From an uncultured Bacteroidales bacterium (lineage in GTDB: Bacteria > Bacteroidota > Bacteroidia > Bacteroidales > FEN-979), in assembly GCA_903885595.1 (NCBI GenBank), contig CAISJJ010000373.1, forward strand, positions 1 through 64,000: 64,000 bases of DNA. Reading direction: 5' to 3'. The position numbers and the translations under genes were made by a program. Positions 1 to 64,000 of this stretch are shown piece by piece. The notes under the pieces are model-generated. The model searched no databases and was not told where the DNA came from. It worked only from the letters and a program-made list of their open reading frames with translations. The first letter of the stretch is position 1. Each line of letters starts with the position of its first letter.

Positions 1-740
1 CGAGGGATCAATGAGGCTGTGTGGTTTGTGAAAATATCTTTCCTGCTTTTCAGTTTTGCCGGCGAACTGATCTCTCCCTGGCTGATGCTCTGGGTTTCAT
101 GCTGGCGGTACAATATATCCGGTGGAAGATCATAGAATTTCAGTCCTTTCAACCCGGAGATGATTGCTTTGAGGTGAAAATCAACATCCTGCCAGCATGC
201 AAGCCCTTCGGTGAAACCCCCGATTTTCAGAACTGCCTCTTTTCGCCAGACTGGTCCTGAAGTTTGCCATGGGGCATCAAGAACCAGGAAACGGTGAAGA
301 TCTGCTGCTCCGTTGTCAATATTCCATAAGATGGTGGCCGATTGGGGATTGTTACGAAACATGAGCATTGGAAAAACCCAAAAGTCAAGCGCTGGTTCTT
401 TAATAATCGTTTCGGCACGTTGAGTCAGTGTATGTGGCATTAAAAGATCATCAGAATCGAGAAAAATTAGATAATCCCCTTGTGCGTTTTCGATGCCGGT
501 ATTGCGGCAAACGGGTGCTCCTGAAGGTTTTCGGACTCTTTTATAAAACCTGATCCGTGGATCTTTCTGACAAAACCTGTTCGCAATGAGTTCACTGTTG
601 TCATTTGATCCGTCATCCACCACGATACCTTCCCAGTCGTGATAATCCTGACTTAAGAGCGATTCGAGTGTTTCCTGTAACAGGTCCCCCCGGTTGAAAT
701 TTGGAATGATCACAGTTATGAATGGCGTTCCGGGATTCAT
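1..740 (-). CDS. Glycosyltransferase family 2, C-terminus cut by window edge
   Basis: This frame is open from an ATG at 740 down to the first base of the window, giving about 246 visible residues; the C-terminus lies outside. The N-terminus has the GT-A fold signature: FITVIIPNFNRG at residues 7-18, the nucleotide-binding VVDDGSNDNS at 40-49, and the metal-binding FLDSDD at 93-98. Family members transfer a sugar from a nucleotide sugar to a growing glycan on the cytoplasmic face of the membrane. The ATG lies 10 bases after the stop of the preceding GT2 gene, so the two are almost certainly co-transcribed as the distal end of the polysaccharide export operon. The donor and acceptor cannot be read from sequence. 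Identity as GT2 is firm; the specific role is not known. Confidence 0.88.
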   Translation of the reverse strand, partial: MNPGTPFITVIIPNFNRGDLLQETLESLLSQDYHDWEGIVVDDGSNDNSELIANRFCQKDPRIRFYKRVRKPSGAPVCRNTGIENAQGDYLIFLDSDDLLMPHTLTQRAETIIKEPALDFWVFPMLMFRNNPQSATILWNIDNGAADLHRFLVLDAPWQTSGPVWRKEAVLKIGGFTEGLACWQDVDFHLKAIISGLKGLKFYDLPPDILYRQHETQSISQGEISSPAKLKSRKDIFTNHTASLIP

Positions 741-750
741 CGGGGTTGAG

Positions 751-1797
751 TTACGTCGAAATGTTTTTTGAACTGAAAATTGATTTCAGGGCAACACCAA
801 TTTTTACAACCGGAGCACCTAAGAGGGGAAACAGTAACATTTTCCATGTTCTGCTGTCTTTCCATCCATCACTGATAATTTCTTTTCCGATTTTTTTTAT
901 TTGAGGCCAATCTTTTGCATTCAACATAAGGCCATAAATATACCGCAGATCTTCACGGTAATATTTGCCGGGAACAGTAATAATGATTGATTGTTTGTGC
1001 TGATCGGCCTGAGGAGCAGGTGGCACCTGTTCACCCCGCATGATCGGGTCGGATCCGGTTTCGCGACGCTGAAGCGAGTAATCGATGAGCAAATGTCTGA
1101 AATATTGGATTTTATTCGCATGACGCTGGGTCGCTGAAGCGCCATGCAACCGCATAAAATAGGTGCATTGGTTCAATACTGCGATCTTGTATTTTTCGAG
1201 CAATCGCAACCACAGGTCATTGTCTTCCGAAACCGTAAATTCTGTCCGGTATTTCCCGAGGCTGATAACCTCTTCTCTCCTGAAACATGCGGTGCCATGC
1301 ACTACCGGGCTTGAACTGCTGATGCTAAAATGGCTGAAGTCAAGGTCGACTAATGCCCTGCCCTGAAAGAAAATGTTGTTGGGAACCCTGTATTTCCATG
1401 CGATTTTTCCGGTGGCGGTCATGAATGCCTCCTGGCCGCAAACCATTACATATTCGGGGTGGCTTTCAAGAAAAGTAATCTGAATTTGAAAAGAATCGGG
1501 GGTTGATGTATCGTCAGCGTCATGTCGTCGAACATACTTTCCCCGGGCAACGTCAAGGCCGTTGTTCAGGGAACGGGCAACACCCTGGTTTTTCTGGGTT
1601 ATAAGAACGATCCGGGGATCGCGGTATTCCTGAATGATTTTTTCTGAACCATCGGTAGAGCCATCATTTACAATGATCAACTCAAAATCGGTGAAGGTCT
1701 GGGCAAGTATGCTGTCGATGGCTGGTCTGAGGTATTCCCTGCCATTGTATACAGGCATCAGAACACTCAATACTGGTCGGGGTTCCATTCCGTTCAT
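751..1797 (-). CDS. Glycosyltransferase family 2
   Basis: A 348-residue GT2 enzyme with a GT-A domain in the first 230 residues: LSVLMPVYNG at 10-19, IIVNDGSTDG at 41-50, and the DxD-type metal site RHDADD at 91-96, where most relatives have RMDADD. The C-terminal third has basic and hydrophobic stretches but no motif I can name. The ATG follows directly on the TAA stop of the ABC exporter ATPase gene (TAAATG), which implies coupled translation. It probably adds a sugar to the polysaccharide handled by the neighbouring exporter. An internal Met at residue 4 is an alternative start. Specificity is unknown. Confidence 0.9.
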   Translation of the reverse strand: MNGMEPRPVLSVLMPVYNGREYLRPAIDSILAQTFTDFELIIVNDGSTDGSEKIIQEYRDPRIVLITQKNQGVARSLNNGLDVARGKYVRRHDADDTSTPDSFQIQITFLESHPEYVMVCGQEAFMTATGKIAWKYRVPNNIFFQGRALVDLDFSHFSISSSSPVVHGTACFRREEVISLGKYRTEFTVSEDNDLWLRLLEKYKIAVLNQCTYFMRLHGASATQRHANKIQYFRHLLIDYSLQRRETGSDPIMRGEQVPPAPQADQHKQSIIITVPGKYYREDLRYIYGLMLNAKDWPQIKKIGKEIISDGWKDSRTWKMLLFPLLGAPVVKIGVALKSIFSSKNIST

Positions 1798-3054
1798 TTA
1801 TTTAAAACTCCAGGTTGATTGCAGCACGGTTTTGGCTCGTTTATCAAATGGATAGGGTCTCTGGATGAACTTATCTCCCTGCTTGATTGTAAACCTTATA
1901 CAGTTTTCAATGTAATCGAATGTGCCATAAGAGTTGCCAAGCCATAAGGAGATATAATAGGTCCCTGGAGCGAAACAGATATTTCTTACCATCACCGCAA
2001 CGCTCATAGTATTGCTTTTTGCGATGTTTTTAATTTCAAAGCAATCATCAGCATTGTTAATATGACCGATGAATTCATTTGCATCATTCCTGATATCAAG
2101 TGTCATGTCACAGAAATCGATCTTTTCATTGGCCTTGGCAGTGGCAGTGACCATGAAATTGTCTCCCAGGAAAACCTCATCAATTGTTTTCCCTGTCATG
2201 TCTGACATTTTATATTCAAGAAACTCAATGACTCTGGTGCCGCTCCTGCGCAATTCGTTTTCATCAACAGACATTTGTTTGTAGGCGGAGGTAATATCAT
2301 GAACTTTACCTTCCATCTTCAACATTCCGTTTTGCATGAGGATTCCTTTTGTGCACAGTTGTTCGACAGCAGTAAGGTTATGACTGACAAACAATACGGT
2401 CCGGCCACTCCGGGAGACCGACTGCATTTTTCCGATAGCCTTCTTCTGAAATTCAGCATCTCCGACTGCCAGAACCTCATCGACAATCAGAATTTCCGGT
2501 TCGAGATGGGCTGCAACGGCAAAGGCCAAACGAACATACATTCCTGATGAATAGCGTTTAACAGGGGTATCTACATATTTTTTTACTCCTGAAAATTCAA
2601 CGATTTCGTCGAATTTAGAACTGATCTCTTTTTTGGTCATGCCCAAAATGGCGCCATTGAGGTAGATATTTTCTTTTCCCGTAAGTTCGGGATGAAAGCC
2701 GGTGCCAACCTCGAGCAAACTCGCAATACGCCCTTTGATTTTAATTTCTCCCACGGATGGCGAGGTAACACGCGACATCAGTTTCAGCAAGGTCGATTTT
2801 CCGGCACCGTTTTTACCAACGATGCCCAGGACTTCGCCATCACAGATTTCAAGGTTTACATCTTTCAACGCCCAAACATAGCGGCCATCCACCGTATCGA
2901 GCCGGTTGGAAACTCCGACTTTCATTGTAGGATCTTCCTTTCCCATTGTCTTTGCAAAAAAACGGTTCAGGTCATGACTTAATGTCCCGGTCCCGACATT
3001 TCCAAGCCGGTATTGCTTGGATACGTTTTCGAGTTTTATAACAACATTCGGCAT
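1798..3054 (-). CDS. wzt: Polysaccharide ABC exporter ATPase (Wzt-like) with C-terminal glycan-binding domain
   Basis: ATPase subunit of an O-antigen or teichoic-acid type exporter, 418 residues from the ATG at 3054. A longer in-frame reading up to 3180 runs into the permease gene and lacks family resemblance. Visible motifs are Walker A GKNGAGKST (80-88), signature YSSGM (168-172), Walker B ILIVDE (188-193) and the H-loop histidine H225. Residues about 285-418 form a beta-rich extension typical of the Wzt C-terminal domain, which in characterised systems recognises the capped non-reducing end of the glycan. The permease stop is 46 bases upstream, and a GT2 gene begins directly at the stop codon. 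The extended form suggests that export of the finished chain depends on a terminal modification. Confidence 0.94.
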   Translation of the reverse strand: MPNVVIKLENVSKQYRLGNVGTGTLSHDLNRFFAKTMGKEDPTMKVGVSNRLDTVDGRYVWALKDVNLEICDGEVLGIVGKNGAGKSTLLKLMSRVTSPSVGEIKIKGRIASLLEVGTGFHPELTGKENIYLNGAILGMTKKEISSKFDEIVEFSGVKKYVDTPVKRYSSGMYVRLAFAVAAHLEPEILIVDEVLAVGDAEFQKKAIGKMQSVSRSGRTVLFVSHNLTAVEQLCTKGILMQNGMLKMEGKVHDITSAYKQMSVDENELRRSGTRVIEFLEYKMSDMTGKTIDEVFLGDNFMVTATAKANEKIDFCDMTLDIRNDANEFIGHINNADDCFEIKNIAKSNTMSVAVMVRNICFAPGTYYISLWLGNSYGTFDYIENCIRFTIKQGDKFIQRPYPFDKRAKTVLQSTWSFK

Positions 3055-3100
3055 TTTGATGAGTTTTCGGTAATGAATTAATAAATTGACCGATGATTCT

Positions 3101-4009
3101 TTATACAGTGTCCATGAAAGTCTTCTCGACTTTGTTAAAGATGACGACCCCGATGGCAAGAAGGACGACAGTGAATACAAAACTGTAAAGAAGATGCAGA
3201 TAGTTGATCTGTCCTACGCCAAGTAAAGCGGTCTTAAAAGTTTCCACAACGGGAGTCATGGGATTGGCTAAGACCAGCAGTTGATATTTTTCGGGAATTT
3301 CTGACAACGGGTAGATAATAGGAGTGGCATACATCCACAGGCTTACGCCAAATGTAACCAGGTGAGCAAGGTCCCGGTATTTTGTTGTCAGGGAGGAGAT
3401 GATAATGCCAAATCCCAAACCGAGTCCGGCCATCAAAACAACCAGAAACGGGATCCATAACACCAAGATGTTTGGGCTTACATCAGAACCTTTGATCATA
3501 AAATAGGCAAGGAACATGCAAAGGAAAACAAACTGAATAATAAAGCTGACCAGGTTGGAAATCACCACCGAAATAGGAAGTGCAAGCCTGGGGAAATAGA
3601 CTTTCCCGAAAATGGAGGCATTTTTAATGAAGGTCTGGGAGGTGTCATTCAGGCACGTAGAAAAATAGGTCCAGCCAACTATTCCCGACATATAGAACAA
3701 CATTTTAGGAATCCCGTTGGTGGAGATTCCTGCAATATTCCCAAATATGATGGTGAACATGATTGTTGTAAGCAAAGGTTGGATTATGAACCACAACGGA
3801 CCCAGGATGGTTTGTTTAAATTTTGAGACAAAATCCCGTTGCACAAAAAGCATGATCAGGTCGCGGTATTGCCACAGCTCATGAAGGTTTATGTCCAGGA
3901 GGTTGCGTTTAGGCCGAAGGATCATTGTCCACTCATCGGGGAGAATGTTGTGTTGTTCATCTGTTTTGAGCGTATTCATATTCTGGTTCTCAGGTTTATC
4001 TTCATGCAT
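3101..4009 (-). CDS. wzm: Polysaccharide ABC exporter permease (Wzm-like)
   Basis: Inner-membrane permease of the ABC-2 family that pairs with the adjacent ATPase to move an undecaprenyl-linked polysaccharide to the periplasm. After a polar N-terminus comes the family hallmark WTMILRPKRNLLDINLHELW, then the amphipathic segment RDLIMLFVQRDF and six predicted membrane helices. I chose the ATG at 4009, which overlaps the stop of the upstream GDP-fucose synthase gene by 8 bases and gives 302 residues. The ATG at 3979 (292 residues) fits the usual family length equally well, and neither has a Shine-Dalgarno sequence. Order and spacing with the sugar-nucleotide genes upstream and the Wzt-like ATPase downstream indicate one operon. 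Confidence 0.93.
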   Translation of the reverse strand: MHEDKPENQNMNTLKTDEQHNILPDEWTMILRPKRNLLDINLHELWQYRDLIMLFVQRDFVSKFKQTILGPLWFIIQPLLTTIMFTIIFGNIAGISTNGIPKMLFYMSGIVGWTYFSTCLNDTSQTFIKNASIFGKVYFPRLALPISVVISNLVSFIIQFVFLCMFLAYFMIKGSDVSPNILVLWIPFLVVLMAGLGLGFGIIISSLTTKYRDLAHLVTFGVSLWMYATPIIYPLSEIPEKYQLLVLANPMTPVVETFKTALLGVGQINYLHLLYSFVFTVVLLAIGVVIFNKVEKTFMDTV

Positions 4010-4967
4010 ACTTTTTAACAAAATCATCATATGTACGTATAATCCCTTCGCGCAAGGCAATCCGGGGTGTGAACCCGAGTTCGGTAAGTCGCGTAACATC
4101 CAGGAGTTTTCGAAAGGTTCCGTCGGGTTTGGTGTTATCAAAAATCAAGGGGCCCTGGAACCCGACAACTTCCTGAATCAGGCTTGCCAGTTCCCTGATG
4201 CTGATATCTTTTCCCCATCCGATATTAAAAAACTGGTTGCCAACATAGTTTTCCATCAGGAAAACAACTGCCGAGGCCACATCATCAACATGCATAAATT
4301 CACGGAGCGGGGATCCGGAACCCCAGATTGTGACATTAGGTGCGCCCGACACTTTGGCTTCATGAAATTTCCTGATCAGCGCCGGTAGAACATGAGAATT
4401 CTGCAGATCGTAATTATCATTTGGCCCATACAGGTTGGTAGGCATGGCTGATATGAACTTTGTTCCATACTGCAGGTTGTAGTTTTCACACATTTTCAAG
4501 CCAGCAATTTTTGCAATGGCATAGGGTTCATTGGTGTATTCCAGTGCGCCTGACAAAAGGTACTCTTCCTTAATGGGCTGGGGTGCATTTTTTGGGTAAA
4601 TGCACGAGCTGCCAAGAAACAGGAGTTTTTTAACCTGTGAGAGATAGGAGGTGTGAATTACATTATTCTGAATAACAAGATTTTCATAAAGGAACTGTGC
4701 CCTGTATGTATTGTTGGCAACGATTCCTCCAACTTTTGCAGCAGCATAGAAAACATAATCGGGTTTTTCCTCTTTGAAAAGTTCTGAACAGGCATGATTG
4801 TCCATCAAATTAATCATGTAATAACGGACCGACTCCAGTTTTTCAGGAACATTCCGGTTATAGGTGCCAATGATATTACGAAACCCCTGTGAAAGAAGGT
4901 TTCGCATAATTGCACTTCCCACCATCCCGGCGGCGCCTGCAATTAATATTTTGTCCGTTTTATTCAT
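4002..4967 (-). CDS. fcl: GDP-L-fucose synthase
   Basis: NADPH-dependent 3,5-epimerase/4-reductase that converts GDP-4-keto-6-deoxy-D-mannose to GDP-L-fucose in the cytoplasm. The 321-residue protein has the Rossmann glycine motif GAAGMVG at 11-17 and the SDR catalytic set: S120/S121 in LGSSCIYP, Y149 and K153 in EPYAIAK. It also has C122 and H192 (NSHVLPAL), which match the acid/base residues of the characterised E. coli enzyme. Its start overlaps the end of the GDP-mannose dehydratase gene by 8 bases, so the two pathway steps are translationally linked. Length is normal for the family. Its presence predicts a fucose-containing (or fucose-derived) glycan from this locus. Confidence 0.96.
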
Positions 4968-6075
4968 AGTAATTCTTTATTGCAAAGCCACCCTCTTTTA
5001 AATATTTGTCCTTTTTCATCAACAGCAGGTCACCGGCGACCATATCTTTTACAAGCGATTGCAGGTCATGTTCCGGGACCCATCCCAGTACTTCTTTTGC
5101 TTTCGTAGGATCACCTATCAGCAATTCAACTTCGGTCGGCCTGAAATACCGCGGATCGACACGAACAACCACCTTGCCCGGTTTCACCTGGTACTCCGGG
5201 TTCAGGCATTCCCGTACGATTCCTGTTTCATTAACACCTTCCCCTTCAAAATCGACAATGATGTCCAACTCTTTAAATGCCATTCGAACAAAATCGCGGA
5301 CTTCGGTGGTCACCCCTGTAGCGATCACAAAATCATCGGGGGTATCTTGCTGTAAAATAAGATACATGGCTTTTACATAATCTTTTGCATGTCCCCAGTC
5401 GCGTTTGGCTGAGAGATTGCCCAGGTGGATGGTATCCTGAAGACCCAGGGCGATTTTTGCAACAGCCCGGGTTATTTTTCGGGTTACGAAAGTTTCACCC
5501 CGGATGGGTGATTCATGATTAAAAAGGATCCCGTTACAGGCGAACATGTTATACGCTTCGCGAAAGTTTACCACGATCCAATAGCCATATAGTTTTGCAA
5601 CGGCATATGGAGATCTGGGATAAAATGGAGTTTTTTCAGATTGGGGAACCTCTTGTACTTTACCGTACAATTCGCTGGTAGATGCCTGGTAAAATTTTGT
5701 CTTGTGGGTGAGATTTAGCAAACGAATTGCTTCCAGCAGACGCAAGGTTCCAACAGCATCGGCATTCGCCGTATATTCGGCTGTGTCAAAACTTACAGCA
5801 ACATGCGACATGGCAGCGATATTATAAATCTCATCGGGCTGGGTTTCCTGGACGATCCTTATCAGATTTGTAGAATCGGTCATATCACCGTAATGAAGAA
5901 AGAAATTCTTATTGCTTACAAACGGATCCTGGTATAGGTGATCAATACGGTCGGTATTAAAGAGCGATGATCTGCGTTTGATGCCATGAACAACATATCC
6001 AAGCTTAAGCAGATATTCAGACAAGTAGGCTCCGTCCTGACCCGTCACTCCCGTTATTAATGCAACTTTACTCAT
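4960..6075 (-). CDS. gmd: GDP-mannose 4,6-dehydratase
   Basis: Converts GDP-D-mannose to GDP-4-keto-6-deoxy-D-mannose, the committed step to GDP-L-fucose and related deoxysugars. The 371-residue protein begins with the nucleotide-binding motif TGVTGQDG (8-15), followed by [12 protein letters not shown], which marks NADP-binding GMD enzymes. The catalytic residues T133, E135, Y157 and K161 lie in STSELYGK and SPYAVAK at the spacing seen in E. coli GMD. It precedes the fucose synthase gene with an 8-base overlap and follows the tyrosine-kinase-like gene by 35 bases. Cytoplasmic. Identification is very secure. Confidence 0.97.
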
Positions 6076-6110
6076 GGTGATTGTTTTAAGTGATTAAACG
6101 ATATATTAAA

Positions 6111-8483
6111 TCAGAATTTCCTGATAATTTCAATGATGAACTTTCTGGCAAGAACATACAGCCTGGGTATAAGATACTTCCGCTTTTGCTCTTCCTGGTT
6201 AAATTGTATGTCGTGGATTTTAACTTTTTGCTTTACATCGGTAAAAACAATATATAATCGTTTCATTTTATTCTCAACGGCTTGACTGAGTGCTTCGCTA
6301 AAATGCTTTTTTGTTGAATGGTTGTATCTGACAACAAAAAGCGTCACGTCCGAAAAACGGTTAAGCAGAAATGCATCGCCAACAAATCCGATGGCGGGAG
6401 TGTCCATAATGATGTATTCGTATTTTTGACGCAGTTCGGCAAACAGCCGTTTGGTTTTCTCCGATTCGATCAATTCATCTGGATTAGGCGGAACAGGCCC
6501 CGATAATAAAATGTCAAGGTTTTTGGTATACGTTTTTTGAATAACCTGGTCAACAGATGTATCATTGATCAAATAATTGGTAACCCCTTCATTTCTGCTG
6601 AGGTTGAATGCTTCTGCGATTTTTGGGCGCTGCAGGTCAAAACCAAGCAAGAGGGTTCTTTTGCCTGCAAGAGCATAGATTGAAGCAAGATTGATAGCCA
6701 CAAAAGTCTTACCCTCGTCGATAATAGAGGAAGTAACGGTTATAACCTGCTCGCCTTTCAGCGGATCGAGGTTGAGTTTGATTTTAATAATACGCAGGAT
6801 CTCGGTAAAAAAGGAATGGGTATGGAGGAGTATCTTTCCGGTTCGTTTGTCGGTATTCCGGATTAGCGTTCCGATAACAGGAACATCAGTTATTGCCTCA
6901 ATATCATCCTGCGACAAAATCCGGTTATTAAACAGCACGACAACAAAAAGGAATATGGCCGGGAAAAGAAGTGCCCAGATAAATGCATTGATGTAGGCTG
7001 TTTTCGGACTGGCCGATACAATCGCAGTGCCAGTGTCGCCGGCATAATCAACGATTTCATGGTCAGATGTATTGGCTGCACGCTGGATTTCAACTTCCGA
7101 TTTCCGTCGTAACAAAAAATCATAGAGACTATTGAAGACATTGTACTTTCTTTCAATTGTGAGGTATTCCCGTTCAATACCCGGCAGGGTTGCAAACTCA
7201 GCATCTTTGTCCATCAACCGCTTATCAACATCCTCAATTTTAATATTGGTAGTCTGGATAATGCTCCGCATGTTTTCGAGCAGGGCATTTTTCATATTAA
7301 TGATTTGTTCCTCGAGGGTTTGTATGTAAGGATTTGCACGTGAGGAATTAGCGATCAGGTCCTCTTTTTCAAGTGTTACGGTTGACAATTTTAACACAAG
7401 GTCGGAAAAGAGCGGCAGGCTAAGCCCGACTGTAGAGGGCATCATGATGTCTTCGAATGAATTGTGGGTCTGGATATAATCAAGAAGGTATTCGTAATAT
7501 TTGAGATCGGCGATCAGGTTGGCTCGGTTTTTCGACTCGTTGTTCATGTCGCTTAGCAAAGCAGCCGATTTGGCCGACAGTTGCATGAATTTGTTGGTCT
7601 TCCTGAATTCTTCCAATCGTTGTTCAGCTGAGTCAAGATCCTTGCCCATCTGGAGCAATTGACTGTTAATGAATTCAATCGTGCTCGTCAGTATCCTGTT
7701 TTTTTTCTCCAGGTTGGTTGATAAAAACATCCTGGTCAATTCGTTAAGGTAATCTTTTTCTTTTTCCTTGTTGGGACCGGATGATGAAATAGTGATCACC
7801 GATGCTGACTTTTCTGCCGTGATGTTTGTTTTTTTGCGGTATTCCCCGGTGATCTGGTTCAGGTTGTTGACAACAAATCCATAAACCTGTCCCCGGTAAT
7901 CTTCGGGATGGATACTGTCTTTAATCTGAATTGAAAATGAATATCCATCGTTCTCAATCTGTTCGTTAAAGCGGTATGTTCTGGGGGTTTTAAAAGCAGC
8001 GATATTCTCCGACCAAATTTGAAATTTGTCTGATTCAACAAATTTTAAATCAAATTGTATTGATCTGACTTGTTTATGATTTGGTTTTAAACTGACAATA
8101 AATGGTGCTCGTTTGTAAATCTCTTCCATGGTGTATTTCCCCATCGCAAAGTAAGAGATTGTGAAATCAAGGTTTTCAATAATCCGCCTGATCTGGGAAA
8201 AGGATTTAAGGATAGCGATCTGGTTGTCGATCAGCTTTGAATTCAGAAAAAGAGGGTCAGCTGAAATGGAGCCACGCTGGTCAAGTACCGATTTGTTGCT
8301 TTTATCCTCGATCAGTACCGATGTAGAAAGACTATAGATTGGAATTACATATTTGTTTTTGGTCATGGCAAACAGGTAGGCAATTACCAGTGCAATGGCA
8401 AACAAATACCAGTTTTTCAGATATTTATTTAAAACCCTTCTGAAATCAAGCCCTCCAGTAATACTTGAACTGACTTTGCCCAA
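6111..8483 (-). CDS. Polysaccharide co-polymerase / BY-kinase-like chain-length protein (Wzc-like)
   Basis: A 790-residue inner-membrane protein of the Wzc type, which controls chain length and couples periplasmic export to a cytoplasmic BY-kinase. Membrane helices lie at about 25-40 and 500-518. Between them is a large periplasmic part with coiled-coil segments at about 255-440. The cytoplasmic ATPase has TSSIIDEGKT (584-593) at the Walker A position, LLLGFDLQRP (611-620) at Walker A', and YIIMDTP (690-696) at Walker B. The Walker A loop lacks the usual Pro-Gly, and A' has Gly in place of one Asp. The C-terminal tail (751-790) has only two tyrosines instead of the tyrosine cluster normally autophosphorylated. 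The gene starts 6 bases after the Wza-like gene. The role in assembly is secure; kinase activity is uncertain. Confidence 0.9.
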   Translation of the reverse strand: MGKVSSSITGGLDFRRVLNKYLKNWYLFAIALVIAYLFAMTKNKYVIPIYSLSTSVLIEDKSNKSVLDQRGSISADPLFLNSKLIDNQIAILKSFSQIRRIIENLDFTISYFAMGKYTMEEIYKRAPFIVSLKPNHKQVRSIQFDLKFVESDKFQIWSENIAAFKTPRTYRFNEQIENDGYSFSIQIKDSIHPEDYRGQVYGFVVNNLNQITGEYRKKTNITAEKSASVITISSSGPNKEKEKDYLNELTRMFLSTNLEKKNRILTSTIEFINSQLLQMGKDLDSAEQRLEEFRKTNKFMQLSAKSAALLSDMNNESKNRANLIADLKYYEYLLDYIQTHNSFEDIMMPSTVGLSLPLFSDLVLKLSTVTLEKEDLIANSSRANPYIQTLEEQIINMKNALLENMRSIIQTTNIKIEDVDKRLMDKDAEFATLPGIEREYLTIERKYNVFNSLYDFLLRRKSEVEIQRAANTSDHEIVDYAGDTGTAIVSASPKTAYINAFIWALLFPAIFLFVVVLFNNRILSQDDIEAITDVPVIGTLIRNTDKRTGKILLHTHSFFTEILRIIKIKLNLDPLKGEQVITVTSSIIDEGKTFVAINLASIYALAGKRTLLLGFDLQRPKIAEAFNLSRNEGVTNYLINDTSVDQVIQKTYTKNLDILLSGPVPPNPDELIESEKTKRLFAELRQKYEYIIMDTPAIGFVGDAFLLNRFSDVTLFVVRYNHSTKKHFSEALSQAVENKMKRLYIVFTDVKQKVKIHDIQFNQEEQKRKYLIPRLYVLARKFIIEIIRKF

Positions 8484-8489
8484 TTGATT

Positions 8490-9296
8490 CTATTTAAACA
8501 GTGACACGACTAATATTGCAAAAGTAACAACGGTGGTTAGCACGGCGAGAGAAAATGTTGGAGTGATTCCAATCGATTTAGCTCTCATTGGTTCTGCATA
8601 GATGATGTCATTTGGATAGACATAAAACATACGCTTGCCAATAAGGTTTCCGCTGCTGATATCAATAAGGTACATTTTTTTTTCTCCATGTTCAGTTCGC
8701 AGAACTTTTATTTTATCCCGTTTGGCATAATCTGTCAATCCCCCGGCCAATGACACAGCTTCATAAATTGAAAGTTTGTTACGGGTCATGTTATAGGTTC
8801 CTTGTTTTGAGAATTCTCCCAGCATATATATGGTATTGTTGATCAGGGTAATTTCAATTCTGCAACGCCCTACAATTTTGTTCACGTGCACTTTCATCGA
8901 ATCACGGGCCTGCCTGATGGTCAACCCTCCAAGTTGGATGAGACCAATGTAAGGAAAATAAATGGTGCCATCATCATATACATGGTATCCGACCAGCGCC
9001 TGATTTTCACTGTTCAGGTAATTGATCCCTGCTACCGGTTCGACAAACTGGGTTATTGGTTTTTCAACAGAGGTTATGCTGATGTACAAATAATCGTTTG
9101 GCTGGATACGGTAAATCGTGTCTTCGAAATGTTTCCCTTCAAAAGTCTTTGCGTAGGTACTATCTATAAGCTGATCGTACTGCATAAGCAGAAGATTTTT
9201 CTGAGGTATGCACGATGTCAGAAAAATAAAAACTGTAAAAACAATGAAAATGAAAAACCGGTTTCTGGATAAAAATTCTGATGGTGACAAAAACAT
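8490..9296 (-). CDS. Outer-membrane polysaccharide export lipoprotein (Wza-like, SLBB domain)
   Basis: A 268-residue lipoprotein that starts the export operon. The signal peptide ends in the lipobox FLTSC with the lipidated cysteine at 29. A polysaccharide-export domain follows at about 50-150 (QPNDYLYISI), then an SLBB beta-grasp domain at about 160-235 (EFSKQGTYNM). A C-terminal hydrophobic helix at 246-266 is typical of the family and forms the outer-membrane barrel in characterised Wza. A purine-rich GGAGAGGA precedes the ATG and a good -7 box lies at 9322-9329. The co-polymerase gene follows 6 bases downstream. Together they build the trans-envelope export channel. The family call is firm. 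Confidence 0.93.
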   Translation of the reverse strand: MFLSPSEFLSRNRFFIFIVFTVFIFLTSCIPQKNLLLMQYDQLIDSTYAKTFEGKHFEDTIYRIQPNDYLYISITSVEKPITQFVEPVAGINYLNSENQALVGYHVYDDGTIYFPYIGLIQLGGLTIRQARDSMKVHVNKIVGRCRIEITLINNTIYMLGEFSKQGTYNMTRNKLSIYEAVSLAGGLTDYAKRDKIKVLRTEHGEKKMYLIDISSGNLIGKRMFYVYPNDIIYAEPMRAKSIGITPTFSLAVLTTVVTFAILVVSLFK

Positions 9297-9321
9297 GAGA
9301 TCCTCTCCATTTAAATTGAAA

Positions 9322-9329
9322 CAAATATA
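9322..9329 (-). promoter_or_regulatory. Bacteroidota -7 box for the Wza export operon
   Basis: On the minus strand this reads TATATTTG, an exact match to the TAnnTTTG -7 consensus of Bacteroidota primary sigma factor promoters. It lies 26 bases upstream of the Wza-like ATG, giving a short leader. I see no clear TTTG at the -33 position. It is the most likely start of transcription for the genes running from 9296 to the left window edge. Confidence 0.5.
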
Positions 9330-9412
9330 ATAAAATAGAAACGAGATTAATGTATAAAAATAATAATATCAGTTTGCTTTTTTCCGGAAATGGAAGTATA
9401 CCGAAGAAAGGA

Positions 9413-10984
9413 TCAAGGCGTTGTTCTTTGAATTAAACGCAATAAATCACTGCGGTTGATGGGTTTAACCAGATACCCCCGGAAATTATTGTCAGACAGG
9501 CGGTCGCTTATACTTTTAGCAGTAAATGCGGTTTGGGCGAGGAATGGGATGTTCTGATATTCGGGCCATCTTTTTTCCATTTCATTTTTGAGCAGAATTC
9601 CATCCCAGGGTTTAGGTAGTCCGATATCCATGATGACGACATTGAAAACCACGCCTTTGTTATAGAACACCTCAGTTATGTTAAGCGCTTCGTTTCCTGA
9701 AAATGCTGAGGAAACACTTGAAATATTTTCGAAATACAAATTCAGGAGTGATGCATGGAACTTGTCATCCTCGACGATCAAAATATTCAACTCCTTTCCC
9801 CTGATGTTTTGTTCCAGTTGAGTAATTTCATCCAGAGTGTCGCTGCCGGGTGCGATTGACAAGGTAACCTTTGCGATTTCTGCCATTCTTTCGCCGGTGG
9901 AAAATGTTATTTTCCCGTCAATCTGGTTCAGTGTATTTAAGAGCGATTTGATTTCCGGATTTTGCGATAAAACCGGATTGTTAATATCATACAGGATTTT
10001 GGCATTGTCGCGTTTAATAAAATTGATTATTCCCTGTGGAATGTCCTGACCCAGATTATCGATGATGATGGAGACCTTGTCATGGTTTGGCGCATAAGCA
10101 ACATCAACAAAAACCTCTTCGTTTCTGGTATACTGGAGCGCTTTTGTCAGCAAGAATTTTATCACTTCCAGTAAAAGGAATTCATCTGTGAATACAGTCA
10201 CTTCTTCGGGCTGCCGGATGTGGATTTTCATGTTGTTTTGCCGGGCCTCGGGATCCAGCAAAATCCTGGCTTTTTGAATGATGGGGGCAAGGGGACAGGG
10301 GGTTCGGGAAACTTCATAAGAATCAGTTTCCCCGAAGCTTATTTTATTCAGAAGAGTTTTTAGCTGGGTTCCGCTTTTAATGATGGATTCAACAGGCGTC
10401 AGCAATTTTTTATCTTTTGATACCACCGGATCTTTGATTAGTATAGAGCCAAATCCCAACATGTTGTTAAGCAAATTTCTAATACGGTGCTCAAAATCAA
10501 CGGTCCAGCGCCCCTGTATTTCTTTTTTTCCTTCAGGCTGAGATAAGGATAACGATTCCTCTTGCGGTCTGACCTGCGGTTCTCGCGCAACAGGCGCAAT
10601 CTCTTTTGTTTCAACAGGAACACAGGTCCCAAGGAATTTTTGTCCTTCTATTTCTTTAAAATCAATCAGAACAGGAATGAGATACCGGCGGACATCTACC
10701 AGGAATATCCGGGCAGTAAATTCTGAAAACTGCTGGGCATCAAACGGATTCGCCTGATCTTTAAGGGTAACAAACAAGTCCCTGACATGATAATCTTTTA
10801 TTTCCTCTTCCGAGTATCCAGTCAGTAATTGTGCTTTTTTATTAAGAAGAAAAAGGTCACCTTCAATATCAGTGAGAAAAGTAGCTTCTTTTTTATTATC
10901 AATCAGTGTTTTATAATAATCTTTATTCGCAAGCGATTTTTTCTCGCGGCTATCTCTGCTTCCAAATACAGTTCGAAGGGCCAT
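9413..10984 (-). CDS. PAS hybrid histidine-kinase-like protein with degenerate ATPase and C-terminal receiver
   Basis: A soluble 523-residue signalling protein. A PAS domain occupies about 20-120. A HisKA-like segment around DFEHRIRNLLNNM gives H166 as the candidate phosphohistidine. A HATPase-like region (225-380) follows, and a complete receiver lies at 398-520 with acidic pair D405/D406, phospho-acceptor D453 and K507. The ATPase part is eroded: the N-box reads FLLTKALQY without its asparagine, the G1 box reads DNLGQD, and there is no GxGLGL box. It may no longer make phosphate itself and could act as a phosphotransfer or scaffold protein. It sits alone between the LruC lipoprotein gene and the export operon. 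It has no DNA-binding output domain. Domain order is clear; catalytic activity is doubtful. Confidence 0.85.
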   Translation of the reverse strand: MALRTVFGSRDSREKKSLANKDYYKTLIDNKKEATFLTDIEGDLFLLNKKAQLLTGYSEEEIKDYHVRDLFVTLKDQANPFDAQQFSEFTARIFLVDVRRYLIPVLIDFKEIEGQKFLGTCVPVETKEIAPVAREPQVRPQEESLSLSQPEGKKEIQGRWTVDFEHRIRNLLNNMLGFGSILIKDPVVSKDKKLLTPVESIIKSGTQLKTLLNKISFGETDSYEVSRTPCPLAPIIQKARILLDPEARQNNMKIHIRQPEEVTVFTDEFLLLEVIKFLLTKALQYTRNEEVFVDVAYAPNHDKVSIIIDNLGQDIPQGIINFIKRDNAKILYDINNPVLSQNPEIKSLLNTLNQIDGKITFSTGERMAEIAKVTLSIAPGSDTLDEITQLEQNIRGKELNILIVEDDKFHASLLNLYFENISSVSSAFSGNEALNITEVFYNKGVVFNVVIMDIGLPKPWDGILLKNEMEKRWPEYQNIPFLAQTAFTAKSISDRLSDNNFRGYLVKPINRSDLLRLIQRTTP

Positions 10985-11143
10985 TGGCAGAACATTGATA
11001 TTCCTGATATTAAGGAATCAGGGAATAAAGATTAAACAATCTGACAAAAAAGATGTGTTTATGAAATTTAAAAACTCATTTAAATGCACAGCATAATACC
11101 CCGATAAAATTAGTGAAAAATTAACTTTGAACGATCCAATTTT

Positions 11144-13186
11144 TTAATGGCTGTAAATAAATTGCTGATCACGGTAACCCGCTTTAGGTTGAAACCAGTC
11201 ATAGTATGAGGTTCCTGACGAAATGCTCCAGGGAACAAATTTCAGGAAACCTTTCAGAATCGGTTTTTTCTCATATGGATAGTCAAAGTTTTCAATAATA
11301 TCAAAGGCCCAGGGCAGGTTGTTTTCGGTAGTATAGTACCTGCCAGATAAAGGATTGCTATTATCCTGCTGGGTTCCGAATAATGATGGTTCTGCAAGGT
11401 CGGTCGGAGGATTGTTTATTAGGTGTACCTCCCTGCCTCTGGTTTTGTTCGCAATAATAAAAGGGTTGTAGGGAGGGGTTCCCATATCACTTAAAGCAAC
11501 GGGGGCCGTGAGGGTGATGCTGACAAAGAGTGTATCAGGAGTGACATAAATGGCGCCCTGTGATGTGTTTACGCCGACGTATTGGTCGTCGGGATGCTGA
11601 AGGACCGTGTACCCGTTGTCGAACAAGATGATGGTCGCTTTTGACTGACCGGCTTCGGTGCCGTTTGATGAATTTGTGATGTAATTTTCGGTCAGATGAT
11701 GGCCGGTAACACTGGCTACAGTAGCAGAAGGAACAGGTAATTGTATTCCGAACCCGTTTCGGTAGCCAGCGCCCATTGCCCTAAGGACATACTTGCCATC
11801 AATTTGTACCACCTTATTCTGGCCATTTGTAATCTGATTGAAATTGTAATCGATCACAATGTCGTTCATGTCATAATCGCCTTGCTCAGGCCAGAGATCC
11901 TCAAATGCCAGGGTCCCATTCTTATTTTGTGACGGGTAATAATTGTTGAATGCCTTAACAGGATCATTCGGATAATCATCGAAGGCATTTGAGATGCCAT
12001 CGCCATCGGAATCGGTTTGTGTATAGTTTGGTAATGGAATATTGGCAGTAACAACCGACTGAATAGGGTCGGCGTTGACATAAAAGATTGCATCATTGAA
12101 GTCATTATCAGTGGATCCATCGCGTCGTTGGTCTTCAAAACTTAAAAGGAATTTTCCCCGTCCGATATCATTGCATAAAATAGTGTGCTGTTTTTTATTT
12201 ACCGCAACTTCCGGATTTAAATTTGGATCAGAATACAGGATCCATCTGCCATTTGTCACGGTATTGCCTACGAAACCATCGGCAATCAATACCCAGGCAA
12301 TCTCTGTCCCAGGTCCGAAAGCTCCCAGATGCACCCTGTTGCCTGAATTCAGACCTCCTCCACTTCCGGAAAATGAGACATTCGGGAAAATAATATGGAT
12401 TGAGTCAATATCAGCGGGCGATGCAGGTGGATTGTTGGTATTGTACTTGTAATAACCCAGGACATTTTTGTATCCGGCGCCTTCATGCACAAAAGTTACC
12501 CATACGTTGCAAGCCTGATCCAGCACAATATTATGCTCATTGGAGGAGACAAAATATTGTGGATGACCCACTGTTGCGTTAATATACTCGGGCAATGTTG
12601 CGTTAATGTCCTGAATCATGGCCGCATCAATAATGTCATTTGGAGTTAAAAGATATCCGGGCACTCCAAGGCTGTTATAGGTGCCCATTGGTACAAAAAT
12701 GCTGTTGGTGCTTTTAAAGCCTCCATCCTCTGCGTTTTTTGTTGCCGACACACTGGTTTTTCCGCCAAGCATACACCATATATTTCCATTCACCACATCC
12801 ACGGTTTGCATATTCACAAATCCAATGGCCGTAGTTACAACCGCAACTTTGTTTAGATAAGTGGGGATTTTATAATCTCTTTCAAATATCCCCGAGGCAT
12901 CGGTTATCCCACTGATCATTTTCGAACCACCATTTTCGGGCAGGTCAGAATAAACTTCCACGCGCATTCCCTCAACAGGGCCGTTGTTGTTGTCAAGCAT
13001 CTGAATTTTTATATTCACATCCTGATTTGTCCTGAAGGTAAAAGCGGGATCAACTTTTAAATCAGTCATCGAGGCAATGACTACCTCAGGCGGAACCTCC
13101 TCACTTTGTTTTTTACAAGCTGTGGAGGAAAAAATAATAATTGAGGAAAAGAAAGCCAATAAAGGTATGTTGATTTTTGTTTTCAT
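11144..13186 (-). CDS. LruC-domain lipoprotein with DUF4114-like module
   Basis: A 680-residue surface or periplasmic lipoprotein; the signal peptide ends STAC with C24 lipidated. Residues 45-130 look like an Ig/carboxypeptidase-regulatory beta domain. Residues about 290-372 match the DUF4114 pattern, ending in an acid-rich EDQRRDGSTDNDFNDAIF. DSDGDGISNAFDDYPNDP at 392-409 is a calcium-binding thrombospondin-3-like loop. Residues 415-675 form the LruC domain, recognisable from LWPEQGDYDMNDIVIDY. Such proteins are common Bacteroidota envelope components of unknown function, and the acid loops suggest calcium binding. Its place between two polysaccharide operons hints at a role in anchoring or organising the exported glycan, but that is inference. 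It has its own upstream region of nearly 290 bases. Confidence 0.88.
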   Translation of the reverse strand: MKTKINIPLLAFFSSIIIFSSTACKKQSEEVPPEVVIASMTDLKVDPAFTFRTNQDVNIKIQMLDNNNGPVEGMRVEVYSDLPENGGSKMISGITDASGIFERDYKIPTYLNKVAVVTTAIGFVNMQTVDVVNGNIWCMLGGKTSVSATKNAEDGGFKSTNSIFVPMGTYNSLGVPGYLLTPNDIIDAAMIQDINATLPEYINATVGHPQYFVSSNEHNIVLDQACNVWVTFVHEGAGYKNVLGYYKYNTNNPPASPADIDSIHIIFPNVSFSGSGGGLNSGNRVHLGAFGPGTEIAWVLIADGFVGNTVTNGRWILYSDPNLNPEVAVNKKQHTILCNDIGRGKFLLSFEDQRRDGSTDNDFNDAIFYVNADPIQSVVTANIPLPNYTQTDSDGDGISNAFDDYPNDPVKAFNNYYPSQNKNGTLAFEDLWPEQGDYDMNDIVIDYNFNQITNGQNKVVQIDGKYVLRAMGAGYRNGFGIQLPVPSATVASVTGHHLTENYITNSSNGTEAGQSKATIILFDNGYTVLQHPDDQYVGVNTSQGAIYVTPDTLFVSITLTAPVALSDMGTPPYNPFIIANKTRGREVHLINNPPTDLAEPSLFGTQQDNSNPLSGRYYTTENNLPWAFDIIENFDYPYEKKPILKGFLKFVPWSISSGTSYYDWFQPKAGYRDQQFIYSH

Positions 13187-13474
13187 TTTCAGACGATTTA
13201 TAATGTTTCAGACTAATAGTGATTATTGACGATAATAAAACTAAAATGTCAAGGATTCCTGATTATTCTTGAATTTGTTTTATTGATTCTGCCATGGTTG
13301 TAAAAACCATGTCGAATATGATGCAAAATTGCAACTATAAAAAAATGTGGTCAACCACTAATTAGTATATGTCAAAGAAGAATTTGTAAATGTGATAAAG
13401 TTGCCTACAATAGAAGAAAATCCAAATGGTAAAAAGCTACATATTTTCGTTACTGTGAAATATTATTACCATAA
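13187..13474. other. Gene-free spacer between LruC gene and GT14 gene
   Basis: AT-rich 288-base spacer that must carry the promoter of the LruC lipoprotein gene. It contains a perfect 7-bp inverted repeat CATGGTT/AACCATG at 13293-13311 with a 5-base loop and no following T-run, so it is not an obvious terminator. A minus-strand TAGTTTTA near 13245 is a one-mismatch -7 candidate. No coding sequence is apparent. Confidence 0.4.
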
Positions 13475-14362
13475 TCAGGAAACAAACTTCCCGGAATCAG
13501 TCTTTTTTTTGAGCAGGTGCTCATCAATCAGGTCAAGAATGTGCGCATCGGTTTCAATATCAAACTTACGTGCAAAATGTTTTTGCGAATTCACAATTTC
13601 CTGAAAATCAGTTTTGACTAATACACTGGGATTGGCAGTTCCCTTCGTCTTTATCCATTTGACAAATCTGAAGTTGTTATGGAGTGTGCGATCTTTAAAA
13701 ATTGAGTTCATAACAATGGTCTGGAAAAAAATTTCATCAGCATGAATTGTTTTTTTCATAAACCTGTTGAACCCCTTGTGGGTATCTGAGAATTTCAGGA
13801 TATATTGGATGCAATCATTTGAGAGCGTCCACCAGGAAGGTCCGCCATAGGGTAGCATTCCTCTGTAGAAAGTTCGTTTCCAACGAATTTTATCACAAAA
13901 AAAAGTCAGGATTCTCCCTGTAAATCTAATAAACAAGTTGTTATAGGATACAAAGTAGAACCTTTCAAAGCGGATTCGGGCTTTATACCATCCATTATGA
14001 TCAAGGGTGTCATAATCGATTAATTCTTTACCCCGGTTTTCCGAAAGAAAAGTAAGCATTGTATCGGGTGTGATAATTGGGTAGTCCTGGCCGGAGATAA
14101 GGGCAAGATAGTCGAAATCCGGTTCATTTTCAATGATTTCCTTTAATGAATTAACCGTTGATTCAACCTGGCTAAAGGTTCCCCAGGTTACGTTTATGGA
14201 TTTGGAAAGAATCCGTGCTTCAGGATAAAGATTGGCTGCATCTATCCTGCTTTTCTTATCGAGGTGAATGTAAATCCTGATATCAGGGTGAGTCAGGGCC
14301 AGGATCAACCGATTGAGCTGGTTTTCATTTTTATGCGCTGCTATCAGTACGACCAGTTTCAT
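13475..14362 (-). CDS. Branch-type (Core-2/I-branching, GT14) glycosyltransferase
   Basis: A 295-residue enzyme that begins MKLVVLIAAHKNENQLNRL and continues with YIHLDKKS and WGTFSQVESTV. LALISGQDYPI is the hallmark of the Branch superfamily, whose eukaryotic members add beta-1,6-GlcNAc branches. Bacterial members occur in polysaccharide loci and probably add branching or side-chain sugars. PYGGPSWWTLS in the middle and an HADEIFFQT motif fit the same family. The gene starts one base after the stop of the membrane-tethered receiver gene, so it is the last gene of the operon that starts near 20067. Substrates are unknown. Confidence 0.87.
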   Translation of the reverse strand: MKLVVLIAAHKNENQLNRLILALTHPDIRIYIHLDKKSRIDAANLYPEARILSKSINVTWGTFSQVESTVNSLKEIIENEPDFDYLALISGQDYPIITPDTMLTFLSENRGKELIDYDTLDHNGWYKARIRFERFYFVSYNNLFIRFTGRILTFFCDKIRWKRTFYRGMLPYGGPSWWTLSNDCIQYILKFSDTHKGFNRFMKKTIHADEIFFQTIVMNSIFKDRTLHNNFRFVKWIKTKGTANPSVLVKTDFQEIVNSQKHFARKFDIETDAHILDLIDEHLLKKKTDSGKFVS

Positions 14363-14363
14363 C

Positions 14364-14873
14364 TTATGACATGAGCCACAACAAAGTCATTGCCGCTAAA
14401 GCTACGATCAGGGCAATTACAAGAAAATGTTGCCTGTACTTTTTTATTTTTTGCTTGTTTATGGCTATTTCCTTGCGGAGGGTTATGGAGTCTAACACTT
14501 GTTGCAGTGTTTTATCCAAATTTGGCAGTAAATCATCATCCTTCAGGATAAAATCGACGGCACCCTGTTTAAGCAGCGAGGTAGCTTCTCCAATGTCGGA
14601 ATTGGATGTCAGGATGACAACCGGAAGGTTTTTGCTTATCCGTCTGATAAATCGCAGGATTTTATCGCCGTTCATTGCGATTCCCTGCGCATTGTCAAGA
14701 TAATAATCAAGTAAAATAATATCCGGATCCACTTCCCACCATGAGATCATTTGTTCCCCTGAACGAAAAGGATGAACAATAAATCCCTTGTTTCTGAGAG
14801 ATATGGCAAGGGATTCTGCAAACATTTCATTATCTTCGACAATGAAGATCGTGGTGCTATCAGTCTTTTCCAT
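14364..14873 (-). CDS. Receiver-domain protein with C-terminal membrane anchor
   Basis: A 169-residue protein with a full receiver fold: acidic pocket E13/D14, phospho-acceptor D56 in DIILLDYYLD, T89 and K111. There is no DNA-binding domain. A charged helical linker (118-148) leads into one strongly hydrophobic segment (149-168, HFLVIALIVALAAMTLLWL) that ends the protein. The likely topology is a cytoplasmic receiver tethered by a tail anchor. The ATG overlaps the end of the WecA/MraY-like transferase gene by 14 bases, and the GT14 gene follows after one base. The genetic setting suggests a phosphorylation-dependent regulator of a membrane step in glycan synthesis, but no partner is proven. 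The nearest relative in the window is the soluble receiver at 19627-20067. Confidence 0.88.
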   Translation of the reverse strand: MEKTDSTTIFIVEDNEMFAESLAISLRNKGFIVHPFRSGEQMISWWEVDPDIILLDYYLDNAQGIAMNGDKILRFIRRISKNLPVVILTSNSDIGEATSLLKQGAVDFILKDDDLLPNLDKTLQQVLDSITLRKEIAINKQKIKKYRQHFLVIALIVALAAMTLLWLMS

Positions 14874-16044
14874 CTTTTTCTTCCATATTATCCAGCAATA
14901 GCCGGTTATCTACTTGCATTCTGAGTGCTTTATTTTTTAATTTGCGACCTCTAAACCAGGCTTTTACGAGTTTATAGAGGGTTAAGAATTCTGAAAACAG
15001 AACTACTTCGAGAAACAGCAATGGGGCTACCAGCGAAAGTGGCTGTGAACGCAAGATGAACCCGGTTGCGATGATGACAATATTTGCGCTGTAAAGTATT
15101 TTTGCCGACCGCGGATGGTTAAACCCGGTTTGCATCAGCATGTGATGGATATGGGTTTTATCTGGGCTGAATGGGGATTTTTTATTTATTATCCTGCCCG
15201 TAAAAACCCGCAGGGTGTCATATACCGGAAGCAGGAAAATACTAAAAACGATAATAGCTGCTTCGCTGTATTGAAAATGAGATGTCTGACCCCGGCTGAA
15301 GACTAAAGTAATTATTCCGGCTGCTGAAAGCAGATATCCAAGGATCATCGAACCGGTGTCGCCCATAAAAATCCGCGCGGGATGCCAGTTGTATTTTAGA
15401 AATGCCAATAATGCTCCACCTGTTGAGGCAGTAATAAATGCAACACCCACTTCGCCGGAAAGATAAAAAATGATGAAAAAAGCTGACAGGTCAATGAATG
15501 CCAGCCCCCCTGCCAGTCCATCAATGCCATCGATCAGGTTGTATGCATTGATAATTCCGGCCACAATGAAAACGGTAAGGATATACTGGATGAAAACAGG
15601 TAAATGGTTGATTCCGAAAATACCAAACATGTTTTCAATCAGCAGGCCGGCATGGGCGAGGAACAGGGCTGCAACTACCTGACCAAGGAATTTGACTTTG
15701 GGGGGTAACTCACGCAGATCGTCGACGACCCCTATAATTATGAGGATAACCAAACCGGTTAGCAGGTGAAGCAGGAAGTAATGGTTGGCATAAATAAACC
15801 ATAAGGGGAAGGTGGCCAGTGTGCCGGCAACAATCCCAAGTCCGCCCAAACGGCTGATCGGTACTTTATGCACTTTACGTTCATTGGGTTTGTCAACCAG
15901 ATTATACTGGATTGATAATTTGATAATTACAGGAATTAATATAAGGCAGATTATGAAACTTCCTGTAAATGCAGCCACCAAAAACACAATCTCATTTTCT
16001 CCGGCTGCCTGAGCGACTTTTTGTAGTGAATCAAGGATGATCAT
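14860..16044 (-). CDS. Polyprenyl-phosphate sugar-1-phosphate transferase (WecA/MraY family)
   Basis: A 394-residue polytopic membrane enzyme that transfers a sugar-1-phosphate (commonly GlcNAc-1-P) from UDP-sugar to undecaprenyl phosphate and so starts glycan assembly. The diagnostic motifs are present in order: DKPNERKVHK (51-60), VVDD with D108/D109, NLIDGIDGL (169-177), the Mg-binding MGDTGS (227-232), and the HIHH cluster (298-301) of the WecA branch. About ten helices are predicted, with an extra charged C-terminal tail (365-394) that overlaps the next gene. It lies 18 bases after the GT2 gene. It is the only initiating transferase in this window and therefore the probable entry point for the polysaccharide. 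Confidence 0.94.
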   Translation of the reverse strand: MIILDSLQKVAQAAGENEIVFLVAAFTGSFIICLILIPVIIKLSIQYNLVDKPNERKVHKVPISRLGGLGIVAGTLATFPLWFIYANHYFLLHLLTGLVILIIIGVVDDLRELPPKVKFLGQVVAALFLAHAGLLIENMFGIFGINHLPVFIQYILTVFIVAGIINAYNLIDGIDGLAGGLAFIDLSAFFIIFYLSGEVGVAFITASTGGALLAFLKYNWHPARIFMGDTGSMILGYLLSAAGIITLVFSRGQTSHFQYSEAAIIVFSIFLLPVYDTLRVFTGRIINKKSPFSPDKTHIHHMLMQTGFNHPRSAKILYSANIVIIATGFILRSQPLSLVAPLLFLEVVLFSEFLTLYKLVKAWFRGRKLKNKALRMQVDNRLLLDNMEEKDGKD

Positions 16045-16062
16045 AAACCGAATTTATAAGGT

Positions 16063-16830
16063 TTATATTTGGCGATTTACCCACTCGGGGGGCATGAACT
16101 GCTTGAACTTTGATGCATTTTTATTAAAAAGCGCTGCAAAGGAAATTAATCCATTGATCTGCATGGCACGGATATCCTCAAGACTTTTCCGGATCACATT
16201 TTTGATGCTTTTATTGCTTTCACCTCCCAGCCGCATTCGAATCAATACCAAAGGTATGTAAAATGTGCTAACCTTAAACCTGACCAGGAACCGAAGTATC
16301 GATTCATAATCGGCGGCTATTCTGAAGGTTGTATTGAATCCGCCATATTTTACATACACCTCCCGTTTTACATAAAAGGTAGGATGGGGGGGCATCCAGC
16401 CAGTCAGGGCCCGGGTGCGCGAGAATTTACGGGAACGCCAGAAACGGATAATTTTATCGGTATCATTCTGATCAACATACACCAGGTCGCCATAAACCGA
16501 ATCTACCTTGAATTTTGTAAAGGCTTCGGCGATCATTTTAATTGTTTCGGTGGAAGCAAAAATATCATCAGAATGTAAAAAACCGACTACATCGCCCGTC
16601 GCCAGCCTGATCCCTTTATTCAACGCATCATAAAGGCCATTGTCCTTTTCCGAAACAAAGGTCGAAATGCGATTGCCATAAGATCTGATGATGTCGCAGG
16701 TACTATCTTTCGATTTGCCATCCACAACCACATATTCGATGTCTTTGTATGACTGGTTCAATACCGATTCAATGGTATCGCGCAAGGTCTTCTCGCTGTT
16801 ATAGGTGATGGTTATGATCGATATTTTCAT
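16063..16830 (-). CDS. Glycosyltransferase family 2 (WcaA/WcaE-like)
   Basis: A compact 255-residue GT2 enzyme consisting of a single GT-A domain: KISIITITYNS (2-12), YVVVDGKSKDST (33-44), EKDNGLYDALNKG (61-73) and FLHSDD (84-89) as the metal-binding DxD. This pattern is typical of short enzymes in colanic-acid-like clusters. It is followed by the initiating transferase gene after 18 bases and preceded by the acetyltransferase gene after 58 bases. It would act on a lipid-linked intermediate at the cytoplasmic membrane face. Donor sugar cannot be inferred. Confidence 0.9.
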   Translation of the reverse strand: MKISIITITYNSEKTLRDTIESVLNQSYKDIEYVVVDGKSKDSTCDIIRSYGNRISTFVSEKDNGLYDALNKGIRLATGDVVGFLHSDDIFASTETIKMIAEAFTKFKVDSVYGDLVYVDQNDTDKIIRFWRSRKFSRTRALTGWMPPHPTFYVKREVYVKYGGFNTTFRIAADYESILRFLVRFKVSTFYIPLVLIRMRLGGESNKSIKNVIRKSLEDIRAMQINGLISFAALFNKNASKFKQFMPPEWVNRQI

Positions 16831-16888
16831 ATAACGGTGCTTTGCGAATAGGTATGCAAGTTAACAGAAAACCACCAATTAATTTTGT

Positions 16889-17446
16889 TTATGTATTAAT
16901 TACCCTGTCCTTAACTTTAATGGCAGGATTTCCCTGGTATATGCCATAGGGATCGAGATCACGTGTAGCCACTGAATTCACTGCCAGCACTGCGTGGGAT
17001 TTACATCGTATTCCCGGGCAAACAATGCTGAAAGCCCCTATCCAGACACCATCTTCAAGGGTAATTTCACCGGTTATAAGATCAAAGGTGCTTTTTTTAA
17101 AATTGTGATTCCCGCATAGCAGCATAGCTCCCTGCGAGATGCAGCAATTTTTGCCAATTATGACATTATCAAGGTTATCAATCCAGGAATTTTCACCAAT
17201 CCAGGTGTAATCCCCAATAGAAAGGCGCCAGGGGTATTTGATATTTATACATGGTTTGATGTTGACTCCTTTCCCGATTTTTGCTCCAAAAACCCTGAGT
17301 AATGTACACTTCAATGCGCTTGACGGGATCATTCCGGATTTAAAGAAAAGAATGTTCACATAATACCAGCACAATCGCTTCAGCAAATTACCCCCGGGTT
17401 TGTATGTGCTGTTGTCGTAACGGTTGATTTCTGTCTGCATTGTCAT
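16889..17446 (-). CDS. WcaF-type hexapeptide-repeat acetyltransferase
   Basis: A 185-residue left-handed beta-helix acyltransferase. Hexapeptide repeats run from about 70 to 165 (IGKGVNIKPC, IGDYTWIGENSWID, IGKNCCISQGAM). The active-site histidine is probably in LLCGNHNF. LEDGVWIGAFSIVCPG is typical of the colanic-acid WcaF group, which transfers acetyl from acetyl-CoA to a sugar hydroxyl. The ATG overlaps the stop of the upstream GT4 gene (ATGA), so the two are translationally coupled. It probably O-acetylates a precursor or repeat unit. The family is clear; the acceptor is not. Confidence 0.9.
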   Translation of the reverse strand: MTMQTEINRYDNSTYKPGGNLLKRLCWYYVNILFFKSGMIPSSALKCTLLRVFGAKIGKGVNIKPCINIKYPWRLSIGDYTWIGENSWIDNLDNVIIGKNCCISQGAMLLCGNHNFKKSTFDLITGEITLEDGVWIGAFSIVCPGIRCKSHAVLAVNSVATRDLDPYGIYQGNPAIKVKDRVINT

Positions 17447-18582
17447 GAATTGAAAAGGTTGATGTTTTCAGCAAGCATTTCAGGGTTTGCCACATAAGCT
17501 TGCGCAAAGGAGAATGCTTTCCCTGAAACGGTGGCGAATTCCTCATTGCCAAGCTCAGCAAAATAGTCGATTGCTTCCTTAAACCGGGAAGGCGTTTCAA
17601 GTGGAAGATCCCTTCCCGTGCCAGATTTCTCAAGGTCTTTCCACGGGGTGCGGTTGCTGATGATGACCGGGCACCCTGCCATAAAGCTTTCGAGGATTGT
17701 GTGGCCAAAGTTTTCACCCGTGGTGGGCAGGAGCATCACGTCAAATCCCTGCAATTCTTCCAGGATCTTCTCACTTGGAATGCTGCCTCGATAGGTGACT
17801 TGAATATTTTCAGGCAGGGTTTCGATCAGGTTTTTACATTTATTCCAGTATGCCTCATCATAAACGGGCCCGATAATATCATAACTGATCCTGTGATTTT
17901 TGCAATGATTCAAAATCTCAAGTGCAAACAGCTGGTTTTTTTCAGGTGAGATACGTGCAACCGTTACCAACGTTAATTTGCCTTTGGTTTTTTGTTTCCT
18001 GACAGGAGGGGCCGAAACTTTGCGCGGTAGCTCGCGGGCTTCGACGATCCTGGTTTTTTTACCAATATGAGAAAGAATATCAGCGGTTTCGTGACCAATG
18101 ACCGAATGGAAATGGGTTCCCTTATACAGCCGAATAATTTTCATCATAAAAAGAAAACTTTTTTTTCTAAAGGGTTTCACCCCAAGAGCACCTTGTCCAA
18201 GTACACCATGCGATGCAATAATTATTTTTGTATGACGAATAATTTTTGCTAAAACCAGGGGGAGGAATGAATACCAAAAACCGAAAAGAAGGTGTATATA
18301 AATCACATCATAATTCCGTTCTTTCAGGAGGCGGTTAAACAAGCCGATTTTATGGTTACCGGCCGAAACATAAAAAACATTAACATTGGGGGCGATAGTA
18401 TTCCATTGATCCGGAATGATTTCCGTGTAAGGGTTGGTTTCAGTGTAGTCAGTATCACGTGTTACAATAAAGAATTCAAAATCATTTTTCAGATAATCAA
18501 CCTGGTTCATGAAGGCTCTGATCGTGCCTCCTGCTTTGTATCCCGGCCAATAATAATCGGTAAATGATAATATCTTCTTCAT
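17443..18582 (-). CDS. Glycosyltransferase family 4 (GT-B)
   Basis: A 379-residue GT-B enzyme. The N-terminal half carries FTDYYWPGYKAGGTIRAF, a start typical of GT4 enzymes in Bacteroidota capsule loci. The C-terminal half has TVARISPEKNQ, where the nucleotide-sugar domain begins, and the EX7E-like element TTGENFGHTILESF. It retains the configuration of a UDP- or GDP-activated donor. The start is one base after the stop of the upstream GT4 gene, and its stop overlaps the acetyltransferase ATG by 4 bases. It acts on the cytoplasmic membrane face. Specificity is unknown. Confidence 0.92.
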   Translation of the reverse strand: MKKILSFTDYYWPGYKAGGTIRAFMNQVDYLKNDFEFFIVTRDTDYTETNPYTEIIPDQWNTIAPNVNVFYVSAGNHKIGLFNRLLKERNYDVIYIHLLFGFWYSFLPLVLAKIIRHTKIIIASHGVLGQGALGVKPFRKKSFLFMMKIIRLYKGTHFHSVIGHETADILSHIGKKTRIVEARELPRKVSAPPVRKQKTKGKLTLVTVARISPEKNQLFALEILNHCKNHRISYDIIGPVYDEAYWNKCKNLIETLPENIQVTYRGSIPSEKILEELQGFDVMLLPTTGENFGHTILESFMAGCPVIISNRTPWKDLEKSGTGRDLPLETPSRFKEAIDYFAELGNEEFATVSGKAFSFAQAYVANPEMLAENINLFNS

Positions 18583-18583
18583 T

Positions 18584-19576
18584 TCATTTTTTTACGAGTT
18601 GCTCATAAATATCAGTAAATTTCATTCCAATCACTTCAGGTCGGAAACGTTTAATGTTTTCGAATCCTTTGTCAATCAATTGCATGCGAAGAGTGGCATT
18701 GTTTATTAAAAGACTGACAGCATCTCTTATCGCTTCGGTATTTTCTGCATTGATAATCAACGCTGCATCGCCAGCTACTTCTGGGAGGGAGGAGTTATTG
18801 CCTGTAATTACAGGCCTGCCAATGGCATTGGCTTCCAGGATTGGCAACCCAAAACCCTCATACAAGGAGGCAAACAGGACTATATCTGCATTACGATATT
18901 TGTCAAGTACCTGACCATAAGGGATGTTAAAATAATTTTCAAATCTGATTTTATACTTGTCCAGTAACTCAATGTGCTCAGTTGTTAATTTACCGATGAT
19001 GACAAGGGTTACATCAAGCCCACCAAGGGCCGGGATTACCCTATGAAGGTTTTTATTCGGGGTGGTGCCGATATGAAGGATAACGGGATTTTGCACATTA
19101 AATTCACGTTCGAATGGAGTGATTTCAGAAGAAATACAATCATGCACCACGAGAATTTTTTCAGCTTTAATACCAGTTTCTTTAATTAATTCGTTCCTGA
19201 TAAAATCAGATATGACAGTGATGTACCTCACCCGCATGGCAGGAAGTGTAAACCAGAAAAATTTCAAAACAGCAAGCCGTATTCCTCTTGTTGAGGATAA
19301 AATGCGTAAATCATGGATGGTCAAAATTGTTTTGTGCTTTTTCATAAAAATAGCGATATAATGCACATCGCCGGTAATATGATTAACATCCCCCTGATGA
19401 AGGGCGGCATCAAGGGTATTGTAAACTCTTTTCCATAAACCCATGCTGTTTTGCTTCATAACGTATCGCACCGGTTTGACATAAACGGGTAACGCAGTGA
19501 TGATGGTATCGAAAAGTTCTTCAATGCTGTGATGCCATGGAGCATTGGCTTTACGGAAAAAAAACACAGTACGCAT
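18584..19576 (-). CDS. Glycosyltransferase family 4 (GT-B)
   Basis: A 330-residue GT-B glycosyltransferase, short for the family. The N-terminal part has VHYIAIFM and TIHDLRILS; the second domain has ILHIGTTPNKNLHRVI and the EX7E motif in SLYEGFGLPILEA, followed by GRPVITGNNSSLPEV. This pattern is close to mannosyl- and rhamnosyl-transferases of O-antigen loci. It lies 50 bases downstream of the receiver gene that heads the operon and ends one base before the next GT4 gene. The role is inferred from family and context only. Confidence 0.91.
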   Translation of the reverse strand: MRTVFFFRKANAPWHHSIEELFDTIITALPVYVKPVRYVMKQNSMGLWKRVYNTLDAALHQGDVNHITGDVHYIAIFMKKHKTILTIHDLRILSSTRGIRLAVLKFFWFTLPAMRVRYITVISDFIRNELIKETGIKAEKILVVHDCISSEITPFEREFNVQNPVILHIGTTPNKNLHRVIPALGGLDVTLVIIGKLTTEHIELLDKYKIRFENYFNIPYGQVLDKYRNADIVLFASLYEGFGLPILEANAIGRPVITGNNSSLPEVAGDAALIINAENTEAIRDAVSLLINNATLRMQLIDKGFENIKRFRPEVIGMKFTDIYEQLVKK

Positions 19577-19626
19577 CAGATAGTCTCAATCATCGAATGA
19601 AAAAACTACAGTAGATTTGAACAATT

Positions 19627-20067
19627 TTAATCGTTATCCATAAGAAATTTCCTGATCTTTGAAATTGCTTTTTTTACGGGCTTGTTGGCAGATTGACTCT
19701 GAATCTCCGATTCAATTTTCTTTAACACGGGCAGGAGGTTTTCAAATGCCTTTTCATCTTTTTTAATATAATCAAGCGCTCCTTGTTTTATTGATTGAAC
19801 CGCCAGTTTGACATTCTTTTGCCCCGACATGAAAATGACCCGCAGGTCAGGTTTATATGCCCTGATCTTTTGTAAAACCTCCACGCCGTTTACCAGACCA
19901 AGTTGCTGATCCATGATAATCACATCAGGAACTCTTTCTTCGTATACCTGAAGGAGGCACTCCAGCCCATTGTCAACATGTTTGACATCGTCATAACCTG
20001 CATTACGTAATAATTCAAGAAGCATTGTTGAATAAAATGGATCATCCTCAACTAAAAGTATAAACAT
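19627..20067 (-). CDS. Stand-alone receiver-domain response regulator
   Basis: A 146-residue single-domain response regulator. I start it at the ATG at 20067 because the protein then begins directly with MFILLVEDD; an upstream in-frame ATG at 20091 adds only eight unlikely residues. Acidic pair D8/D9, phospho-acceptor D53, S81 and K102/K103 complete the receiver site. Residues 115-146 are a basic tail (KPVKKAISKIRKF) with no DNA-binding domain. It is the first gene of the glycosyltransferase operon and lies divergent from the large hybrid kinase at 20213, which is a plausible phosphodonor. The output would have to be protein-protein contact. Domain call is firm; partner is inferred. Confidence 0.92.
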   Translation of the reverse strand: MFILLVEDDPFYSTMLLELLRNAGYDDVKHVDNGLECLLQVYEERVPDVIIMDQQLGLVNGVEVLQKIRAYKPDLRVIFMSGQKNVKLAVQSIKQGALDYIKKDEKAFENLLPVLKKIESEIQSQSANKPVKKAISKIRKFLMDND

Positions 20068-20106
20068 GGTTTTGAATTTTATGGTGAGCAAGTTAAGAAT
20101 ATTTCA

Positions 20107-20141
20107 TTACTTTTGAAGTAACAACGCGTACAACAAAGTTA
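20107..20141 (-). promoter_or_regulatory. -7 box and leader inverted repeat of receiver/glycosyltransferase operon
   Basis: On the minus strand 20141-20134 reads TAACTTTG, an exact TAnnTTTG match, 66 bases upstream of the receiver ATG. Between the box and the gene, 20107-20121 is a perfect inverted repeat TTACTT-TTG-AAGTAA, which could be an operator or a small leader hairpin. No clean -33 TTTG is visible. This 145-base spacer also has to serve the divergent kinase gene. Confidence 0.4.
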
Positions 20142-20212
20142 CTATATTTTCTTGCGTAAGATAATCTAAAGAAAATATTCATCCGTTTAATAATTTTTTG
20201 CAAGTAATTAAC

Positions 20213-23200
20213 ATGGAAAAAAACCGCCTGCATCAGACTTTATTAGAATTGGCGCTGTCGGCCGGAAGCAGCCTTGAAGATTCCGATGGTAATCTGGTGA
20301 GTTTTCTTAACAATGCAAGCCCGGTATTCACTCAGAAACTTGAATGTCGCGGGGTATGTGTTCTGCAAAGTGATGATCAAGGGTTTATGGTTGTTTATAA
20401 CAATAGTCTGCTTGAGCAACCCGATAATCCCGTGTCGGCGATTGTTGAGGCAGGTATGATGAACCCGCTGGATTCCGGTAAAATTCCACCTTTCAGAATT
20501 ATCAGGAATGATTTGTTTTATCATGTTTTTTATTTGAAAAACTTCGGATTGTTGCTCCTTTCGCGGGAAAGCTCCCTTGACGAAGAACTGATCGGTCAAC
20601 TACTGCCGGTTATCAACATGTTTGCTACTTTATGCTCTTACTGCCTGGAAACAGGCAGGCATCGGAGCATAGAGGAAAAGTTACAGCAGGATCGGAATCT
20701 TTTACATACCATCATCAACCATATTCCCGATCCAATCTACGTCAAGGATCTTGAAGGACGAAAAATCCTGCTTAACAAAGCTGAAGCGGATCTGTTAGGC
20801 GCTTCATCTGTCGGACAGGTTTTAGGGAAAACCGATGACGAGTTTTATCCACCGGAAGTGGCGGCAAAAACGAGGATAGAGGATCAACGAATTATTAAAT
20901 CTGAATCCCCGATGATTCATGAGGAAGGCAATCTGATAACAAGAACAGGTCAGGTGCTGTGGTTTGATGGCAATAAAATCCCCTATTTTGATGATAAAGG
21001 GAATATTCTCGGTATTGTGGGAATCAGCCACAATATAACTACCCGAAAGCAGGCAGAGAAGGAAAGTCATGAGAATACAGAAAAGTATCAATCTATTTTT
21101 AATTCTTTCATCGACCTGTATTACAGGACTGATATCGAAGGAAACATTCTGACACTTTCACCTTCAGTTTACCCGTTGTCGGGTTTTAAACCTTATGAAC
21201 TCATCGGGAAAAATGTTGCCATATTATATGTTAACCCCGAAATCCGCAAGAAAATGATTGAACTCCTGAAAAAAAAGGGGTCCGTCAATGATTTTGAAAA
21301 TATCCTGAAAAAGAAAGATGGCACCCTGGTGCCGGTATCCATCACCAGTCATCTTGTCATGGACGCAGATGGCCAGCCTCATTATATTGAAGGGACCCTT
21401 CGAGATATTACCGACCGGAAGGAGAATACAGAAAAACTGGGGAAACTGCTTCACCTGCAAAACCTTCTCACACAACTTGCCACTGAATTTATCAACATTC
21501 CGGTTGAAAATAGTGATGAAGCTGTAAACAGGCTGCTTACCCTTATTGGCGAACAAAACAAAATTGACAGGGTTTATATCTTCCATTACGATTTTGTTTC
21601 CAGTACCATGTCAAACACACATGAATGGTGCGCAGACGGCATAACTCCGGAAATTGCTAACCTGCAAATGATTCCACTTTCACTATTTCCCTTATGGATC
21701 GATACACACCTGATGGGAGAGATTCTTACTGTTCCGGATGTGTCAGAACTGGAAACAGAGAGTGTTCTCAGACAAATACTTGAGCCACAAGGCATCAAGA
21801 CATTGATAACCGTTCCTTTGATTTTAGATGGCGAGTGTCTTGGGTTTGTCGGATTTGATTCGGTAAGAACAGTCAAACAATGGAGTAAGGAGGAGATCAC
21901 CATTCTCAGGCTGCTGGCCGATCTGCTGTGCAATGTCATTGACAGGAAGCGAACCGAGCAGGCGCTTGTTACCCGTGAAGCTTACCTGAAGTCGATATTT
22001 AATAATGTGCCTTACCTGATGTGGCTGAAAGATACGGGAGGACGGTATTTGATCGTAAACCAGCCCTTTCTCGATTACTTTAGCTTCACCGGCCATGATT
22101 CACCAATCGGCAAAACAGCGAGTGATTTATGGTCATCGGAGATTTCCCATGTTTTTGTTGACCAGGACAGTGAGGTTTTAGAATCGAGGAAGTTAATGAT
22201 CATTGAAGAACAGGTGGATTTTCACGGGAAAAAGGTCTGGTTCGAAATTTTCAGAGCACCTATACTTGACCCGAATGGAAAACTCCTTGGAACGACAGGT
22301 ATAGCGCGTGATATCACGAGCAGGATCAATGCTGACCTTGAACTGACGAAGGCCAAGCAGGCTGCCGAATCCTCGAATATTGCCAAAACCCATTTCCTGG
22401 CAAACATGAGCCACGAAATCAGAACCCCACTCAATGCAATTATTGGCATGATCAGGTTACTGCGTGAAACCTATCTTGATCTCCCGCAGTTGAAACTGCT
22501 GGGTAATATGAATACAGCATCAGATAATCTGTTGACAGTGATCAATGATATATTGGATTTCTCAAAAATTGAATCGGGACAGATTGACCTCGATAAAACA
22601 GATTTCAGCATCGGTGAACTTTGCCGCAGGGTATACGATGCCAATGAATACAGGGCCGAGGGTAAAAATATTAAACTGATGTATTCAATTGATCCTGTCA
22701 TCTCCGAGTTCTTAAAAGGTGATCCTGTCCGTCTTCATCAGATTCTTAACAACCTCGTAAGTAATGCGATCAAATTCACACAGGAGGGGAGAGTGGAATT
22801 GCATTGTAAATTAATTGGAAACGAGGAAAATAAAAGTAAGATCCTTTTTGTGGTTGAGGATACCGGGATCGGGATCAGTCCTGAAAACCAAATAAAAATA
22901 TTCCAAAGTTTTCAGCAGGAAGATGAAAGCATTACCCGCACTTATGGAGGCACAGGACTTGGCCTGGCGATCAGCAAGCAATTGGTTGAATTAATGGGAG
23001 GTAAGCTTTGCCTGGAAAGCACAAAGAATGTGGGCAGCAGTTTTTTCTTTACGCTCGACATCCCAAACGGATCGGCATTTAAACAGAAAACGGAGGAAGC
23101 AACTGCAGAACCTGAGTCGGCGAGTTTGAAAGGGTTTCGGATTTTGCTGGTGGAAGACAATAAATTCAACCAGTTCATTGCGCAATCTATTATAGAAAAA

Positions 23201-23878
23201 TGGGGAGCCTCCACGATGATTGCTGAAGATGGACAGCAGGCTCTTTCTATTCTGAATACCGAAAAATTTGACCTGATCCTTATGGATATTCAAATGCCGG
23301 TGATGGATGGCCTGACCGCGGCTAACCTGATAAGGCTGAATCTGAAATTGGACACACCAATCCTGGCGCTGACAGCCAATGTGGTAAAGGGAATTGTAGA
23401 ACGATGCGCAGAAGCTGGTATGCAGGGGTATATATCGAAACCATTTGATGAAGATGAACTTTTTTCAAAAATAATTTCGGTGATTCATGAAAAACCGGGA
23501 AGGGACATTACCTTTTCACCCGATATCCCGGAAGTTATTGTTGCAGATACCAGCAGGTTATCAAAAATGGTAGGGAATGAAAAGTTAATGCTGAACAGGA
23601 TGATCCTCAAGTTTCTTGAAGTAACTCCTGAGTATATGCTTGAATTATCTGATGCAGGGCAGAACAAGGATGTTGATGCAATCGGGAGGATTTCGCACAA
23701 GATCAAATCGAGCATCGACCTGGTTTCGACAGATACCATGCGGGATCTGATAAAACTGATCAATGATAAAAGCAAATCTCCTGACGGCCTTGATACACTT
23801 CAGGAAATGATTCAAAAATTTGGTACATACTTCGAATTGCTCACAAAGCAGCTGGGTGAGCAGCTTAAAATGAGTTAA
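20213..23878 (+). CDS. Hybrid histidine kinase PASx3-GAF-HisKA-HATPase-REC-Hpt
   Basis: A 1221-residue soluble phosphorelay kinase from the ATG at 20213; an in-frame TTG at 20198 is less likely. The N-terminal 155 residues resemble a degenerate GAF. PAS domains lie at about 160-285, 290-405 and 590-705, with a GAF at about 415-580. HisKA has H734 in ANMSHEIRTPLN. The ATPase has the N-box NNLVSNAIKF, DTGIGI and GGTGLGLAI. REC carries D1025 in LILMDIQMP, and a C-terminal Hpt has H1162 in ISHKIKSS. No transmembrane segment is seen, so signals are sensed in the cytoplasm. It is divergent from the polysaccharide operon and followed 22 bases later by a YdcF-like gene. The paralogue at 24680 has the same catalytic half. 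A final receiver is needed to accept phosphate from Hpt. Confidence 0.94.
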   Translation: MEKNRLHQTLLELALSAGSSLEDSDGNLVSFLNNASPVFTQKLECRGVCVLQSDDQGFMVVYNNSLLEQPDNPVSAIVEAGMMNPLDSGKIPPFRIIRNDLFYHVFYLKNFGLLLLSRESSLDEELIGQLLPVINMFATLCSYCLETGRHRSIEEKLQQDRNLLHTIINHIPDPIYVKDLEGRKILLNKAEADLLGASSVGQVLGKTDDEFYPPEVAAKTRIEDQRIIKSESPMIHEEGNLITRTGQVLWFDGNKIPYFDDKGNILGIVGISHNITTRKQAEKESHENTEKYQSIFNSFIDLYYRTDIEGNILTLSPSVYPLSGFKPYELIGKNVAILYVNPEIRKKMIELLKKKGSVNDFENILKKKDGTLVPVSITSHLVMDADGQPHYIEGTLRDITDRKENTEKLGKLLHLQNLLTQLATEFINIPVENSDEAVNRLLTLIGEQNKIDRVYIFHYDFVSSTMSNTHEWCADGITPEIANLQMIPLSLFPLWIDTHLMGEILTVPDVSELETESVLRQILEPQGIKTLITVPLILDGECLGFVGFDSVRTVKQWSKEEITILRLLADLLCNVIDRKRTEQALVTREAYLKSIFNNVPYLMWLKDTGGRYLIVNQPFLDYFSFTGHDSPIGKTASDLWSSEISHVFVDQDSEVLESRKLMIIEEQVDFHGKKVWFEIFRAPILDPNGKLLGTTGIARDITSRINADLELTKAKQAAESSNIAKTHFLANMSHEIRTPLNAIIGMIRLLRETYLDLPQLKLLGNMNTASDNLLTVINDILDFSKIESGQIDLDKTDFSIGELCRRVYDANEYRAEGKNIKLMYSIDPVISEFLKGDPVRLHQILNNLVSNAIKFTQEGRVELHCKLIGNEENKSKILFVVEDTGIGISPENQIKIFQSFQQEDESITRTYGGTGLGLAISKQLVELMGGKLCLESTKNVGSSFFFTLDIPNGSAFKQKTEEATAEPESASLKGFRILLVEDNKFNQFIAQSIIEKWGASTMIAEDGQQALSILNTEKFDLILMDIQMPVMDGLTAANLIRLNLKLDTPILALTANVVKGIVERCAEAGMQGYISKPFDEDELFSKIISVIHEKPGRDITFSPDIPEVIVADTSRLSKMVGNEKLMLNRMILKFLEVTPEYMLELSDAGQNKDVDAIGRISHKIKSSIDLVSTDTMRDLIKLINDKSKSPDGLDTLQEMIQKFGTYFELLTKQLGEQLKMS

Positions 23879-23900
23879 TCCAATCAGGGGATTTCGAGTC

Positions 23901-24683
23901 ATGCAAGGTGTTGATTTTAATTTCTACAAAGCTTTTTTACAGTTTGTCATGCCGCTGGGTATTGCGATTGCCGTTTTTGTGATGGGTTTGATTCTCCTTG
24001 TTCTGGGCCCCGGGAAAAAAACGGGAATCTTCTTATTTTCGTGTTCAATCCTGTGGCTTTGGTTTTGGAGTATGCCAATATGGAGCGATTTTATCCGGAG
24101 CAAACTGGAGTCACAATATTTATACCAGCCCGCCAGCATGTATCCGAAGGCAGATGCAATCGTTGTTTTGGGTGGCGGCGTGAGGGGATATGCCGGGAAG
24201 AAGGTTCCGGCGCTTGATCTTACAAGGGCAGCCGACCGTGAATTATTTGCATCACAGCTATATCATGCCCGAAAGGCCGGAATTATTATGTTAAGTGGAG
24301 GAGCAGAGCCGGTGTTAAGAACCGGCACTTCGGCTTTCGCGGTAAAGGAATTCCTGATAATCCTTGGAGTTCCCTCCGCGTGCATCAGGATTGGCGCTGG
24401 TAGCAGGAATACCCTTGAAAATGTGCAAGAGGTCGGCAAAATGATGAAGGAATTACAAGGAGACACCATTCTATTGGTCACGTCGGCCCTGCATATGCCA
24501 CGTGCTGCATGGCTCTTTTCACGTACCGGACTGCATGTTGTTCCGGCCCCGGCCGATTTTGAGACAGTTCCCGTTCCTTTTAAACTGATTCGATTGCTGC
24601 CTGATGCCGAAGCATTGGAAAACAGCTCACGTGCAGCTAAAGAACTAATCGGTTTGTGGTTTTATAAATTAACGGCAAATTAA
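23901..24683 (+). CDS. YdcF/ElyC-family (DUF218) membrane protein
   Basis: A 260-residue protein with two N-terminal membrane helices (about 12-35 and 40-58) and a DUF218 domain from about 80 to 250. The DUF218 domain is marked by DAIVVLGGGV, LSGGAEPVL, SRNTLENVQEV and LVTSALHMPRAAWLF. The architecture matches E. coli ElyC/YcbC, linked to undecaprenyl-phosphate and peptidoglycan homeostasis, and SanA-like proteins. The active domain would be periplasmic. It follows the large hybrid kinase by 22 bases on the same strand and meets the convergent kinase gene with a 4-base overlap at TTAA. An effect on lipid-carrier supply for the neighbouring polysaccharide locus is plausible but inferred. Confidence 0.88.
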   Translation: MQGVDFNFYKAFLQFVMPLGIAIAVFVMGLILLVLGPGKKTGIFLFSCSILWLWFWSMPIWSDFIRSKLESQYLYQPASMYPKADAIVVLGGGVRGYAGKKVPALDLTRAADRELFASQLYHARKAGIIMLSGGAEPVLRTGTSAFAVKEFLIILGVPSACIRIGAGSRNTLENVQEVGKMMKELQGDTILLVTSALHMPRAAWLFSRTGLHVVPAPADFETVPVPFKLIRLLPDAEALENSSRAAKELIGLWFYKLTAN

Positions 24684-27520
24684 GATTTTACCGGGTTATC
24701 AGCAACCCATTTTTCAAGTTGGGAGATCATCAGGGGGAATGTTGTTTTAATTTGTTTGAATAACTCCGGGAGTTGATCAAGGTTGTGCTTTTCCCTGCTG
24801 TAATGGTGGATCAGTGTAATAGAATCACGGATTGATTGCGTAGCTATCAGATCGAGGCTTGATTTTATTTTATGCGATGTAAGCACAATCTCCTCAAAAT
24901 TATCCTCTTTGTATGCCTGTAACAAGGCCTGGTAATATTCCGGGATAAATTGAAGAAATTTGTTGATCATTAAATGGACCTGTTCTTCATTATTGCTTAA
25001 AAACCTGGAAAGTTTGGTCAGGTCAAAATGAATTTCTTCGCTCAGAATGTCAAATGAAACACTATCCCGGGAGTCGGCCTCCGTAATGATAAACTCGGGT
25101 ATGATACCTACCGCTTTCAGTAATTTAATATACAGATCTTCCTCGTCGAATGGTTTCGTGATATATTCATTCATGCCGGCATCATAGGCCCTCTGAATAG
25201 CCTCTTTTGTGACATTTGCCGTGAGGGCGATGATTGGAATGCTTTTATTGATCTCATCCCGGATTATCCTGGTTGCGGTCACTCCATCCATGACAGGCAT
25301 CTGCATATCCATTAAGACAATATCGTAGGCGGTTTGCTTCAGAAGTTCAACCGCTATTACTCCATTCTCGGCGATTTCGGTTGTTGCACCCCATTTCTCA
25401 ATGATTGATTTGACAATGAACTGATTAAATTCATTGTCTTCAACGATCAGAATCCTTTTATTTTCCAGCGTACGCGGGACGATTTTTACTTTTTCAGGTA
25501 TCTGGTGGAGAACTTTTTCATCGGTGATTTGAAATTCCAGGGTAAAGAAGAAACGGCTGCCTTTTCCCTTTTCACTTTCAACCTGCAGTTGCCCTGCCAT
25601 CAGTTCAACCAATTGCTTGCTGATGGCAAGGCCAAGACCTGTGCCACCGTATACCCTTGTCACACTTTCATCCTCCTGCCTGAACCGTTCAAAAATGTTG
25701 CTCAGGTTCTCTTTACTGATACCAATGCCTGTATCAGTAACGGCAAAAAGCAATCTTGCTTTATTAACTGATATATTAGTCAGTTCGGCCGAAATCTCAA
25801 CCCCTCCGGTATGGGTGAATTTTATAGCATTACTGACAAGGTTTGTCAGAATTTGCTGAATTCGGACCGGATCGCCAATCAGGGCGCAGGGAATGCGAGG
25901 ATCAACACGGGTTGTAAGGGTAATCATTTTTTCTTCGGCAGTATGTTCAATGAAACTGTACACCCGTTTTATCATGTCATGAACATTGAAAGGAACAGAT
26001 TCGAGGTCAATTTTCCCAGCTTCAATTTTTGAGAAATCGAGAATCTCATTTATTATTCCCAACAGATTTTCACCGGACATGATCAATTTGTCATTGAATT
26101 TTTTCTGTTCCTGGTTCAGTGGGGTTTCCTTCATGAGTTTCGATAAACCAATCACTGCATTCAGCGGGGTACGGATTTCGTGGCTCATTTTGGCGAGAAA
26201 AAGACTTTTTGATGAATTTGCAGATTCAGCCTCTGCCATCGCTTTCCGCAGGTCGGTTTCGGTTTTTTTACGGGAGGTTATATCGCTGTATTGCCAAAGA
26301 TTTCCAAGAAATTTTGTATTAAGAAATATCGGGATGTAGTCCCGTTCAAAAAACCGGTGATCGGCCAGTTCAAGTTCTTCTCCAATTACTGATTTTTTTT
26401 TATCGAGAATGATATTAATCCGTTTAACAAAGAGGTCCGGATCATGAAACAAGTGCATGGATTGATCGGCCGAATTCGTGCAATCTGATCCCAGCAGCAG
26501 TGAAGGATCCACCGGGATGCTGAACATGTTGCAGAATGCTTTGTTGATCAGGGCAATATTCCTGTTCTGATCTTCCACGAGAATTCCCGAATTCATATTT
26601 GTAATCAGGGTAGCCAACCGGGTCGTGACTGATTCCATCTCATCATGAACTTTTTTTTGCTCAGTGATATCACGCTGAATGGAAATAAAATTGGTAAGTT
26701 CTCCCTGGTTATTAAACACTGGCTGAATTTGCAGTCTCACCCAATATGGGTGTCCGGTTTTATGATAGTTCAGAAGGTCGGTTTCGATGGGAATTTTCTT
26801 AGACACTGCGTCAGCAATTTCAGCGATGACTTGGGTGTTGGTATCTTTTCCCTGAAGGAGATCGCCAGGTTTGATCCCTTTCACCTCCTCAAAAGAGTAC
26901 CCCGTTATTCGTTCAAAACTGTGGTTTACCCATTCTGTAAGCCCCTCTTTGCCTGTAATGATGACAGCATTATCCGTTTCCTGGGCAATCAGCGAGGTCA
27001 GCCGGAGTTCGGAATGGATCAGAATATTGCCATAAATTCCACCTACAATATTGCAGATAAAGGATAATATGGCAACGGTTTCATCACTGAAATGGTTTTT
27101 TTCAGAACTGACAATGCTAAAAACGCCCACCACCTCGTCATTGTTCATGACCGGAATAAAGAGCTTTGAGCGGACAATAAAACCTCTTGATGACGAAACA
27201 GATCTTTGCTCAGGGTCATTCTCAGTATCAGGAATATTCAATATCTTTTTTGTCCGGAAAACATATCCCATATGCCGTTCCATCACCGTTCGGTCTGCTT
27301 CCCTTTGTTCCTCTTCATTGAATCCTTTGGCAACAAGCAATTTAAGCCTGTTTGCATGGAAGTCATAAAGATACAAGCCTGAGAATTCAATTTCCATAAG
27401 ATCATTAAGAACTGCTTCAACCTCAACAGCAAGTTCCTTCAGGTTATGGATCGTTGAATAACCTGATGTGAAGCGGTTCAGTCGGTTTAATAAAACCAGA
27501 TGATCTGTTACTTTCATCAT
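24680..27520 (-). CDS. Hybrid histidine kinase GAF-PASx2-HisKA-HATPase-REC-Hpt
   Basis: A 946-residue soluble hybrid kinase. A GAF domain lies at about 25-165, PAS domains at 175-290 and 300-418, and HisKA follows with H447 in AKMSHEIRTPLN. HATPase (about 545-660) has TNLVSNAIKF, DTGIG and GGTGLGLAI. REC has D738 in IVLMDMQMP, and the C-terminal Hpt has H883 in TSHKIKSS. From HisKA onward it is closely similar to the kinase at 20213-23878, so the pair arose by duplication, but the sensory halves differ. The first PAS has GDLLQGKD where a photoactive LOV domain would have its cysteine, so it is not light-sensing by that route. No DNA-binding partner is encoded nearby. Confidence 0.94.
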   Translation of the reverse strand: MMKVTDHLVLLNRLNRFTSGYSTIHNLKELAVEVEAVLNDLMEIEFSGLYLYDFHANRLKLLVAKGFNEEEQREADRTVMERHMGYVFRTKKILNIPDTENDPEQRSVSSSRGFIVRSKLFIPVMNNDEVVGVFSIVSSEKNHFSDETVAILSFICNIVGGIYGNILIHSELRLTSLIAQETDNAVIITGKEGLTEWVNHSFERITGYSFEEVKGIKPGDLLQGKDTNTQVIAEIADAVSKKIPIETDLLNYHKTGHPYWVRLQIQPVFNNQGELTNFISIQRDITEQKKVHDEMESVTTRLATLITNMNSGILVEDQNRNIALINKAFCNMFSIPVDPSLLLGSDCTNSADQSMHLFHDPDLFVKRINIILDKKKSVIGEELELADHRFFERDYIPIFLNTKFLGNLWQYSDITSRKKTETDLRKAMAEAESANSSKSLFLAKMSHEIRTPLNAVIGLSKLMKETPLNQEQKKFNDKLIMSGENLLGIINEILDFSKIEAGKIDLESVPFNVHDMIKRVYSFIEHTAEEKMITLTTRVDPRIPCALIGDPVRIQQILTNLVSNAIKFTHTGGVEISAELTNISVNKARLLFAVTDTGIGISKENLSNIFERFRQEDESVTRVYGGTGLGLAISKQLVELMAGQLQVESEKGKGSRFFFTLEFQITDEKVLHQIPEKVKIVPRTLENKRILIVEDNEFNQFIVKSIIEKWGATTEIAENGVIAVELLKQTAYDIVLMDMQMPVMDGVTATRIIRDEINKSIPIIALTANVTKEAIQRAYDAGMNEYITKPFDEEDLYIKLLKAVGIIPEFIITEADSRDSVSFDILSEEIHFDLTKLSRFLSNNEEQVHLMINKFLQFIPEYYQALLQAYKEDNFEEIVLTSHKIKSSLDLIATQSIRDSITLIHHYSREKHNLDQLPELFKQIKTTFPLMISQLEKWVADNPVKS

Positions 27521-27722
27521 AAAATCCGCATTATTTAATGAAACTCACCGCAGCCTGGGAACACAATTTATCTTGTTCATAATGTCGGGGTGCATTGTTG
27601 AGGCATACAGATCTTTGAATAAAATCCTCCATGTGTTTTTCTTTTTCTGAATAATGCTCAATTCAAAGGTATAAGGAATCGGATGATGCAGTCTCTGATA
27701 TAAATAAATACTTTCAGATTAA
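27521..27722. other. Spacer between kinase and 5'-nucleotidase genes
   Basis: A 202-base spacer between two minus-strand genes. It should hold the kinase promoter, but I see no exact TAnnTTTG box, no hairpin with a T-run and no convincing short coding sequence. Confidence 0.3.
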
Positions 27723-29171
27723 TCAACGAATAACGCGCACCCTCTTCACTCCACTGTAGTCAATCGTCTTTACCTTATTGAGGTAATTGATCACCGCTTC
27801 GGCCGTTGTAAGGGGTGTTGTCACCCCCTGATCCTGGTGGTTGAACTTATAGGTAACAGCCATATAGTTGTTCATGGCAACTGTACATTCCCTGGCAGGA
27901 TCAAGTACTTTTCCCGATTCATCCAACATTTGAATTTTTGCGCATTGATTTTTACCATTGTCAAAGATCGTATAGGTCATCCCGGACACCTGCAGGTCAA
28001 TATCCTTTTCAAGGGCATATCCATAGCATATCAGCGACTCAATCTCAGCAGCATTCATTTTAAAAATCACCACCTGGTTATTGAACGGGTCGAGCTTATA
28101 TAAGTCCTTCATGGTGATATTCCCTTCAGGCAATTCATACGACCGGATTCCGCCCTTATTCTGGAATGCGAAATCTACCTTTAATTGGCTGGTAAGCGCA
28201 TCGGTCATCATACTCCCTAGTTCATCAAATCCTACAACCGGTTTTCCGGCAATTCCGATCACCTTGCTGAATTCTTCATTATCATTGTATTGATCAATAA
28301 GTTTCCGGATGTCGGGATTTTCGTTTTTCAGGTTTGCGATGGGAATCACTTCATCGAGACGATTGCTGACAGCGCCATTTTCGATCAGCAATGTTGTTTT
28401 GCCTATAAATCTCAGGTTTGCGCCAGCCTGGACAATCATTACGTCATTCTCCATCAGTGGTTTTTCAAGCAGGGTGTGGGAATGGCCGCCGATGATCAGA
28501 TCAAATTGCGGCATTGAATCCGCGAGGCGCACATCATCGTCAACACCCAGGTGCGACAGCCCGATAAGGATTCCATAACGGGCTTTTAGCCAGGCGTATT
28601 CCCGTGCTTTAGTTAATCCAAAGGTAAACTTAATCCCGGTCATTTTCGAAGGATGGGAGCTTGGAAGACCGTTTTCATCGAGCTGAATAATGCCCAGAAA
28701 TGCCAGGGAGTCACCGTTTGGTGTGCCTAGCACTATATATGGTTTGAGCGGGTGCATAACAGCTGCAGAAGCGTCAACATTACAGCTGATAAACGGGAAA
28801 ATAGCCTGATCAAGCCGTTTATTAAGAAAATCCTGGCCCATATCGAACTCATGGTTTCCAAGGGCGCTTACGTTGAACCCACAACGGTTCATCAGGTCGA
28901 TCATTGGATAACCCTTGTCGGGGATCATATCAACTACGGGATTTCCGGTGAAATTATCTCCGGCGGATACTAAAAAAACATTCGGATGATTCCTGCGGAG
29001 GCTATCGGCCAGATATGCCAATTTCGCCATATTGTCGATCTTGGCATGCATGTCGTTTGTATGCAGGATAATGATCTCAGCAGATTTTTGCCTGGCCGGT
29101 TCCTGTGTGTAGCCAGAGGAGGAAAAGAGAAAAAATATTGTAGAAAGTAAAATAAAAAGCCTTGTATTCAT
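27723..29171 (-). CDS. Secreted 5'-nucleotidase-family metallophosphatase
   Basis: A 482-residue exported enzyme of the UshA/CpdB group, which hydrolyses nucleotides, nucleotide sugars or cyclic nucleotides. From the ATG at 29171 the protein opens with a good signal peptide (MNTRLFILLSTIFFLFSSSGYTQ); an upstream in-frame ATG at 29189 is possible. The metallophosphatase domain has TNDMHAKID, GDNFTGNP, GNHEFDMG, LSHLG and GGHSHT for the two-metal site. The 5'-nucleotidase C-terminal domain (about 300-455) has NKGGIRSYELPEG and DPFNNQVV. A strong promoter overlaps the end of the ABC exporter gene upstream. It probably acts in the periplasm or at the cell surface in phosphate and nucleoside scavenging. 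Confidence 0.92.
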   Translation of the reverse strand: MNTRLFILLSTIFFLFSSSGYTQEPARQKSAEIIILHTNDMHAKIDNMAKLAYLADSLRRNHPNVFLVSAGDNFTGNPVVDMIPDKGYPMIDLMNRCGFNVSALGNHEFDMGQDFLNKRLDQAIFPFISCNVDASAAVMHPLKPYIVLGTPNGDSLAFLGIIQLDENGLPSSHPSKMTGIKFTFGLTKAREYAWLKARYGILIGLSHLGVDDDVRLADSMPQFDLIIGGHSHTLLEKPLMENDVMIVQAGANLRFIGKTTLLIENGAVSNRLDEVIPIANLKNENPDIRKLIDQYNDNEEFSKVIGIAGKPVVGFDELGSMMTDALTSQLKVDFAFQNKGGIRSYELPEGNITMKDLYKLDPFNNQVVIFKMNAAEIESLICYGYALEKDIDLQVSGMTYTIFDNGKNQCAKIQMLDESGKVLDPARECTVAMNNYMAVTYKFNHQDQGVTTPLTTAEAVINYLNKVKTIDYSGVKRVRVIR

Positions 29172-29186
29172 TGATTGTCGTTTTTG

Positions 29187-29219
29187 CAAAAATACAAAAC
29201 AACTTGGTCATCCGGCAAA
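29187..29219 (-). promoter_or_regulatory. -33/-7 promoter for the 5'-nucleotidase gene
   Basis: On the minus strand TTTG (29219-29216) is followed after 21 bases by TATTTTTG (29194-29187), an exact fit to the Bacteroidota TTTG-N19-21-TAnnTTTG promoter. The -33 box lies inside the last codons of the upstream ABC exporter gene. The -7 box is 15 bases from the chosen ATG at 29171, so this gene can be expressed independently. Confidence 0.6.
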
Positions 29220-30980
29220 CTGCAATTCGCTAAGGTTCCTGTATATTCCATCTTCGACCATCCGTAACTGTTCATGTGTTCCCTGTTCAACGATCCGGCC
29301 ATTATCAAGTACCAGGATGTGATCGGCCTGACGGATGGTGGACAGCCTATGGGCTATGACGATGGAGGTGCGACCCTTCATCAGGTTTTCGAGGGCATCC
29401 TGTACAAGTCTTTCTGATTCAGAATCGAGCGAAGATGTAGCCTCGTCAAGAATCAGGATTTTTGGATTTTTCAGCACTGCACGGGCAATGGCGATACGCT
29501 GGCGCTGACCCCCTGACAGCTGTGTGCCCCGCTCGCCGACAAGGGTTTCAAGTCCTTCCGGGAACTGGTTGATAAACTCCCATGCATTTGCTTTCCTGGC
29601 GGCATCCAAGATCAATTCATCGGTTGAGCCAGGCTTTCCATAGGCGATATTTTCACGGATTGATCCACCGAAAAGAAAGATGTCCTGCGGCACAATGGCC
29701 ATCTGGCTGCGTAACACTGAAACCGGTATGTTCTGGTTGTCCTTTTCATCGAACAGGATTTGTCCCGAAACCGGATCGAAAAGCCGAAGCAACAGTGAAA
29801 CAAACGTCGATTTTCCCGCCCCGCTCGGGCCTACCAGGGCAACCAGGGTGTCGGGACTGATATTCACGTTTACCTCAGAAAGTACATTCATTTCGGTCCG
29901 TGAGGGATAATGAAATGAAACATTATTGAAACGGATGGCTCCATGTAAAATCTGGTCAGGCTGGAGTTTCGGGATTTCAGCGACCTGTTCCACAGGTTCA
30001 TTAAAAATCTCAAGCAAATCTTCGGTAGCCCCGATGAATTTCTGAACGCGTGCAAACACATCGGCCATTCCCCCGATGGTTCCCCCGATGAACATGGAGT
30101 AAATCACGAAGGAGAAAAGCTCACCGGTGGCAAGTTCACCTGCCGCCAGCAATGCCGCCCCTTTCCATATTACAGCAACCATCGACCCGAATATCCCCAG
30201 GATGGTGAGAGATGAAAAAGCACCACGCAGTTTACCGTTTTTAATCCCCGTATGGGCAATTTCGATAGTTTTAGTCCGGTAACGGGCCATCTCGAAAAAT
30301 TCGTTGGTAAAGGCTTTCACACTTTGAATGCCCTGTAATGTTTCCTCAACGATGGTATTGGAGTCGGCCACCTGGCTTTGGGCCTGTTTGCTTAATTTCC
30401 GGATATAACGTCCGAAGAAAACCACCAGGATCATGATTACTGGTACGATTGCAAGCATGAAAAGGGTCAATTTAATAGAGGTGACCATCAGCAGGCTCAC
30501 CCCGCCGACAATGATAATCAGCTGCCGCAGAAATTCAGCCAGGGTGGTTGTCAGTGCATCCTGCAACAGTGTGATATCGGAGGATATCCTGCTGTTGAGT
30601 TCGCCTACCCGGCGGTGCTGGAAAAACTTCATCGGCAGGCGAATCAAATGGTTGAAGGTGCTTTGCCGGAGATCGGCAAGGGTTTTTTCGGCTACATGCA
30701 CAAAAAGATAGATCCGGAAGTAGGAACAAACCGACTGGACAATTAAAACAATTACAAGAACCAGGGCGATCCGGTCGATTTCCTGTGCCAGTTTTCCCTG
30801 GTCACCCAGGTCGACCAGCTGACCCAAAAGTTTTGGGAAAGCCAGGCTTGCCACACTTGATCCAAGCAGGAATAATAGACCCAGGGCGTATTCATACTTG
30901 TAAGGCTTTATATAGCTGTATAATTGAAACAGTTTCCGCAGACCTGTCAGGGTGATCTTTTGCTTTTTTGGTTCCTCCAT
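29208..30980 (-). CDS. ABC exporter, fused membrane and ATPase domains (MsbA/ABCB-like)
   Basis: A 590-residue half-transporter that works as a homodimer. I start it at the ATG at 30980, which is preceded by a real Shine-Dalgarno sequence (AGGAG at 30990-30986). The extra in-frame residues up to 31049 have no family resemblance. Six membrane helices span about 20-310. The ATPase domain follows with Walker A GPSGAGKST, signature LSGGQRQRIA, Walker B ILILDEAT and the H-loop IAHRLST. The family includes lipid A flippases (MsbA) and multidrug or peptide exporters; the substrate cannot be read here. It is divergent from arginine deiminase and followed by the 5'-nucleotidase gene. Confidence 0.92.
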   Translation of the reverse strand: MEEPKKQKITLTGLRKLFQLYSYIKPYKYEYALGLLFLLGSSVASLAFPKLLGQLVDLGDQGKLAQEIDRIALVLVIVLIVQSVCSYFRIYLFVHVAEKTLADLRQSTFNHLIRLPMKFFQHRRVGELNSRISSDITLLQDALTTTLAEFLRQLIIIVGGVSLLMVTSIKLTLFMLAIVPVIMILVVFFGRYIRKLSKQAQSQVADSNTIVEETLQGIQSVKAFTNEFFEMARYRTKTIEIAHTGIKNGKLRGAFSSLTILGIFGSMVAVIWKGAALLAAGELATGELFSFVIYSMFIGGTIGGMADVFARVQKFIGATEDLLEIFNEPVEQVAEIPKLQPDQILHGAIRFNNVSFHYPSRTEMNVLSEVNVNISPDTLVALVGPSGAGKSTFVSLLLRLFDPVSGQILFDEKDNQNIPVSVLRSQMAIVPQDIFLFGGSIRENIAYGKPGSTDELILDAARKANAWEFINQFPEGLETLVGERGTQLSGGQRQRIAIARAVLKNPKILILDEATSSLDSESERLVQDALENLMKGRTSIVIAHRLSTIRQADHILVLDNGRIVEQGTHEQLRMVEDGIYRNLSELQFAG

Positions 30981-31218
30981 TATTTCTCCTTCACATACTT
31001 TTCGGGTCAGGTATCCATTTTCCACGGCTTGAGCAGGATAATCTCCCAAATGAAGTAACCTTGGTTTTCAATTGGGAGCATCACAAGATGCGGCTTTCAC
31101 CAGTTTCGAAATGAAGACGTTGAAATTATTTCCTGTTGATAACTAATGTCAAAGTTAATGTTTTTTCCCGCATAGTTGACGACCAACCTGAAATCCAACA
31201 GCAATCCTGCACTGAATA

Positions 31219-31250
31219 TTGACAAATCATTCCCGGAAATACTAATTTTG
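31219..31250 (+). promoter_or_regulatory. -33/-7 promoter for arginine deiminase
   Basis: TTG (31219-31221, extending to TTGAC) is followed after 21 bases by TAATTTTG (31243-31250), an exact TAnnTTTG box. The ATG of the deiminase gene is 17 bases further on, so the leader is very short. This is one of the cleanest promoters in the window. Confidence 0.6.
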
Positions 31251-31267
31251 CCGGCAAATCTTTTCCC

Positions 31268-32521
31268 ATGGCACAAAAATTCAGTGTGGATATTCGTTCT
31301 GAGATCGGAGAACTGGAATCTGTAATCCTTCATTCCCCCGGCGCCGAAGTGGAAAATATGACCCCTGAAAATGCCGAACGGGCCTTGTATAGCGATATTC
31401 TCAACCTGAACATCGGTCTGGCTGAATACAGTCAGCTCCAAGGGGTACTATCAATGGTAGCGAAGACCTGTGAAGTCAGGAATCTGTTGCAAGATGTGGT
31501 CGAACAGGCAGGGGCTAGAGATGAACTGGTTGGAAACGTTTGTTTGAATGAAAACACTCCCGGAATCCGCGACCGGTTGCTTGATATGACCTCAGGAGAC
31601 CTATCAACCGCTCTGATCGAAGGGGTGTTGCTTGAGAAGGATAACCTGACAAAATTCCTGGCCAAGGGTCGATATGAACTGATGCCGCTGCATAATTTCT
31701 TTTTCATGCGCGACCCGGCTGTATGCTTATCTAACAAGGTACTCATCTCAAAGATGGCAAGTGTTGTACGTGAGCGGGAATCGATCATCATGGAAAGCAT
31801 TTTCAAACATCATCCCGAATTCGGGATTGAAACCATAAATCCTGTACACTGGCCTCATTTATCAAACATAACGATCGAAGGCGGAGACGTAATTGTTGCA
31901 AGGGAAGATGTTTTGCTTGTCGGGACCGGATCACGTACAACCTCACAGGGGATCGATTTTCTGCTGGACTGGTATAAAAGGGAAAAGCTTTCGAAACATA
32001 TCCTGGTTCAGGAGCTACCATTTAAACCAGAATCCTTCATTCATCTCGACATGGTATTCACACTGCTCGACCGTGACAAATGTATGGTTTATGAACCTGT
32101 GATTCTAAAAGCAAACAAATTACAAACAGTCCATATCATCGTTGAACACGGGAAGGTGATTTCGATGTTCAATGAAGAAAACCTTTTAAGTGCGCTGAAT
32201 AAGATGGGATTCGGCCTTGAACCGGTTATTTGCGGCGGTACTGCCGATGCATGGACCCAGGAACGGGAACAATGGCATTCGGGCGCCAACTTTTTTGCTA
32301 TTGCTCCGGGGAAGGTAATCGGTTATGCCCGTAATACCTATACACTGGATGAATTGTCGAAGCATGGCTTTGAAATTATCAAGGCAAAGTCGATCATCAA
32401 ATGTAAAACCGACCTAAATGATTATAAAAGATGTGTTATTGCCATCGAAGGCAGCGAACTTGCGCGTGGAGGCGGCGGAGCACGGTGTATGACAATGCCT
32501 GTCAGGAGAAGGCCGGTGTAA
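31268..32521 (+). CDS. arcA: Arginine deiminase
   Basis: Hydrolyses L-arginine to citrulline and ammonia in the cytoplasm, the first step of the arginine deiminase route. The 417-residue length is standard. Guanidino-group enzyme motifs are present: FFMRDPAV (about 142-149), ITIEGGDV with its acidic residues, HLDMVFT with the catalytic histidine, TADAWTQEREQWHSGANFFAI, and the nucleophile C407 in GGGGARCM. No ornithine transcarbamylase (arcB), carbamate kinase (arcC) or arginine/ornithine antiporter gene lies nearby, so the energy-yielding pathway is incomplete here. It is expressed from its own promoter (31219-31250). A role in acid or ammonia homeostasis, or use of enzymes encoded elsewhere, is possible. 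Confidence 0.96.
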   Translation: MAQKFSVDIRSEIGELESVILHSPGAEVENMTPENAERALYSDILNLNIGLAEYSQLQGVLSMVAKTCEVRNLLQDVVEQAGARDELVGNVCLNENTPGIRDRLLDMTSGDLSTALIEGVLLEKDNLTKFLAKGRYELMPLHNFFFMRDPAVCLSNKVLISKMASVVRERESIIMESIFKHHPEFGIETINPVHWPHLSNITIEGGDVIVAREDVLLVGTGSRTTSQGIDFLLDWYKREKLSKHILVQELPFKPESFIHLDMVFTLLDRDKCMVYEPVILKANKLQTVHIIVEHGKVISMFNEENLLSALNKMGFGLEPVICGGTADAWTQEREQWHSGANFFAIAPGKVIGYARNTYTLDELSKHGFEIIKAKSIIKCKTDLNDYKRCVIAIEGSELARGGGGARCMTMPVRRRPV

Positions 32522-32535
32522 ATCAGCAATTTTAT

Positions 32536-33330
32536 TTAATCCGTAAGGATCAGTTTGCTTAAACATCCAGTTTCACCTGTATTCAATCTAATGAAGTAAA
32601 TTCCGGGTACCTGGTCAAGTGTGAAAGTCCTCTTATATTCACCAGCAGAAAAAGGTTCATCAAGCAGAACCCTGATCCTTTCACCTTTCACATTAAAAAG
32701 TTCAATGCGGATCGATTGCGGTGAATCAAGCAAAAAGCAGATTGTAGTAAACCCCCTGCCCGGGTTTGGGGAAATCTGCATAACAGGTTTTTCCTTCGCG
32801 GCAATACCAACAGTACTCTGACTTACTGTCATGGTTGTGGTTTTTGTATTTGGTTTACCAACGGCAAAGGAACCATAGAATGTAACGCTGCCAGCCCCGG
32901 ATGCAGGAGCTGTCCACTGAAAATTCCATGTAGCCGGGTTTCCTGATTGAGCCGATGAGTGCGTCACATATTTACCGCCCCCGACCAGTTTGTTCCCGGT
33001 GCCTGCCGTAAGTGTACCGATAAGGGTTCCGGAAATATCCTGGGGAGAAACTTCAAATCCTTTATTTCCGCTGCCTGTTGCAGTGACACTAATGGTGTAG
33101 GTTGCTCCGGGTACATATCCTGTTACAGGAATATTGGAGGTAATCCATCCGGTAACCGCGACAGGAGTGCCTCCCATACAATGGGAACAATTCAGCCCAT
33201 CGCCAGGCGAGTTGGTATAACCCGGAGGTGCGCCACCTGAGTTTTTAAGATCACTGCCACCAAAACTGGCCATCAGGATCACGATCAGGCTCAGAAAGAT
33301 TGAAAAGAGAACAGTAAAATACTTTTTCAT
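32536..33330 (-). CDS. T9SS-exported choice-of-anchor V (reeler-like) protein
   Basis: A 264-residue secreted protein. It has an N-terminal signal peptide (1-24), then a beta-sandwich of the choice-of-anchor V/reeler-like type (about 35-180) that begins GGAPPGYTNSPGDGLNCSHC. A C-terminal type IX sorting domain (about 183-264) is marked by ISPNPGRGFTTI, GIYFIRLNTG and a final KLILTD. Cargo of this kind is moved by T9SS and attached at or released from the cell surface. Related domains usually start with a CxxCH haem-binding-like motif; here it reads CSHCM, so the histidine after the second cysteine is missing. It converges on arginine deiminase with a 14-base gap. Function is unknown. Confidence 0.85.
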   Translation of the reverse strand: MKKYFTVLFSIFLSLIVILMASFGGSDLKNSGGAPPGYTNSPGDGLNCSHCMGGTPVAVTGWITSNIPVTGYVPGATYTISVTATGSGNKGFEVSPQDISGTLIGTLTAGTGNKLVGGGKYVTHSSAQSGNPATWNFQWTAPASGAGSVTFYGSFAVGKPNTKTTTMTVSQSTVGIAAKEKPVMQISPNPGRGFTTICFLLDSPQSIRIELFNVKGERIRVLLDEPFSAGEYKRTFTLDQVPGIYFIRLNTGETGCLSKLILTD

Positions 33331-33358
33331 GGATAGATTTTTTTATAAAAGTAATGAA

Positions 33359-33366
33359 TATTTTTG
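33359..33366 (+). promoter_or_regulatory. -7 box for arfB
   Basis: TATTTTTG, an exact TAnnTTTG match, 28 bases before the arfB ATG. No clear -33 TTTG is seen. The 64-base spacer also serves the divergent T9SS cargo gene. Confidence 0.45.
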
Positions 33367-33394
33367 TCGGTCCGGGAGGTATAAAAAGGGATAG

Positions 33395-33811
33395 ATGATG
33401 ATTGACCGTGATTTCAGCAATGAATTGCATTTAAGTGCATCGAGGAGCAGTGGCCCGGGAGGTCAGCATGTAAATAAAGTCAGCACCAGGATGGAACTCC
33501 GGTTTCATGTACCCGGTTCATTGCTTCTTACTGATGCGGAGAAGGAACTGATCCTTGAAAAGCTCGCTAACCGGATCAATTCGGCAGGTGAGTTGATCCT
33601 GGTTTCCCAGACAGAACGGTCGCAGGTGAAAAACAGGGAGAAAGTAATTGAAAAATTCTACACTTTGATTACCCGTGCATTGACACTTCTCAAGAAACGT
33701 AAGCAAACACAGCCATCAAAGGCATCAAATGAGGAGCGACTTGAGGAAAAACGTCAGCATAGCGAAAAGAAGGAAAGAAGGAACAAGATTATTTCGGAAG
33801 GGAAAAAATGA
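33395..33811 (+). CDS. arfB: Alternative ribosome-rescue factor ArfB (codon-independent peptidyl-tRNA hydrolase)
   Basis: A 138-residue protein that releases nascent chains from ribosomes stalled at the end of broken mRNAs. It has the class-I release-factor catalytic loop GPGGQHVNK with GGQ at 22-24, but lacks the codon-recognition domain of PrfA/PrfB, as ArfB should. The C-terminal tail from about 105 is rich in lysine, arginine and glutamate; in characterised ArfB this tail enters the empty mRNA channel. The stop lies 23 bases inside the convergent propeller kinase gene. Either of the first two Met codons could be used. Confidence 0.94.
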   Translation: MMIDRDFSNELHLSASRSSGPGGQHVNKVSTRMELRFHVPGSLLLTDAEKELILEKLANRINSAGELILVSQTERSQVKNREKVIEKFYTLITRALTLLKKRKQTQPSKASNEERLEEKRQHSEKKERRNKIISEGKK

Positions 33812-36800
33812 AACTGCTGCCCTTGCCTAATTCACTTTCGACTCGTATAGTACCATTGTGTTTTTCAATGAATTCGCGGCAAAGAATCAAACCCAGGCCA
33901 GAACCCCGTTCCTTTTCAGTGCCTTTTCGGGAAAATTTGTTGTCAAGCAGAAAAATCCTGGAGATGTTCTCCTGATCAATTCCCGTACCGGTATCCTGAA
34001 CAGTTACCTCAACATGGCTATCTGATTCAGCTACGGAAATGGTTACCAGGCCTTGTTGCTGTGTGAACTTGACTGCATTGGTGAGGAGATTGCGAAGAAC
34101 CGTATCGATCATGCGGGTGTCGCCGGTTACTATTACCGGGAGGATATCATCATACAGTACTTTAATGTTTTTTTTCTCTGCCTGACTTTTAATCAGATCA
34201 ATATTTTCAAGGATCTTTTCCGAAACATCAAATGAAACTGGCTGAAAATCAAGTGTCCCGGTTTGTTTTCTTGCCCAGATCAGCAGGTTTTGCAGCAGGT
34301 CGAAAGTGTGTTTTGTCGTGTCGCGGATGTCACCAACCAATTTCCGCACTTTTTCTGTGTCAGCCTGATTAATAGATCCAAGCGCCATTTCTGATAATCC
34401 CAGGATAGTATTAAAGGGATTCCGGAGATCATGTGCAATGATGGAGAAAAACTTATCCCGTGTGGTGTTCAGAGCTGATAGTGCATCGTTCAGTGTGTTA
34501 AGTTCTGTGTTTTTCTGAATGATTTGGGCATTTTGTTCTTCAATTTGCAGGGTGCGCTGGTGAACTTTGTGTTCCAGGAGATCACGTTCACGAATGAGTT
34601 TCTTCTCTCGCATTCTGATATAGATCATAATTATTCCTGCCAGGATGATCAGATATGCCGTCCATGCCCAGCTGCTGCGCCACCAGGGTGGCCTGATAAT
34701 GATCTTCAGGCTTGGACCAGACTCATTCCATACGCCATCGTTGTTCGATCCTTTTACCCTGAATGTATATTCTCCGGGAGGGAGATTGGAGAAAGGGACG
34801 AATCTACGGTTTCCGGTTTCGATCCAATCGCCTGATACCCCTTCGAGCATATAGGCGTAACGGTTTTTTTCGGGATTCGTGAACTCAAGCGCAGCAAATT
34901 CAATTGTAAAAGTGTGGTCGTTGTAATTTAAAACGACTTCTCTGGCATTTTCCACATCAAGGTATACCTTCTCGGCCTGGAGAGTCTTGTAGAAGGAAGT
35001 AAAGACAACTTTAGGTATGAAGGGGTTGTCATGGATTGAATCGGGGTAAAAAGAGTTAAAACCATTCATCCCGCCAAAGAACAATTCGCCATCGTTGCTT
35101 TTACAACAGGCACGCAAATTAAATTCCAAACTCTGCAAACCCTCTTCAACCGAATAGGTGCGGAAACGGCCGCTTAAAGTGTCAAGCCTGCAAAGGCCTC
35201 CACCTGTTGCAAACCAAAGATTCTTCCGGTCATCCTGAAGAATTTCAAAAATTCGGTTATTGGGAAGTCCCTGCTCCTGGGCATAATAGACGAAAGAAGA
35301 ATCACGCTTGACAAACCGGTTAACATAAGAACCGGTACCAATCCAGATATCTCCGTGATGATCTTCGCATAGGCTGATAACAAAATTATCGCACAATGTG
35401 TTTGGTTTGTCGCCCTTTTCATAGTGCTTCATTGTTCCTGTGCGGGGGTTAAAAATGTCCAGGCCGCTTAATGTAGCGATCCAGATGAGGCCATCGCGGT
35501 CTTCAAGCAGTGAATAGACCAGGTTCCCACTGATTCGGTGGTGCCCGGCAGCCTCTTCTTTGAATACCTCTGTCGATGATGAACTAAGGTTAACACGGAA
35601 TAACCCGTTTTGTGTGCCAATCCAGTAATTGTTATCCCTGGCACGGATGATAGCATATATCCTGACTCCACGAAAGTCGGGCAGGTTTTTATTCCGAAAA
35701 AACTCGCTGAACCGGATGAAACTGTTTTTCGTCTGATCATATACACTAATACCGTCACGGGTTCCGATCCAGATGTTATTCCATAAATCGGCATAGATCA
35801 CATGCACGAAATCGTTGGTAATGTGATGCTCTCCCCACAGTCGGGTGGAAAAATGCTCGACCATGCCGGTCTTGGGATAAATTTTATTAAGTCCCTGTCC
35901 CCAGTTGCCGACCCATATATGCCCTTTATTATCCTTGTATACAGATGCAATAACGTTCCCCAGCAAATTTGTTGAAAAAGATGTGTTATCCCTGCGATAG
36001 AGTTTAAATTTGCGTGGTTTCAGGTCGGTCTTACTGAGACCCTGAAGTGTTCCGATCCAAAGGTTCTGTGATTTATCGATGGTGAGCGATAATATTATAT
36101 TGTGTCCGAGACCATGATTTTCGCTTGTGAAATTTTCATTAACGAGCGCACCTTCTGCAGACCATGAGGCACGGTTAAGTCCACCGCCTTCGGTACCAAT
36201 CCAAAGAAACCCGGAGGGATCGCCGGTGATGGCACGGATAAAGTTATTGCTCAGCGAATGGCTGTTCCGGGTATCGGCAAAAAACTTTTTTAACGAGCGG
36301 TTTTTTTTATCATAACGATTCAGTCCGGAGGTGGTACCGATCAGAATAGAGCCGTCCCGATCCTCGAAAAGTGCTGTGATCGTATTGTCGCTCAATGAAT
36401 TGATGTCATTGGTCTGATGGATAAAGTAGCTGAACGATTCAGTTTGGGGATTAAAACAAGCCAACCCATTGGTTGAGCCAATCCAGATCAATCCTTCCCG
36501 GTCTTCAAGTAATGGAATGATATTGTCCTTTACAGAACCATCGTAAGCGAGACGGCTTGTATAATGTTTATACAAATTGCCAGTCGGATTAAAGATGGTC
36601 AGCACAGGTGGTGTGTTAATCAGGATGCTGCCGTTTCTTGCAACACGCACATCATAGGGATAATCGGCAACATCGTTTGAATAACCGGTGGTATATTTCA
36701 GGCGTATGAATCTTTTTTCATTACGCACCCACTTGTTCACCCCACCCTTCGTTCCAATCCACAGATTACCCTTGCGATCTTCATCTATCGAATAGATCCA

Positions 36801-37046
36801 ACTGTTGGAAAGAGAAGAGGAGTCGGCAGGGTTGTAAGAAAAAATTTCAAAATTATAACCATTGAAACGATTAAGGCCATTCTGAGTCCCGGTCCAAATA
36901 TAGCCTTGGGAGTCCTGAAACACACAATTGACTACACTCTGCGATAGTCCTTTTTCGATTGGGTAGTTGGTGAAAAAAAATTGTTGTGACCGGCTGGTCA
37001 GCCCGACCAGGAGTATATATGTCAGAAGGAATGACAGCCGTTTCAT
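33789..37046 (-). CDS. Two-component-regulator-propeller sensor histidine kinase
   Basis: A 1085-residue sensor kinase from the ATG at 37046 (MKRLSFLL, giving a clean signal peptide). The periplasmic part carries a series of Reg_prop repeats with the recurring pattern LEDRDGxIWIGT across about 30-680. A Y_Y_Y domain (about 700-780) contains YAYMLEGVSGDWI. One membrane helix lies at about 792-812, then a coiled coil, HisKA with FFSIIAHDLRNPF, and HATPase with LRNLLTNAVKFT, DTGTGI and GSGLGLIL. Relatives in Bacteroides often continue into a receiver and an AraC domain and control polysaccharide-use loci; this one ends after the ATPase, so it needs a separate response regulator not seen nearby. 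It is divergent from the acyltransferase gene. Confidence 0.93.
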   Translation of the reverse strand: MKRLSFLLTYILLVGLTSRSQQFFFTNYPIEKGLSQSVVNCVFQDSQGYIWTGTQNGLNRFNGYNFEIFSYNPADSSSLSNSWIYSIDEDRKGNLWIGTKGGVNKWVRNEKRFIRLKYTTGYSNDVADYPYDVRVARNGSILINTPPVLTIFNPTGNLYKHYTSRLAYDGSVKDNIIPLLEDREGLIWIGSTNGLACFNPQTESFSYFIHQTNDINSLSDNTITALFEDRDGSILIGTTSGLNRYDKKNRSLKKFFADTRNSHSLSNNFIRAITGDPSGFLWIGTEGGGLNRASWSAEGALVNENFTSENHGLGHNIILSLTIDKSQNLWIGTLQGLSKTDLKPRKFKLYRRDNTSFSTNLLGNVIASVYKDNKGHIWVGNWGQGLNKIYPKTGMVEHFSTRLWGEHHITNDFVHVIYADLWNNIWIGTRDGISVYDQTKNSFIRFSEFFRNKNLPDFRGVRIYAIIRARDNNYWIGTQNGLFRVNLSSSSTEVFKEEAAGHHRISGNLVYSLLEDRDGLIWIATLSGLDIFNPRTGTMKHYEKGDKPNTLCDNFVISLCEDHHGDIWIGTGSYVNRFVKRDSSFVYYAQEQGLPNNRIFEILQDDRKNLWFATGGGLCRLDTLSGRFRTYSVEEGLQSLEFNLRACCKSNDGELFFGGMNGFNSFYPDSIHDNPFIPKVVFTSFYKTLQAEKVYLDVENAREVVLNYNDHTFTIEFAALEFTNPEKNRYAYMLEGVSGDWIETGNRRFVPFSNLPPGEYTFRVKGSNNDGVWNESGPSLKIIIRPPWWRSSWAWTAYLIILAGIIMIYIRMREKKLIRERDLLEHKVHQRTLQIEEQNAQIIQKNTELNTLNDALSALNTTRDKFFSIIAHDLRNPFNTILGLSEMALGSINQADTEKVRKLVGDIRDTTKHTFDLLQNLLIWARKQTGTLDFQPVSFDVSEKILENIDLIKSQAEKKNIKVLYDDILPVIVTGDTRMIDTVLRNLLTNAVKFTQQQGLVTISVAESDSHVEVTVQDTGTGIDQENISRIFLLDNKFSRKGTEKERGSGLGLILCREFIEKHNGTIRVESELGKGSSFIFSLPK

Positions 37047-37174
37047 AGTGGCATTCAAGGGTTCAATGACAAAATAATTCTCCCAGCTAAAAAAAGTGTG
37101 AAAATTTCCGGGAGATCCTTGTCTGTTCAGAATAATTTAGAGGGTAAAGGTAACAACTATTTATGATAAAGAGC

Positions 37175-37182
37175 TACTTTTG
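37175..37182 (+). promoter_or_regulatory. Candidate -7 box for acyltransferase gene
   Basis: TACTTTTG matches TAnnTTTG. It lies 118 bases upstream of the acyltransferase ATG with no clear -33 element, so the assignment is tentative. Confidence 0.3.
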
Positions 37183-37300
37183 AGAACGAAAACCTTAATA
37201 AACAAATGACCATAAAATATTTTTTATCAGGCAATGAAGAAGAAATTCGATCCTGATATTTCATCTTCGTGAATAATCATTTTCGCTCAATTATAAGAAT

Positions 37301-38446
37301 ATGGAATTCCCCCAGCGCTCACTTACGGTTTCTGATTTCAACAGCAGGAAATTCAAATTCTGGTCTTTTCTTTCAATGTTCTTGCTTGTGTTTGTTCATG
37401 GTTACAACCTGGATGTACGATATATGCAGCCATGGACGGTGCCCGGCGAACCGCTCAACTTCACCACTTTCACCGAATATTTTTTTGCCAACGGGATATT
37501 CAGGTTCCGTATTCCCATGTTGTTTATTATCTCAGGATTCCTATATGCCTTGCACGATAACAAACCCTATGGGCAGCGCACCAGGAAGCGGTTGCGTACC
37601 TTATTACTCCCCTATGTTATATGGAGCGCACTGGGTTTCGGGTTTACCTATTTCCTGGAGTTGTTTCCCTATACCAGGGATATTGTTGCCAGTTCAAACA
37701 TTGTGCGGATCGATGAGTCCCGAACCCTGCTTCATGATTATCATTGGTACGAGATGCTTGGCCGGTGGATCCTTATCCCGGTGCCATATCAGTTGTGGTT
37801 CATCCGCGTCCTGCTGATATACAACATAGCCTATCCGGCCATCAGGTGGTGTGTGTCGCATCGCATCGCGAAATGGATTTTTTTTAGTATCGCCCTGCTG
37901 ATGTGGCTGGGCACCATGGGATTTGTCTTTTTTGAAGGTGAGGGGTTGTTGTTTTTTTCACTTGGCGTCTGGATGCAAAAAACAAATTTCAACATCGATG
38001 TTCCGGCCCGCTGGCTTAAGCCATTGTGGTGGGGTACAGCCTTTATTTCGCTGGCAGCTGTTAAAACAATCATCGCATTCCTGGGGCAGCCGGTTTTGGG
38101 AAATGGCATTTTCCCGGTGCTGAGCCTTCTTCATAAACTGGTAATACTGAGCGGGTTAATTACAGCATGGTATGGGTGCAACGGGCTGGTGAACTGGAGC
38201 ATGCAACGAAAGTGGTTTGTCTGGCTCACCGCGTTTTCCTTTATGATTTACGCGGTACATGCCCCATTGGTTGCCTATGCCATTGAAGCCCTTTTTGCTG
38301 TAGTCAAACAGATGCCCTGTTACCGGTTGCTCAGTTTCATCTTCCTTCCACTCACCATAATTGCTTTTGCAGTGGGGACCGGTGCTTTGCTTAGAAACCT
38401 GTGGCCCCGATTGTATGGGATCCTTACAGGTGGAAGGGGGATGTAG
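37301..38446 (+). CDS. Acyltransferase family 3 membrane protein
   Basis: A 381-residue integral membrane protein with about ten hydrophobic helices. The first part has SFLSMFLLVFVHGYN, carrying the family histidine, and FRFRIPMLFIISGFLY. Further on are a YVIWSALGFGF segment and PYQLWFIRVLLIYN. This pattern fits acyltransferase_3 enzymes, which O-acetylate or O-succinylate surface glycans (OafA, OpgC and related). It stands alone between a divergent sensor kinase and a small orphan gene. It could decorate a surface polysaccharide, but nothing ties it to the locus at the left end. Substrate is unknown. Confidence 0.88.
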   Translation: MEFPQRSLTVSDFNSRKFKFWSFLSMFLLVFVHGYNLDVRYMQPWTVPGEPLNFTTFTEYFFANGIFRFRIPMLFIISGFLYALHDNKPYGQRTRKRLRTLLLPYVIWSALGFGFTYFLELFPYTRDIVASSNIVRIDESRTLLHDYHWYEMLGRWILIPVPYQLWFIRVLLIYNIAYPAIRWCVSHRIAKWIFFSIALLMWLGTMGFVFFEGEGLLFFSLGVWMQKTNFNIDVPARWLKPLWWGTAFISLAAVKTIIAFLGQPVLGNGIFPVLSLLHKLVILSGLITAWYGCNGLVNWSMQRKWFVWLTAFSFMIYAVHAPLVAYAIEALFAVVKQMPCYRLLSFIFLPLTIIAFAVGTGALLRNLWPRLYGILTGGRGM

Positions 38447-38483
38447 GTTCAAGTACCTGTAATGGATCTATCTGAAAATTTCC

Positions 38484-38491
38484 TATATTTG
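38484..38491 (+). promoter_or_regulatory. -7 box for small orphan gene
   Basis: TATATTTG, an exact TAnnTTTG match, 90 bases before the ATG of the small orphan at 38582. No -33 match is visible. Confidence 0.4.
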
Positions 38492-38581
38492 TTCCCGGGA
38501 AATTCCTGTTGGAACCATTTTTTGCATGCCGTGGAAGATCACAAGGGACATTCCATCTGATCAATAAATCAAATTTTGCCA

Positions 38582-38890
38582 ATGAAATCAAGGTTGGGCA
38601 TACAGATTGTTTTAATCCTGCTGGCATTGGCTATTGGCGGTTTTGACAAGCATCTTGTATATTATTGTCCGGGAGTTTCAGCTTCGCTCCTGACGGCGGA
38701 TTGCATTCCGGCGCACAGCGATATTCCTGTTAAATCATTTGATTATCACGAAGATATAACATTAAAACCCCTGATTTTTTCTATTCCCGATCCTGCTGAG
38801 AATTTGGTTAATACCTACTCTGTTTTCCTCGTTTCAATTCCACGCATTTCATACCACGCGGTGTGGCAACCCCCTGAATTAAGCACCTGA
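38582..38890 (+). CDS. Small exported protein of unknown function
   Basis: A 102-residue open frame that I do not recognise. I start it at the ATG at 38582; a TTG at 38576 is less likely. Residues 3-22 (SRLGIQIVLILLALAIGGF) form a hydrophobic signal or anchor segment. The rest is a short polar domain with cysteines at about 31 and 42 that could pair, and a PIFS/IPDP-rich middle. It has an upstream -7 box and precedes two copies of the palindromic repeat and a cytochrome b561 gene. Coding status is supported by the signal-like start and the promoter; function is unknown. Confidence 0.55.
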   Translation: MKSRLGIQIVLILLALAIGGFDKHLVYYCPGVSASLLTADCIPAHSDIPVKSFDYHEDITLKPLIFSIPDPAENLVNTYSVFLVSIPRISYHAVWQPPELST

Positions 38891-39006
38891 TGTGTTTGCT
38901 GGCAAAATAATTTTCCTCCCGGGGTCCCTTTGATTTTTTACCTGGATTGCCAACTGGTTCATTTTGCAGCTGTTATTATTAAATCATTTTCTAGTCCTTT
39001 ATTTTA

Positions 39007-39097
39007 CCATGAAATTGTCATAAGTACAACGTACATGCAAACCGTGAATGATAATTTATTGCTATTCCATATGGCCTGAAAAAATAAAAATTAACAT
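39007..39097 (+). repeat. Palindromic ATG-ended element, copy 1
   Basis: First of five copies of a family defined here. It has an imperfect hairpin of about 70 nt with core ACAACGTACATGCAAACCG, and an A-rich tail that ends TTAACAT directly before the ATG at 39098. The arms are degenerate, with left ATTGTCATAA and right TTATTGCTAT. It is joined head-to-tail to copy 2 with an 88-base period. Core and left arm are most like copy 5. Confidence 0.8.
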
Positions 39098-39191
39098 ATG
39101 AAATATCCATAAGCACAACGTTCAAGCAAACCGTGAATGTCAATTTATGGATATTCCATGTGACCACTAAAAAACAAATTATTAACAAATG
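39095..39191 (+). repeat. Palindromic ATG-ended element, copy 2 (leader of cytochrome b561 gene)
   Basis: The best-formed copy. Left arm CATATGAAATATCCATAA pairs with right arm TTATGGATATTCCATGTG (18 bp with two non-Watson-Crick positions). A second, inner stem is possible between ACGTTCA and TGAATGT. The A-rich tail AAAAAACAAATTATTAACAA ends at ATG 39189-39191, which is the start codon of the cytochrome b561 gene. The element therefore forms the whole proximal leader of that gene. Confidence 0.85.
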
Positions 39192-39902
39192 AAAACGTAT
39201 ATCTGGACATTTCCAACACGAGTATTTCACTGGCTATTGGCTTTTTCCTTTGCAGTGGCCTTCTTCCTTGGTGGAGAAGAAGAATTTCTGAATTTGCATT
39301 CAGCATTGGGCATCTTTATTGGCATATTGGTGGTATTCAGGGTTATTCAGGGGTTTACCGGCCCAAAATATACACGGTTCCGCGATTTTCCTGTTTCACC
39401 TGCATCCATAAGACTGTTTATCACAAATATGAAACAAAGTAAAGCCATGCATCCTGGTCACAACCCCCTTGCTTCACTCGTCATGTTTTCGATATTTATA
39501 ATGGCGTTTTTATCGGCCATATCCGGCATGCTCATTTTCGCTTCGGGCGACACCGGTATCTTTGGATTTCGCCTATTGGAGGTATCAGATCCTGAAATAT
39601 TTGAGGAATTTCACGATGTTGTTGTGCATCTTTTTCTTATCCTTGTCGTTGTGCATCTGACTGGCATTATGGCTGATGCTTTGTTTCACAGGGAAAACGG
39701 AACAATATGGTCAATTTTCAGCGGCTACAAGCGAATAGCGGCAGTGCCGGCAACACAAAACAATTTCCAACGAGTATTTTCCATCATGTGGTTTGTAATC
39801 CCGATCATTGTTTTCTTCTATGTTTTGAAGTTTCAGGAAACACCCGTCGGGGAAAAGGAGAACACCGAAAAAGTCAGTGATAACGATAAAGACGAAGATT
39901 AG
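39189..39902 (+). CDS. Cytochrome b561-type di-haem membrane protein
   Basis: A 237-residue membrane protein with four core helices of the cytochrome b561/Ni-Fe-hydrogenase cytochrome b type. Candidate haem ligands are H14 in TRVFHWLLAF, H36 in NLHSALG, and the histidines in EEFHDVVVHLF and VVVHLTGI. The family passes electrons between the quinone pool and a partner oxidoreductase. FRDFPVSPASIRLFI resembles the loop of YodB/CybB-like members. The C-terminus is a charged tail of about 25 residues. The start codon is the terminal ATG of repeat copy 2. A CDF transporter gene begins 2 bases after its stop, so the two are one operon. Confidence 0.9.
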   Translation: MKTYIWTFPTRVFHWLLAFSFAVAFFLGGEEEFLNLHSALGIFIGILVVFRVIQGFTGPKYTRFRDFPVSPASIRLFITNMKQSKAMHPGHNPLASLVMFSIFIMAFLSAISGMLIFASGDTGIFGFRLLEVSDPEIFEEFHDVVVHLFLILVVVHLTGIMADALFHRENGTIWSIFSGYKRIAAVPATQNNFQRVFSIMWFVIPIIVFFYVLKFQETPVGEKENTEKVSDNDKDED

Positions 39903-39904
39903 CC

Positions 39905-40798
39905 ATGATAACCACGATGGAAAGAGAAAAAAAGCGGGTTGCAGGTATTTCAGTGATCGCAGCCTTCTTTCTCACCGGTTTTAAACTGGTGATAGGTTTG
40001 ATTACCGGAAGCCTTGGGTTGCTCTCCGAGGCGCTTCATTCAGGACTCGACCTGGTTGCGGCGCTGATTACCTGGTTCTCGGTGAGAATATCTGATAAAC
40101 CCCCGGATGCAAATCATCATTATGGCCATGGAAAAATCGAAAATTTTTCGGCGCTCATCGAAACGTTTTTACTCTTGATTACCTGTGCCTGGATCATTTT
40201 CGAAGCGATTCACCGTCTGGTCAGTGGTAATACTGAGATTGAAGTGAATGTTTTCAGCTATTTTGTTGTATTGACATCCATCGCAATTGATATTGCCCGG
40301 TCGAGAGCGCTGTATCGCGTGGCCCGCAAATACAACAGCCAGGCCCTTGAAGCTGATGCGCTTCATTTCTCCACCGACATCTGGAGCTCAGCGGTAGTTT
40401 TGCTTGGTCTGATCCTGGCCCAGTTTGGATGGTTCTTTGCCGATTCGGTTGCCGCTCTTGCGGTAGCGTTCATCGTGCTCGGAGTCTCCTGGAAACTGGG
40501 TAAACGTGCTGCAGATGTGTTACTCGACCGCAGTCCTGCACCCCTGGTGGCTCAGCTGACATCGTTACTGAATCAATCAACAGGGATACTACGATATCAT
40601 GACCTCAAAGTGAGAACTGCCGGCGCTGAGAATTTTATTGAGGTGACGATTCACGTGCAGCCCGGACTTACCCTTGAAAAAGCACATTCGATATCTCATC
40701 TGATTGAAAAACAGATCACTGAGGCCATTCCCCGGTCGTTTGTACATGTTCACATCGAACCGGATAAACATCTGCCTGAGCTTTCTGAAAATTCGTAA
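39905..40798 (+). CDS. Cation diffusion facilitator (FieF/CzcD family) transporter
   Basis: A 297-residue proton-coupled exporter of divalent metals such as zinc or iron. Six membrane helices lie in the first 210 residues. The two HxxxD metal-site motifs appear as EALHSGLD in helix 2 and DALHFSTD in helix 5. DANHHYGHGKIENF follows helix 2 as in FieF. The C-terminal ferredoxin-like cytoplasmic domain (about 210-290) has VTIHVQPGLTLEKAH and VHVHIEPD. It starts 2 bases after the cytochrome b561 stop. The metal cannot be fixed from sequence. A Met at residue 5 is an alternative start. Confidence 0.94.
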   Translation: MITTMEREKKRVAGISVIAAFFLTGFKLVIGLITGSLGLLSEALHSGLDLVAALITWFSVRISDKPPDANHHYGHGKIENFSALIETFLLLITCAWIIFEAIHRLVSGNTEIEVNVFSYFVVLTSIAIDIARSRALYRVARKYNSQALEADALHFSTDIWSSAVVLLGLILAQFGWFFADSVAALAVAFIVLGVSWKLGKRAADVLLDRSPAPLVAQLTSLLNQSTGILRYHDLKVRTAGAENFIEVTIHVQPGLTLEKAHSISHLIEKQITEAIPRSFVHVHIEPDKHLPELSENS

Positions 40799-40842
40799 TT
40801 TGTAATAAGTGCGTCAACACATCTAACCAATAACAAAACATT

Positions 40843-41133
40843 ATGAACTGTCCTAAATGTAATATAGTCCTTCTGATGACCGATCGTCAGGGAGTAGAAA
40901 TTGATTATTGCCCGCAATGTCGTGGAATTTGGCTTGACCGCGGCGAACTTGAAAAAATTATCGATCGTTCTGCAGGCATCAACCCTGCCATGGAGCAGGG
41001 CTCAGGTTTCCCACAAATGGGATACAATGATCACCATGATAAACATCATGACCATGATGATCATCAGCGATATGGCGGCGTTTATGGCAACCGGAGGAAA
41101 AAAGGATTTCTGGGAGAACTCTTCGATTTTTAA
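40843..41133 (+). CDS. Small zf-TFIIB-type zinc-binding protein
   Basis: A 96-residue protein whose first 45 residues are a zinc ribbon: CPKC at 3-6 and CPQCRGIWLDRGELEKI from about 23, matching the bacterial zf-TFIIB family. The remainder is unusually rich in histidine (DHHDKHHDHDDHQRYGG), a pattern that can bind extra metal, and ends in KKGFLGELFDF. It lies 44 bases after the CDF transporter gene, so a link to metal handling is reasonable. Function of the family is not established. Confidence 0.88.
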   Translation: MNCPKCNIVLLMTDRQGVEIDYCPQCRGIWLDRGELEKIIDRSAGINPAMEQGSGFPQMGYNDHHDKHHDHDDHQRYGGVYGNRRKKGFLGELFDF

Positions 41134-41272
41134 CCGGCCCTGCTTAGCGTTTTTTCTTGTGCCTGAAATGAGAGTGGTTTTGGACGACAGGCTAAATCTG
41201 AAGCCTGGAAGCCTGGGCGATCGCTTGTGATATTTTTTCATGCCATGATCGTTTCGTTTTCAACCGGATAGT

Positions 41273-41280
41273 TATCTTTG
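41273..41280 (+). promoter_or_regulatory. -7 box for lumazine-binding-like gene
   Basis: TATCTTTG, an exact TAnnTTTG match, 25 bases before the ATG at 41306. A TTTCG about 20 bases upstream is a weak -33 candidate. Confidence 0.45.
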
Positions 41281-41305
41281 TGAATTATTCCAAAACTCCC
41301 GGATC

Positions 41306-41764
41306 ATGAAAAAAGTTTTTATGCTGATGCTTGTTTCAGCCATCAGTTTAATTGCCGCTGCCCAGCAGAAGGCAACAAACGATTCAGACATTGCCCTGAT
41401 CAAGAATATAATACAAATAGCATATGTCGAAGGTCTTCAGAATGAAGGTGATACTGTTAAGATAAACAGTGGTTTTCATCCCGGCTTTGAAATGCTGATG
41501 ACAACAAAAGAGGGCGAATTGAAAAAGTATAGTTTAACATTGTGGAAAGAGAAAATTAAGGAGAATCTGGCTTCCGGACAATTGCCCAGGAAGAAGGAGG
41601 ATCGGGTATCCATTAAATTTGTTTTTGTCGATGTAACTGCTAATGCAGCTGTTGCCAAATTCGAATTCTATGTTGGTAAGAAACTTACTTTTATTGATTA
41701 CCAGTGCCTGTACAAATTTCAGAATGGCTGGAAAATCGTGAGCAAGATATTCTCCAAGGTTTAA
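41306..41764 (+). CDS. Secreted NTF2-like / putative lumazine-binding protein
   Basis: A 152-residue protein with a signal peptide (MKKVFMLMLVSAISLIAAAQ) and a single SnoaL/NTF2-like cone fold. Recognisable elements are IIQIAYVEGLQNEGD, the FHPGFEMLM segment, VFVDVTANAAVAKFEF, and the final FQNGWKIVSKIF strand. This is the pattern of the Bacteroidota putative lumazine-binding family. Members are periplasmic and their ligands are unknown; the name is historical. It has its own promoter. The following TerC gene is 75 bases away. Confidence 0.86.
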   Translation: MKKVFMLMLVSAISLIAAAQQKATNDSDIALIKNIIQIAYVEGLQNEGDTVKINSGFHPGFEMLMTTKEGELKKYSLTLWKEKIKENLASGQLPRKKEDRVSIKFVFVDVTANAAVAKFEFYVGKKLTFIDYQCLYKFQNGWKIVSKIFSKV

Positions 41765-41839
41765 TCATCCGCATCGGCACTTAGTTAATCTGTCAGCCTG
41801 CGTGCCGGAATAATAACCCTGCGTTAAAGATAAATTGTC

Positions 41840-42601
41840 ATGACCTACGAAATTATCATATCACTTTTAACACTTGTTGGATTAGAAATTGTCCTGGGGA
41901 TCGATAATGTCATATTTATTTCGATTCTCGCCCATAAACTGCCTCAGAACCAGCAGAAAAAGGCACGCAGGGTTGGTCTCCTCCTCGCTATGTTGCTCCG
42001 CCTGGTATTATTGTCGGTCGTTTCACTCATCATGCAGCTGAAATATGATTTATTTACCGTTTTTGGACATGGCATATCTGGAAAAGATATGATTCTTATC
42101 CTGGGAGGGTTGTTTTTAATGTATAAAAGCACCGTTGAAATTTACCATAAAATGGAAGGGGCAGATGGAGATCAGACAAGCAAATTCAAGGCAACAGGGT
42201 TTGTGCAGGTTATTATCCAGATACTGATCATGGATATGGTTTTTTCTGTTGATTCGATCATTACGGCCATCGGGATGGTAAAGGTGATCTGGGTCATGTA
42301 TGCTGCCATCATCATTTCCGTTGGAATCATGTTATTTGCAGCCGAGCCGATCAGCAAGTTTGTTAACAACCATCCGGCATTTAAAATACTGGCGCTTTCC
42401 TTTCTGCTCCTCATCGGTTTTGCCCTTGTCAGCGAGGGATTTGGCATCGAAATACCCAAGGGATATATCTATTTCTCGATGGCTTTCTCCCTGCTTGTTG
42501 ATGTCCTCCAGATGCGTATGAATAAGAAACATTCATTACCTGTTCCAACACATGAGCATTACCGGGAAGAGGAAAAGAAACTGGAGAAGGGTATTCTCTA
42601 A
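41840..42601 (+). CDS. TerC-family integral membrane protein
   Basis: A 253-residue protein with seven predicted helices and the two acidic membrane motifs of TerC: GLEIVLGIDNVIF near the start and MVFSVDSIITAIGM in the middle. TerC proteins are linked to tellurite resistance and, in other bacteria, to manganese loading of exported enzymes. A cytoplasmic loop (about 100-120) and a basic tail fit the family. No ter operon partners are present, so a metal-homeostasis role is more likely than tellurite resistance. The PhzF-like gene follows after 28 bases and may be co-transcribed. Confidence 0.92.
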   Translation: MTYEIIISLLTLVGLEIVLGIDNVIFISILAHKLPQNQQKKARRVGLLLAMLLRLVLLSVVSLIMQLKYDLFTVFGHGISGKDMILILGGLFLMYKSTVEIYHKMEGADGDQTSKFKATGFVQVIIQILIMDMVFSVDSIITAIGMVKVIWVMYAAIIISVGIMLFAAEPISKFVNNHPAFKILALSFLLLIGFALVSEGFGIEIPKGYIYFSMAFSLLVDVLQMRMNKKHSLPVPTHEHYREEEKKLEKGIL

Positions 42602-42629
42602 CCGTTATCATTAAAAAAGGAGAGATACA

Positions 42630-43418
42630 ATGCAAAAAATTAAGATTTTCCAGGTCGATGCTTTTGCCAAAGACCTGTTTAAGGGTAACCCGGCTGCTGT
42701 GTGCCTGCTTGAACAATGGTTAACCGATGAACGCATGCAGTCAATCGCGTTTGAAAATAATTTATCAGAAACAGCATTTGTCACCCGGAAAGCTGATTAT
42801 TTCGAAATAAGGTGGTTCACCCCGACTGTTGAGGTCGATTTGTGCGGACATGCAACCCTGGCATCGGCCTGTGTGATTTTCAACCATACTGATTTCCTGG
42901 CGGAGGAGATCATTTTTCTTTCTCCCCGCAGCGGTGAATTACGCGTAAGGAAGGACGGTAAGAAATTTTACCTGGATTTTCCGGCTGATGAATTTGCGCA
43001 ATGTAATCATCTCCCTGAAATCACAAAAGGAATTGGCGTGAAACCGCTGGAATTGTACCGGGGCAAAACAGATTATATGGCTGTCCTGGCATCTGAAGAG
43101 GATGTCAGAAAAATTCAGCCCGATTTTGATGCGATTTCAAAACTAGATGCGCGGGGACTGATTGTAACCGCGCCAGGCAACAATGTTGATTTTGTGTCCA
43201 GGTTCTTTGGGCCACAGTCGGGTGTAAATGAAGATCCGGTGACCGGATCGGCACATACCACCCTGGCCCCCTACTGGTCAGCTAAGCTCGGCAAGCCGGA
43301 GCTTGATGCAAAGCAGATTTCCGCCCGTGGCGGTGATCTTCACTGCCGGGATGCAGGATCAAGGATTTTTATCGGGGGGGAGGCGCAGCTGTATTTAACC
43401 GGGGAAATCCATGTGTGA
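42630..43418 (+). CDS. PhzF-family isomerase
   Basis: A 262-residue diaminopimelate-epimerase-fold enzyme. FQVDAFAKDLFKGNPAAVC (8-26) and the catalytic glutamate in NNLSETAFV (about 44-52) define the family. FTPTVEVDLCGHATLASA and DPVTGSAHTTLAPYW complete it. Phenazine genes are absent, so this is one of the many PhzF paralogues with an unknown small-molecule substrate. A GGAG precedes the ATG by about 10 bases. The last two sense codons and the stop fall in the left arm of repeat copy 3. Confidence 0.92.
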   Translation: MQKIKIFQVDAFAKDLFKGNPAAVCLLEQWLTDERMQSIAFENNLSETAFVTRKADYFEIRWFTPTVEVDLCGHATLASACVIFNHTDFLAEEIIFLSPRSGELRVRKDGKKFYLDFPADEFAQCNHLPEITKGIGVKPLELYRGKTDYMAVLASEEDVRKIQPDFDAISKLDARGLIVTAPGNNVDFVSRFFGPQSGVNEDPVTGSAHTTLAPYWSAKLGKPELDAKQISARGGDLHCRDAGSRIFIGGEAQLYLTGEIHV

Positions 43419-43508
43419 ATTATGCATAACCACAATGTTCATGTAAGCCGTGATTGTTAATTGATGGATATTCCATGTGACCATTAAAAAACAAATTGTT
43501 AACACATG
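43410..43508 (+). repeat. Palindromic ATG-ended element, copy 3
   Basis: The right arm TGATGGATATTCCATGTG (43462-43479) and tail TTAAAAAACAAATTGTTAAC are very close to copy 2. The core is diverged (CACAATGTTCATGTAAGCCG) and the left arm is degenerate. The left arm contains the final codons and TGA of the PhzF gene. The tail ends at ATG 43506-43508, which opens a 21-residue frame that overlaps the next gene. Confidence 0.75.
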
Positions 43509-43571
43509 AACCAACTCTTACTAACTTTTCTTTCCATTCTTATATCACAATTCGCCATCAATGACTTATGA
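43506..43571 (+). CDS. Possible 21-residue leader ORF
   Basis: A tiny frame that begins at the terminal ATG of repeat copy 3 and reads MNQLLLTFLSILISQFAINDL, mostly hydrophobic. Its TGA overlaps the first codons of the 76-residue orphan at 43561 by 11 bases, a layout that would allow coupled translation. There is no independent evidence of expression. It may simply be a chance product of the repeat joining downstream sequence. Confidence 0.2.
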   Translation: MNQLLLTFLSILISQFAINDL

Positions 43572-43791
43572 GGTACTGGTCAGGGCCTGCGTCATCAGAT
43601 ACCATCAGGGACAAAACCCGGATGAAAGTCGATTGAAATACATGATTTCTGACGAAAAAGCCAGGGAATTCCTTTGGATTGAAGAACTTGTCAATGCATT
43701 GTCTGTTTGTGAAAAGAACCGCGATCAATATCCGGAATTAAGGGATTTCATGCCTGAAATTGTGAAGGTCCAGAACGGTTTTTTACCTTAG
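43561..43791 (+). CDS. Small orphan protein
   Basis: A 76-residue open frame with a sensible composition for a soluble helical protein: charged residues throughout, a REFLWIEELVNALSVCEKN amphipathic helix in the middle, and no signal peptide. I recognise no family. It lies just after repeat copy 3 and 214 bases before the metallophosphatase gene. Start assignment rests on the first ATG. Coding status is moderate. Confidence 0.45.
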   Translation: MTYEVLVRACVIRYHQGQNPDESRLKYMISDEKAREFLWIEELVNALSVCEKNRDQYPELRDFMPEIVKVQNGFLP

Positions 43792-43903
43792 ACATAAAGG
43801 AAAGCCATATGATTACCCGGTTTCACGGCATGTTTTTATTCTAATTTTGACAATCGTTAATTCCGGATGTAAAATGATTTCTATTGAAATGATCATCCTG
43901 GGC

Positions 43904-43934
43904 TTTGCAGCCTTTTATGAAATTCCTATTTTTG
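43904..43934 (+). promoter_or_regulatory. -33/-7 promoter for metallophosphatase operon
   Basis: TTTG (43904-43907), 19 bases, then TATTTTTG (43927-43934): an exact match to the Bacteroidota promoter layout. The ATG at 44006 is 71 bases further, leaving a leader of about 65 bases. A second TAATTTTG at 43842-43849 is less well placed. Confidence 0.6.
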
Positions 43935-44005
43935 TTCTTTGACGTTTTTTGCTGACTGTGCAATAACAGCAAAAAAACATCACTTTACTGTTTAATCCTT
44001 TGTTT

Positions 44006-44932
44006 ATGAATAAAATATCAAGATCTGTTCTTACATGTCTGGTTTATAGTTTGATGGCTGTTTTGCCTGATTCCGGTTTTGCCCAGGGGAAACCAGGCAA
44101 AAGTACGGACCCTTTCAGTTTTGTTTTCCTGACTGATATTCACCTCACAACTGAGCGGAATGCACAACAGGGGTTCAGGCAGGCGATAGATGCAGTTAAT
44201 GCACTGAATCCCGATTTCGTGATAACCGGCGGCGACCTGATCATGGATGCACTGGCGCAGAAATACAATAAAGCTGATACATTATACAATATTTACCAGG
44301 CTGCTATCAGGGCTTTCAGAATGCCTGTTTACAATACCATGGGGAATCATGAAATTTATGGATTTTATAAAGAAAGCGGGGCCGACCCGAAAAATCCGGA
44401 ATATGGAGAAAAAATGTTCGAGAAACGTCTTGGAAAATCATATTATACCTTCAATCATAAAGGTTGGAAGTTCATGGTTCTGAATTCAGTTGAAAGTTCC
44501 GGGACGAGCGGTTACATCGGTATGATTGATTCTGCCCAGGTGGAATGGATAAGGGATGAACTCAGTAAAACAGATAGATCCACCCCAATCGTTCTGACAT
44601 CGCATATACCCTTCATCACTGCCCATAACCAGAAATATTATGGGAGCACCACCCAAAATGATTCTGCCTCAGTGGTTGTCAATTCAAAAGAGGTGATTGC
44701 TTTTTTCAAAAGACATAACCTGAAACTTGTCCTGCAGGGCCATATGCATACAGTTGAGGACATTTATATCGATGGAATCCATTTCCTCACGGGGGGCGCG
44801 GTATCTGCCAGCTGGTGGGAAGGGCCCTGCTTTGGTCACGAGGAGGGGTTTATGCTCCTGCATGTCGAAGGAGATCAGTTCACATGGAATTATGTGGATT
44901 ATGGCTGGGACCCAAAGTCAAAGGGAAATTAG
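44006..44932 (+). CDS. Secreted calcineurin-like metallophosphatase
   Basis: A 308-residue exported phosphatase from the ATG at 44006; the TTG at 44000 is less likely. After a signal peptide (MNKISRSVLTCLVYSLMAV to GFAQ) the two-metal motifs appear in order: FLTDIHLT, GGDLIMDA, NTMGNHEIYG, LTSHIPF and LQGHMHTVED. The C-terminal part has GGAVSASWWEGPCFG, typical of Bacteroidota members of this group. The substrate may be a phosphodiester or phosphomonoester. It has its own strong promoter, and the MutS-like gene follows after 30 bases, so the two form a probable operon. Confidence 0.9.
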   Translation: MNKISRSVLTCLVYSLMAVLPDSGFAQGKPGKSTDPFSFVFLTDIHLTTERNAQQGFRQAIDAVNALNPDFVITGGDLIMDALAQKYNKADTLYNIYQAAIRAFRMPVYNTMGNHEIYGFYKESGADPKNPEYGEKMFEKRLGKSYYTFNHKGWKFMVLNSVESSGTSGYIGMIDSAQVEWIRDELSKTDRSTPIVLTSHIPFITAHNQKYYGSTTQNDSASVVVNSKEVIAFFKRHNLKLVLQGHMHTVEDIYIDGIHFLTGGAVSASWWEGPCFGHEEGFMLLHVEGDQFTWNYVDYGWDPKSKGN

Positions 44933-44962
44933 CATTTCGTCATTTAATAACGCATACTAACT

Positions 44963-46840
44963 ATGAGCGAGCCTGTTTCCTTTTACAAACAGCGGATACT
45001 TCACTACAAGGAGAAGGTGGGTTTTTTACGCCGCAAACTTCGGTTCATCCCCTGGTCGCGCCTGGTACTGTTCGCGATGGCTATTGCGGGTGTAGTGCTT
45101 TTCACAACAAACGGAAATCCCATCTCTCTAATCGGCTCGATAGCTGTGTTTGTTGTTTTTTTAACAGCCGGGTGGTACGATTTCCGAATCAAGCGTAAAA
45201 TCACAAATCTTGAGATTCTTGAAAAGATAAACCTGCAGGAGATTGCAGCGATCGGGGGCAATTATGCAGCATTTGATCCGGGGAATGAATTTCAGGATGA
45301 GGATCATCCATACACCCATGATCTCGATGTTTTTGGTCCCGGATCATTGTTTCAATACGTAAACCGGACCTCAACTATTTATGGAAGGAGGAGGCTTGCC
45401 GAATATTTCATTCACTCCTTTCAGTTCAGGGATGAAATAGTAGCAAGACAACAGGCTGTAAGGGAATTGGCCGGAAAGATTGAACTCAGGCAACAGCTTC
45501 AAAGCATATTCTATGAGAAGATTACATCTGAGCAAGACCTAATTGCGCTCACAGCATGGCTTAATTCAGAAAAGCGGCCAACCCTGTATCAGCCCGGGGC
45601 AGAAAAAAACACCGAATTTATGGGCGAAGAGGGGTCTGATGCCGGCAACAAGAGATATTCGCGGACCATCCTGAAAGCGATGGTTTATATTGGACCTGCT
45701 ATTACAATCGCCTGTCTCATCGCCGCCATAGGCGGGATTCTTCCGGCACAAGTCCCCGTTTTCCTGGTTCTCCTGCAACTGCTGGTCGTTTTCGGATATG
45801 TCCGGCAGACCCAGAAAGTGCATCAGGCGATTTCATCACAGGTGATCATCCTCCGTAAATACGCAGAAGCCCTGTCGCTGATCGAGTCGACTATGTTTGA
45901 TGAGAAGTTCAACAGGAAGCTGCAAAACGAACTAATATATCATGAAACAGATTCTCCCGGTCATGTTATAAGGAAATTTTCGAATCTCCTGAAATGGATG
46001 GATTCAAACCTGAATATCGTTGTTTCGGTGATTCTGAACGGGCTGTTCATGTTCAATATCCACCTGCTGATCGCCATCGACGCCTGGCGCCTTCAATACC
46101 GCGAAATGATTCCGAAATGGTTTGACGTACTGGCAGAGTTTGATGCACTTTCAAGCCTTGCGGTACTCTCATTTAATAATCCTGACTTTATTTTCCCCGA
46201 ACAGGCAGCAGGGGAATTTACCCTTATTGCCGTTGCGATCGGTCATCCGCTGATTCCCAGGGACCAATGTGTGAAAAATGATTTTGAGATACGGGGATGG
46301 AATCAATTTTCTATCATTACCGGGGCCAATATGTCGGGCAAGAGTACCTTCCTCCGTACGATCGGAACAAACTATCTCCTGGCCATGATGGGAGCACCTG
46401 TATTTGCTCTTAAATTCATCTTCTGCCCGGTCGAAATCCACAGCAGCATCAGAACAAACGATTCGCTCGTCAAACGCGAATCCTATTTCTATGCAGAACT
46501 AAAGCGGTTGAAAGAGATCATTGATCAACTCGAGCAAGGCCGGCAGAAGTTTATTTTGCTTGACGAAATTCTGAAAGGAACGAATTCCTCTGATAAACAA
46601 ACCGGGTCGATTGCACTGATAAAACAGCTAATGAAATATAATGTGGCGGGGATGTTTGCAACACATGACCTTGCGCTCGGAGACCTGATCAACACCTATC
46701 CGGATCATATCATGAATCATTGTTTTGAGATCATGATTGACAAGGACCGGATGGAAATCGACTATAAACTCCGCCCGGGAGTATGCAGAAATCTCAATGC
46801 CTCCTATTTGATGAAAAAAATGGGAATCCTGATAGGTTAG
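44963..46840 (+). CDS. Membrane-anchored MutS-homologue ATPase
   Basis: A 625-residue protein whose C-terminal 200 residues form a MutS domain V ATPase: Walker A GANMSGKST at about 453-461, IRTNDSLVKRESYFYAELKR, Walker B FILLDEILKGTNSSD, and ATHDLALGDL. The mismatch-recognition domains I and II are absent. Instead there are hydrophobic segments near 33-70 (LVLFAMAIAGVVLF, IAVFVVFLTAGW) and at about 235-275, so it should be bound to the membrane. The middle resembles the MutS core and clamp. This membrane MutS group is widespread in Bacteroidota, and its function is not known; classical mismatch repair is unlikely. It is probably co-transcribed with the metallophosphatase. Confidence 0.88.
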   Translation: MSEPVSFYKQRILHYKEKVGFLRRKLRFIPWSRLVLFAMAIAGVVLFTTNGNPISLIGSIAVFVVFLTAGWYDFRIKRKITNLEILEKINLQEIAAIGGNYAAFDPGNEFQDEDHPYTHDLDVFGPGSLFQYVNRTSTIYGRRRLAEYFIHSFQFRDEIVARQQAVRELAGKIELRQQLQSIFYEKITSEQDLIALTAWLNSEKRPTLYQPGAEKNTEFMGEEGSDAGNKRYSRTILKAMVYIGPAITIACLIAAIGGILPAQVPVFLVLLQLLVVFGYVRQTQKVHQAISSQVIILRKYAEALSLIESTMFDEKFNRKLQNELIYHETDSPGHVIRKFSNLLKWMDSNLNIVVSVILNGLFMFNIHLLIAIDAWRLQYREMIPKWFDVLAEFDALSSLAVLSFNNPDFIFPEQAAGEFTLIAVAIGHPLIPRDQCVKNDFEIRGWNQFSIITGANMSGKSTFLRTIGTNYLLAMMGAPVFALKFIFCPVEIHSSIRTNDSLVKRESYFYAELKRLKEIIDQLEQGRQKFILLDEILKGTNSSDKQTGSIALIKQLMKYNVAGMFATHDLALGDLINTYPDHIMNHCFEIMIDKDRMEIDYKLRPGVCRNLNASYLMKKMGILIG

Positions 46841-46942
46841 CGCATTGACATAGGTGGATTGTGGAAATTTGACAGGCGCCATATTATCAAATTCTGATGG
46901 TAGGTCCGATGAAATATTTAATTCGATTTAACAGATATTAGC

Positions 46943-46950
46943 TATCTTTA
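46943..46950 (+). promoter_or_regulatory. Candidate -7 box for GY-rich lipoprotein gene
   Basis: TATCTTTA, one mismatch from TAnnTTTG, 27 bases before the ATG at 46978. No -33 match is obvious. Confidence 0.3.
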
Positions 46951-46977
46951 CTCAAATTTATTTATAAAAGAAACTTT

Positions 46978-47646
46978 ATGAAAACAGGAAAAATTTACTT
47001 TGGGCTATTGACGGCTATTGTTGTCTTCATGCTTAATTCATGCACCCCACCCGTTACATTGACCAGTTGGAAAAATCCGGAAAGCAAAGCACAGATATCA
47101 AAAGTGGTGCTTATGCCCATGTTTGACAAACTGGAATTCATCAAGCCATTTGAATTGTCAATGGATGCCTATTTCGAAAAACAGGGACTCAAAACCTTAG
47201 GGTCGCTCGATTTTCTCAATCCGAATATTAAATATACGATTGATGAGATCAAGAAAAAATGCGACAGTCTCGACGCTGACGGGATTTTAGTCTTTGTTTA
47301 TAAAGGTACTGACAAGACTGAAAATTATATTCCGCCAACCACCTATTACACCGGTGGATATGGTGGCTATTGGGGCGGTGGCTACTGGGGTGGCGGTTAT
47401 TATGGTGGTTATTATGGTGGATATGGCGGTACCGTTTCAACAGGCGGATACTGGACCACCACCTCTGTGATAAACCTTTCTGCCAGTCTTTATTGCTGGG
47501 GGTCAAAAGATGCCGTATGGACCGGTGATGTGACCATTACAGATATGCAGTACGTTGACCAGGCTGCTGTTGAGATTGCCCAGGAGATTTTTGCCGACTG
47601 GCAGAAATACGGGTTGTTGAAGCCGGTGGTAACGCAAAAAAAATAG
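46978..47646 (+). CDS. Lipoprotein with Gly/Tyr-rich insertion (DUF4136-like)
   Basis: A 222-residue lipoprotein with lipobox LNSC and C22 as the lipidated residue. The fold outside the insert resembles DUF4136/GNA1162-like periplasmic proteins: TSWKNPESKAQISKVVLM, a DADGILVFVY strand, and a final QEIFADWQKYGL helix. Residues 123-158 are a low-complexity segment of repeated GGY, GGGYW and GGYYGG units. This segment probably forms a flexible or self-associating loop and is encoded by near-repeating DNA at about 47340-47460. It precedes the aquaporin gene but has its own promoter candidate. Function unknown. Confidence 0.78.
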   Translation: MKTGKIYFGLLTAIVVFMLNSCTPPVTLTSWKNPESKAQISKVVLMPMFDKLEFIKPFELSMDAYFEKQGLKTLGSLDFLNPNIKYTIDEIKKKCDSLDADGILVFVYKGTDKTENYIPPTTYYTGGYGGYWGGGYWGGGYYGGYYGGYGGTVSTGGYWTTTSVINLSASLYCWGSKDAVWTGDVTITDMQYVDQAAVEIAQEIFADWQKYGLLKPVVTQKK

Positions 47647-47691
47647 ATCGTAAAATTCAAATATTTCAAGTTTTTTTTTAGGTTTCCTTTT

Positions 47692-47699
47692 TATCTTTG
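47692..47699 (+). promoter_or_regulatory. -7 box for aquaporin gene
   Basis: TATCTTTG, an exact TAnnTTTG match, 23 bases before the ATG at 47723. The region 20 bases upstream is a T-run without a clear TTTG. Confidence 0.5.
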
Positions 47700-47722
47700 G
47701 TAAAATTTAAAAAACAAAGCCT

Positions 47723-48433
47723 ATGAAAAAGTATGTAGCTGAATTAATTGGAACCTTCAGCCTGGTGCTGTTTGGTTGCGGATCGGCAGTAATTGCGAGC
47801 CATGATGTGGTTGGACCCGGTGGAGTAAGTGCCCTCGGAATAGGCCTTCTCGGAATTGCAATTGCATTCGGATTTGCGGTTGTGGCCATGGCATATGCCA
47901 TCGGTGGTATTTCCGGGTGCCATATTAACCCTGCTGTTACCATTGGTGTTCTTGTTGCCGGAAAGATAGAGATGAAAGATGCTGTCGGATACATTGTAGC
48001 GCAATGCATCGGCACCATTCTGGCAGCGGCTGTGTTATTTTTGATCGTAAGCGGCCGCCCCGAATATCAGTTGGGTGAGTATGGACTGGGAGCCAACGGC
48101 TGGGGCCCAGGTTATCTTGGAGAGTACAACATGCTTAGCGCATTCGTAATCGAGACTGTAATGACTTTCCTGTTCCTCTTCGTCATCCTGGCCGTTACCT
48201 CTAAATTTGGAAATGGAACCATGGCCGGGCTTGCCATTGGCATTACACTGGTGCTGATCCACCTGGTTGCTATTCCAGTTACCGGCACTTCAGTAAATCC
48301 GGCACGCAGTCTGGGACCTGCATTGTTTGCCGGTGGTAAAGCGCTTGCACAACTATGGCTGTTTTTTGTTGCCCCGATCCTGGGAGCAGTGCTCGCAGCA
48401 GTGGTTTGGAAATTCGGATTTGAAAAGGAATAG
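47723..48433 (+). CDS. aqpZ: Aquaporin Z-like water channel
   Basis: A 236-residue MIP-family channel with six helices and the two half-helix NPA loops, CHINPAVTIG and SVNPARSLGPA. The selectivity-filter residues look water-specific: Phe in IAFGFAVV, His in LIHLVAIPV, a small residue (Thr) in TGTSVNPAR, and the Arg after the second NPA. That favours AqpZ over a glycerol facilitator. The protein sits in the inner membrane and balances osmotic water flow. The gene has its own -7 box and a strong intrinsic terminator (48509-48555), so it is monocistronic. Confidence 0.94.
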   Translation: MKKYVAELIGTFSLVLFGCGSAVIASHDVVGPGGVSALGIGLLGIAIAFGFAVVAMAYAIGGISGCHINPAVTIGVLVAGKIEMKDAVGYIVAQCIGTILAAAVLFLIVSGRPEYQLGEYGLGANGWGPGYLGEYNMLSAFVIETVMTFLFLFVILAVTSKFGNGTMAGLAIGITLVLIHLVAIPVTGTSVNPARSLGPALFAGGKALAQLWLFFVAPILGAVLAAVVWKFGFEKE

Positions 48434-48508
48434 CTGCTAATTCCATCAGTTATACCCCGGCTGATCGAGTTTGCAATAAAATGCAACCTCAAATGCTCAG
48501 CACAAAGT

Positions 48509-48555
48509 ACATCGTCCTGCAGCCTTTCCTGGTATGCAGGGCGATGTTTTTTTTT
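48509..48555 (+). terminator. Intrinsic terminator after aquaporin gene
   Basis: The left arm ACATCGTCCTGCA (48509-48521) pairs with TGCAGGGCGATGT (48535-48547) as a 13-bp stem with a single G-U pair and a 13-base loop, followed by a run of eight further T residues to 48555. This is the best intrinsic terminator in the window. It sits 30 bases before the Nramp ATG and separates the two genes. Confidence 0.85.
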
Positions 48556-48585
48556 CTACTTTTACGGATCTGATTCCCTTACATC

Positions 48586-49848
48586 ATGTTAGTTGATTTC
48601 CTTAAGGACCTTCGCAGGCGTGACCACAAACCCCGGTTTGGCGGGCTTGAAATATTAAAATATATAGGACCAGGCTTACTTGTCACGGTTGGCTTTATCG
48701 ATCCGGGCAACTGGGCTTCAAATATTGCTGCCGGATCGGAATTTGGTTATGAATTGCTTTGGATGGTCACCCTTTCGACCATTATGCTGATCATTCTGCA
48801 GCATAACGTCGCCCATCTTGGAATCGCCACTGGTTTATGTCTTTCTGAGGCTGCCAACATGCATACACCCCGATGGATTTCAAGAAGTGTTTTGATTACG
48901 GCCATGGGTGCCTCCATCTCAACCTCTCTTGCTGAAATACTTGGGGCCGCTGTAGCGCTCGACATGCTTTTCGATATTCCGATCCCGGCCGGTGCCATCA
49001 TGGCTTTCGTGTTTGTAATCATTATGCTATTTACGAATTCCTATCATAAGATCGAAAAATTCATCATTGCATTCGTATCCATCATCGGATTGTCATTTTT
49101 ATATGAACTTACCTTGGTTGATATCAACTGGGTTCAAGCTGGGATAGGCTGGGTGAAACCCAGTATTCCGCAAGGTTCTATGATTATTGTGATGAGTGTG
49201 CTGGGTGCCGTGGTCATGCCACATAATCTGTTTCTTCATTCCGAGATTATTCAGAGCCGTCAGTGGAACCTTGAAGACGAAAAAGTGATAAAACGCCAAA
49301 TGGATTATGAACTCTTTGACACACTTTTTTCCATGGTGATAGGTTGGGCTATCAACAGCGCAATTATCCTGCTTGCTGCCACCGCATTTTTCACCAACCA
49401 TATACCGGTGAGTGAATTACAGCAGGCCGAAGGTATTCTTAAACCCCTCCTGGGAAATAATGCAGCTGTTATTTTTGGTGTGGCGCTGCTTTTTGCCGGA
49501 ATTGCGTCAACAATCACCTCTGGCATGGCAGGCGGGAGTATCTTTGCCGGCCTTTTCGGAGAGCCATATGATATCCGCGACAGCCACTCGCGGCTTGGTG
49601 TGCTCATTTCATTGGTAATTGCCCTGCTCATTATTTTCCTCATCAGCAATCCCTACCAGGGATTGATCATCTCCCAAATGGTGCTGAGCATTCAATTGCC
49701 ATTAACCATCTTCCTGCAGATTTACCTGACCTCATCCAAAAAGGTTATGGGTAAATATGTGAATACAACCTCCACCAAGGTTATCCTTCTAATGGTTGGC
49801 GCGATTGTGGCCTTTCTGAATGTAAAATTGCTGATTAGTTTCTTTTGA
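48586..49848 (+). CDS. mntH: Nramp-family divalent metal importer
   Basis: A 420-residue, roughly eleven-helix symporter that imports Mn2+ or Fe2+ with protons. The metal-site motifs are intact: GFIDPGNWASN in helix 1 and VVMPHNLFLHSEI in helix 6. YIGPGLLVTVG and GMAGGSIFAG are also typical. It follows the aquaporin terminator, so it needs its own promoter; TACTTTTA at about 48557 is a weak -7 candidate. The protein ends 180 bases before the GT39 gene, after which an octamer array begins. Symbol assigned by family; iron versus manganese is not resolved. Confidence 0.92.
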   Translation: MLVDFLKDLRRRDHKPRFGGLEILKYIGPGLLVTVGFIDPGNWASNIAAGSEFGYELLWMVTLSTIMLIILQHNVAHLGIATGLCLSEAANMHTPRWISRSVLITAMGASISTSLAEILGAAVALDMLFDIPIPAGAIMAFVFVIIMLFTNSYHKIEKFIIAFVSIIGLSFLYELTLVDINWVQAGIGWVKPSIPQGSMIIVMSVLGAVVMPHNLFLHSEIIQSRQWNLEDEKVIKRQMDYELFDTLFSMVIGWAINSAIILLAATAFFTNHIPVSELQQAEGILKPLLGNNAAVIFGVALLFAGIASTITSGMAGGSIFAGLFGEPYDIRDSHSRLGVLISLVIALLIIFLISNPYQGLIISQMVLSIQLPLTIFLQIYLTSSKKVMGKYVNTTSTKVILLMVGAIVAFLNVKLLISFF

Positions 49849-49883
49849 AAATCTTTACCTTTGGCGCCGGAAATGAGGAGTAG

Positions 49884-49963
49884 GTTGGGAAGTTGGTAAG
49901 CTGGTAAGTTGGTAAGTTGGTAAGTTGGTAAGTTGGTAAGATGGTAAGTTGGTAAGTTGGTAA
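49884..49963 (+). repeat. Octamer tandem array, (GTTGGTAA)x10
   Basis: Ten head-to-tail copies of the octamer GTTGGTAA, with single-base variants in unit 1 (GTTGGGAA), unit 3 (GCTGGTAA) and unit 8 (GATGGTAA). It lies in the spacer between the Nramp and GT39 genes. Two further units of the same family occur at 59394-59409, next to the dioxygenase start codon. Confidence 0.9.
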
Positions 49964-50032
49964 AAAGAAACGGGGAACAATTTAGCTGGATTTTAGATTT
50001 CAAATTTTTTAAATTCATTTTTACAGTAAACC

Positions 50033-51799
50033 ATGCCTTCGAACCGTAAGATATACTTGGCTCTTTTCATACTGCTGGCTTTATCTGCTGTGGTCAGGGG
50101 TTTTATTGCGGGTTTTATTGAATTGGGCAATGACGAAGTTTACTACTGGACTTATGCAAAATTTCCCGCACTCAGTCACTTTGATCATCCACCCATGGTG
50201 GGCCTTGTGATCCAGTTTTTTACATTAAATCTCTACCTTGACAGTGAATTTTTTCTGCGCTTAGCCTCTGTGGTATTGGGAACCATGAGTACAGGGATGA
50301 TGTTTCTGATAGGCAGGCACATTAAAAATCCACTGACTGGATTTTATGCCGCTCTGTTATTCACGACATCTTTCTATGGCTTTATCCTGAGCGGAGTTTT
50401 CATTTTACCCGATTCGCCCCAGGTTTTCTTCTGGCTGGTTACACTTTTTTTCCTTTTGAAATCGCTGCCCGACCGGGAAATGACGAACGAAAGCCGGAAT
50501 TTCCTTTTTTATGCAGGGGTCACAGCCGGACTTGCGTTGTTGTCGAAGTACCATTCAGTTTTTCTGGTTGCCGGGACATTTATGTATCTTTTGCTTTATA
50601 ACCGAAACTGGTTCAGGGCCAAAGAAACGTATGCTGCTTTTTTCATTTTTATTCTCCTTTTTTTTCCGGTTGTTTTTTGGAATATTGAAAATGATTTTAT
50701 CAGTTTTACATTTCATGAAAACAGGGTTGGGATTACCGAATCCGGATTTCAGCCACAATATTTTCTGACCGAGATTGCCGGGCAGTTTTTCTATAATAAC
50801 CCTGTGAATGTGGTGATCATCATTGTTGCGATGATTGCGCTTTTCCGCCGGAAGCAGTTCCTGGATGTATCGTATCGACGCATTATTTTATGGACCAGTG
50901 TGCCTCTGTTTGCAATTTTTCTTTCCTTGGCCCTGTTTCGCAGCACCCTGCCGCATTGGACAGGTCCGGCTTATCTTGGTTTTATCCTGGTAGCTGCAGC
51001 CTGGCTTGCTGAACCAAAGCGAAATACTGATTCCAGGCGAAGACTCGTTCCCTGGCCGGTTGCCCTTTCCCTTGGTTTTCTGCTTTTAATTATAGTTATA
51101 GCCATCGGACAGATTCGCTATGGCTGGATTCCACTCAAAAGGGATAAGGTCGATGATGTCTCACTCGATATGTATGGATGGCATCAGCTTGGCGATAAAT
51201 TTGCACTGATGGTAAAATGGGATGAAGAGCATTTTCTTATCGACAAAGGATCACCTATACTGACATTCAGGTGGTTTCCGGCCGCCAATTTTGACTATTA
51301 CCTGGGCAGGAATATCAATAAGCCCGTGTATGCCCTGGGAGAGTTGGAGCGGATTCATAAATATTTCTGGATTAATCAGGTGCGGGGAAATTTTAAAAAA
51401 GGAAGCGATGCATATTATATTGCACTGAGCGATGATTATGAAGACCCAATTGCTTTATACGGACATCTGTTTGAAATGGTACTTCCGTCCGACACCTTGT
51501 TTATCACCCGCGGCCGTGATACCGTTCGCATGGCCTTTATATTCAGGCTGGTCGATCTGAAGCAGGATCTGATCTTCAACCGGGAAAAGAATCCCGACCC
51601 GAAGAATGCCGAAAAGGCGGATACCCTTTCCTATTTCCTGAATCAGATCAGGTCTGACCGGCAGTACCTCGACCTCCTTGAGAAACGGTCGGTCAGGCTA
51701 AAAATCTCCCTCGATGACCTGATTAGGGAGGAGGCCATAAAAATGTATCAGGATTCGAAGCTAAAACTTGCGATGCCTGATACGAACCATTGGAAATAA
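50033..51799 (+). CDS. GT39-family membrane glycosyltransferase (ArnT/PMT-like)
   Basis: A 588-residue GT-C enzyme with about ten to twelve helices in the first 370 residues and a soluble C-terminal part. The catalytic first loop has GNDEVYYWTYAKFPALSHFD followed by HPPMVG, which contains the Asp-Glu pair and the HPP motif of the GT39/ArnT group. Such enzymes use polyprenyl-phosphate sugars to modify lipid A or proteins on the periplasmic side. The C-terminal section (about 480-588) is charged and lacks helices. It stands alone behind the octamer array. Substrate is unknown. Confidence 0.88.
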   Translation: MPSNRKIYLALFILLALSAVVRGFIAGFIELGNDEVYYWTYAKFPALSHFDHPPMVGLVIQFFTLNLYLDSEFFLRLASVVLGTMSTGMMFLIGRHIKNPLTGFYAALLFTTSFYGFILSGVFILPDSPQVFFWLVTLFFLLKSLPDREMTNESRNFLFYAGVTAGLALLSKYHSVFLVAGTFMYLLLYNRNWFRAKETYAAFFIFILLFFPVVFWNIENDFISFTFHENRVGITESGFQPQYFLTEIAGQFFYNNPVNVVIIIVAMIALFRRKQFLDVSYRRIILWTSVPLFAIFLSLALFRSTLPHWTGPAYLGFILVAAAWLAEPKRNTDSRRRLVPWPVALSLGFLLLIIVIAIGQIRYGWIPLKRDKVDDVSLDMYGWHQLGDKFALMVKWDEEHFLIDKGSPILTFRWFPAANFDYYLGRNINKPVYALGELERIHKYFWINQVRGNFKKGSDAYYIALSDDYEDPIALYGHLFEMVLPSDTLFITRGRDTVRMAFIFRLVDLKQDLIFNREKNPDPKNAEKADTLSYFLNQIRSDRQYLDLLEKRSVRLKISLDDLIREEAIKMYQDSKLKLAMPDTNHWK

Positions 51800-51864
51800 T
51801 TAACTGATATTTTTCAGATCACATAATGACAGGGTAACAATCTCACGTAAAACTTGATAAATCA

Positions 51865-51899
51865 TCACTTGTCATTTGTCACTTGTCATTTGTCACTTC
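51865..51899 (+). repeat. Heptamer tandem array at 3' end of fumC
   Basis: Five heptamers alternating TCACTTG and TCATTTG, that is, 2.5 copies of a 14-base unit. The array runs into the fumC stop codon (51898-51900) and so lies directly downstream of that minus-strand gene. Confidence 0.75.
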
Positions 51900-53295
51900 A
51901 TTTCGGCCCCACCATTTTCTTCGGGTCCACGGCACGGTTGAAATCCTCTTCGGAAATCAATCCCGACTCCATAGCAGCCTGCCTGAGGGTTTTATGTTCC
52001 TGGTGTGCCTTTTTGGCAATTTTTGCTGAATTATCATATCCTATGATCGGATTCAGCGCTGTAACCAGCATGAGGGAATTTTCAAGGTTTTTATTAATAG
52101 CCGCCATATTAGGCTCAATTCCGAGCGCACAGTTATCGTTGAATGAAACACAGGCATCACCAAGTAAACGTGCCGACATCAGGAGATTGGAGATCATCAG
52201 GGGTTTGAAAACATTCAGTTGGAAGTGACCGCTTATGCCGCCAATATTGATGGCCACATCGTTGCCGAGCACCTGGGCGCACACCATGGTCATAGCTTCG
52301 GGCTGGGTGGGATTCACCTTGCCGGGCATGATGCTGGAGCCGGGTTCATTTTCAGGGAGTCTGAGCTCACCGATGCCGCAACGCGGACCAGAGGCCAGCA
52401 AACGAATGTTGGAGGCAATGTGCATGAGGCTGACGGCCAGTGTTTTCAAAGCGCCTGATGTTTCAACCATCGCATCATGAGCCGATAGTGATTCAAATTT
52501 ATTCTCAGCCGTAATAAAAGGCAAGCCTGTTAGTCCGGCAATTTTCTCAGCTACCAGCACATCATAACCTTTGGGTGCATTTAAGCCTGTACCAACGGCC
52601 GTACCGCCAAGTGCCAGTTCCGAGAGATGCGGAAGGGTATTCTTCAACGCTTTCAACCCGTGTTCAAGCTGGGAAACATAGCCTGAAAACTCCTGACCCA
52701 GTGTTAGTGGTGTTGCATCCATGAGGTGGGTGCGGCCGGTTTTTACGATCTCTTTGAATTCTTCAGATTTCCTGGCAAAGGTGCCTTTAAGCAATTCCAC
52801 CCCGGGGATGGTGGTTTCCGTCACCATTTTAAAGGCGGCAATGCTCATGGCTGCCGGGAATGTATCGTTTGACGATTGGGATTTATTTACATCATCGTTG
52901 GGATGGATCACAGTTTTTCCCTCTCCTCCGAGCACGCCGCCATGCAGCACATGGGCACGGTTTGCAATCACCTCATTGAGATTCATGTTGGTTTGGGTTC
53001 CCGAACCAGTTTGCCAGATCACCAACGGAAACTGACTGTCATGCTGACCATCCAGGATTTCATCACAAACCTTCACTATCAGTTCCATCTTTTCTTTGGG
53101 CAGCACCCCGAGATCGGCATTCACCATCGCAGCGGCTTTCTTGAGGATGGCCATTCCCCGGATCATCTCTTTTGGCATCGAACCGGGCTCTCCGATCTTG
53201 AAATTGGTGAGCGAACGTTGTGTCTGGGCTCCCCAGTATTTGTCCATGTCAACCTCGATGGGTCCCATGGTGTCTTTTTCGATACGTGTTTTCAT
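51898..53295 (-). CDS. fumC: Class II fumarate hydratase
   Basis: Interconverts fumarate and L-malate in the TCA cycle. The 465-residue length is standard for the iron-independent tetrameric class. Key motifs are [27 protein letters not shown] with the catalytic histidine, and the superfamily signature [16 protein letters not shown] with the catalytic serine. The start codon at 53295 coincides with the terminal ATG of repeat copy 4, which forms its leader, and its stop touches a heptamer array. No other TCA gene is adjacent, so it is probably monocistronic. Identification is very secure. Confidence 0.97.
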
Positions 53296-53387
53296 GTGTT
53301 TATAATTTGTTTTTTAATGGTCACATGGAATACCCATAAATTAACATTCACGGTTGGCATGGACGTTGTCCTTATGGTATTTCATGG
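53293..53387 (-). repeat. Palindromic ATG-ended element, copy 4 (leader of fumC)
   Basis: Inverted relative to the other copies. On the minus strand the left arm CATGAAATACCATAA (from 53385) pairs with the right arm TTATGGGTATTCCATGTG; both arms differ from copy 2 in ways that mostly keep pairing. The core is ACAACGTCCATGCCAACCG. The tail TTAAAAAACAAATTATAAAC ends with the ATG 53295-53293, the fumC start codon. Confidence 0.85.
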
Positions 53388-53416
53388 CTATTATGTTGTT
53401 GGTTTGTTCCCGCAAA

Positions 53417-53761
53417 TTATTTCAGCAAAGGTTCAATATTTTCAACAGGATCGCCGATCACAGCCTTGTATTTGCCCTCCACAACCGGACGCTGCATGAG
53501 TTTTGGGTTTTGAAGAATGATCTTGATCAGCTCATGATCTTCGAAGTTTTTTCCCTTGAGGTTTTGTTTGAAATAGTCCTCCTGGGTCCGCAAAAGATCG
53601 GTTGGTTTTTTATTCAGCTTGATCAGCAGCTTCTCCATCTCCTTTTCCGTCATGGAATTCTTAAGATATTCAACAATTTCAAAGACAACGCCTGATTGCT
53701 GGATGAACTGCAATCCGGCACGGGATTTTTTACAAGACGGATTATGGTAGATTTTTAACAT
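53417..53761 (-). CDS. ArsC/Spx-family thioredoxin-fold protein
   Basis: A 114-residue protein of the glutaredoxin-type arsenate reductase (ArsC) family. It begins IYHNPSCKKSR with C10, the position of the catalytic cysteine in the family, and continues with LLRTQEDYFKQ and a RPVVEGKYKAVIG segment that matches the conserved RPxx region. Many chromosomal members with no ars operon, such as YffB, do not reduce arsenate. No arsenic genes are nearby, so the annotation should stay at family level. Its ATG directly abuts a heptamer array at 53763-53804. Confidence 0.88.
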   Translation of the reverse strand: MLKIYHNPSCKKSRAGLQFIQQSGVVFEIVEYLKNSMTEKEMEKLLIKLNKKPTDLLRTQEDYFKQNLKGKNFEDHELIKIILQNPKLMQRPVVEGKYKAVIGDPVENIEPLLK

Positions 53762-53762
53762 A

Positions 53763-53804
53763 TTTACGATATACGATATACGATATACGATTTACGATTT
53801 ACGA
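53763..53804 (+). repeat. Heptamer tandem array before arsC-like gene
   Basis: Six heptamers in the order TTTACGA, TATACGA three times, then TTTACGA twice. The array starts one base upstream of the ArsC-like ATG, so it forms the immediate leader of that minus-strand gene. Confidence 0.85.
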
Positions 53805-53813
53805 TTTTGATTT

Positions 53814-53845
53814 CGCTACCTCACTACCTCGCTACCTCGCTATTT
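53814..53845 (+). repeat. Octamer tandem array after prfB
   Basis: Four octamers: CGCTACCT, CACTACCT, CGCTACCT and the decayed CGCTATTT. The array lies one base beyond the prfB stop codon, on the downstream side of that minus-strand gene. Confidence 0.75.
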
Positions 53846-53846
53846 C

Positions 53847-54936
53847 TCACGCATTCCCATACTCCATCAGGTACGATTTTATGAAAGCCGTCAGGTCTCC
53901 ATCCAGAACTGCCTGGGTGTCGGATGTTTCGTGGCTGGTACGCAGATCTTTCACCATCTTGTAAGGATGCAGCACATAACTGCGGATCTGGCTACCCCAT
54001 TCGATCTTTTTCTTGCCGCTTTCGATCACTGCAATCTTCTCACGCTGTTTGCGGAGTTCAATTTCGTACAACTGGGACTTCAGCAGCTTCAGCGCCTTTT
54101 CACGGTTTTGACCTTGTGACCGGGTTTCCTGGCATTCAATGATAATTCCTGATGGTTCGTGTTTCAGTCGTACTGCCGTTTCAACCTTGTTCACATTTTG
54201 TCCGCCGGGACCACTGCTACGGAAAGTATCCCAGCTGATTTCGGCCGGGTTGATATCGATCACGATGTCATCGTTTATGATCGGATAAACATAAACGGAA
54301 GCAAACGAAGTATGGCGCTTGTGATTTGAATCAAAAGGTGAAAGCCGCACCAGCCGGTGAACACCGTTCTCCCCTTTGAGGTAACCATAGGCATAATCAC
54401 CATCAAATTCAAGGGTTACCGATTTAATCCCGGCCACATCCCCCTCCTGGAAGTCGACTTCGCTTATCTTGAAACGGCTCCGTTCACCATAGCGGATATA
54501 CATGCGCATGAGCATCTGGGCCCAATCCTGGCTCTCCGTACCGCCGGCTCCGGAATTAATTTGAACAATAGCACCCAATTTATCCTCTTCGCCACTTAGC
54601 ATATTCCTGAATTCAAGCTCTTCAATAAGTGTCAGCGAATCAGCATAGTGCTTGTCAAGATCAGCCTCGGTTCCTTCACCCTGGAGGTAAAATTCCCACA
54701 TGATCATCAGGTCATCGTGGCTGGAGAGGGCCTGTAAAAAAGCATCCGTCCACAATTTTTTATCGCGGATGGCGCGCAATGCAGTTTCAGCGGCTTTTGG
54801 ATTATTCCAGAAATCGGGAGCTTGCGATAGTTCTTCTTCTTCTTTTATTTGGGAAAGTTTCTTGTCGATGTCAAAGGTACCTCCTCAAGATGTCGAGCCT
54901 TGTCTTCAGGTCTCTCAGCTGGTCTTGTGCTATCAT
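53847..54936 (-). CDS. prfB: Peptide chain release factor 2, expressed by programmed +1 frameshift
   Basis: Class-I release factor for UGA and UAA. The gene starts at ATG 54936; after 21 codons the frame hits TGA (54873-54871) in the classic slippery context CTT-TGA-C, with AGGAGG three bases before the CTT. A +1 shift continues into the main frame, giving a 362-residue protein. Downstream motifs confirm identity: the recognition tripeptide SPF (199-201) and the catalytic [11 protein letters not shown] with GGQ at 244-246, both at E. coli-like positions. Low RF2 slows termination at the UGA and raises frameshifting, an autoregulatory loop known in many bacteria. The start is one base after the recX stop, so they are co-transcribed. 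Confidence 0.96.
54870..54891 (-). promoter_or_regulatory. prfB programmed frameshift site
   Basis: On the minus strand this contains AGGAGG, TAC, CTT, TGA, C in sequence. AGGAGG acts as the internal Shine-Dalgarno element and CTT-TGA-C as the slippery stop. The spacing of three bases between them is the same as in E. coli prfB. Confidence 0.92.
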
Positions 54937-54937
54937 G

Positions 54938-55426
54938 TCAGATTTTTAGTTCTTTTATTATATTTAGGGTCAGGTCAAATTCAAATCCTTTGCCTGTTAC
55001 AAAAGTGATAATTTTTTCGCGGATGTTCAAGCTTTTTCCCGGGTTTATTTCCGACTTTTTTTTGAGGATCAATTCACGGATGGTTTTATGGTAATCCGTT
55101 TCGCTGATCTCAAGCAAAGCCTCCCGGATCAGTTTTTCAGATAAACCGCGGCCTTTGAGTTCGTATTGCAATCGGAGCCTGCCCCATTTGTTGATGCGGA
55201 ATTTCCCGCGAACAAAAAGCCTGGCAAACCGTTCGTCGTCAATGAAACGTTCCTCTTTCAGCTTTTTCATGACCTGGCCGATCTTTTCCCGGGGAACCTT
55301 CCAGTCGGTCAGCTTTTGCTCCACCTCCCGGGTACACCTTTCCTGGTAAGCACAGTAGCGGCTAATGCGGTCAAAGATCTGAGCAGGATCATTGTTTGAT
55401 AAACCGTCCGTTCCAGTTTTTTCCAT
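54938..55426 (-). CDS. recX: Regulatory protein RecX
   Basis: A 162-residue RecX, a small helical protein that binds RecA filaments and limits their activity. I start it at ATG 55426 (MEKTGTDG). An upstream in-frame ATG at 55474 lies inside repeat copy 5 and its codons match the repeat, not the family. Conserved parts are RISRYCAYQERCTREVEQKL, FIDDERFARLFVRGKFRINKWG and LKGRGLSEKLIREAL, the tandem three-helix repeats of RecX. It stops one base before the prfB ATG. No recA gene is in the window. Confidence 0.92.
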   Translation of the reverse strand: MEKTGTDGLSNNDPAQIFDRISRYCAYQERCTREVEQKLTDWKVPREKIGQVMKKLKEERFIDDERFARLFVRGKFRINKWGRLRLQYELKGRGLSEKLIREALLEISETDYHKTIRELILKKKSEINPGKSLNIREKIITFVTGKGFEFDLTLNIIKELKI

Positions 55427-55443
55427 GGATTTATTCAGTATAA

Positions 55444-55537
55444 CATATGAAATTGCCATAAGTACAACGTCCATGCAAACCGTGAATGATAATATGGGTA
55501 TTCCATGTGACCGCTTTGTAAAATAAATATTAACATG
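55444..55537 (+). repeat. Palindromic ATG-ended element, copy 5
   Basis: Left arm CATATGAAATTGCCATAA, core ACAACGTCCATGCAAACCG, right arm TATGGGTATTCCATGTG, and an A/T-rich tail ending TTAAC before ATG 55535-55537. That ATG opens a frame which collides with the DUF4838 gene and is not a convincing start. The element lies 17 bases upstream of the divergent recX start. Left arm and core are close to copy 1. Confidence 0.8.
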
Positions 55538-55613
55538 GTAAAAATTACCAGGATTGAGATCGGAAATGGATTGAATTTTTCATCCTGCCAATTTTTTAAC
55601 GTAAAGGTAATGC

Positions 55614-55621
55614 TAACTTTG
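55614..55621 (+). promoter_or_regulatory. -7 box for DUF4838 gene
   Basis: TAACTTTG, an exact TAnnTTTG match, 19 bases before the ATG at 55641. No clear -33 element. Confidence 0.45.
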
Positions 55622-55640
55622 CTTCGAATTCTTGCATCTG

Positions 55641-57926
55641 ATGAAGAAGCTTATCTTTTTTTTCCTGTTTTTTTCGGCCATGGAACTATCTGGACAAGGG
55701 CCCTGGTTTGCAATAGGGGGGCAGATGTTCCGGATTTTCCCATACCAGATCGTGGTTCCACAGGATGCCACGCCTGTTGAATTGAAAGCGGCATCAGAAT
55801 TTCAAAAGTACCTTGAAATGATTTCCGGGGTGAAATTGAAAATCGTGGATGAAACCGAAAGTCAGAGCTCCCGTGAAATCATCATCGGTTATTCAGGAAG
55901 GTTTCCGGCTTCCGGAATTTCCAGGTCACTTGATCCGGATGGATTTGAAATTAAGATACAATGGCCTATGATATTCATAGCCGGCGGATCGCACAAGGGA
56001 ACACTATACGGGGTTTATGAATTTCTTGAAAAATACTTCAGGTGCCGTTTTTGGGCTCCGGGAGCCGAACTTATTCCAAGGTTGTCTGAGATCATGCTGC
56101 CCAAGGAGGCTGTCGTTGTGAACCCGGCATTCAGATTTCGTGAGGTCCATTATGCCGGGATGGACGGACAGGATTTTGCCGATAAAATGCGTTTGGACCG
56201 GCATGCCTGGAAGGGCGGAGAAAACTGGGGGATGTGGGTGCATACCATGTTCACCCTGGTGCCGCCGGAGAAATATTTTGATTCCCATCCCGAATACTAT
56301 GCCCTCATGGGTGGTAAGCGTGCCAAAACCCAGCTTTGCCTCACCAATCCCGATGTTTTGCAGATCACCACCGATGAACTTAAAAAGCGCATGAACGAAA
56401 ATCCGGATGCACAGTACTGGTCGGTTTCGCAAATGGATACGTATGGTTCCTGTGAATGCGCGGCCTGTAAAGGCACCCTGACAGGTCCCCATGGTGAGGT
56501 GATCCCACACCCGCAAGGTGCAGTGTCCCCGTCGGATCAGATGATCGCGTTTGTAAACAAGGTGGCCTCTGCGTTTCCTGATAAGGTGATCTCCACCCTG
56601 GCATATCAGTATACCCGCGCAGCGCCCCGGCATGTTAAACCGGCCTCCAATGTGAATATCATGCTTTGCACTATCGAGTGCGACCGGAGCAGGCCGCTGG
56701 AAAGCGATACCTCTGCCGGTTCCTTTGTGGCCGATCTTAAAGACTGGTCGGCCATCGGTGATGATATCCTTGTATGGGATTACGTGATCCAGTTCACCAA
56801 CATGCTTGCTCCCTTCCCAAACCTGCCGGTATTGCAGCCCAACATCCGGCTGTTTAAAAAATACCGCGTCAGTTCAGTATTTGAACAGGGCTGTCGCGGA
56901 ACGTATAGTGAAAACCAGGAATTACGGCAATACCTGCTGGCTAAACTTCTCTGGAACCCGGAAGTGAATGTTGATTCCCTGACACGTCAATTCCTTGATG
57001 GCTATTTTGGCGCTGCAGGACCTTTTATCGGGAAGTACCTGGTTGAAATGACCGGAGCCCTTCAGGAGTCAGGTAAAACACTCTGGATTTATGGCAGCCC
57101 GATGCAGGAGACCGACGCCTTCCTTTCACCTGAAAACATCCGAAGTTACAATGCATTGTTCGACCTGGCGGAAAAGGCCGTGGCAGGCGATTCAACTTTG
57201 ATGAACAGGGTCAGCAAAGCAAGACTGCCATTGCGCTATGCCATGCTTGAAATTGCCAAGAAGAACATCACGGGGCCCGATGGTTTTATAGAACTGCAAG
57301 GCTCAACCGCCGTTGTGCGGAATGGTGTTACGACTCAACTGAATGAGTTTGTCGCTCTTGCCAAGAGGTATGATGTAAAAACCTTGCATGAACGAAATTT
57401 ACCGCCTGATGAGTATGCCAGGGTGACAAGCCGGTTTTTTCAGAATGCATTTACGGATCACCTGGCGAAGGGTAAATCCTACACGCTTTCCATTGACCCC
57501 AGACCAAAGTATAGCGCGGAAGGGATGGGGACTTTAACTGATGGGAAACGCGGAACAGCCAATTATTATGTACTGTGGCAGGGATTTGAGGAGAACGATT
57601 TAACGGCAGTGGTTGACCTGGGGGCCAGCGCCGTGATCAGTTACGTAGGGGCGGAATTTTTGCAGGATTATGCTTCCTGGATATTTTACCCTGAAACTGT
57701 CAGGATGAGTATTTCGGAGGATGGCCTGAACTTTAAGGAGGTTACTGCCTTTGATTCATTGTCCTTTCCTGATCCCCTGGTTATAGCGGAAACAGGCAAA
57801 AAAATACCGCCGGTGAATGGGCGGTATGTGAAATTCCTTATTAAAAACATCGGCCATTGCCCATCATGGCATATCGGGCACGGGGGCAAGGCCTGGGTTT
57901 TTCTTGATGAACTGATCGTGAATTGA
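55641..57926 (+). CDS. Secreted DUF4838 protein with alpha-glucuronidase-like N-terminal and discoidin-like C-terminal domains
   Basis: A 761-residue exported protein from ATG 55641; a TTG at 55632 is less likely. After the signal peptide (1-20), residues about 30-130 resemble the GH67 N-terminal domain, with ELKAASEFQKYLEMISGV and IFIAGGSHKGTLYGVYEFLE. The DUF4838 domain follows (about 190-480), with YWSVSQMDTYGSCECAACKG and VNIMLCTIECDRSRPL. Residues about 605-761 look like an F5/8-type (discoidin) carbohydrate-binding domain, with LTAVVDLGASAVISYVGAEF. Such proteins are probable glycoside hydrolases of unknown specificity, acting in the periplasm or at the surface on plant or host glycans. 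It is a single gene with its own promoter. Confidence 0.85.
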   Translation: MKKLIFFFLFFSAMELSGQGPWFAIGGQMFRIFPYQIVVPQDATPVELKAASEFQKYLEMISGVKLKIVDETESQSSREIIIGYSGRFPASGISRSLDPDGFEIKIQWPMIFIAGGSHKGTLYGVYEFLEKYFRCRFWAPGAELIPRLSEIMLPKEAVVVNPAFRFREVHYAGMDGQDFADKMRLDRHAWKGGENWGMWVHTMFTLVPPEKYFDSHPEYYALMGGKRAKTQLCLTNPDVLQITTDELKKRMNENPDAQYWSVSQMDTYGSCECAACKGTLTGPHGEVIPHPQGAVSPSDQMIAFVNKVASAFPDKVISTLAYQYTRAAPRHVKPASNVNIMLCTIECDRSRPLESDTSAGSFVADLKDWSAIGDDILVWDYVIQFTNMLAPFPNLPVLQPNIRLFKKYRVSSVFEQGCRGTYSENQELRQYLLAKLLWNPEVNVDSLTRQFLDGYFGAAGPFIGKYLVEMTGALQESGKTLWIYGSPMQETDAFLSPENIRSYNALFDLAEKAVAGDSTLMNRVSKARLPLRYAMLEIAKKNITGPDGFIELQGSTAVVRNGVTTQLNEFVALAKRYDVKTLHERNLPPDEYARVTSRFFQNAFTDHLAKGKSYTLSIDPRPKYSAEGMGTLTDGKRGTANYYVLWQGFEENDLTAVVDLGASAVISYVGAEFLQDYASWIFYPETVRMSISEDGLNFKEVTAFDSLSFPDPLVIAETGKKIPPVNGRYVKFLIKNIGHCPSWHIGHGGKAWVFLDELIVN

Positions 57927-57934
57927 CGATTACC

Positions 57935-58531
57935 TTATTTTGCCTGGTTAAATTCAGCGTTGATGTTGATTGTGACATCGGCACCTACTACAGCACCACC
58001 GGCTTCGGTGAGTGTGTTCCATTTGAGTCCGTATTCCAGCCTGTTAACGGTCGATGTTGCCTTGAATCCGGCCTTGGTATTGCCCCAGGGATCTTTCGTT
58101 GTACCACCGTAGGTTACTGCGAATTTAACGCGCTTGGTCACATTGCGGATGGTGAGATCGCCGGTAAGCTCATATTTGTTGCCGGAGATTTTCTTCATCG
58201 ATACACTTTTAAAGGTCATTTTGGGAAACTTTTCGGCATTGAAAAAATCATCCCCCTTTAAATGGCTGTCGCGTTGTTCGTTATCTGTATTGATGCTGGC
58301 GATGTCAACTGAAAAATCGATCTGGGCATCAGAAAAATCGGGTTTTGATGCGGTCATGGAACCGTTGAAGGTTTTAAATGCACCGTCAACTTCTGAAATG
58401 ACCAGGTGCGTCACGGTAAATTTAACATTCGAGTGACTGTTGTCCAGGTTCCATTTGGTTTGGGCTTCTGCTTTTCCGATGATCATCATCCCGATCATCA
58501 TCGCTATCATATATTTGGTTACGTTTTTCAT
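57935..58531 (-). CDS. YceI-family periplasmic lipid-binding protein
   Basis: A 198-residue exported protein: a signal peptide (1-23, ending AEA) and a lipocalin-like YceI domain. Recognisable elements are WNLDNSHSNVKFTVTHLVISEV, the DAQIDFSVDIASINTDN strand pair, HLKGDDFFNAEKFPKMTF and GDLTIRNVTKRVKF. Family members bind isoprenoid chains such as polyprenyl lipids in their barrel and are often induced by base or stress. It lies 23 bases downstream of the dioxygenase gene on the same strand, so they may be one transcript. It converges on the DUF4838 gene. Confidence 0.94.
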   Translation of the reverse strand: MKNVTKYMIAMMIGMMIIGKAEAQTKWNLDNSHSNVKFTVTHLVISEVDGAFKTFNGSMTASKPDFSDAQIDFSVDIASINTDNEQRDSHLKGDDFFNAEKFPKMTFKSVSMKKISGNKYELTGDLTIRNVTKRVKFAVTYGGTTKDPWGNTKAGFKATSTVNRLEYGLKWNTLTEAGGAVVGADVTININAEFNQAK

Positions 58532-58554
58532 TGGTTTTGGTTTTTAGTTATTGT

Positions 58555-59391
58555 TTAATTGATTATTATTGAAGTCATTGAAACTGATCCGTACACAACT
58601 TTATCGTTAAAGATGGAAACGGATTCATTTTTTTCCTGCAAAGCCAGGGCATAGAGCAGGGGAAGGTAATGTTCGGCCGTTGGAATTGCGAGGGCCATTT
58701 CCTGGCCAGGACTTGCATAACATGTAAGGGTTTTATGGTCCCTTGCCAGGATAAGTTTCTTGATTTTTTCGTTTGTCTCCTCTGCCCAGTCATGCCCGCC
58801 AGATGGTTTATACCAGTTGACCATGCGCAGGTTATGCACCATGTTGCCACTGCCGATCACCAATATACCTTTTCGGCGAAGGCCGGAGAGATTCCTGGCC
58901 AGATCATAATGGGCCTGAGGTGAACGGGTGTAGTCGAGGCTTAGCTGCATGACAGGAATTGTTGCATCCGGGAACATGTGCCGCAGCACGCTCCAGCATC
59001 CATGATCCAACCCCCAGTTCTGATCCAGTTCGACTTTGACGGGAGACAGCTGTTCACGGGTTTCAGAGGCGACCTGCTGACTGCCGGGGGCCGGGTACTG
59101 AACCGAATACAGCTGTTCGGGAAATCCGCAGAAATCATGGATCGTCCTTGGCTGCTGCATGGCGGTGATATGGGTGCCCATTGTTTCCCAATGCGCCGAA
59201 ATGCAAAGAATGGCGCGGGGTTGACCTATTGAAGCACCTATTTTACGCCACCCGCCGGTGAATTCATTCTCCCCGATGGCATTCATCGGGCTGCCGTGAC
59301 CGACAAAAAGGACCGGCATCAATGTGGTGTCGGACATGGAGCTGGTGAGTTTTTCGATTTCATTACGGTGCACGGAAATTGCATTTGACAT
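58555..59391 (-). CDS. LigB-type extradiol dioxygenase (YgiD/DODA-like)
   Basis: A 278-residue enzyme of the class III extradiol ring-cleavage family, most like E. coli YgiD, a 4,5-DOPA dioxygenase. The zinc/iron ligands are visible: the histidine in LFVGHGSPMNAI, ISAHWET, and IGSGNMVHNLRM, with LDHGCWSVLRHMFP as the conserved central motif and IHDFCGFPEQLY after the second ligand. The first 18 residues before MSDTTLMPVLF are not conserved, so translation may begin at 59337 instead. A two-unit octamer repeat sits 2 bases upstream of the ATG at 59391. Physiological substrate is unknown. Confidence 0.9.
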   Translation of the reverse strand: MSNAISVHRNEIEKLTSSMSDTTLMPVLFVGHGSPMNAIGENEFTGGWRKIGASIGQPRAILCISAHWETMGTHITAMQQPRTIHDFCGFPEQLYSVQYPAPGSQQVASETREQLSPVKVELDQNWGLDHGCWSVLRHMFPDATIPVMQLSLDYTRSPQAHYDLARNLSGLRRKGILVIGSGNMVHNLRMVNWYKPSGGHDWAEETNEKIKKLILARDHKTLTCYASPGQEMALAIPTAEHYLPLLYALALQEKNESVSIFNDKVVYGSVSMTSIIIN

Positions 59392-59393
59392 AA

Positions 59394-59409
59394 ACTGGTA
59401 AGCTGGTAA
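59394..59409 (+). repeat. Two-unit octamer repeat of the GTTGGTAA family
   Basis: ACTGGTAA followed by GCTGGTAA, then a partial unit. It belongs to the same octamer family as the ten-unit array at 49884-49963. It begins 2 bases upstream of the dioxygenase ATG. Confidence 0.6.
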
Positions 59410-59564
59410 GTTTGATTTTATAGGTTGAATGAAATATCCTTATTATCATTCGCCCTTTGCATAAACGTCCTGGTAATAGGTAATTTGTTTAGTTGAAAGA
59501 CGCTGCAAAATTGCATCAATCCGGAATGACTGTGGTAACACTAAATGGAAAGATGGTGGTACTT

Positions 59565-60386
59565 TTAGGAACTGGCTGATTGCATGGCTGCCCTGAAATC
59601 GGTGGGAGTGAGGCCAGTCCTTTTGCTGAAAACCCGCGTGAAATATGATTTTTCACTATATCCAAGGGCAAATCCGATCTCAGAAATATTCAATGGGGAG
59701 TTAAGCAGAAGTCGTCTGGCTTCGATCAGTTTCCGTGTTTCGATGATTTCCGATACACTTTTTCCAAAAACCTTCTGACAAACCAAATTAAGATTGCGTG
59801 AAGATGTATTCAACTTTTCGGAGTAAAAACCAACACCTAAGGGGCGCGTATAATTGTCTTCTAGTATTCTCAGGAAATTGCGGAATGCAATCCGCTGCGG
59901 TGTTCTTGCATCCTTGTCATCGGGGAGATGGTGGGTTCCTTCTGCCTCAAGTTTCGCCAGTAATGCCGAAAGCAGGTGGCGGTAAACCTCCAGCCGCTCA
60001 GGATTATGCCTGTATTCGTGGAGGATCAGCTCGCACAGGATGCCGATCTTCTGACGGCAGTCGCCCGCATCAAATGAAAAATGGATCTGGTCGAGAAAGT
60101 TGGAATAAAAGTGAAAATTACTTTCATGGATAAAATCATTCCGGTAGCGGATGCACCATCCACGGCTATCGGGGTCGGGCATGAACTCATGAACTTTGCC
60201 CTGGGCAACAAAAATCACCACTGGCGCGGTGAGCGCCTCCTTGAAAAAGTCGATGTAATGTTCAGGTTTTCCGTGTGTTATAATGAGTATCTCTTCGTAT
60301 TCGTGCCGATGCGGTTTTGTCGGATGGCTGCGGATCTCATCGACCACCTCATCTGAAATCACGAACATATCGAAGGGTTTCTCCAT
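59565..60386 (-). CDS. AraC-family transcriptional regulator
   Basis: A 273-residue regulator with an N-terminal cupin-like ligand domain (about 15-110, PHRHEYEEILIITHGKPEHYI) and a C-terminal AraC DNA-binding domain (about 165-270). The two helix-turn-helix units are visible in YSEKLNTSSRNLNLVCQKVFG and ISEIGFALGYSEKSYFTRVFSKRTGLTP. It starts 9 bases after the stop of the alpha-mannosidase gene and is therefore co-transcribed with it. It could sense a sugar released by that enzyme and regulate the operon, but this is inference. Confidence 0.93.
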   Translation of the reverse strand: MEKPFDMFVISDEVVDEIRSHPTKPHRHEYEEILIITHGKPEHYIDFFKEALTAPVVIFVAQGKVHEFMPDPDSRGWCIRYRNDFIHESNFHFYSNFLDQIHFSFDAGDCRQKIGILCELILHEYRHNPERLEVYRHLLSALLAKLEAEGTHHLPDDKDARTPQRIAFRNFLRILEDNYTRPLGVGFYSEKLNTSSRNLNLVCQKVFGKSVSEIIETRKLIEARRLLLNSPLNISEIGFALGYSEKSYFTRVFSKRTGLTPTDFRAAMQSASS

Positions 60387-60395
60387 GGCCAGCGC

Positions 60396-63300
60396 TTATT
60401 TTTGTTTTTCAAATACATCCACCTCCCTGAAATAAAATGGCCCGTGCTGTGAGTCTTCGCTTACCCAGAGAAGGTAGCGGTATTGTCTTGGTTTTCCTTT
60501 CAATGGCAGTATTGTGTAAAGAGCCTTGCTGTTGCCCCATATATCTTCGGGCGGGGCATAAACAACATAACTCCAGCCGGCAGCTTTGGGATCGCCGCTA
60601 AGCGATGGAGGTTCATTCCCTTGTGCACCCCACAGGGAGAATGATTGTGCCCCCCTTTTTGTATGCTGGGCAGTGAAAATATGAATACTGTCAAGTTCAA
60701 TCTCTTTTTGAAGATCCATCATGAGACGTCCTTCGCCGGCTTCCAACCATTTATCGTTAACTGAATCAGTCGGTAAAAGGTCATACATTCCATCGTTGAT
60801 GGCCGAAATATAAAATCCCTCACCGGTTGACCCTGACAGGGTGGTATCGGGCTCACCGGGATAATAGATGGATGTCACGCCGTTTGGTTGGTGAATGTCA
60901 GCGTAATCTTTCATGGTAAGACGGGCGGGTAATTCGTTTAAATTTCGCTTACAGTTAACCACTATTTTTGCGGTCGGAGTCATATTGGGCTGCACGTAAC
61001 TCCTGGGCAGATTCAATAACATGGACGGCCGGTCGCTAAAATCGTCGTATAGCGGCGAAGCAGGATAAACCTGGTCGAAGGGGTTGTCGGCAACTGAAAT
61101 GGCAAAAATTTTAATAGCATCATTTTCAGGGAGCTGCAGCGTGCCGCTGGCAGGAGAGGCTTCCAGGGAATATTTGAATATATATCCATATTGGTAAGGG
61201 ATGTTGAGGCTATCCTGGTGCAAATGTGTTGCAAACCAGGCAACTTCATGGGGTTTGATAAACCCTTTTTCCAGTCCTTTGAGTCGCCCGAGTTTATCCC
61301 ACCGGCGATTTTCAAACTGCCCGATCGATCCATGATATTTTTGAATAAGAAGCGTCGTTTTAATATTTCCAATCTTGAAAATGCCGGTCGTATCGCCGAG
61401 CGCTGTAGCAAGTAAATACAGGTGATTGAAATTGCCGGTCTTCGGCAGTGTGATTTTTTGCCCTTTACACGAAAGAACATTGTTTTTTCCATCTGTTTCA
61501 GGGCCGAAACTGAATTGTACCCCATCAACGCTCAATGATTCAGGCAATAATTCTGCCGGGAAGCTCATTCCCGTATCGCCGAGACGACCATTTTCCCGGT
61601 TTTTTTCATTGCTGATCCCATCCTCGTTGTAAGCCAGGGGAATCACAATGGAGGCTGGCGCTAAAAGTTTTTCAACCGGGGTTTCCAACTGGACGGCAAA
61701 ACTGCGGATGGCAAAAGGGGTCATGTCGATGAATAACTTTCCATTTTTCAGTGTTAGTTCTCCAATCGGCCGCTCCTGTCCATCGACTTCCCAGGCTTTC
61801 AGGATCTTCGTTGCAAACGAAACCTCCACACTCTGAATCTCTTTTCCCACCAATTCCTGGAGGCGGATGATCAAATCTTTCCCGTTTTCGGCTTTTTTAA
61901 GCGACCTGATATCAACCTGAGGAACTGAGACCTTTGCGAAGGAGAAACTTTTTCCCAGAAACCCGGGATGTTGTGAAACCCGAAAGACCCTTAGTGGCTG
62001 ATTCAGACTCCGGCCTTGCCATTCGGAGAGTCCTGCCCGCCAGTCGCCTTTGTGGCTGTACAATCCATAGATGATTTCGTGTATGCCCCAGTCTTGTGTT
62101 GCCTGGTCGTGATAGAAATTAGTGGTGGGGGTGAACAGTAAAGTCAGTCTCAATGTTTTGTCGTCGGGTTTATCTGAACCGAATTTACAATCTTCAAGGA
62201 TCGTAATGCCAAATGACCCCGAGTTATCGGTAAGGTCGATCCATTCACGCGACGGGACCTCATATTTTTTTTCATTGTTGGTTGCACGTTCAATCGCACC
62301 AAGGCCAAGATTATAGGTGGCAACGGCATTGGATGCGGTAAGGGGGAAAGAGGCTTTCAGGCTTACACCGCGTGATTGCCAATTGATGGTGTTCCGGATA
62401 ATAACACTTTCTTTCCCGGAGACTAGCTGAACATATTGGGTAAATAACGAATTTCTTGATTTTCGATCAATTTTAAGGGTGACTCTGACCGGGCCATTCT
62501 CAATCACCGATATTTCAGCCGGACCCTTTACAAAATCGATGGGGGGATTTTTCCGGTCATTCCAGTCCATATTCCAGGCTGGCCAGTATTGAGGATGCTC
62601 TTTTTGAAATACCAGTTGCGATGGAGCCGAGAGTAATTCCCTGCCCAGTCTTTTATCGATGATGCTCGAAATATCGCCCGCGGTATTGACGGTTATCTTC
62701 AGAAATTCATTGCTGAGTACCGACGGAGACACCGACACCGTTGAGGTGTATGTTCCCGCCTCTTTAACAGGCTGCACATCGAATACGGCTAATCCAAGAG
62801 AAGGAACAGATGCCGGAAAAAGAATCCGGATGCTGTTTTTCGTCGAAGTAAGAACCTGCGAGGGTACCTCAGTATTTGAAGCATCAATGACCTTCACTGA
62901 TTTTGGAGCGCCTTCAGGAAACGGAATTTCAGCTTCAACAACCTCTTTGCGGGAAATAGCCAGCGGATTATAGACCACGAGCGAAATCCCCTTTCCACGG
63001 GTATCCATTGCCCTGATGACTGCTCCGGCCGAACTTGTCAGCGAGGCAGCGAACTTGTTCATGGCCAATACCTCATCATTCCACGCATATTCATATGCTT
63101 TCGGTATGCTGGTGCCTGGAAGAATGTCGTGCATCTGGCTTCCAAGAACCAACCACCAGGCTTCGTTCAGCGATTGATAAGGGTACTTGATACCGCCCAG
63201 CCAATCGGCCATTACTGCAAGTGGCTCAGCAGCAAGCGCCAACTGCTCATTTTTCCGGTTTGAGCGTTTCATAAAGGCCTGCGAAGTAAGCGAACCCGAC

Positions 63301-64000
63301 GAGTGCTCGGTAAGTAAAAGATCGCCACTGTATGAAGGAAGTTGTTTTTTTTGATCTTCGCTCAGGTCCCTGAAAAGCTGGTCGGAAGAGGACAGATAGA
63401 CATTGATTTTACTGTCGGGCTGGCTGAGGTTTTCAACGGCATTTTTAACATCCTCTTCCCGTGGCGCGCCACCTTCATCCCCAACACCATAATACCGGTA
63501 GTCGGCAAAAACACCAAATTTTTTCCCATTGTCCATGACCCTGTTTACCCAGTAACTTGCCGTATCAAGCCGCTTTTTAATATCGCTGGTGTAACTGGTA
63601 GCATTGAGCGCCGCAACTACGCCTTTACCATCGGGACCATTCCAGTTCCCGATATTAAAAGGGATGCCGGCAGCCGAACCCCAGGAAAGCTTTTGTGTTG
63701 AAAAGCCCTGTAATCCTGCATGTGCAAGCACCGAAGGCAGGTGTGCCTGAAATCCAAAACAATCGGGAAGGAGAAAGTCGACACTTTCTTTGCCAAATTC
63801 ACTGCGGAAGTAAGCATTGCCATAAAGTACCTGGCGGATTACCGATTCAGGAGAAGGTATGTTTACATCGCATTCATCAACGGAAGATCCACCTACAAAC
63901 CAGCGGTCCTGGACAATGTATTTTTTTACTTTTTCATATTTTTCCGGATAATATTCCTTCATCATTTTATACCTGCGTGCACCCGAGAAGGTAAACACAT
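60396..64000 (-). CDS. GH38 alpha-mannosidase, N-terminus cut by window edge
   Basis: At least 1200 residues of a glycoside hydrolase family 38 enzyme; the frame is still open at the window end, so the true start lies outside. Visible parts are the end of the catalytic domain with VGGSSVDECDVNIPSPES and LLPDCFGFQAHLPSVL (the Asp before CFGF matches the family nucleophile), the helical middle domain (EAWWLVLGSQMHDILPGTS), and the beta-sandwich C-terminal domains. About 300 further residues at the C-terminus look like a carbohydrate-binding or discoidin-type extension (HIFTAQHTKRGAQSFSLWG). It would release alpha-mannose from host or environmental glycans. The AraC regulator gene follows after 9 bases. 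Confidence 0.93.
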   Translation of the reverse strand, partial: VFTFSGARRYKMMKEYYPEKYEKVKKYIVQDRWFVGGSSVDECDVNIPSPESVIRQVLYGNAYFRSEFGKESVDFLLPDCFGFQAHLPSVLAHAGLQGFSTQKLSWGSAAGIPFNIGNWNGPDGKGVVAALNATSYTSDIKKRLDTASYWVNRVMDNGKKFGVFADYRYYGVGDEGGAPREEDVKNAVENLSQPDSKINVYLSSSDQLFRDLSEDQKKQLPSYSGDLLLTEHSSGSLTSQAFMKRSNRKNEQLALAAEPLAVMADWLGGIKYPYQSLNEAWWLVLGSQMHDILPGTSIPKAYEYAWNDEVLAMNKFAASLTSSAGAVIRAMDTRGKGISLVVYNPLAISRKEVVEAEIPFPEGAPKSVKVIDASNTEVPSQVLTSTKNSIRILFPASVPSLGLAVFDVQPVKEAGTYTSTVSVSPSVLSNEFLKITVNTAGDISSIIDKRLGRELLSAPSQLVFQKEHPQYWPAWNMDWNDRKNPPIDFVKGPAEISVIENGPVRVTLKIDRKSRNSLFTQYVQLVSGKESVIIRNTINWQSRGVSLKASFPLTASNAVATYNLGLGAIERATNNEKKYEVPSREWIDLTDNSGSFGITILEDCKFGSDKPDDKTLRLTLLFTPTTNFYHDQATQDWGIHEIIYGLYSHKGDWRAGLSEWQGRSLNQPLRVFRVSQHPGFLGKSFSFAKVSVPQVDIRSLKKAENGKDLIIRLQELVGKEIQSVEVSFATKILKAWEVDGQERPIGELTLKNGKLFIDMTPFAIRSFAVQLETPVEKLLAPASIVIPLAYNEDGISNEKNRENGRLGDTGMSFPAELLPESLSVDGVQFSFGPETDGKNNVLSCKGQKITLPKTGNFNHLYLLATALGDTTGIFKIGNIKTTLLIQKYHGSIGQFENRRWDKLGRLKGLEKGFIKPHEVAWFATHLHQDSLNIPYQYGYIFKYSLEASPASGTLQLPENDAIKIFAISVADNPFDQVYPASPLYDDFSDRPSMLLNLPRSYVQPNMTPTAKIVVNCKRNLNELPARLTMKDYADIHQPNGVTSIYYPGEPDTTLSGSTGEGFYISAINDGMYDLLPTDSVNDKWLEAGEGRLMMDLQKEIELDSIHIFTAQHTKRGAQSFSLWGAQGNEPPSLSGDPKAAGWSYVVYAPPEDIWGNSKALYTILPLKGKPRQYRYLLWVSEDSQHGPFYFREVDVFEKQK

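Follow-up and report, generated by a model that had tools for sequence, protein, structure and literature searches.

The DNA analyzed here (the window) is a stretch of 64,000 nt, positions 1 to 64,000 of contig CAISJJ010000373.1, from an uncultured Bacteroidales bacterium (FEN-979; assembly GCA_903885595.1, labelled G000 among the genomes compared). The original prediction described five ~90-nt copies of a palindromic element in the window, at 39007-39097, 39095-39191, 43410-43508, 53293-53387 (minus strand), and 55444-55537, and both the places and the layout are borne out; copies on opposite strands show complementarity of 88% over 97 nt and 86% over 86 nt. The parts of the element follow a fixed order: a left ATGAA, a hairpin (hairpin I), the foot TTCCATNTGACC, an A-rich linker of mostly 21-24 nt, and a terminal CAN'ATGAA, the right arm of the hairpin ending ~30 nt short of the right border. 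The linker sequence is largely conserved across families. The foot hexamer, CATNTG, is complementary to the terminal CAN'ATG, start codon included (helix II); the foot CAT thus can pair either with the left ATG, at the base of hairpin I, or, as part of CATNTG, with the right CAN'ATG. The features in the window, with scores from a covariance model of the element (R2), are:

38498-38581 (38498-38586 including terminal letters), plus strand: decayed sixth copy (nhmmer E 2.5e-4; R2 E 0.014)
39009-39097, plus strand: copy 1 (91.5 bits with R2), upstream member of a two-copy array
39098-39188, plus strand: copy 2 (107.1 bits with R2), directly followed by the start codon (39189) of a 237-aa cytochrome-b561-like ORF
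39098-39159, plus strand: hairpin I of copy 2 (ATGAA...CAT; z -5.0 as top-strand RNA)
39157-39162, plus strand: foot hexamer CATGTG of copy 2, the proposed guide, pairing with 39186-39191 except at N/N' (G against A)
39186-39191, plus strand: terminal CAN'ATG of copy 2, start codon included, the partner in helix II
43415-43505, plus strand: copy 3 (88.0 bits with R2)
53296-53385, minus strand: copy 4 (101.8 bits with R2), abutting the start codon of fumC (53295, minus strand)
55447-55534, plus strand: copy 5 (70.7 bits with R2), with a terminal ATGGT in place of ATGAA
59404-59483, minus strand: doubtful remnant (nhmmer E 2.1e-5 but R2 E 0.98)

Copy 1 ends in the ATGAA that opens copy 2, its ATG being the first ATG of copy 2, and its foot CATATG pairs with its terminal CATATG. 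Copy 3 opens with GTGAA rather than ATGAA, the TGA of which closes a PhzF-like ORF (42630-43418); downstream of copy 3 there is only a 21-codon frame, with no obvious gene at its ATG, and the ATG of copy 5 likewise lacks a clear gene. The doubtful remnant contains a 40-nt inverted match to copy 5. The decayed sixth copy, which stops at the ATG (38582) of an ORF, overturns the claim that the first 39 kb hold no copy. The claim that the tail always stops at ATG needs refining, the end being ATGAA in copies 1-4 and ATGGT in copy 5; the further claim that this ATG is meaningful stands for the family as a whole, and among the five copies clear gene starts lie at copies 2 and 4.

A search of the window's own genome with R2 yields at least 94 copies at E<=0.01, far above chance, and searches of related genomes yield at least 65 copies in G014, at least 37 in G025, and positives in 23 of 43 family genomes, so that the genome-wide search proposed in the original prediction finds many copies and many positive relatives. 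Matches occur in 44 of 295 genomes of a class sample and in 14 of 296 genomes of a phylum sample (G000 counted in both). The copy counts are lower bounds, from scoring of the best 98 candidates or fewer per genome in the family and the best 14 or fewer in the class and phylum, and the class-wide copies are the best-scoring ones. The claim that no named repeat has this structure is upheld: there are no Rfam matches at the gathering threshold for the window or at E<=1 for 20 class-wide loci, and the element is not described in the literature searched on such repeats. We conclude that the five copies in the window belong to a large mobile family. In genome G438, one copy sequence occurs identically at two locations, which suggests recent activity. 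Viral contigs gave no match to the exact core pattern, plasmids gave no match to a G438 copy, and the single match of copy 2 to phages, 30 nt in a Pelagibacter phage, was taken as chance. One contig of the window's own genome (C547) shares 99.7% identity over 1509 bp with a contig of G008, and slight cross-binning or transfer is therefore possible.

Comparison of occupied and empty sites shows that leader and gene are unbroken and that ~90 nt plus a second ATGAA have been added directly before the start codon. For fumC, the site is empty in 17 of 18 relatives; the remaining one, in G009, has an 11-bit match (E 1e-4) to the element tail, which may be a remnant or chance, and is counted as doubtful because the upstream half of the match overlaps the end of the neighboring gene. 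Orthologous sites are empty in 9/9 relatives for metF, 9/9 for asd, and 8/9 for mce; in all four b561 orthologues found among nine relatives searched; in both orthologues of the L019 gene found among nine relatives; and in all orthologues examined of the L065 gene (7/7, of 9 found), the L010 gene (6/6, of 9 found), and the L023 gene (3/3, of 8 found). The comparison leaves out "fuc," for which starts did not align, and relatives' L063 genes. The mce gene is occupied in G000, G014, and G017, an instance of the partial dependence among copies in the statistical tests. The repeated pentamer is ATGAA in 106 of 110 matches that reach the model end (the model itself favors ATGAA), and the empty sites are compatible both with a target plus an element end and with a 5-bp duplication, each of which is ATGAA. 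Arrays are extended by new insertions into the ATGAA already used (17/17 examined); their tandem copies belong to different subfamilies, with no gene between adjacent members. We conclude, with near certainty, that the element is a mobile insertion. The outcomes that the original prediction had named against itself, lone copies without covariation or a match to a named repeat, were not encountered. One copy seemingly lies inside a non-start ATGAA close to the 3' end of a gene, judging from a fused frame.

Gene starts were approximated by ORFs of 60 aa or longer. By this measure, terminal copies end at the ATG of such an ORF in 62 of 82 cases in the genus and family (three terminal copies at contig ends left out), in 33 of 45 cases in the class, and in 19 of 20 cases in G438, G523, and G470 (L384 included; L392, an array member, left out). 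Among all ATGAA sites, used as controls, such an ORF is opened in 77/319, 120/553, and 38/165 cases (22-24%). Copies thus lie at start codons beyond this chance level, as the original prediction proposed to check; relative to ATGAA sites with noncoding sequence upstream, 18 of 42 of which open an ORF, the excess in the window's own genome, where 28 of 36 terminal copies are at ORF starts, is moderate. In most cases the ATG at the end of a copy starts a gene that was already there, and the target genes, on reading them, appear unrelated. Whether start codons are favored beyond what motif plus selection would give is, in our judgment, evenly balanced.

The original prediction held that arms with compensating changes suggest that the hairpin matters, an argument that is thin in the five copies and convincing with the wider family. 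In single-copy RNA folding against shuffles, copy 2 is clearly more stable (z -5.0 for the top strand, -2.1 for the bottom strand), z lies between -0.9 and -1.7 for copies 3 and 4, and no excess stability is seen in copies 1 and 5. In the wider family, the proposed covariation test is positive: the arm pair of columns 8-56 covaries, class-wide arms differ yet stay self-complementary, 84% of hairpin I cells are paired vs. at most 42% when slid, and class-wide arm duplexes average -8.3 kcal/mol for own arms vs. -5.1 kcal/mol for swapped arms (4 of 49 copies, in which the foot was not found, skipped).

Helix II and the pairing of the start codon are additions to the earlier description of the element. 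N is complementary to N' in 76 of 90 near copies and in 44 of 48 class-wide copies, vs. at most 61 and 28 in 5000 shuffles; the left -1 base, compared likewise, matches in 21/82 and 13/46. Helix II is 6/6 Watson-Crick in 72 of 87 near copies and 37 of 45 class-wide copies (45 of 49 used). N/N' complementarity is found in 16 of 18 array members that touch no gene and in 63 of 73 terminal copies. We consider it highly probable that helix II is real. The guide base showed no link with the native base that precedes the target. As a weak test of strand, folding with DNA parameters favors the template strand in 32 of 44 untied class-wide copies but in only 45 of 78 near copies; with RNA parameters, the top strand is favored among near copies (49 vs. 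37). A leader peptide, MKYP*/MKCP*, encoded by a four-codon frame at the left ATG, was considered and rejected, the frame being absent from many class-wide copies.

The reading that we prefer, to which we assign a probability of about 0.5, is that the element is a non-autonomous ~90-nt element that inserts at ATGAA, probably as a single strand in the manner of IS200/IS605 elements or REPs, with a guide that reads the ATG. The target ATGAA would most often consist of an existing gene's start codon and the two bases after it. The foot would serve as the guide, with base pairing used to recognize the two ends as well as the target, as happens in IS200/IS605, and a trans-acting HUH enzyme (Y1/TnpAREP-like) would move the element as single-stranded DNA, a route that we rate a little short of even. 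The mobile strand is probably the template strand of the gene, which would run from a TTCAT target through the linker, the guide (lying 5' of the foot of the hairpin), and the hairpin to a second TTCAT, and on which the conserved A.C mismatch at the foot would become a G.T pair. Renewed insertion at the same ATGAA builds arrays. A position on start codons may be tolerated because the A-rich tail of the element would take over from the native leader. Helix II and the C at -3 would probably lower or condition translation, an effect for which the odds seem to us equal either way. The linker is more conserved than the guide model requires. More speculatively, and with doubt, we propose phylum-specific selfish DNA that homes to start codons by an anti-start-codon guide and, through pairing of this guide with the start codon, places a common translational brake on dozens of unrelated genes per genome; the guide, TTCCAT, would read the target ATGAA, and the element would therefore become the leader of the gene hit, with its own start region.

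No enzyme tied to the element was found in our searches. Among 60 Y1 loci (~1.5 kb per side), a strong element match occurs only at L188, ~1.1 kb from the gene, with weak matches at L290 and L296. Among 30 RAYT-profile loci, an element match occurs at only one; a RAYT-like gene of G014 (L141) has a copy at its ATG, and 27 other RAYT loci have none. We rejected the L141 gene as the mobilizer because 17 of the 19 genus genomes, copy-free ones among them, have a close orthologue, and only that of G014 carries the element. At E<1e-20, 13 of 45 genomes with the element and 5 of 35 others contain the RAYT-like clade, which is absent at E<=0.001 from G025, with its at least 37 copies. Scanning of 189 loci gave a Y1-type gene only at L141 and L150, a broader search around copies for Y1 genes gave nothing consistent, and no Y1 locus examined, in the part of the genomes read, has the element as its ends. 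Inspection of alignment A2 and of class-wide copies showed TTCCATNTGACC at the hairpin foot and, on either strand, a conserved GT[AG]G was absent there; GTAG is the guide of REPs.

A conventional transposase with a 5-bp duplication would also leave ATGAA at both ends, and an ordinary MITE, moved by cut-and-paste with a preference for ATGAA and found at start codons as the places where insertions survive, would account for clean insertions flanked by ATGAA on both sides, for the apparent copy near a gene 3' end, and, given that noncoding-upstream ATGAA sites open ORFs in 18/42 cases regardless, for part of the location. We nevertheless consider this reading unlikely: the inverted repeat reaches one end only, ~30 nt remaining beyond the right arm; the pentamer is nearly invariant, with the reservation that the model favors it; N/N' pairing has no role in a cut-and-paste model; and in G438, G523, and G470 nearly every terminal copy is at an ORF start. 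A mobile RNA leader, in which the transcript is the selected unit and useful control retains copies, whatever mobilizes them, is improbable to a similar, slightly lesser, degree. Helix II would hide the start codon and hairpin I would compete for the same CAT, and insertion would therefore install a translational switch; the usual sense orientation at start codons, the switch-like layout, the conserved linker, and the mce copies in three genomes agree with this. However, the target genes look unrelated, the insertion is mostly missing from sister species at the nine genes examined, N/N' pairing is equally good in gene-free array members and terminal copies, and there is no Rfam relative.

An attC-like cassette, on which a tyrosine recombinase would act as a folded single strand, would share the imperfect hairpin and the head-to-tail arrays. 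The boxes of attC sites have the form RYYYAAC...GTTRRRY; none was seen by eye at the element ends in alignment A2, and adjacent array members have no intervening gene, leaving this reading very improbable. A non-mobile, conserved regulatory leader of a regulon would explain the location at start codons, but is refuted by the empty sites, with orthologues mostly lacking the element, and by tandem copies from different subfamilies; we give it practically no weight.

Mobile elements usually either stay away from gene starts or harm them, and Bacteroidota lack Shine-Dalgarno signals. Here, start codons are occupied in many families of Bacteroidia, with the gene and its old leader kept at the sites compared, and dozens of genes per genome can come to share one 5' leader. 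The element offers a natural test of whether a hairpin-borne guide can direct transposition to a functional site through base pairing; it bears on how Bacteroidota tolerate or use such leaders, and is relevant to gene annotation and expression design in this phylum.

The element resembles several known kinds of mobile or repeated element. With MITEs that make target-site duplications it shares short length, non-autonomy, and the same pentamer at both borders; it differs in having arms that are not at both termini, and thus no terminal inverted repeats, in the near invariance of that pentamer (ATGAA), whose length is fixed, and in its second helix. We know of no start-codon preference of classical REP/BIMEs. 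Like those of the E. coli type, the element is palindromic, repeated, and arrayed; unlike them, it is ~90 nt long and lacks GTAG. PATEs are miniature derivatives of IS200/IS605. With IS200/IS605 ends the element shares a subterminal hairpin, a candidate foot-adjacent guide that would pair with the cleavage site, and possibly a target kept beside the element, CATNTG showing guide-type complementarity to CAN'ATG, the presumptive cleavage site. It differs in having a single hairpin and, it seems, a single guide serving the two ends, in a guide pairing that crosses into the element (CAN'), and in that no IS200-like gene locus with the element as its ends was found. The logic of guide and cleavage-site pairing is taken from the accessible text of PMC6006769 and PMC8266576. 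As far as the available portion of PMC6006769 goes, REPs are 21-65 nt long and thought to be moved in trans by domesticated Y1 enzymes, and those of TnpAREP/RAYT subclass 2.6, mostly in Bacteroidetes, have "atypical secondary structures" without GT[AG]G; in that portion, neither insertion at start codons nor a guide helix at the terminus is mentioned for subclass 2.6. Subclass 2.6 REPs flank a tnpAREP gene (PMC6006769, in part), which the element generally does not. The two are alike in being hairpins with copies elsewhere in the genome, in occurring in Bacteroidetes, and in having no GTAG tag, and the element, set apart here from subclass 2.6 REPs by the text description in that part of PMC6006769, may be identical with some of them.

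All five copies named in the original prediction are present in the window, with the layout described there. Units read, in order, a left ATGAA, a main hairpin (hairpin I), a foot (TTCCATNTGACC, with the hexamer CATNTG), an A-rich linker (mostly 21-24 nt), and a terminal CAN'ATGAA. The outer arms of hairpin I are ATGAAATNNCCATAA / TTATGGNNATTCCAT, and its inner arms are centred on GTTCATGC / CCGTGAAT.

Copies of the element in the window
38498-38586: decayed sixth copy, also ending at an ORF start
39009-39097, plus strand: copy 1, in an array with copy 2
39098-39188, plus strand: copy 2, in an array with copy 1, ending at the start codon of a b561-like ORF
43415-43505, plus strand: copy 3, no clear gene at its end
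53296-53385, minus strand: copy 4, ending at the fumC start codon
55447-55534, plus strand: copy 5, no clear gene at its end

Across 91 copies, 84% of hairpin I cells are paired, vs. at most 42% when the pairing is slid. Covariation is strongest at a single pair, columns 8 and 56 (CG 52, UA 16, GC 15, AU 1); the remaining pairs mostly change little. Of the five measures, double-change pairs and pair types are not above shuffles (90 and 89 of 500 shuffles reach them). Class-wide, arms differ widely between copies yet match within each copy; for 45 of 49 such copies, arm duplexes average -8.3 kcal/mol with a copy's own arms vs. -5.1 kcal/mol with swapped arms. A second helix, helix II, in which the foot pairs with the terminal CAN'ATG, start codon included, is a new observation. 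The N of the foot is complementary to the N' before the final ATG in 76/90 near copies and 44/48 class-wide copies (5000 shuffles average 46 and 15 and never exceed 61 and 28), and all six helix II pairs are Watson-Crick in 72/87 and 37/45, respectively. Array members that touch no gene preserve this complementarity (16/18) no less than terminal copies do (63/73). For the base preceding the left ATG, no corresponding link to N is seen (21/82 near, 13/46 class-wide). Position 4 of the foot forms an A.C mismatch in 84/87 near and 41/45 class-wide copies, which on the opposite strand is a G.T pair. Since the foot CAT is complementary to both ends of the unit, it can bind either ATG.

The genome-wide search proposed in the original prediction, performed with a covariance model built from 91 aligned copies, yields at least 94 copies at E<=0.01 in the window's own genome (G000), where a consensus BLAST search gives 54 matches at E<=10, some partial. 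With the same model, copies are found in 23 of 43 genomes of the family (at least 94 in G000, 65 in G014, and 37 in G025) and none in the other 20. Matches at E<=0.001 occur in 44 of 295 genomes of a class sample, G000 included, seven others having 10 to 14 matches among the best 14 candidates of each. Of 296 genomes sampled from the phylum, 14 match, G000 again counted, including the single-contig genomes G438 (at least 13 copies) and G523 (at least 9) and a genome of another class, G470 (at least 5). A strict core pattern matched 40 stretches of GTDB contigs, all titled Bacteroidales or Bacteroidetes MAGs, and matched none of the viral contigs searched. The element has no Rfam match, and its anatomy was not found described in the literature searched. 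We conclude that the element is a real, widespread family, probably recently active.

Empty sites, that is, orthologous gene starts without the element, establish that the element is mobile. The fumC start is readable in 18 relatives and lacks the element in 17, the remaining one, in G009 (L099), giving a doubtful 11-bit tail match; in relatives with the same upstream gene, the distance from its stop to the fumC ATG approximates that from the stop to the left ATGAA in G000. Comparison with nine relatives shows empty sites at metF (9/9), asd (9/9), mce (8/9, with G017 occupied; G014 is occupied too), b561 (4/4 found), and the L019 gene (2/2 found), and in all orthologues examined for the genes at L065 (7 of 9 found), L010 (6 of 9), and L023 (3 of 8). 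The left neighbour at metF is ctgaatttttaat in G008 and ctgaatttttagt in G000; since it directly abuts ATGAA, no base was lost. Two identical copies at separate places in G438 suggest recent movement. In 17/17 physically adjacent pairs the upstream copy is closer to a copy elsewhere than to its neighbour, indicating that arrays arise by new insertions, at the ATGAA that an older copy or a gene leaves exposed, and not by local duplication.

Several loci carry further observations. At L099, the stop of the upstream gene and fumC are separated by 26 nt that look like an element tail without hairpin; L051 and L052 have similar tail-only matches where genes begin. The methylmalonyl-CoA epimerase gene (L006, L113, L336) carries the element in G000, G014, and G017 and lacks it in eight other species; these copies were either inherited or inserted repeatedly. 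Loci L018 (G000:C547) and L034 (G008:C37), from two species, share a 1509-bp stretch that is 99.7% identical and contains an element copy, reflecting either cross-binning or recent transfer.

Whether copies end at start codons more often than chance was a check proposed in the original prediction. Once array members and copies at contig ends are set aside, an ORF of at least 60 aa begins at the final ATG in 62/82 genus and family copies (own genome 28/36, relatives 16/18, GTDB loci 18/28), above control ATGAA sites in the window (77/319, or 18/42 where the 20th upstream base is noncoding) and at other loci (120/553 and 38/165). The fraction is 33/45 class-wide and 19/20 in G438, G523, and G470. 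One exception is a copy apparently inserted at an ATGAA close to a gene's 3' end. Motif preference plus survival may partly explain the excess; the 19/20, which comes from best-scoring copies and is set against ATGAA sites of all kinds, coding and noncoding, suggests something beyond these. Judging by eye from first residues, we take the downstream proteins to include fumarate hydratase, metF, aspartate-semialdehyde dehydrogenase, methylmalonyl-CoA epimerase, gcvT, gcvH, pheT, DAHP synthase, photolyase, and UDP-glucose dehydrogenase.

Next to the ATG, the element tail replaces the native leader. The tail is A-rich (A at -11 in 99% and at -12 in 98% of 85 copies) and has C at -3 in 85/85; native empty sites, partly orthologues of one another, have A at -3 in 42/65. 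A Flavobacterium johnsoniae study reports that adenine at -3 favours initiation and that mRNA structure tunes it (PMC6847099). Because helix II spans the start codon, the element is predicted to weaken or condition translation of its gene.

Other repeats were also observed. A second palindromic repeat (CTGTCTGCC...GGCAGGCAG) occurs inside element copies, behind a half copy in L209 (G000:C110:27000-31000) and within the hairpin stem in L048. An array of 8-bp units (GTAAGTTG) at 49872-49975 of the window directly follows a 420-aa ORF, presumably an NRAMP-like transporter, and a related stretch lies at 59374-59413. Y1 genes L080 and L081 of G000 each adjoin their own repeat (GCCTCCAGC...; GGCCCC...GGGGCC), which we read as other REP-like families of the same genome.

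The RAYT and Y1 loci examined tied no enzyme to the element; a copy precedes the RAYT-like gene in G014, and the other 27 RAYT loci have none. Many genus members (L152-L168) have a short palindrome, AAGCAGaaaaaCTGCTT or a near variant, immediately 5' of the ATG of the RAYT-like gene, possibly reflecting autoregulation by the enzyme. TnpAREP subclass 2.6, which occurs mostly in Bacteroidetes and has atypical structures lacking GTAG on its flanks (PMC6006769), is the natural suspect as mobiliser. Members of the clade of A4, a RAYT alignment that may belong to this subclass, are somewhat commoner in element-bearing genomes (13/45 at E<1e-20) than in others (5/35), too small a difference to decide.

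The guide of IS200/IS605 elements is a tetranucleotide that lies 5' of the foot of the hairpin and base-pairs with the cleavage sites; REP tags may act similarly (PMC6006769; PMC8266576). An IS200/IS605-like guide model, with a weak strand test, appears to fit the element best: on the template strand the unit reads TTCAT | linker - CAN'ATGGAA - hairpin - TTCAT |. Because two tested REP features were absent, we place the element among hairpin-bearing non-autonomous elements and not among REPs; as in IS200/IS605, its putative guide stands, on the template strand, 5' of the hairpin foot.
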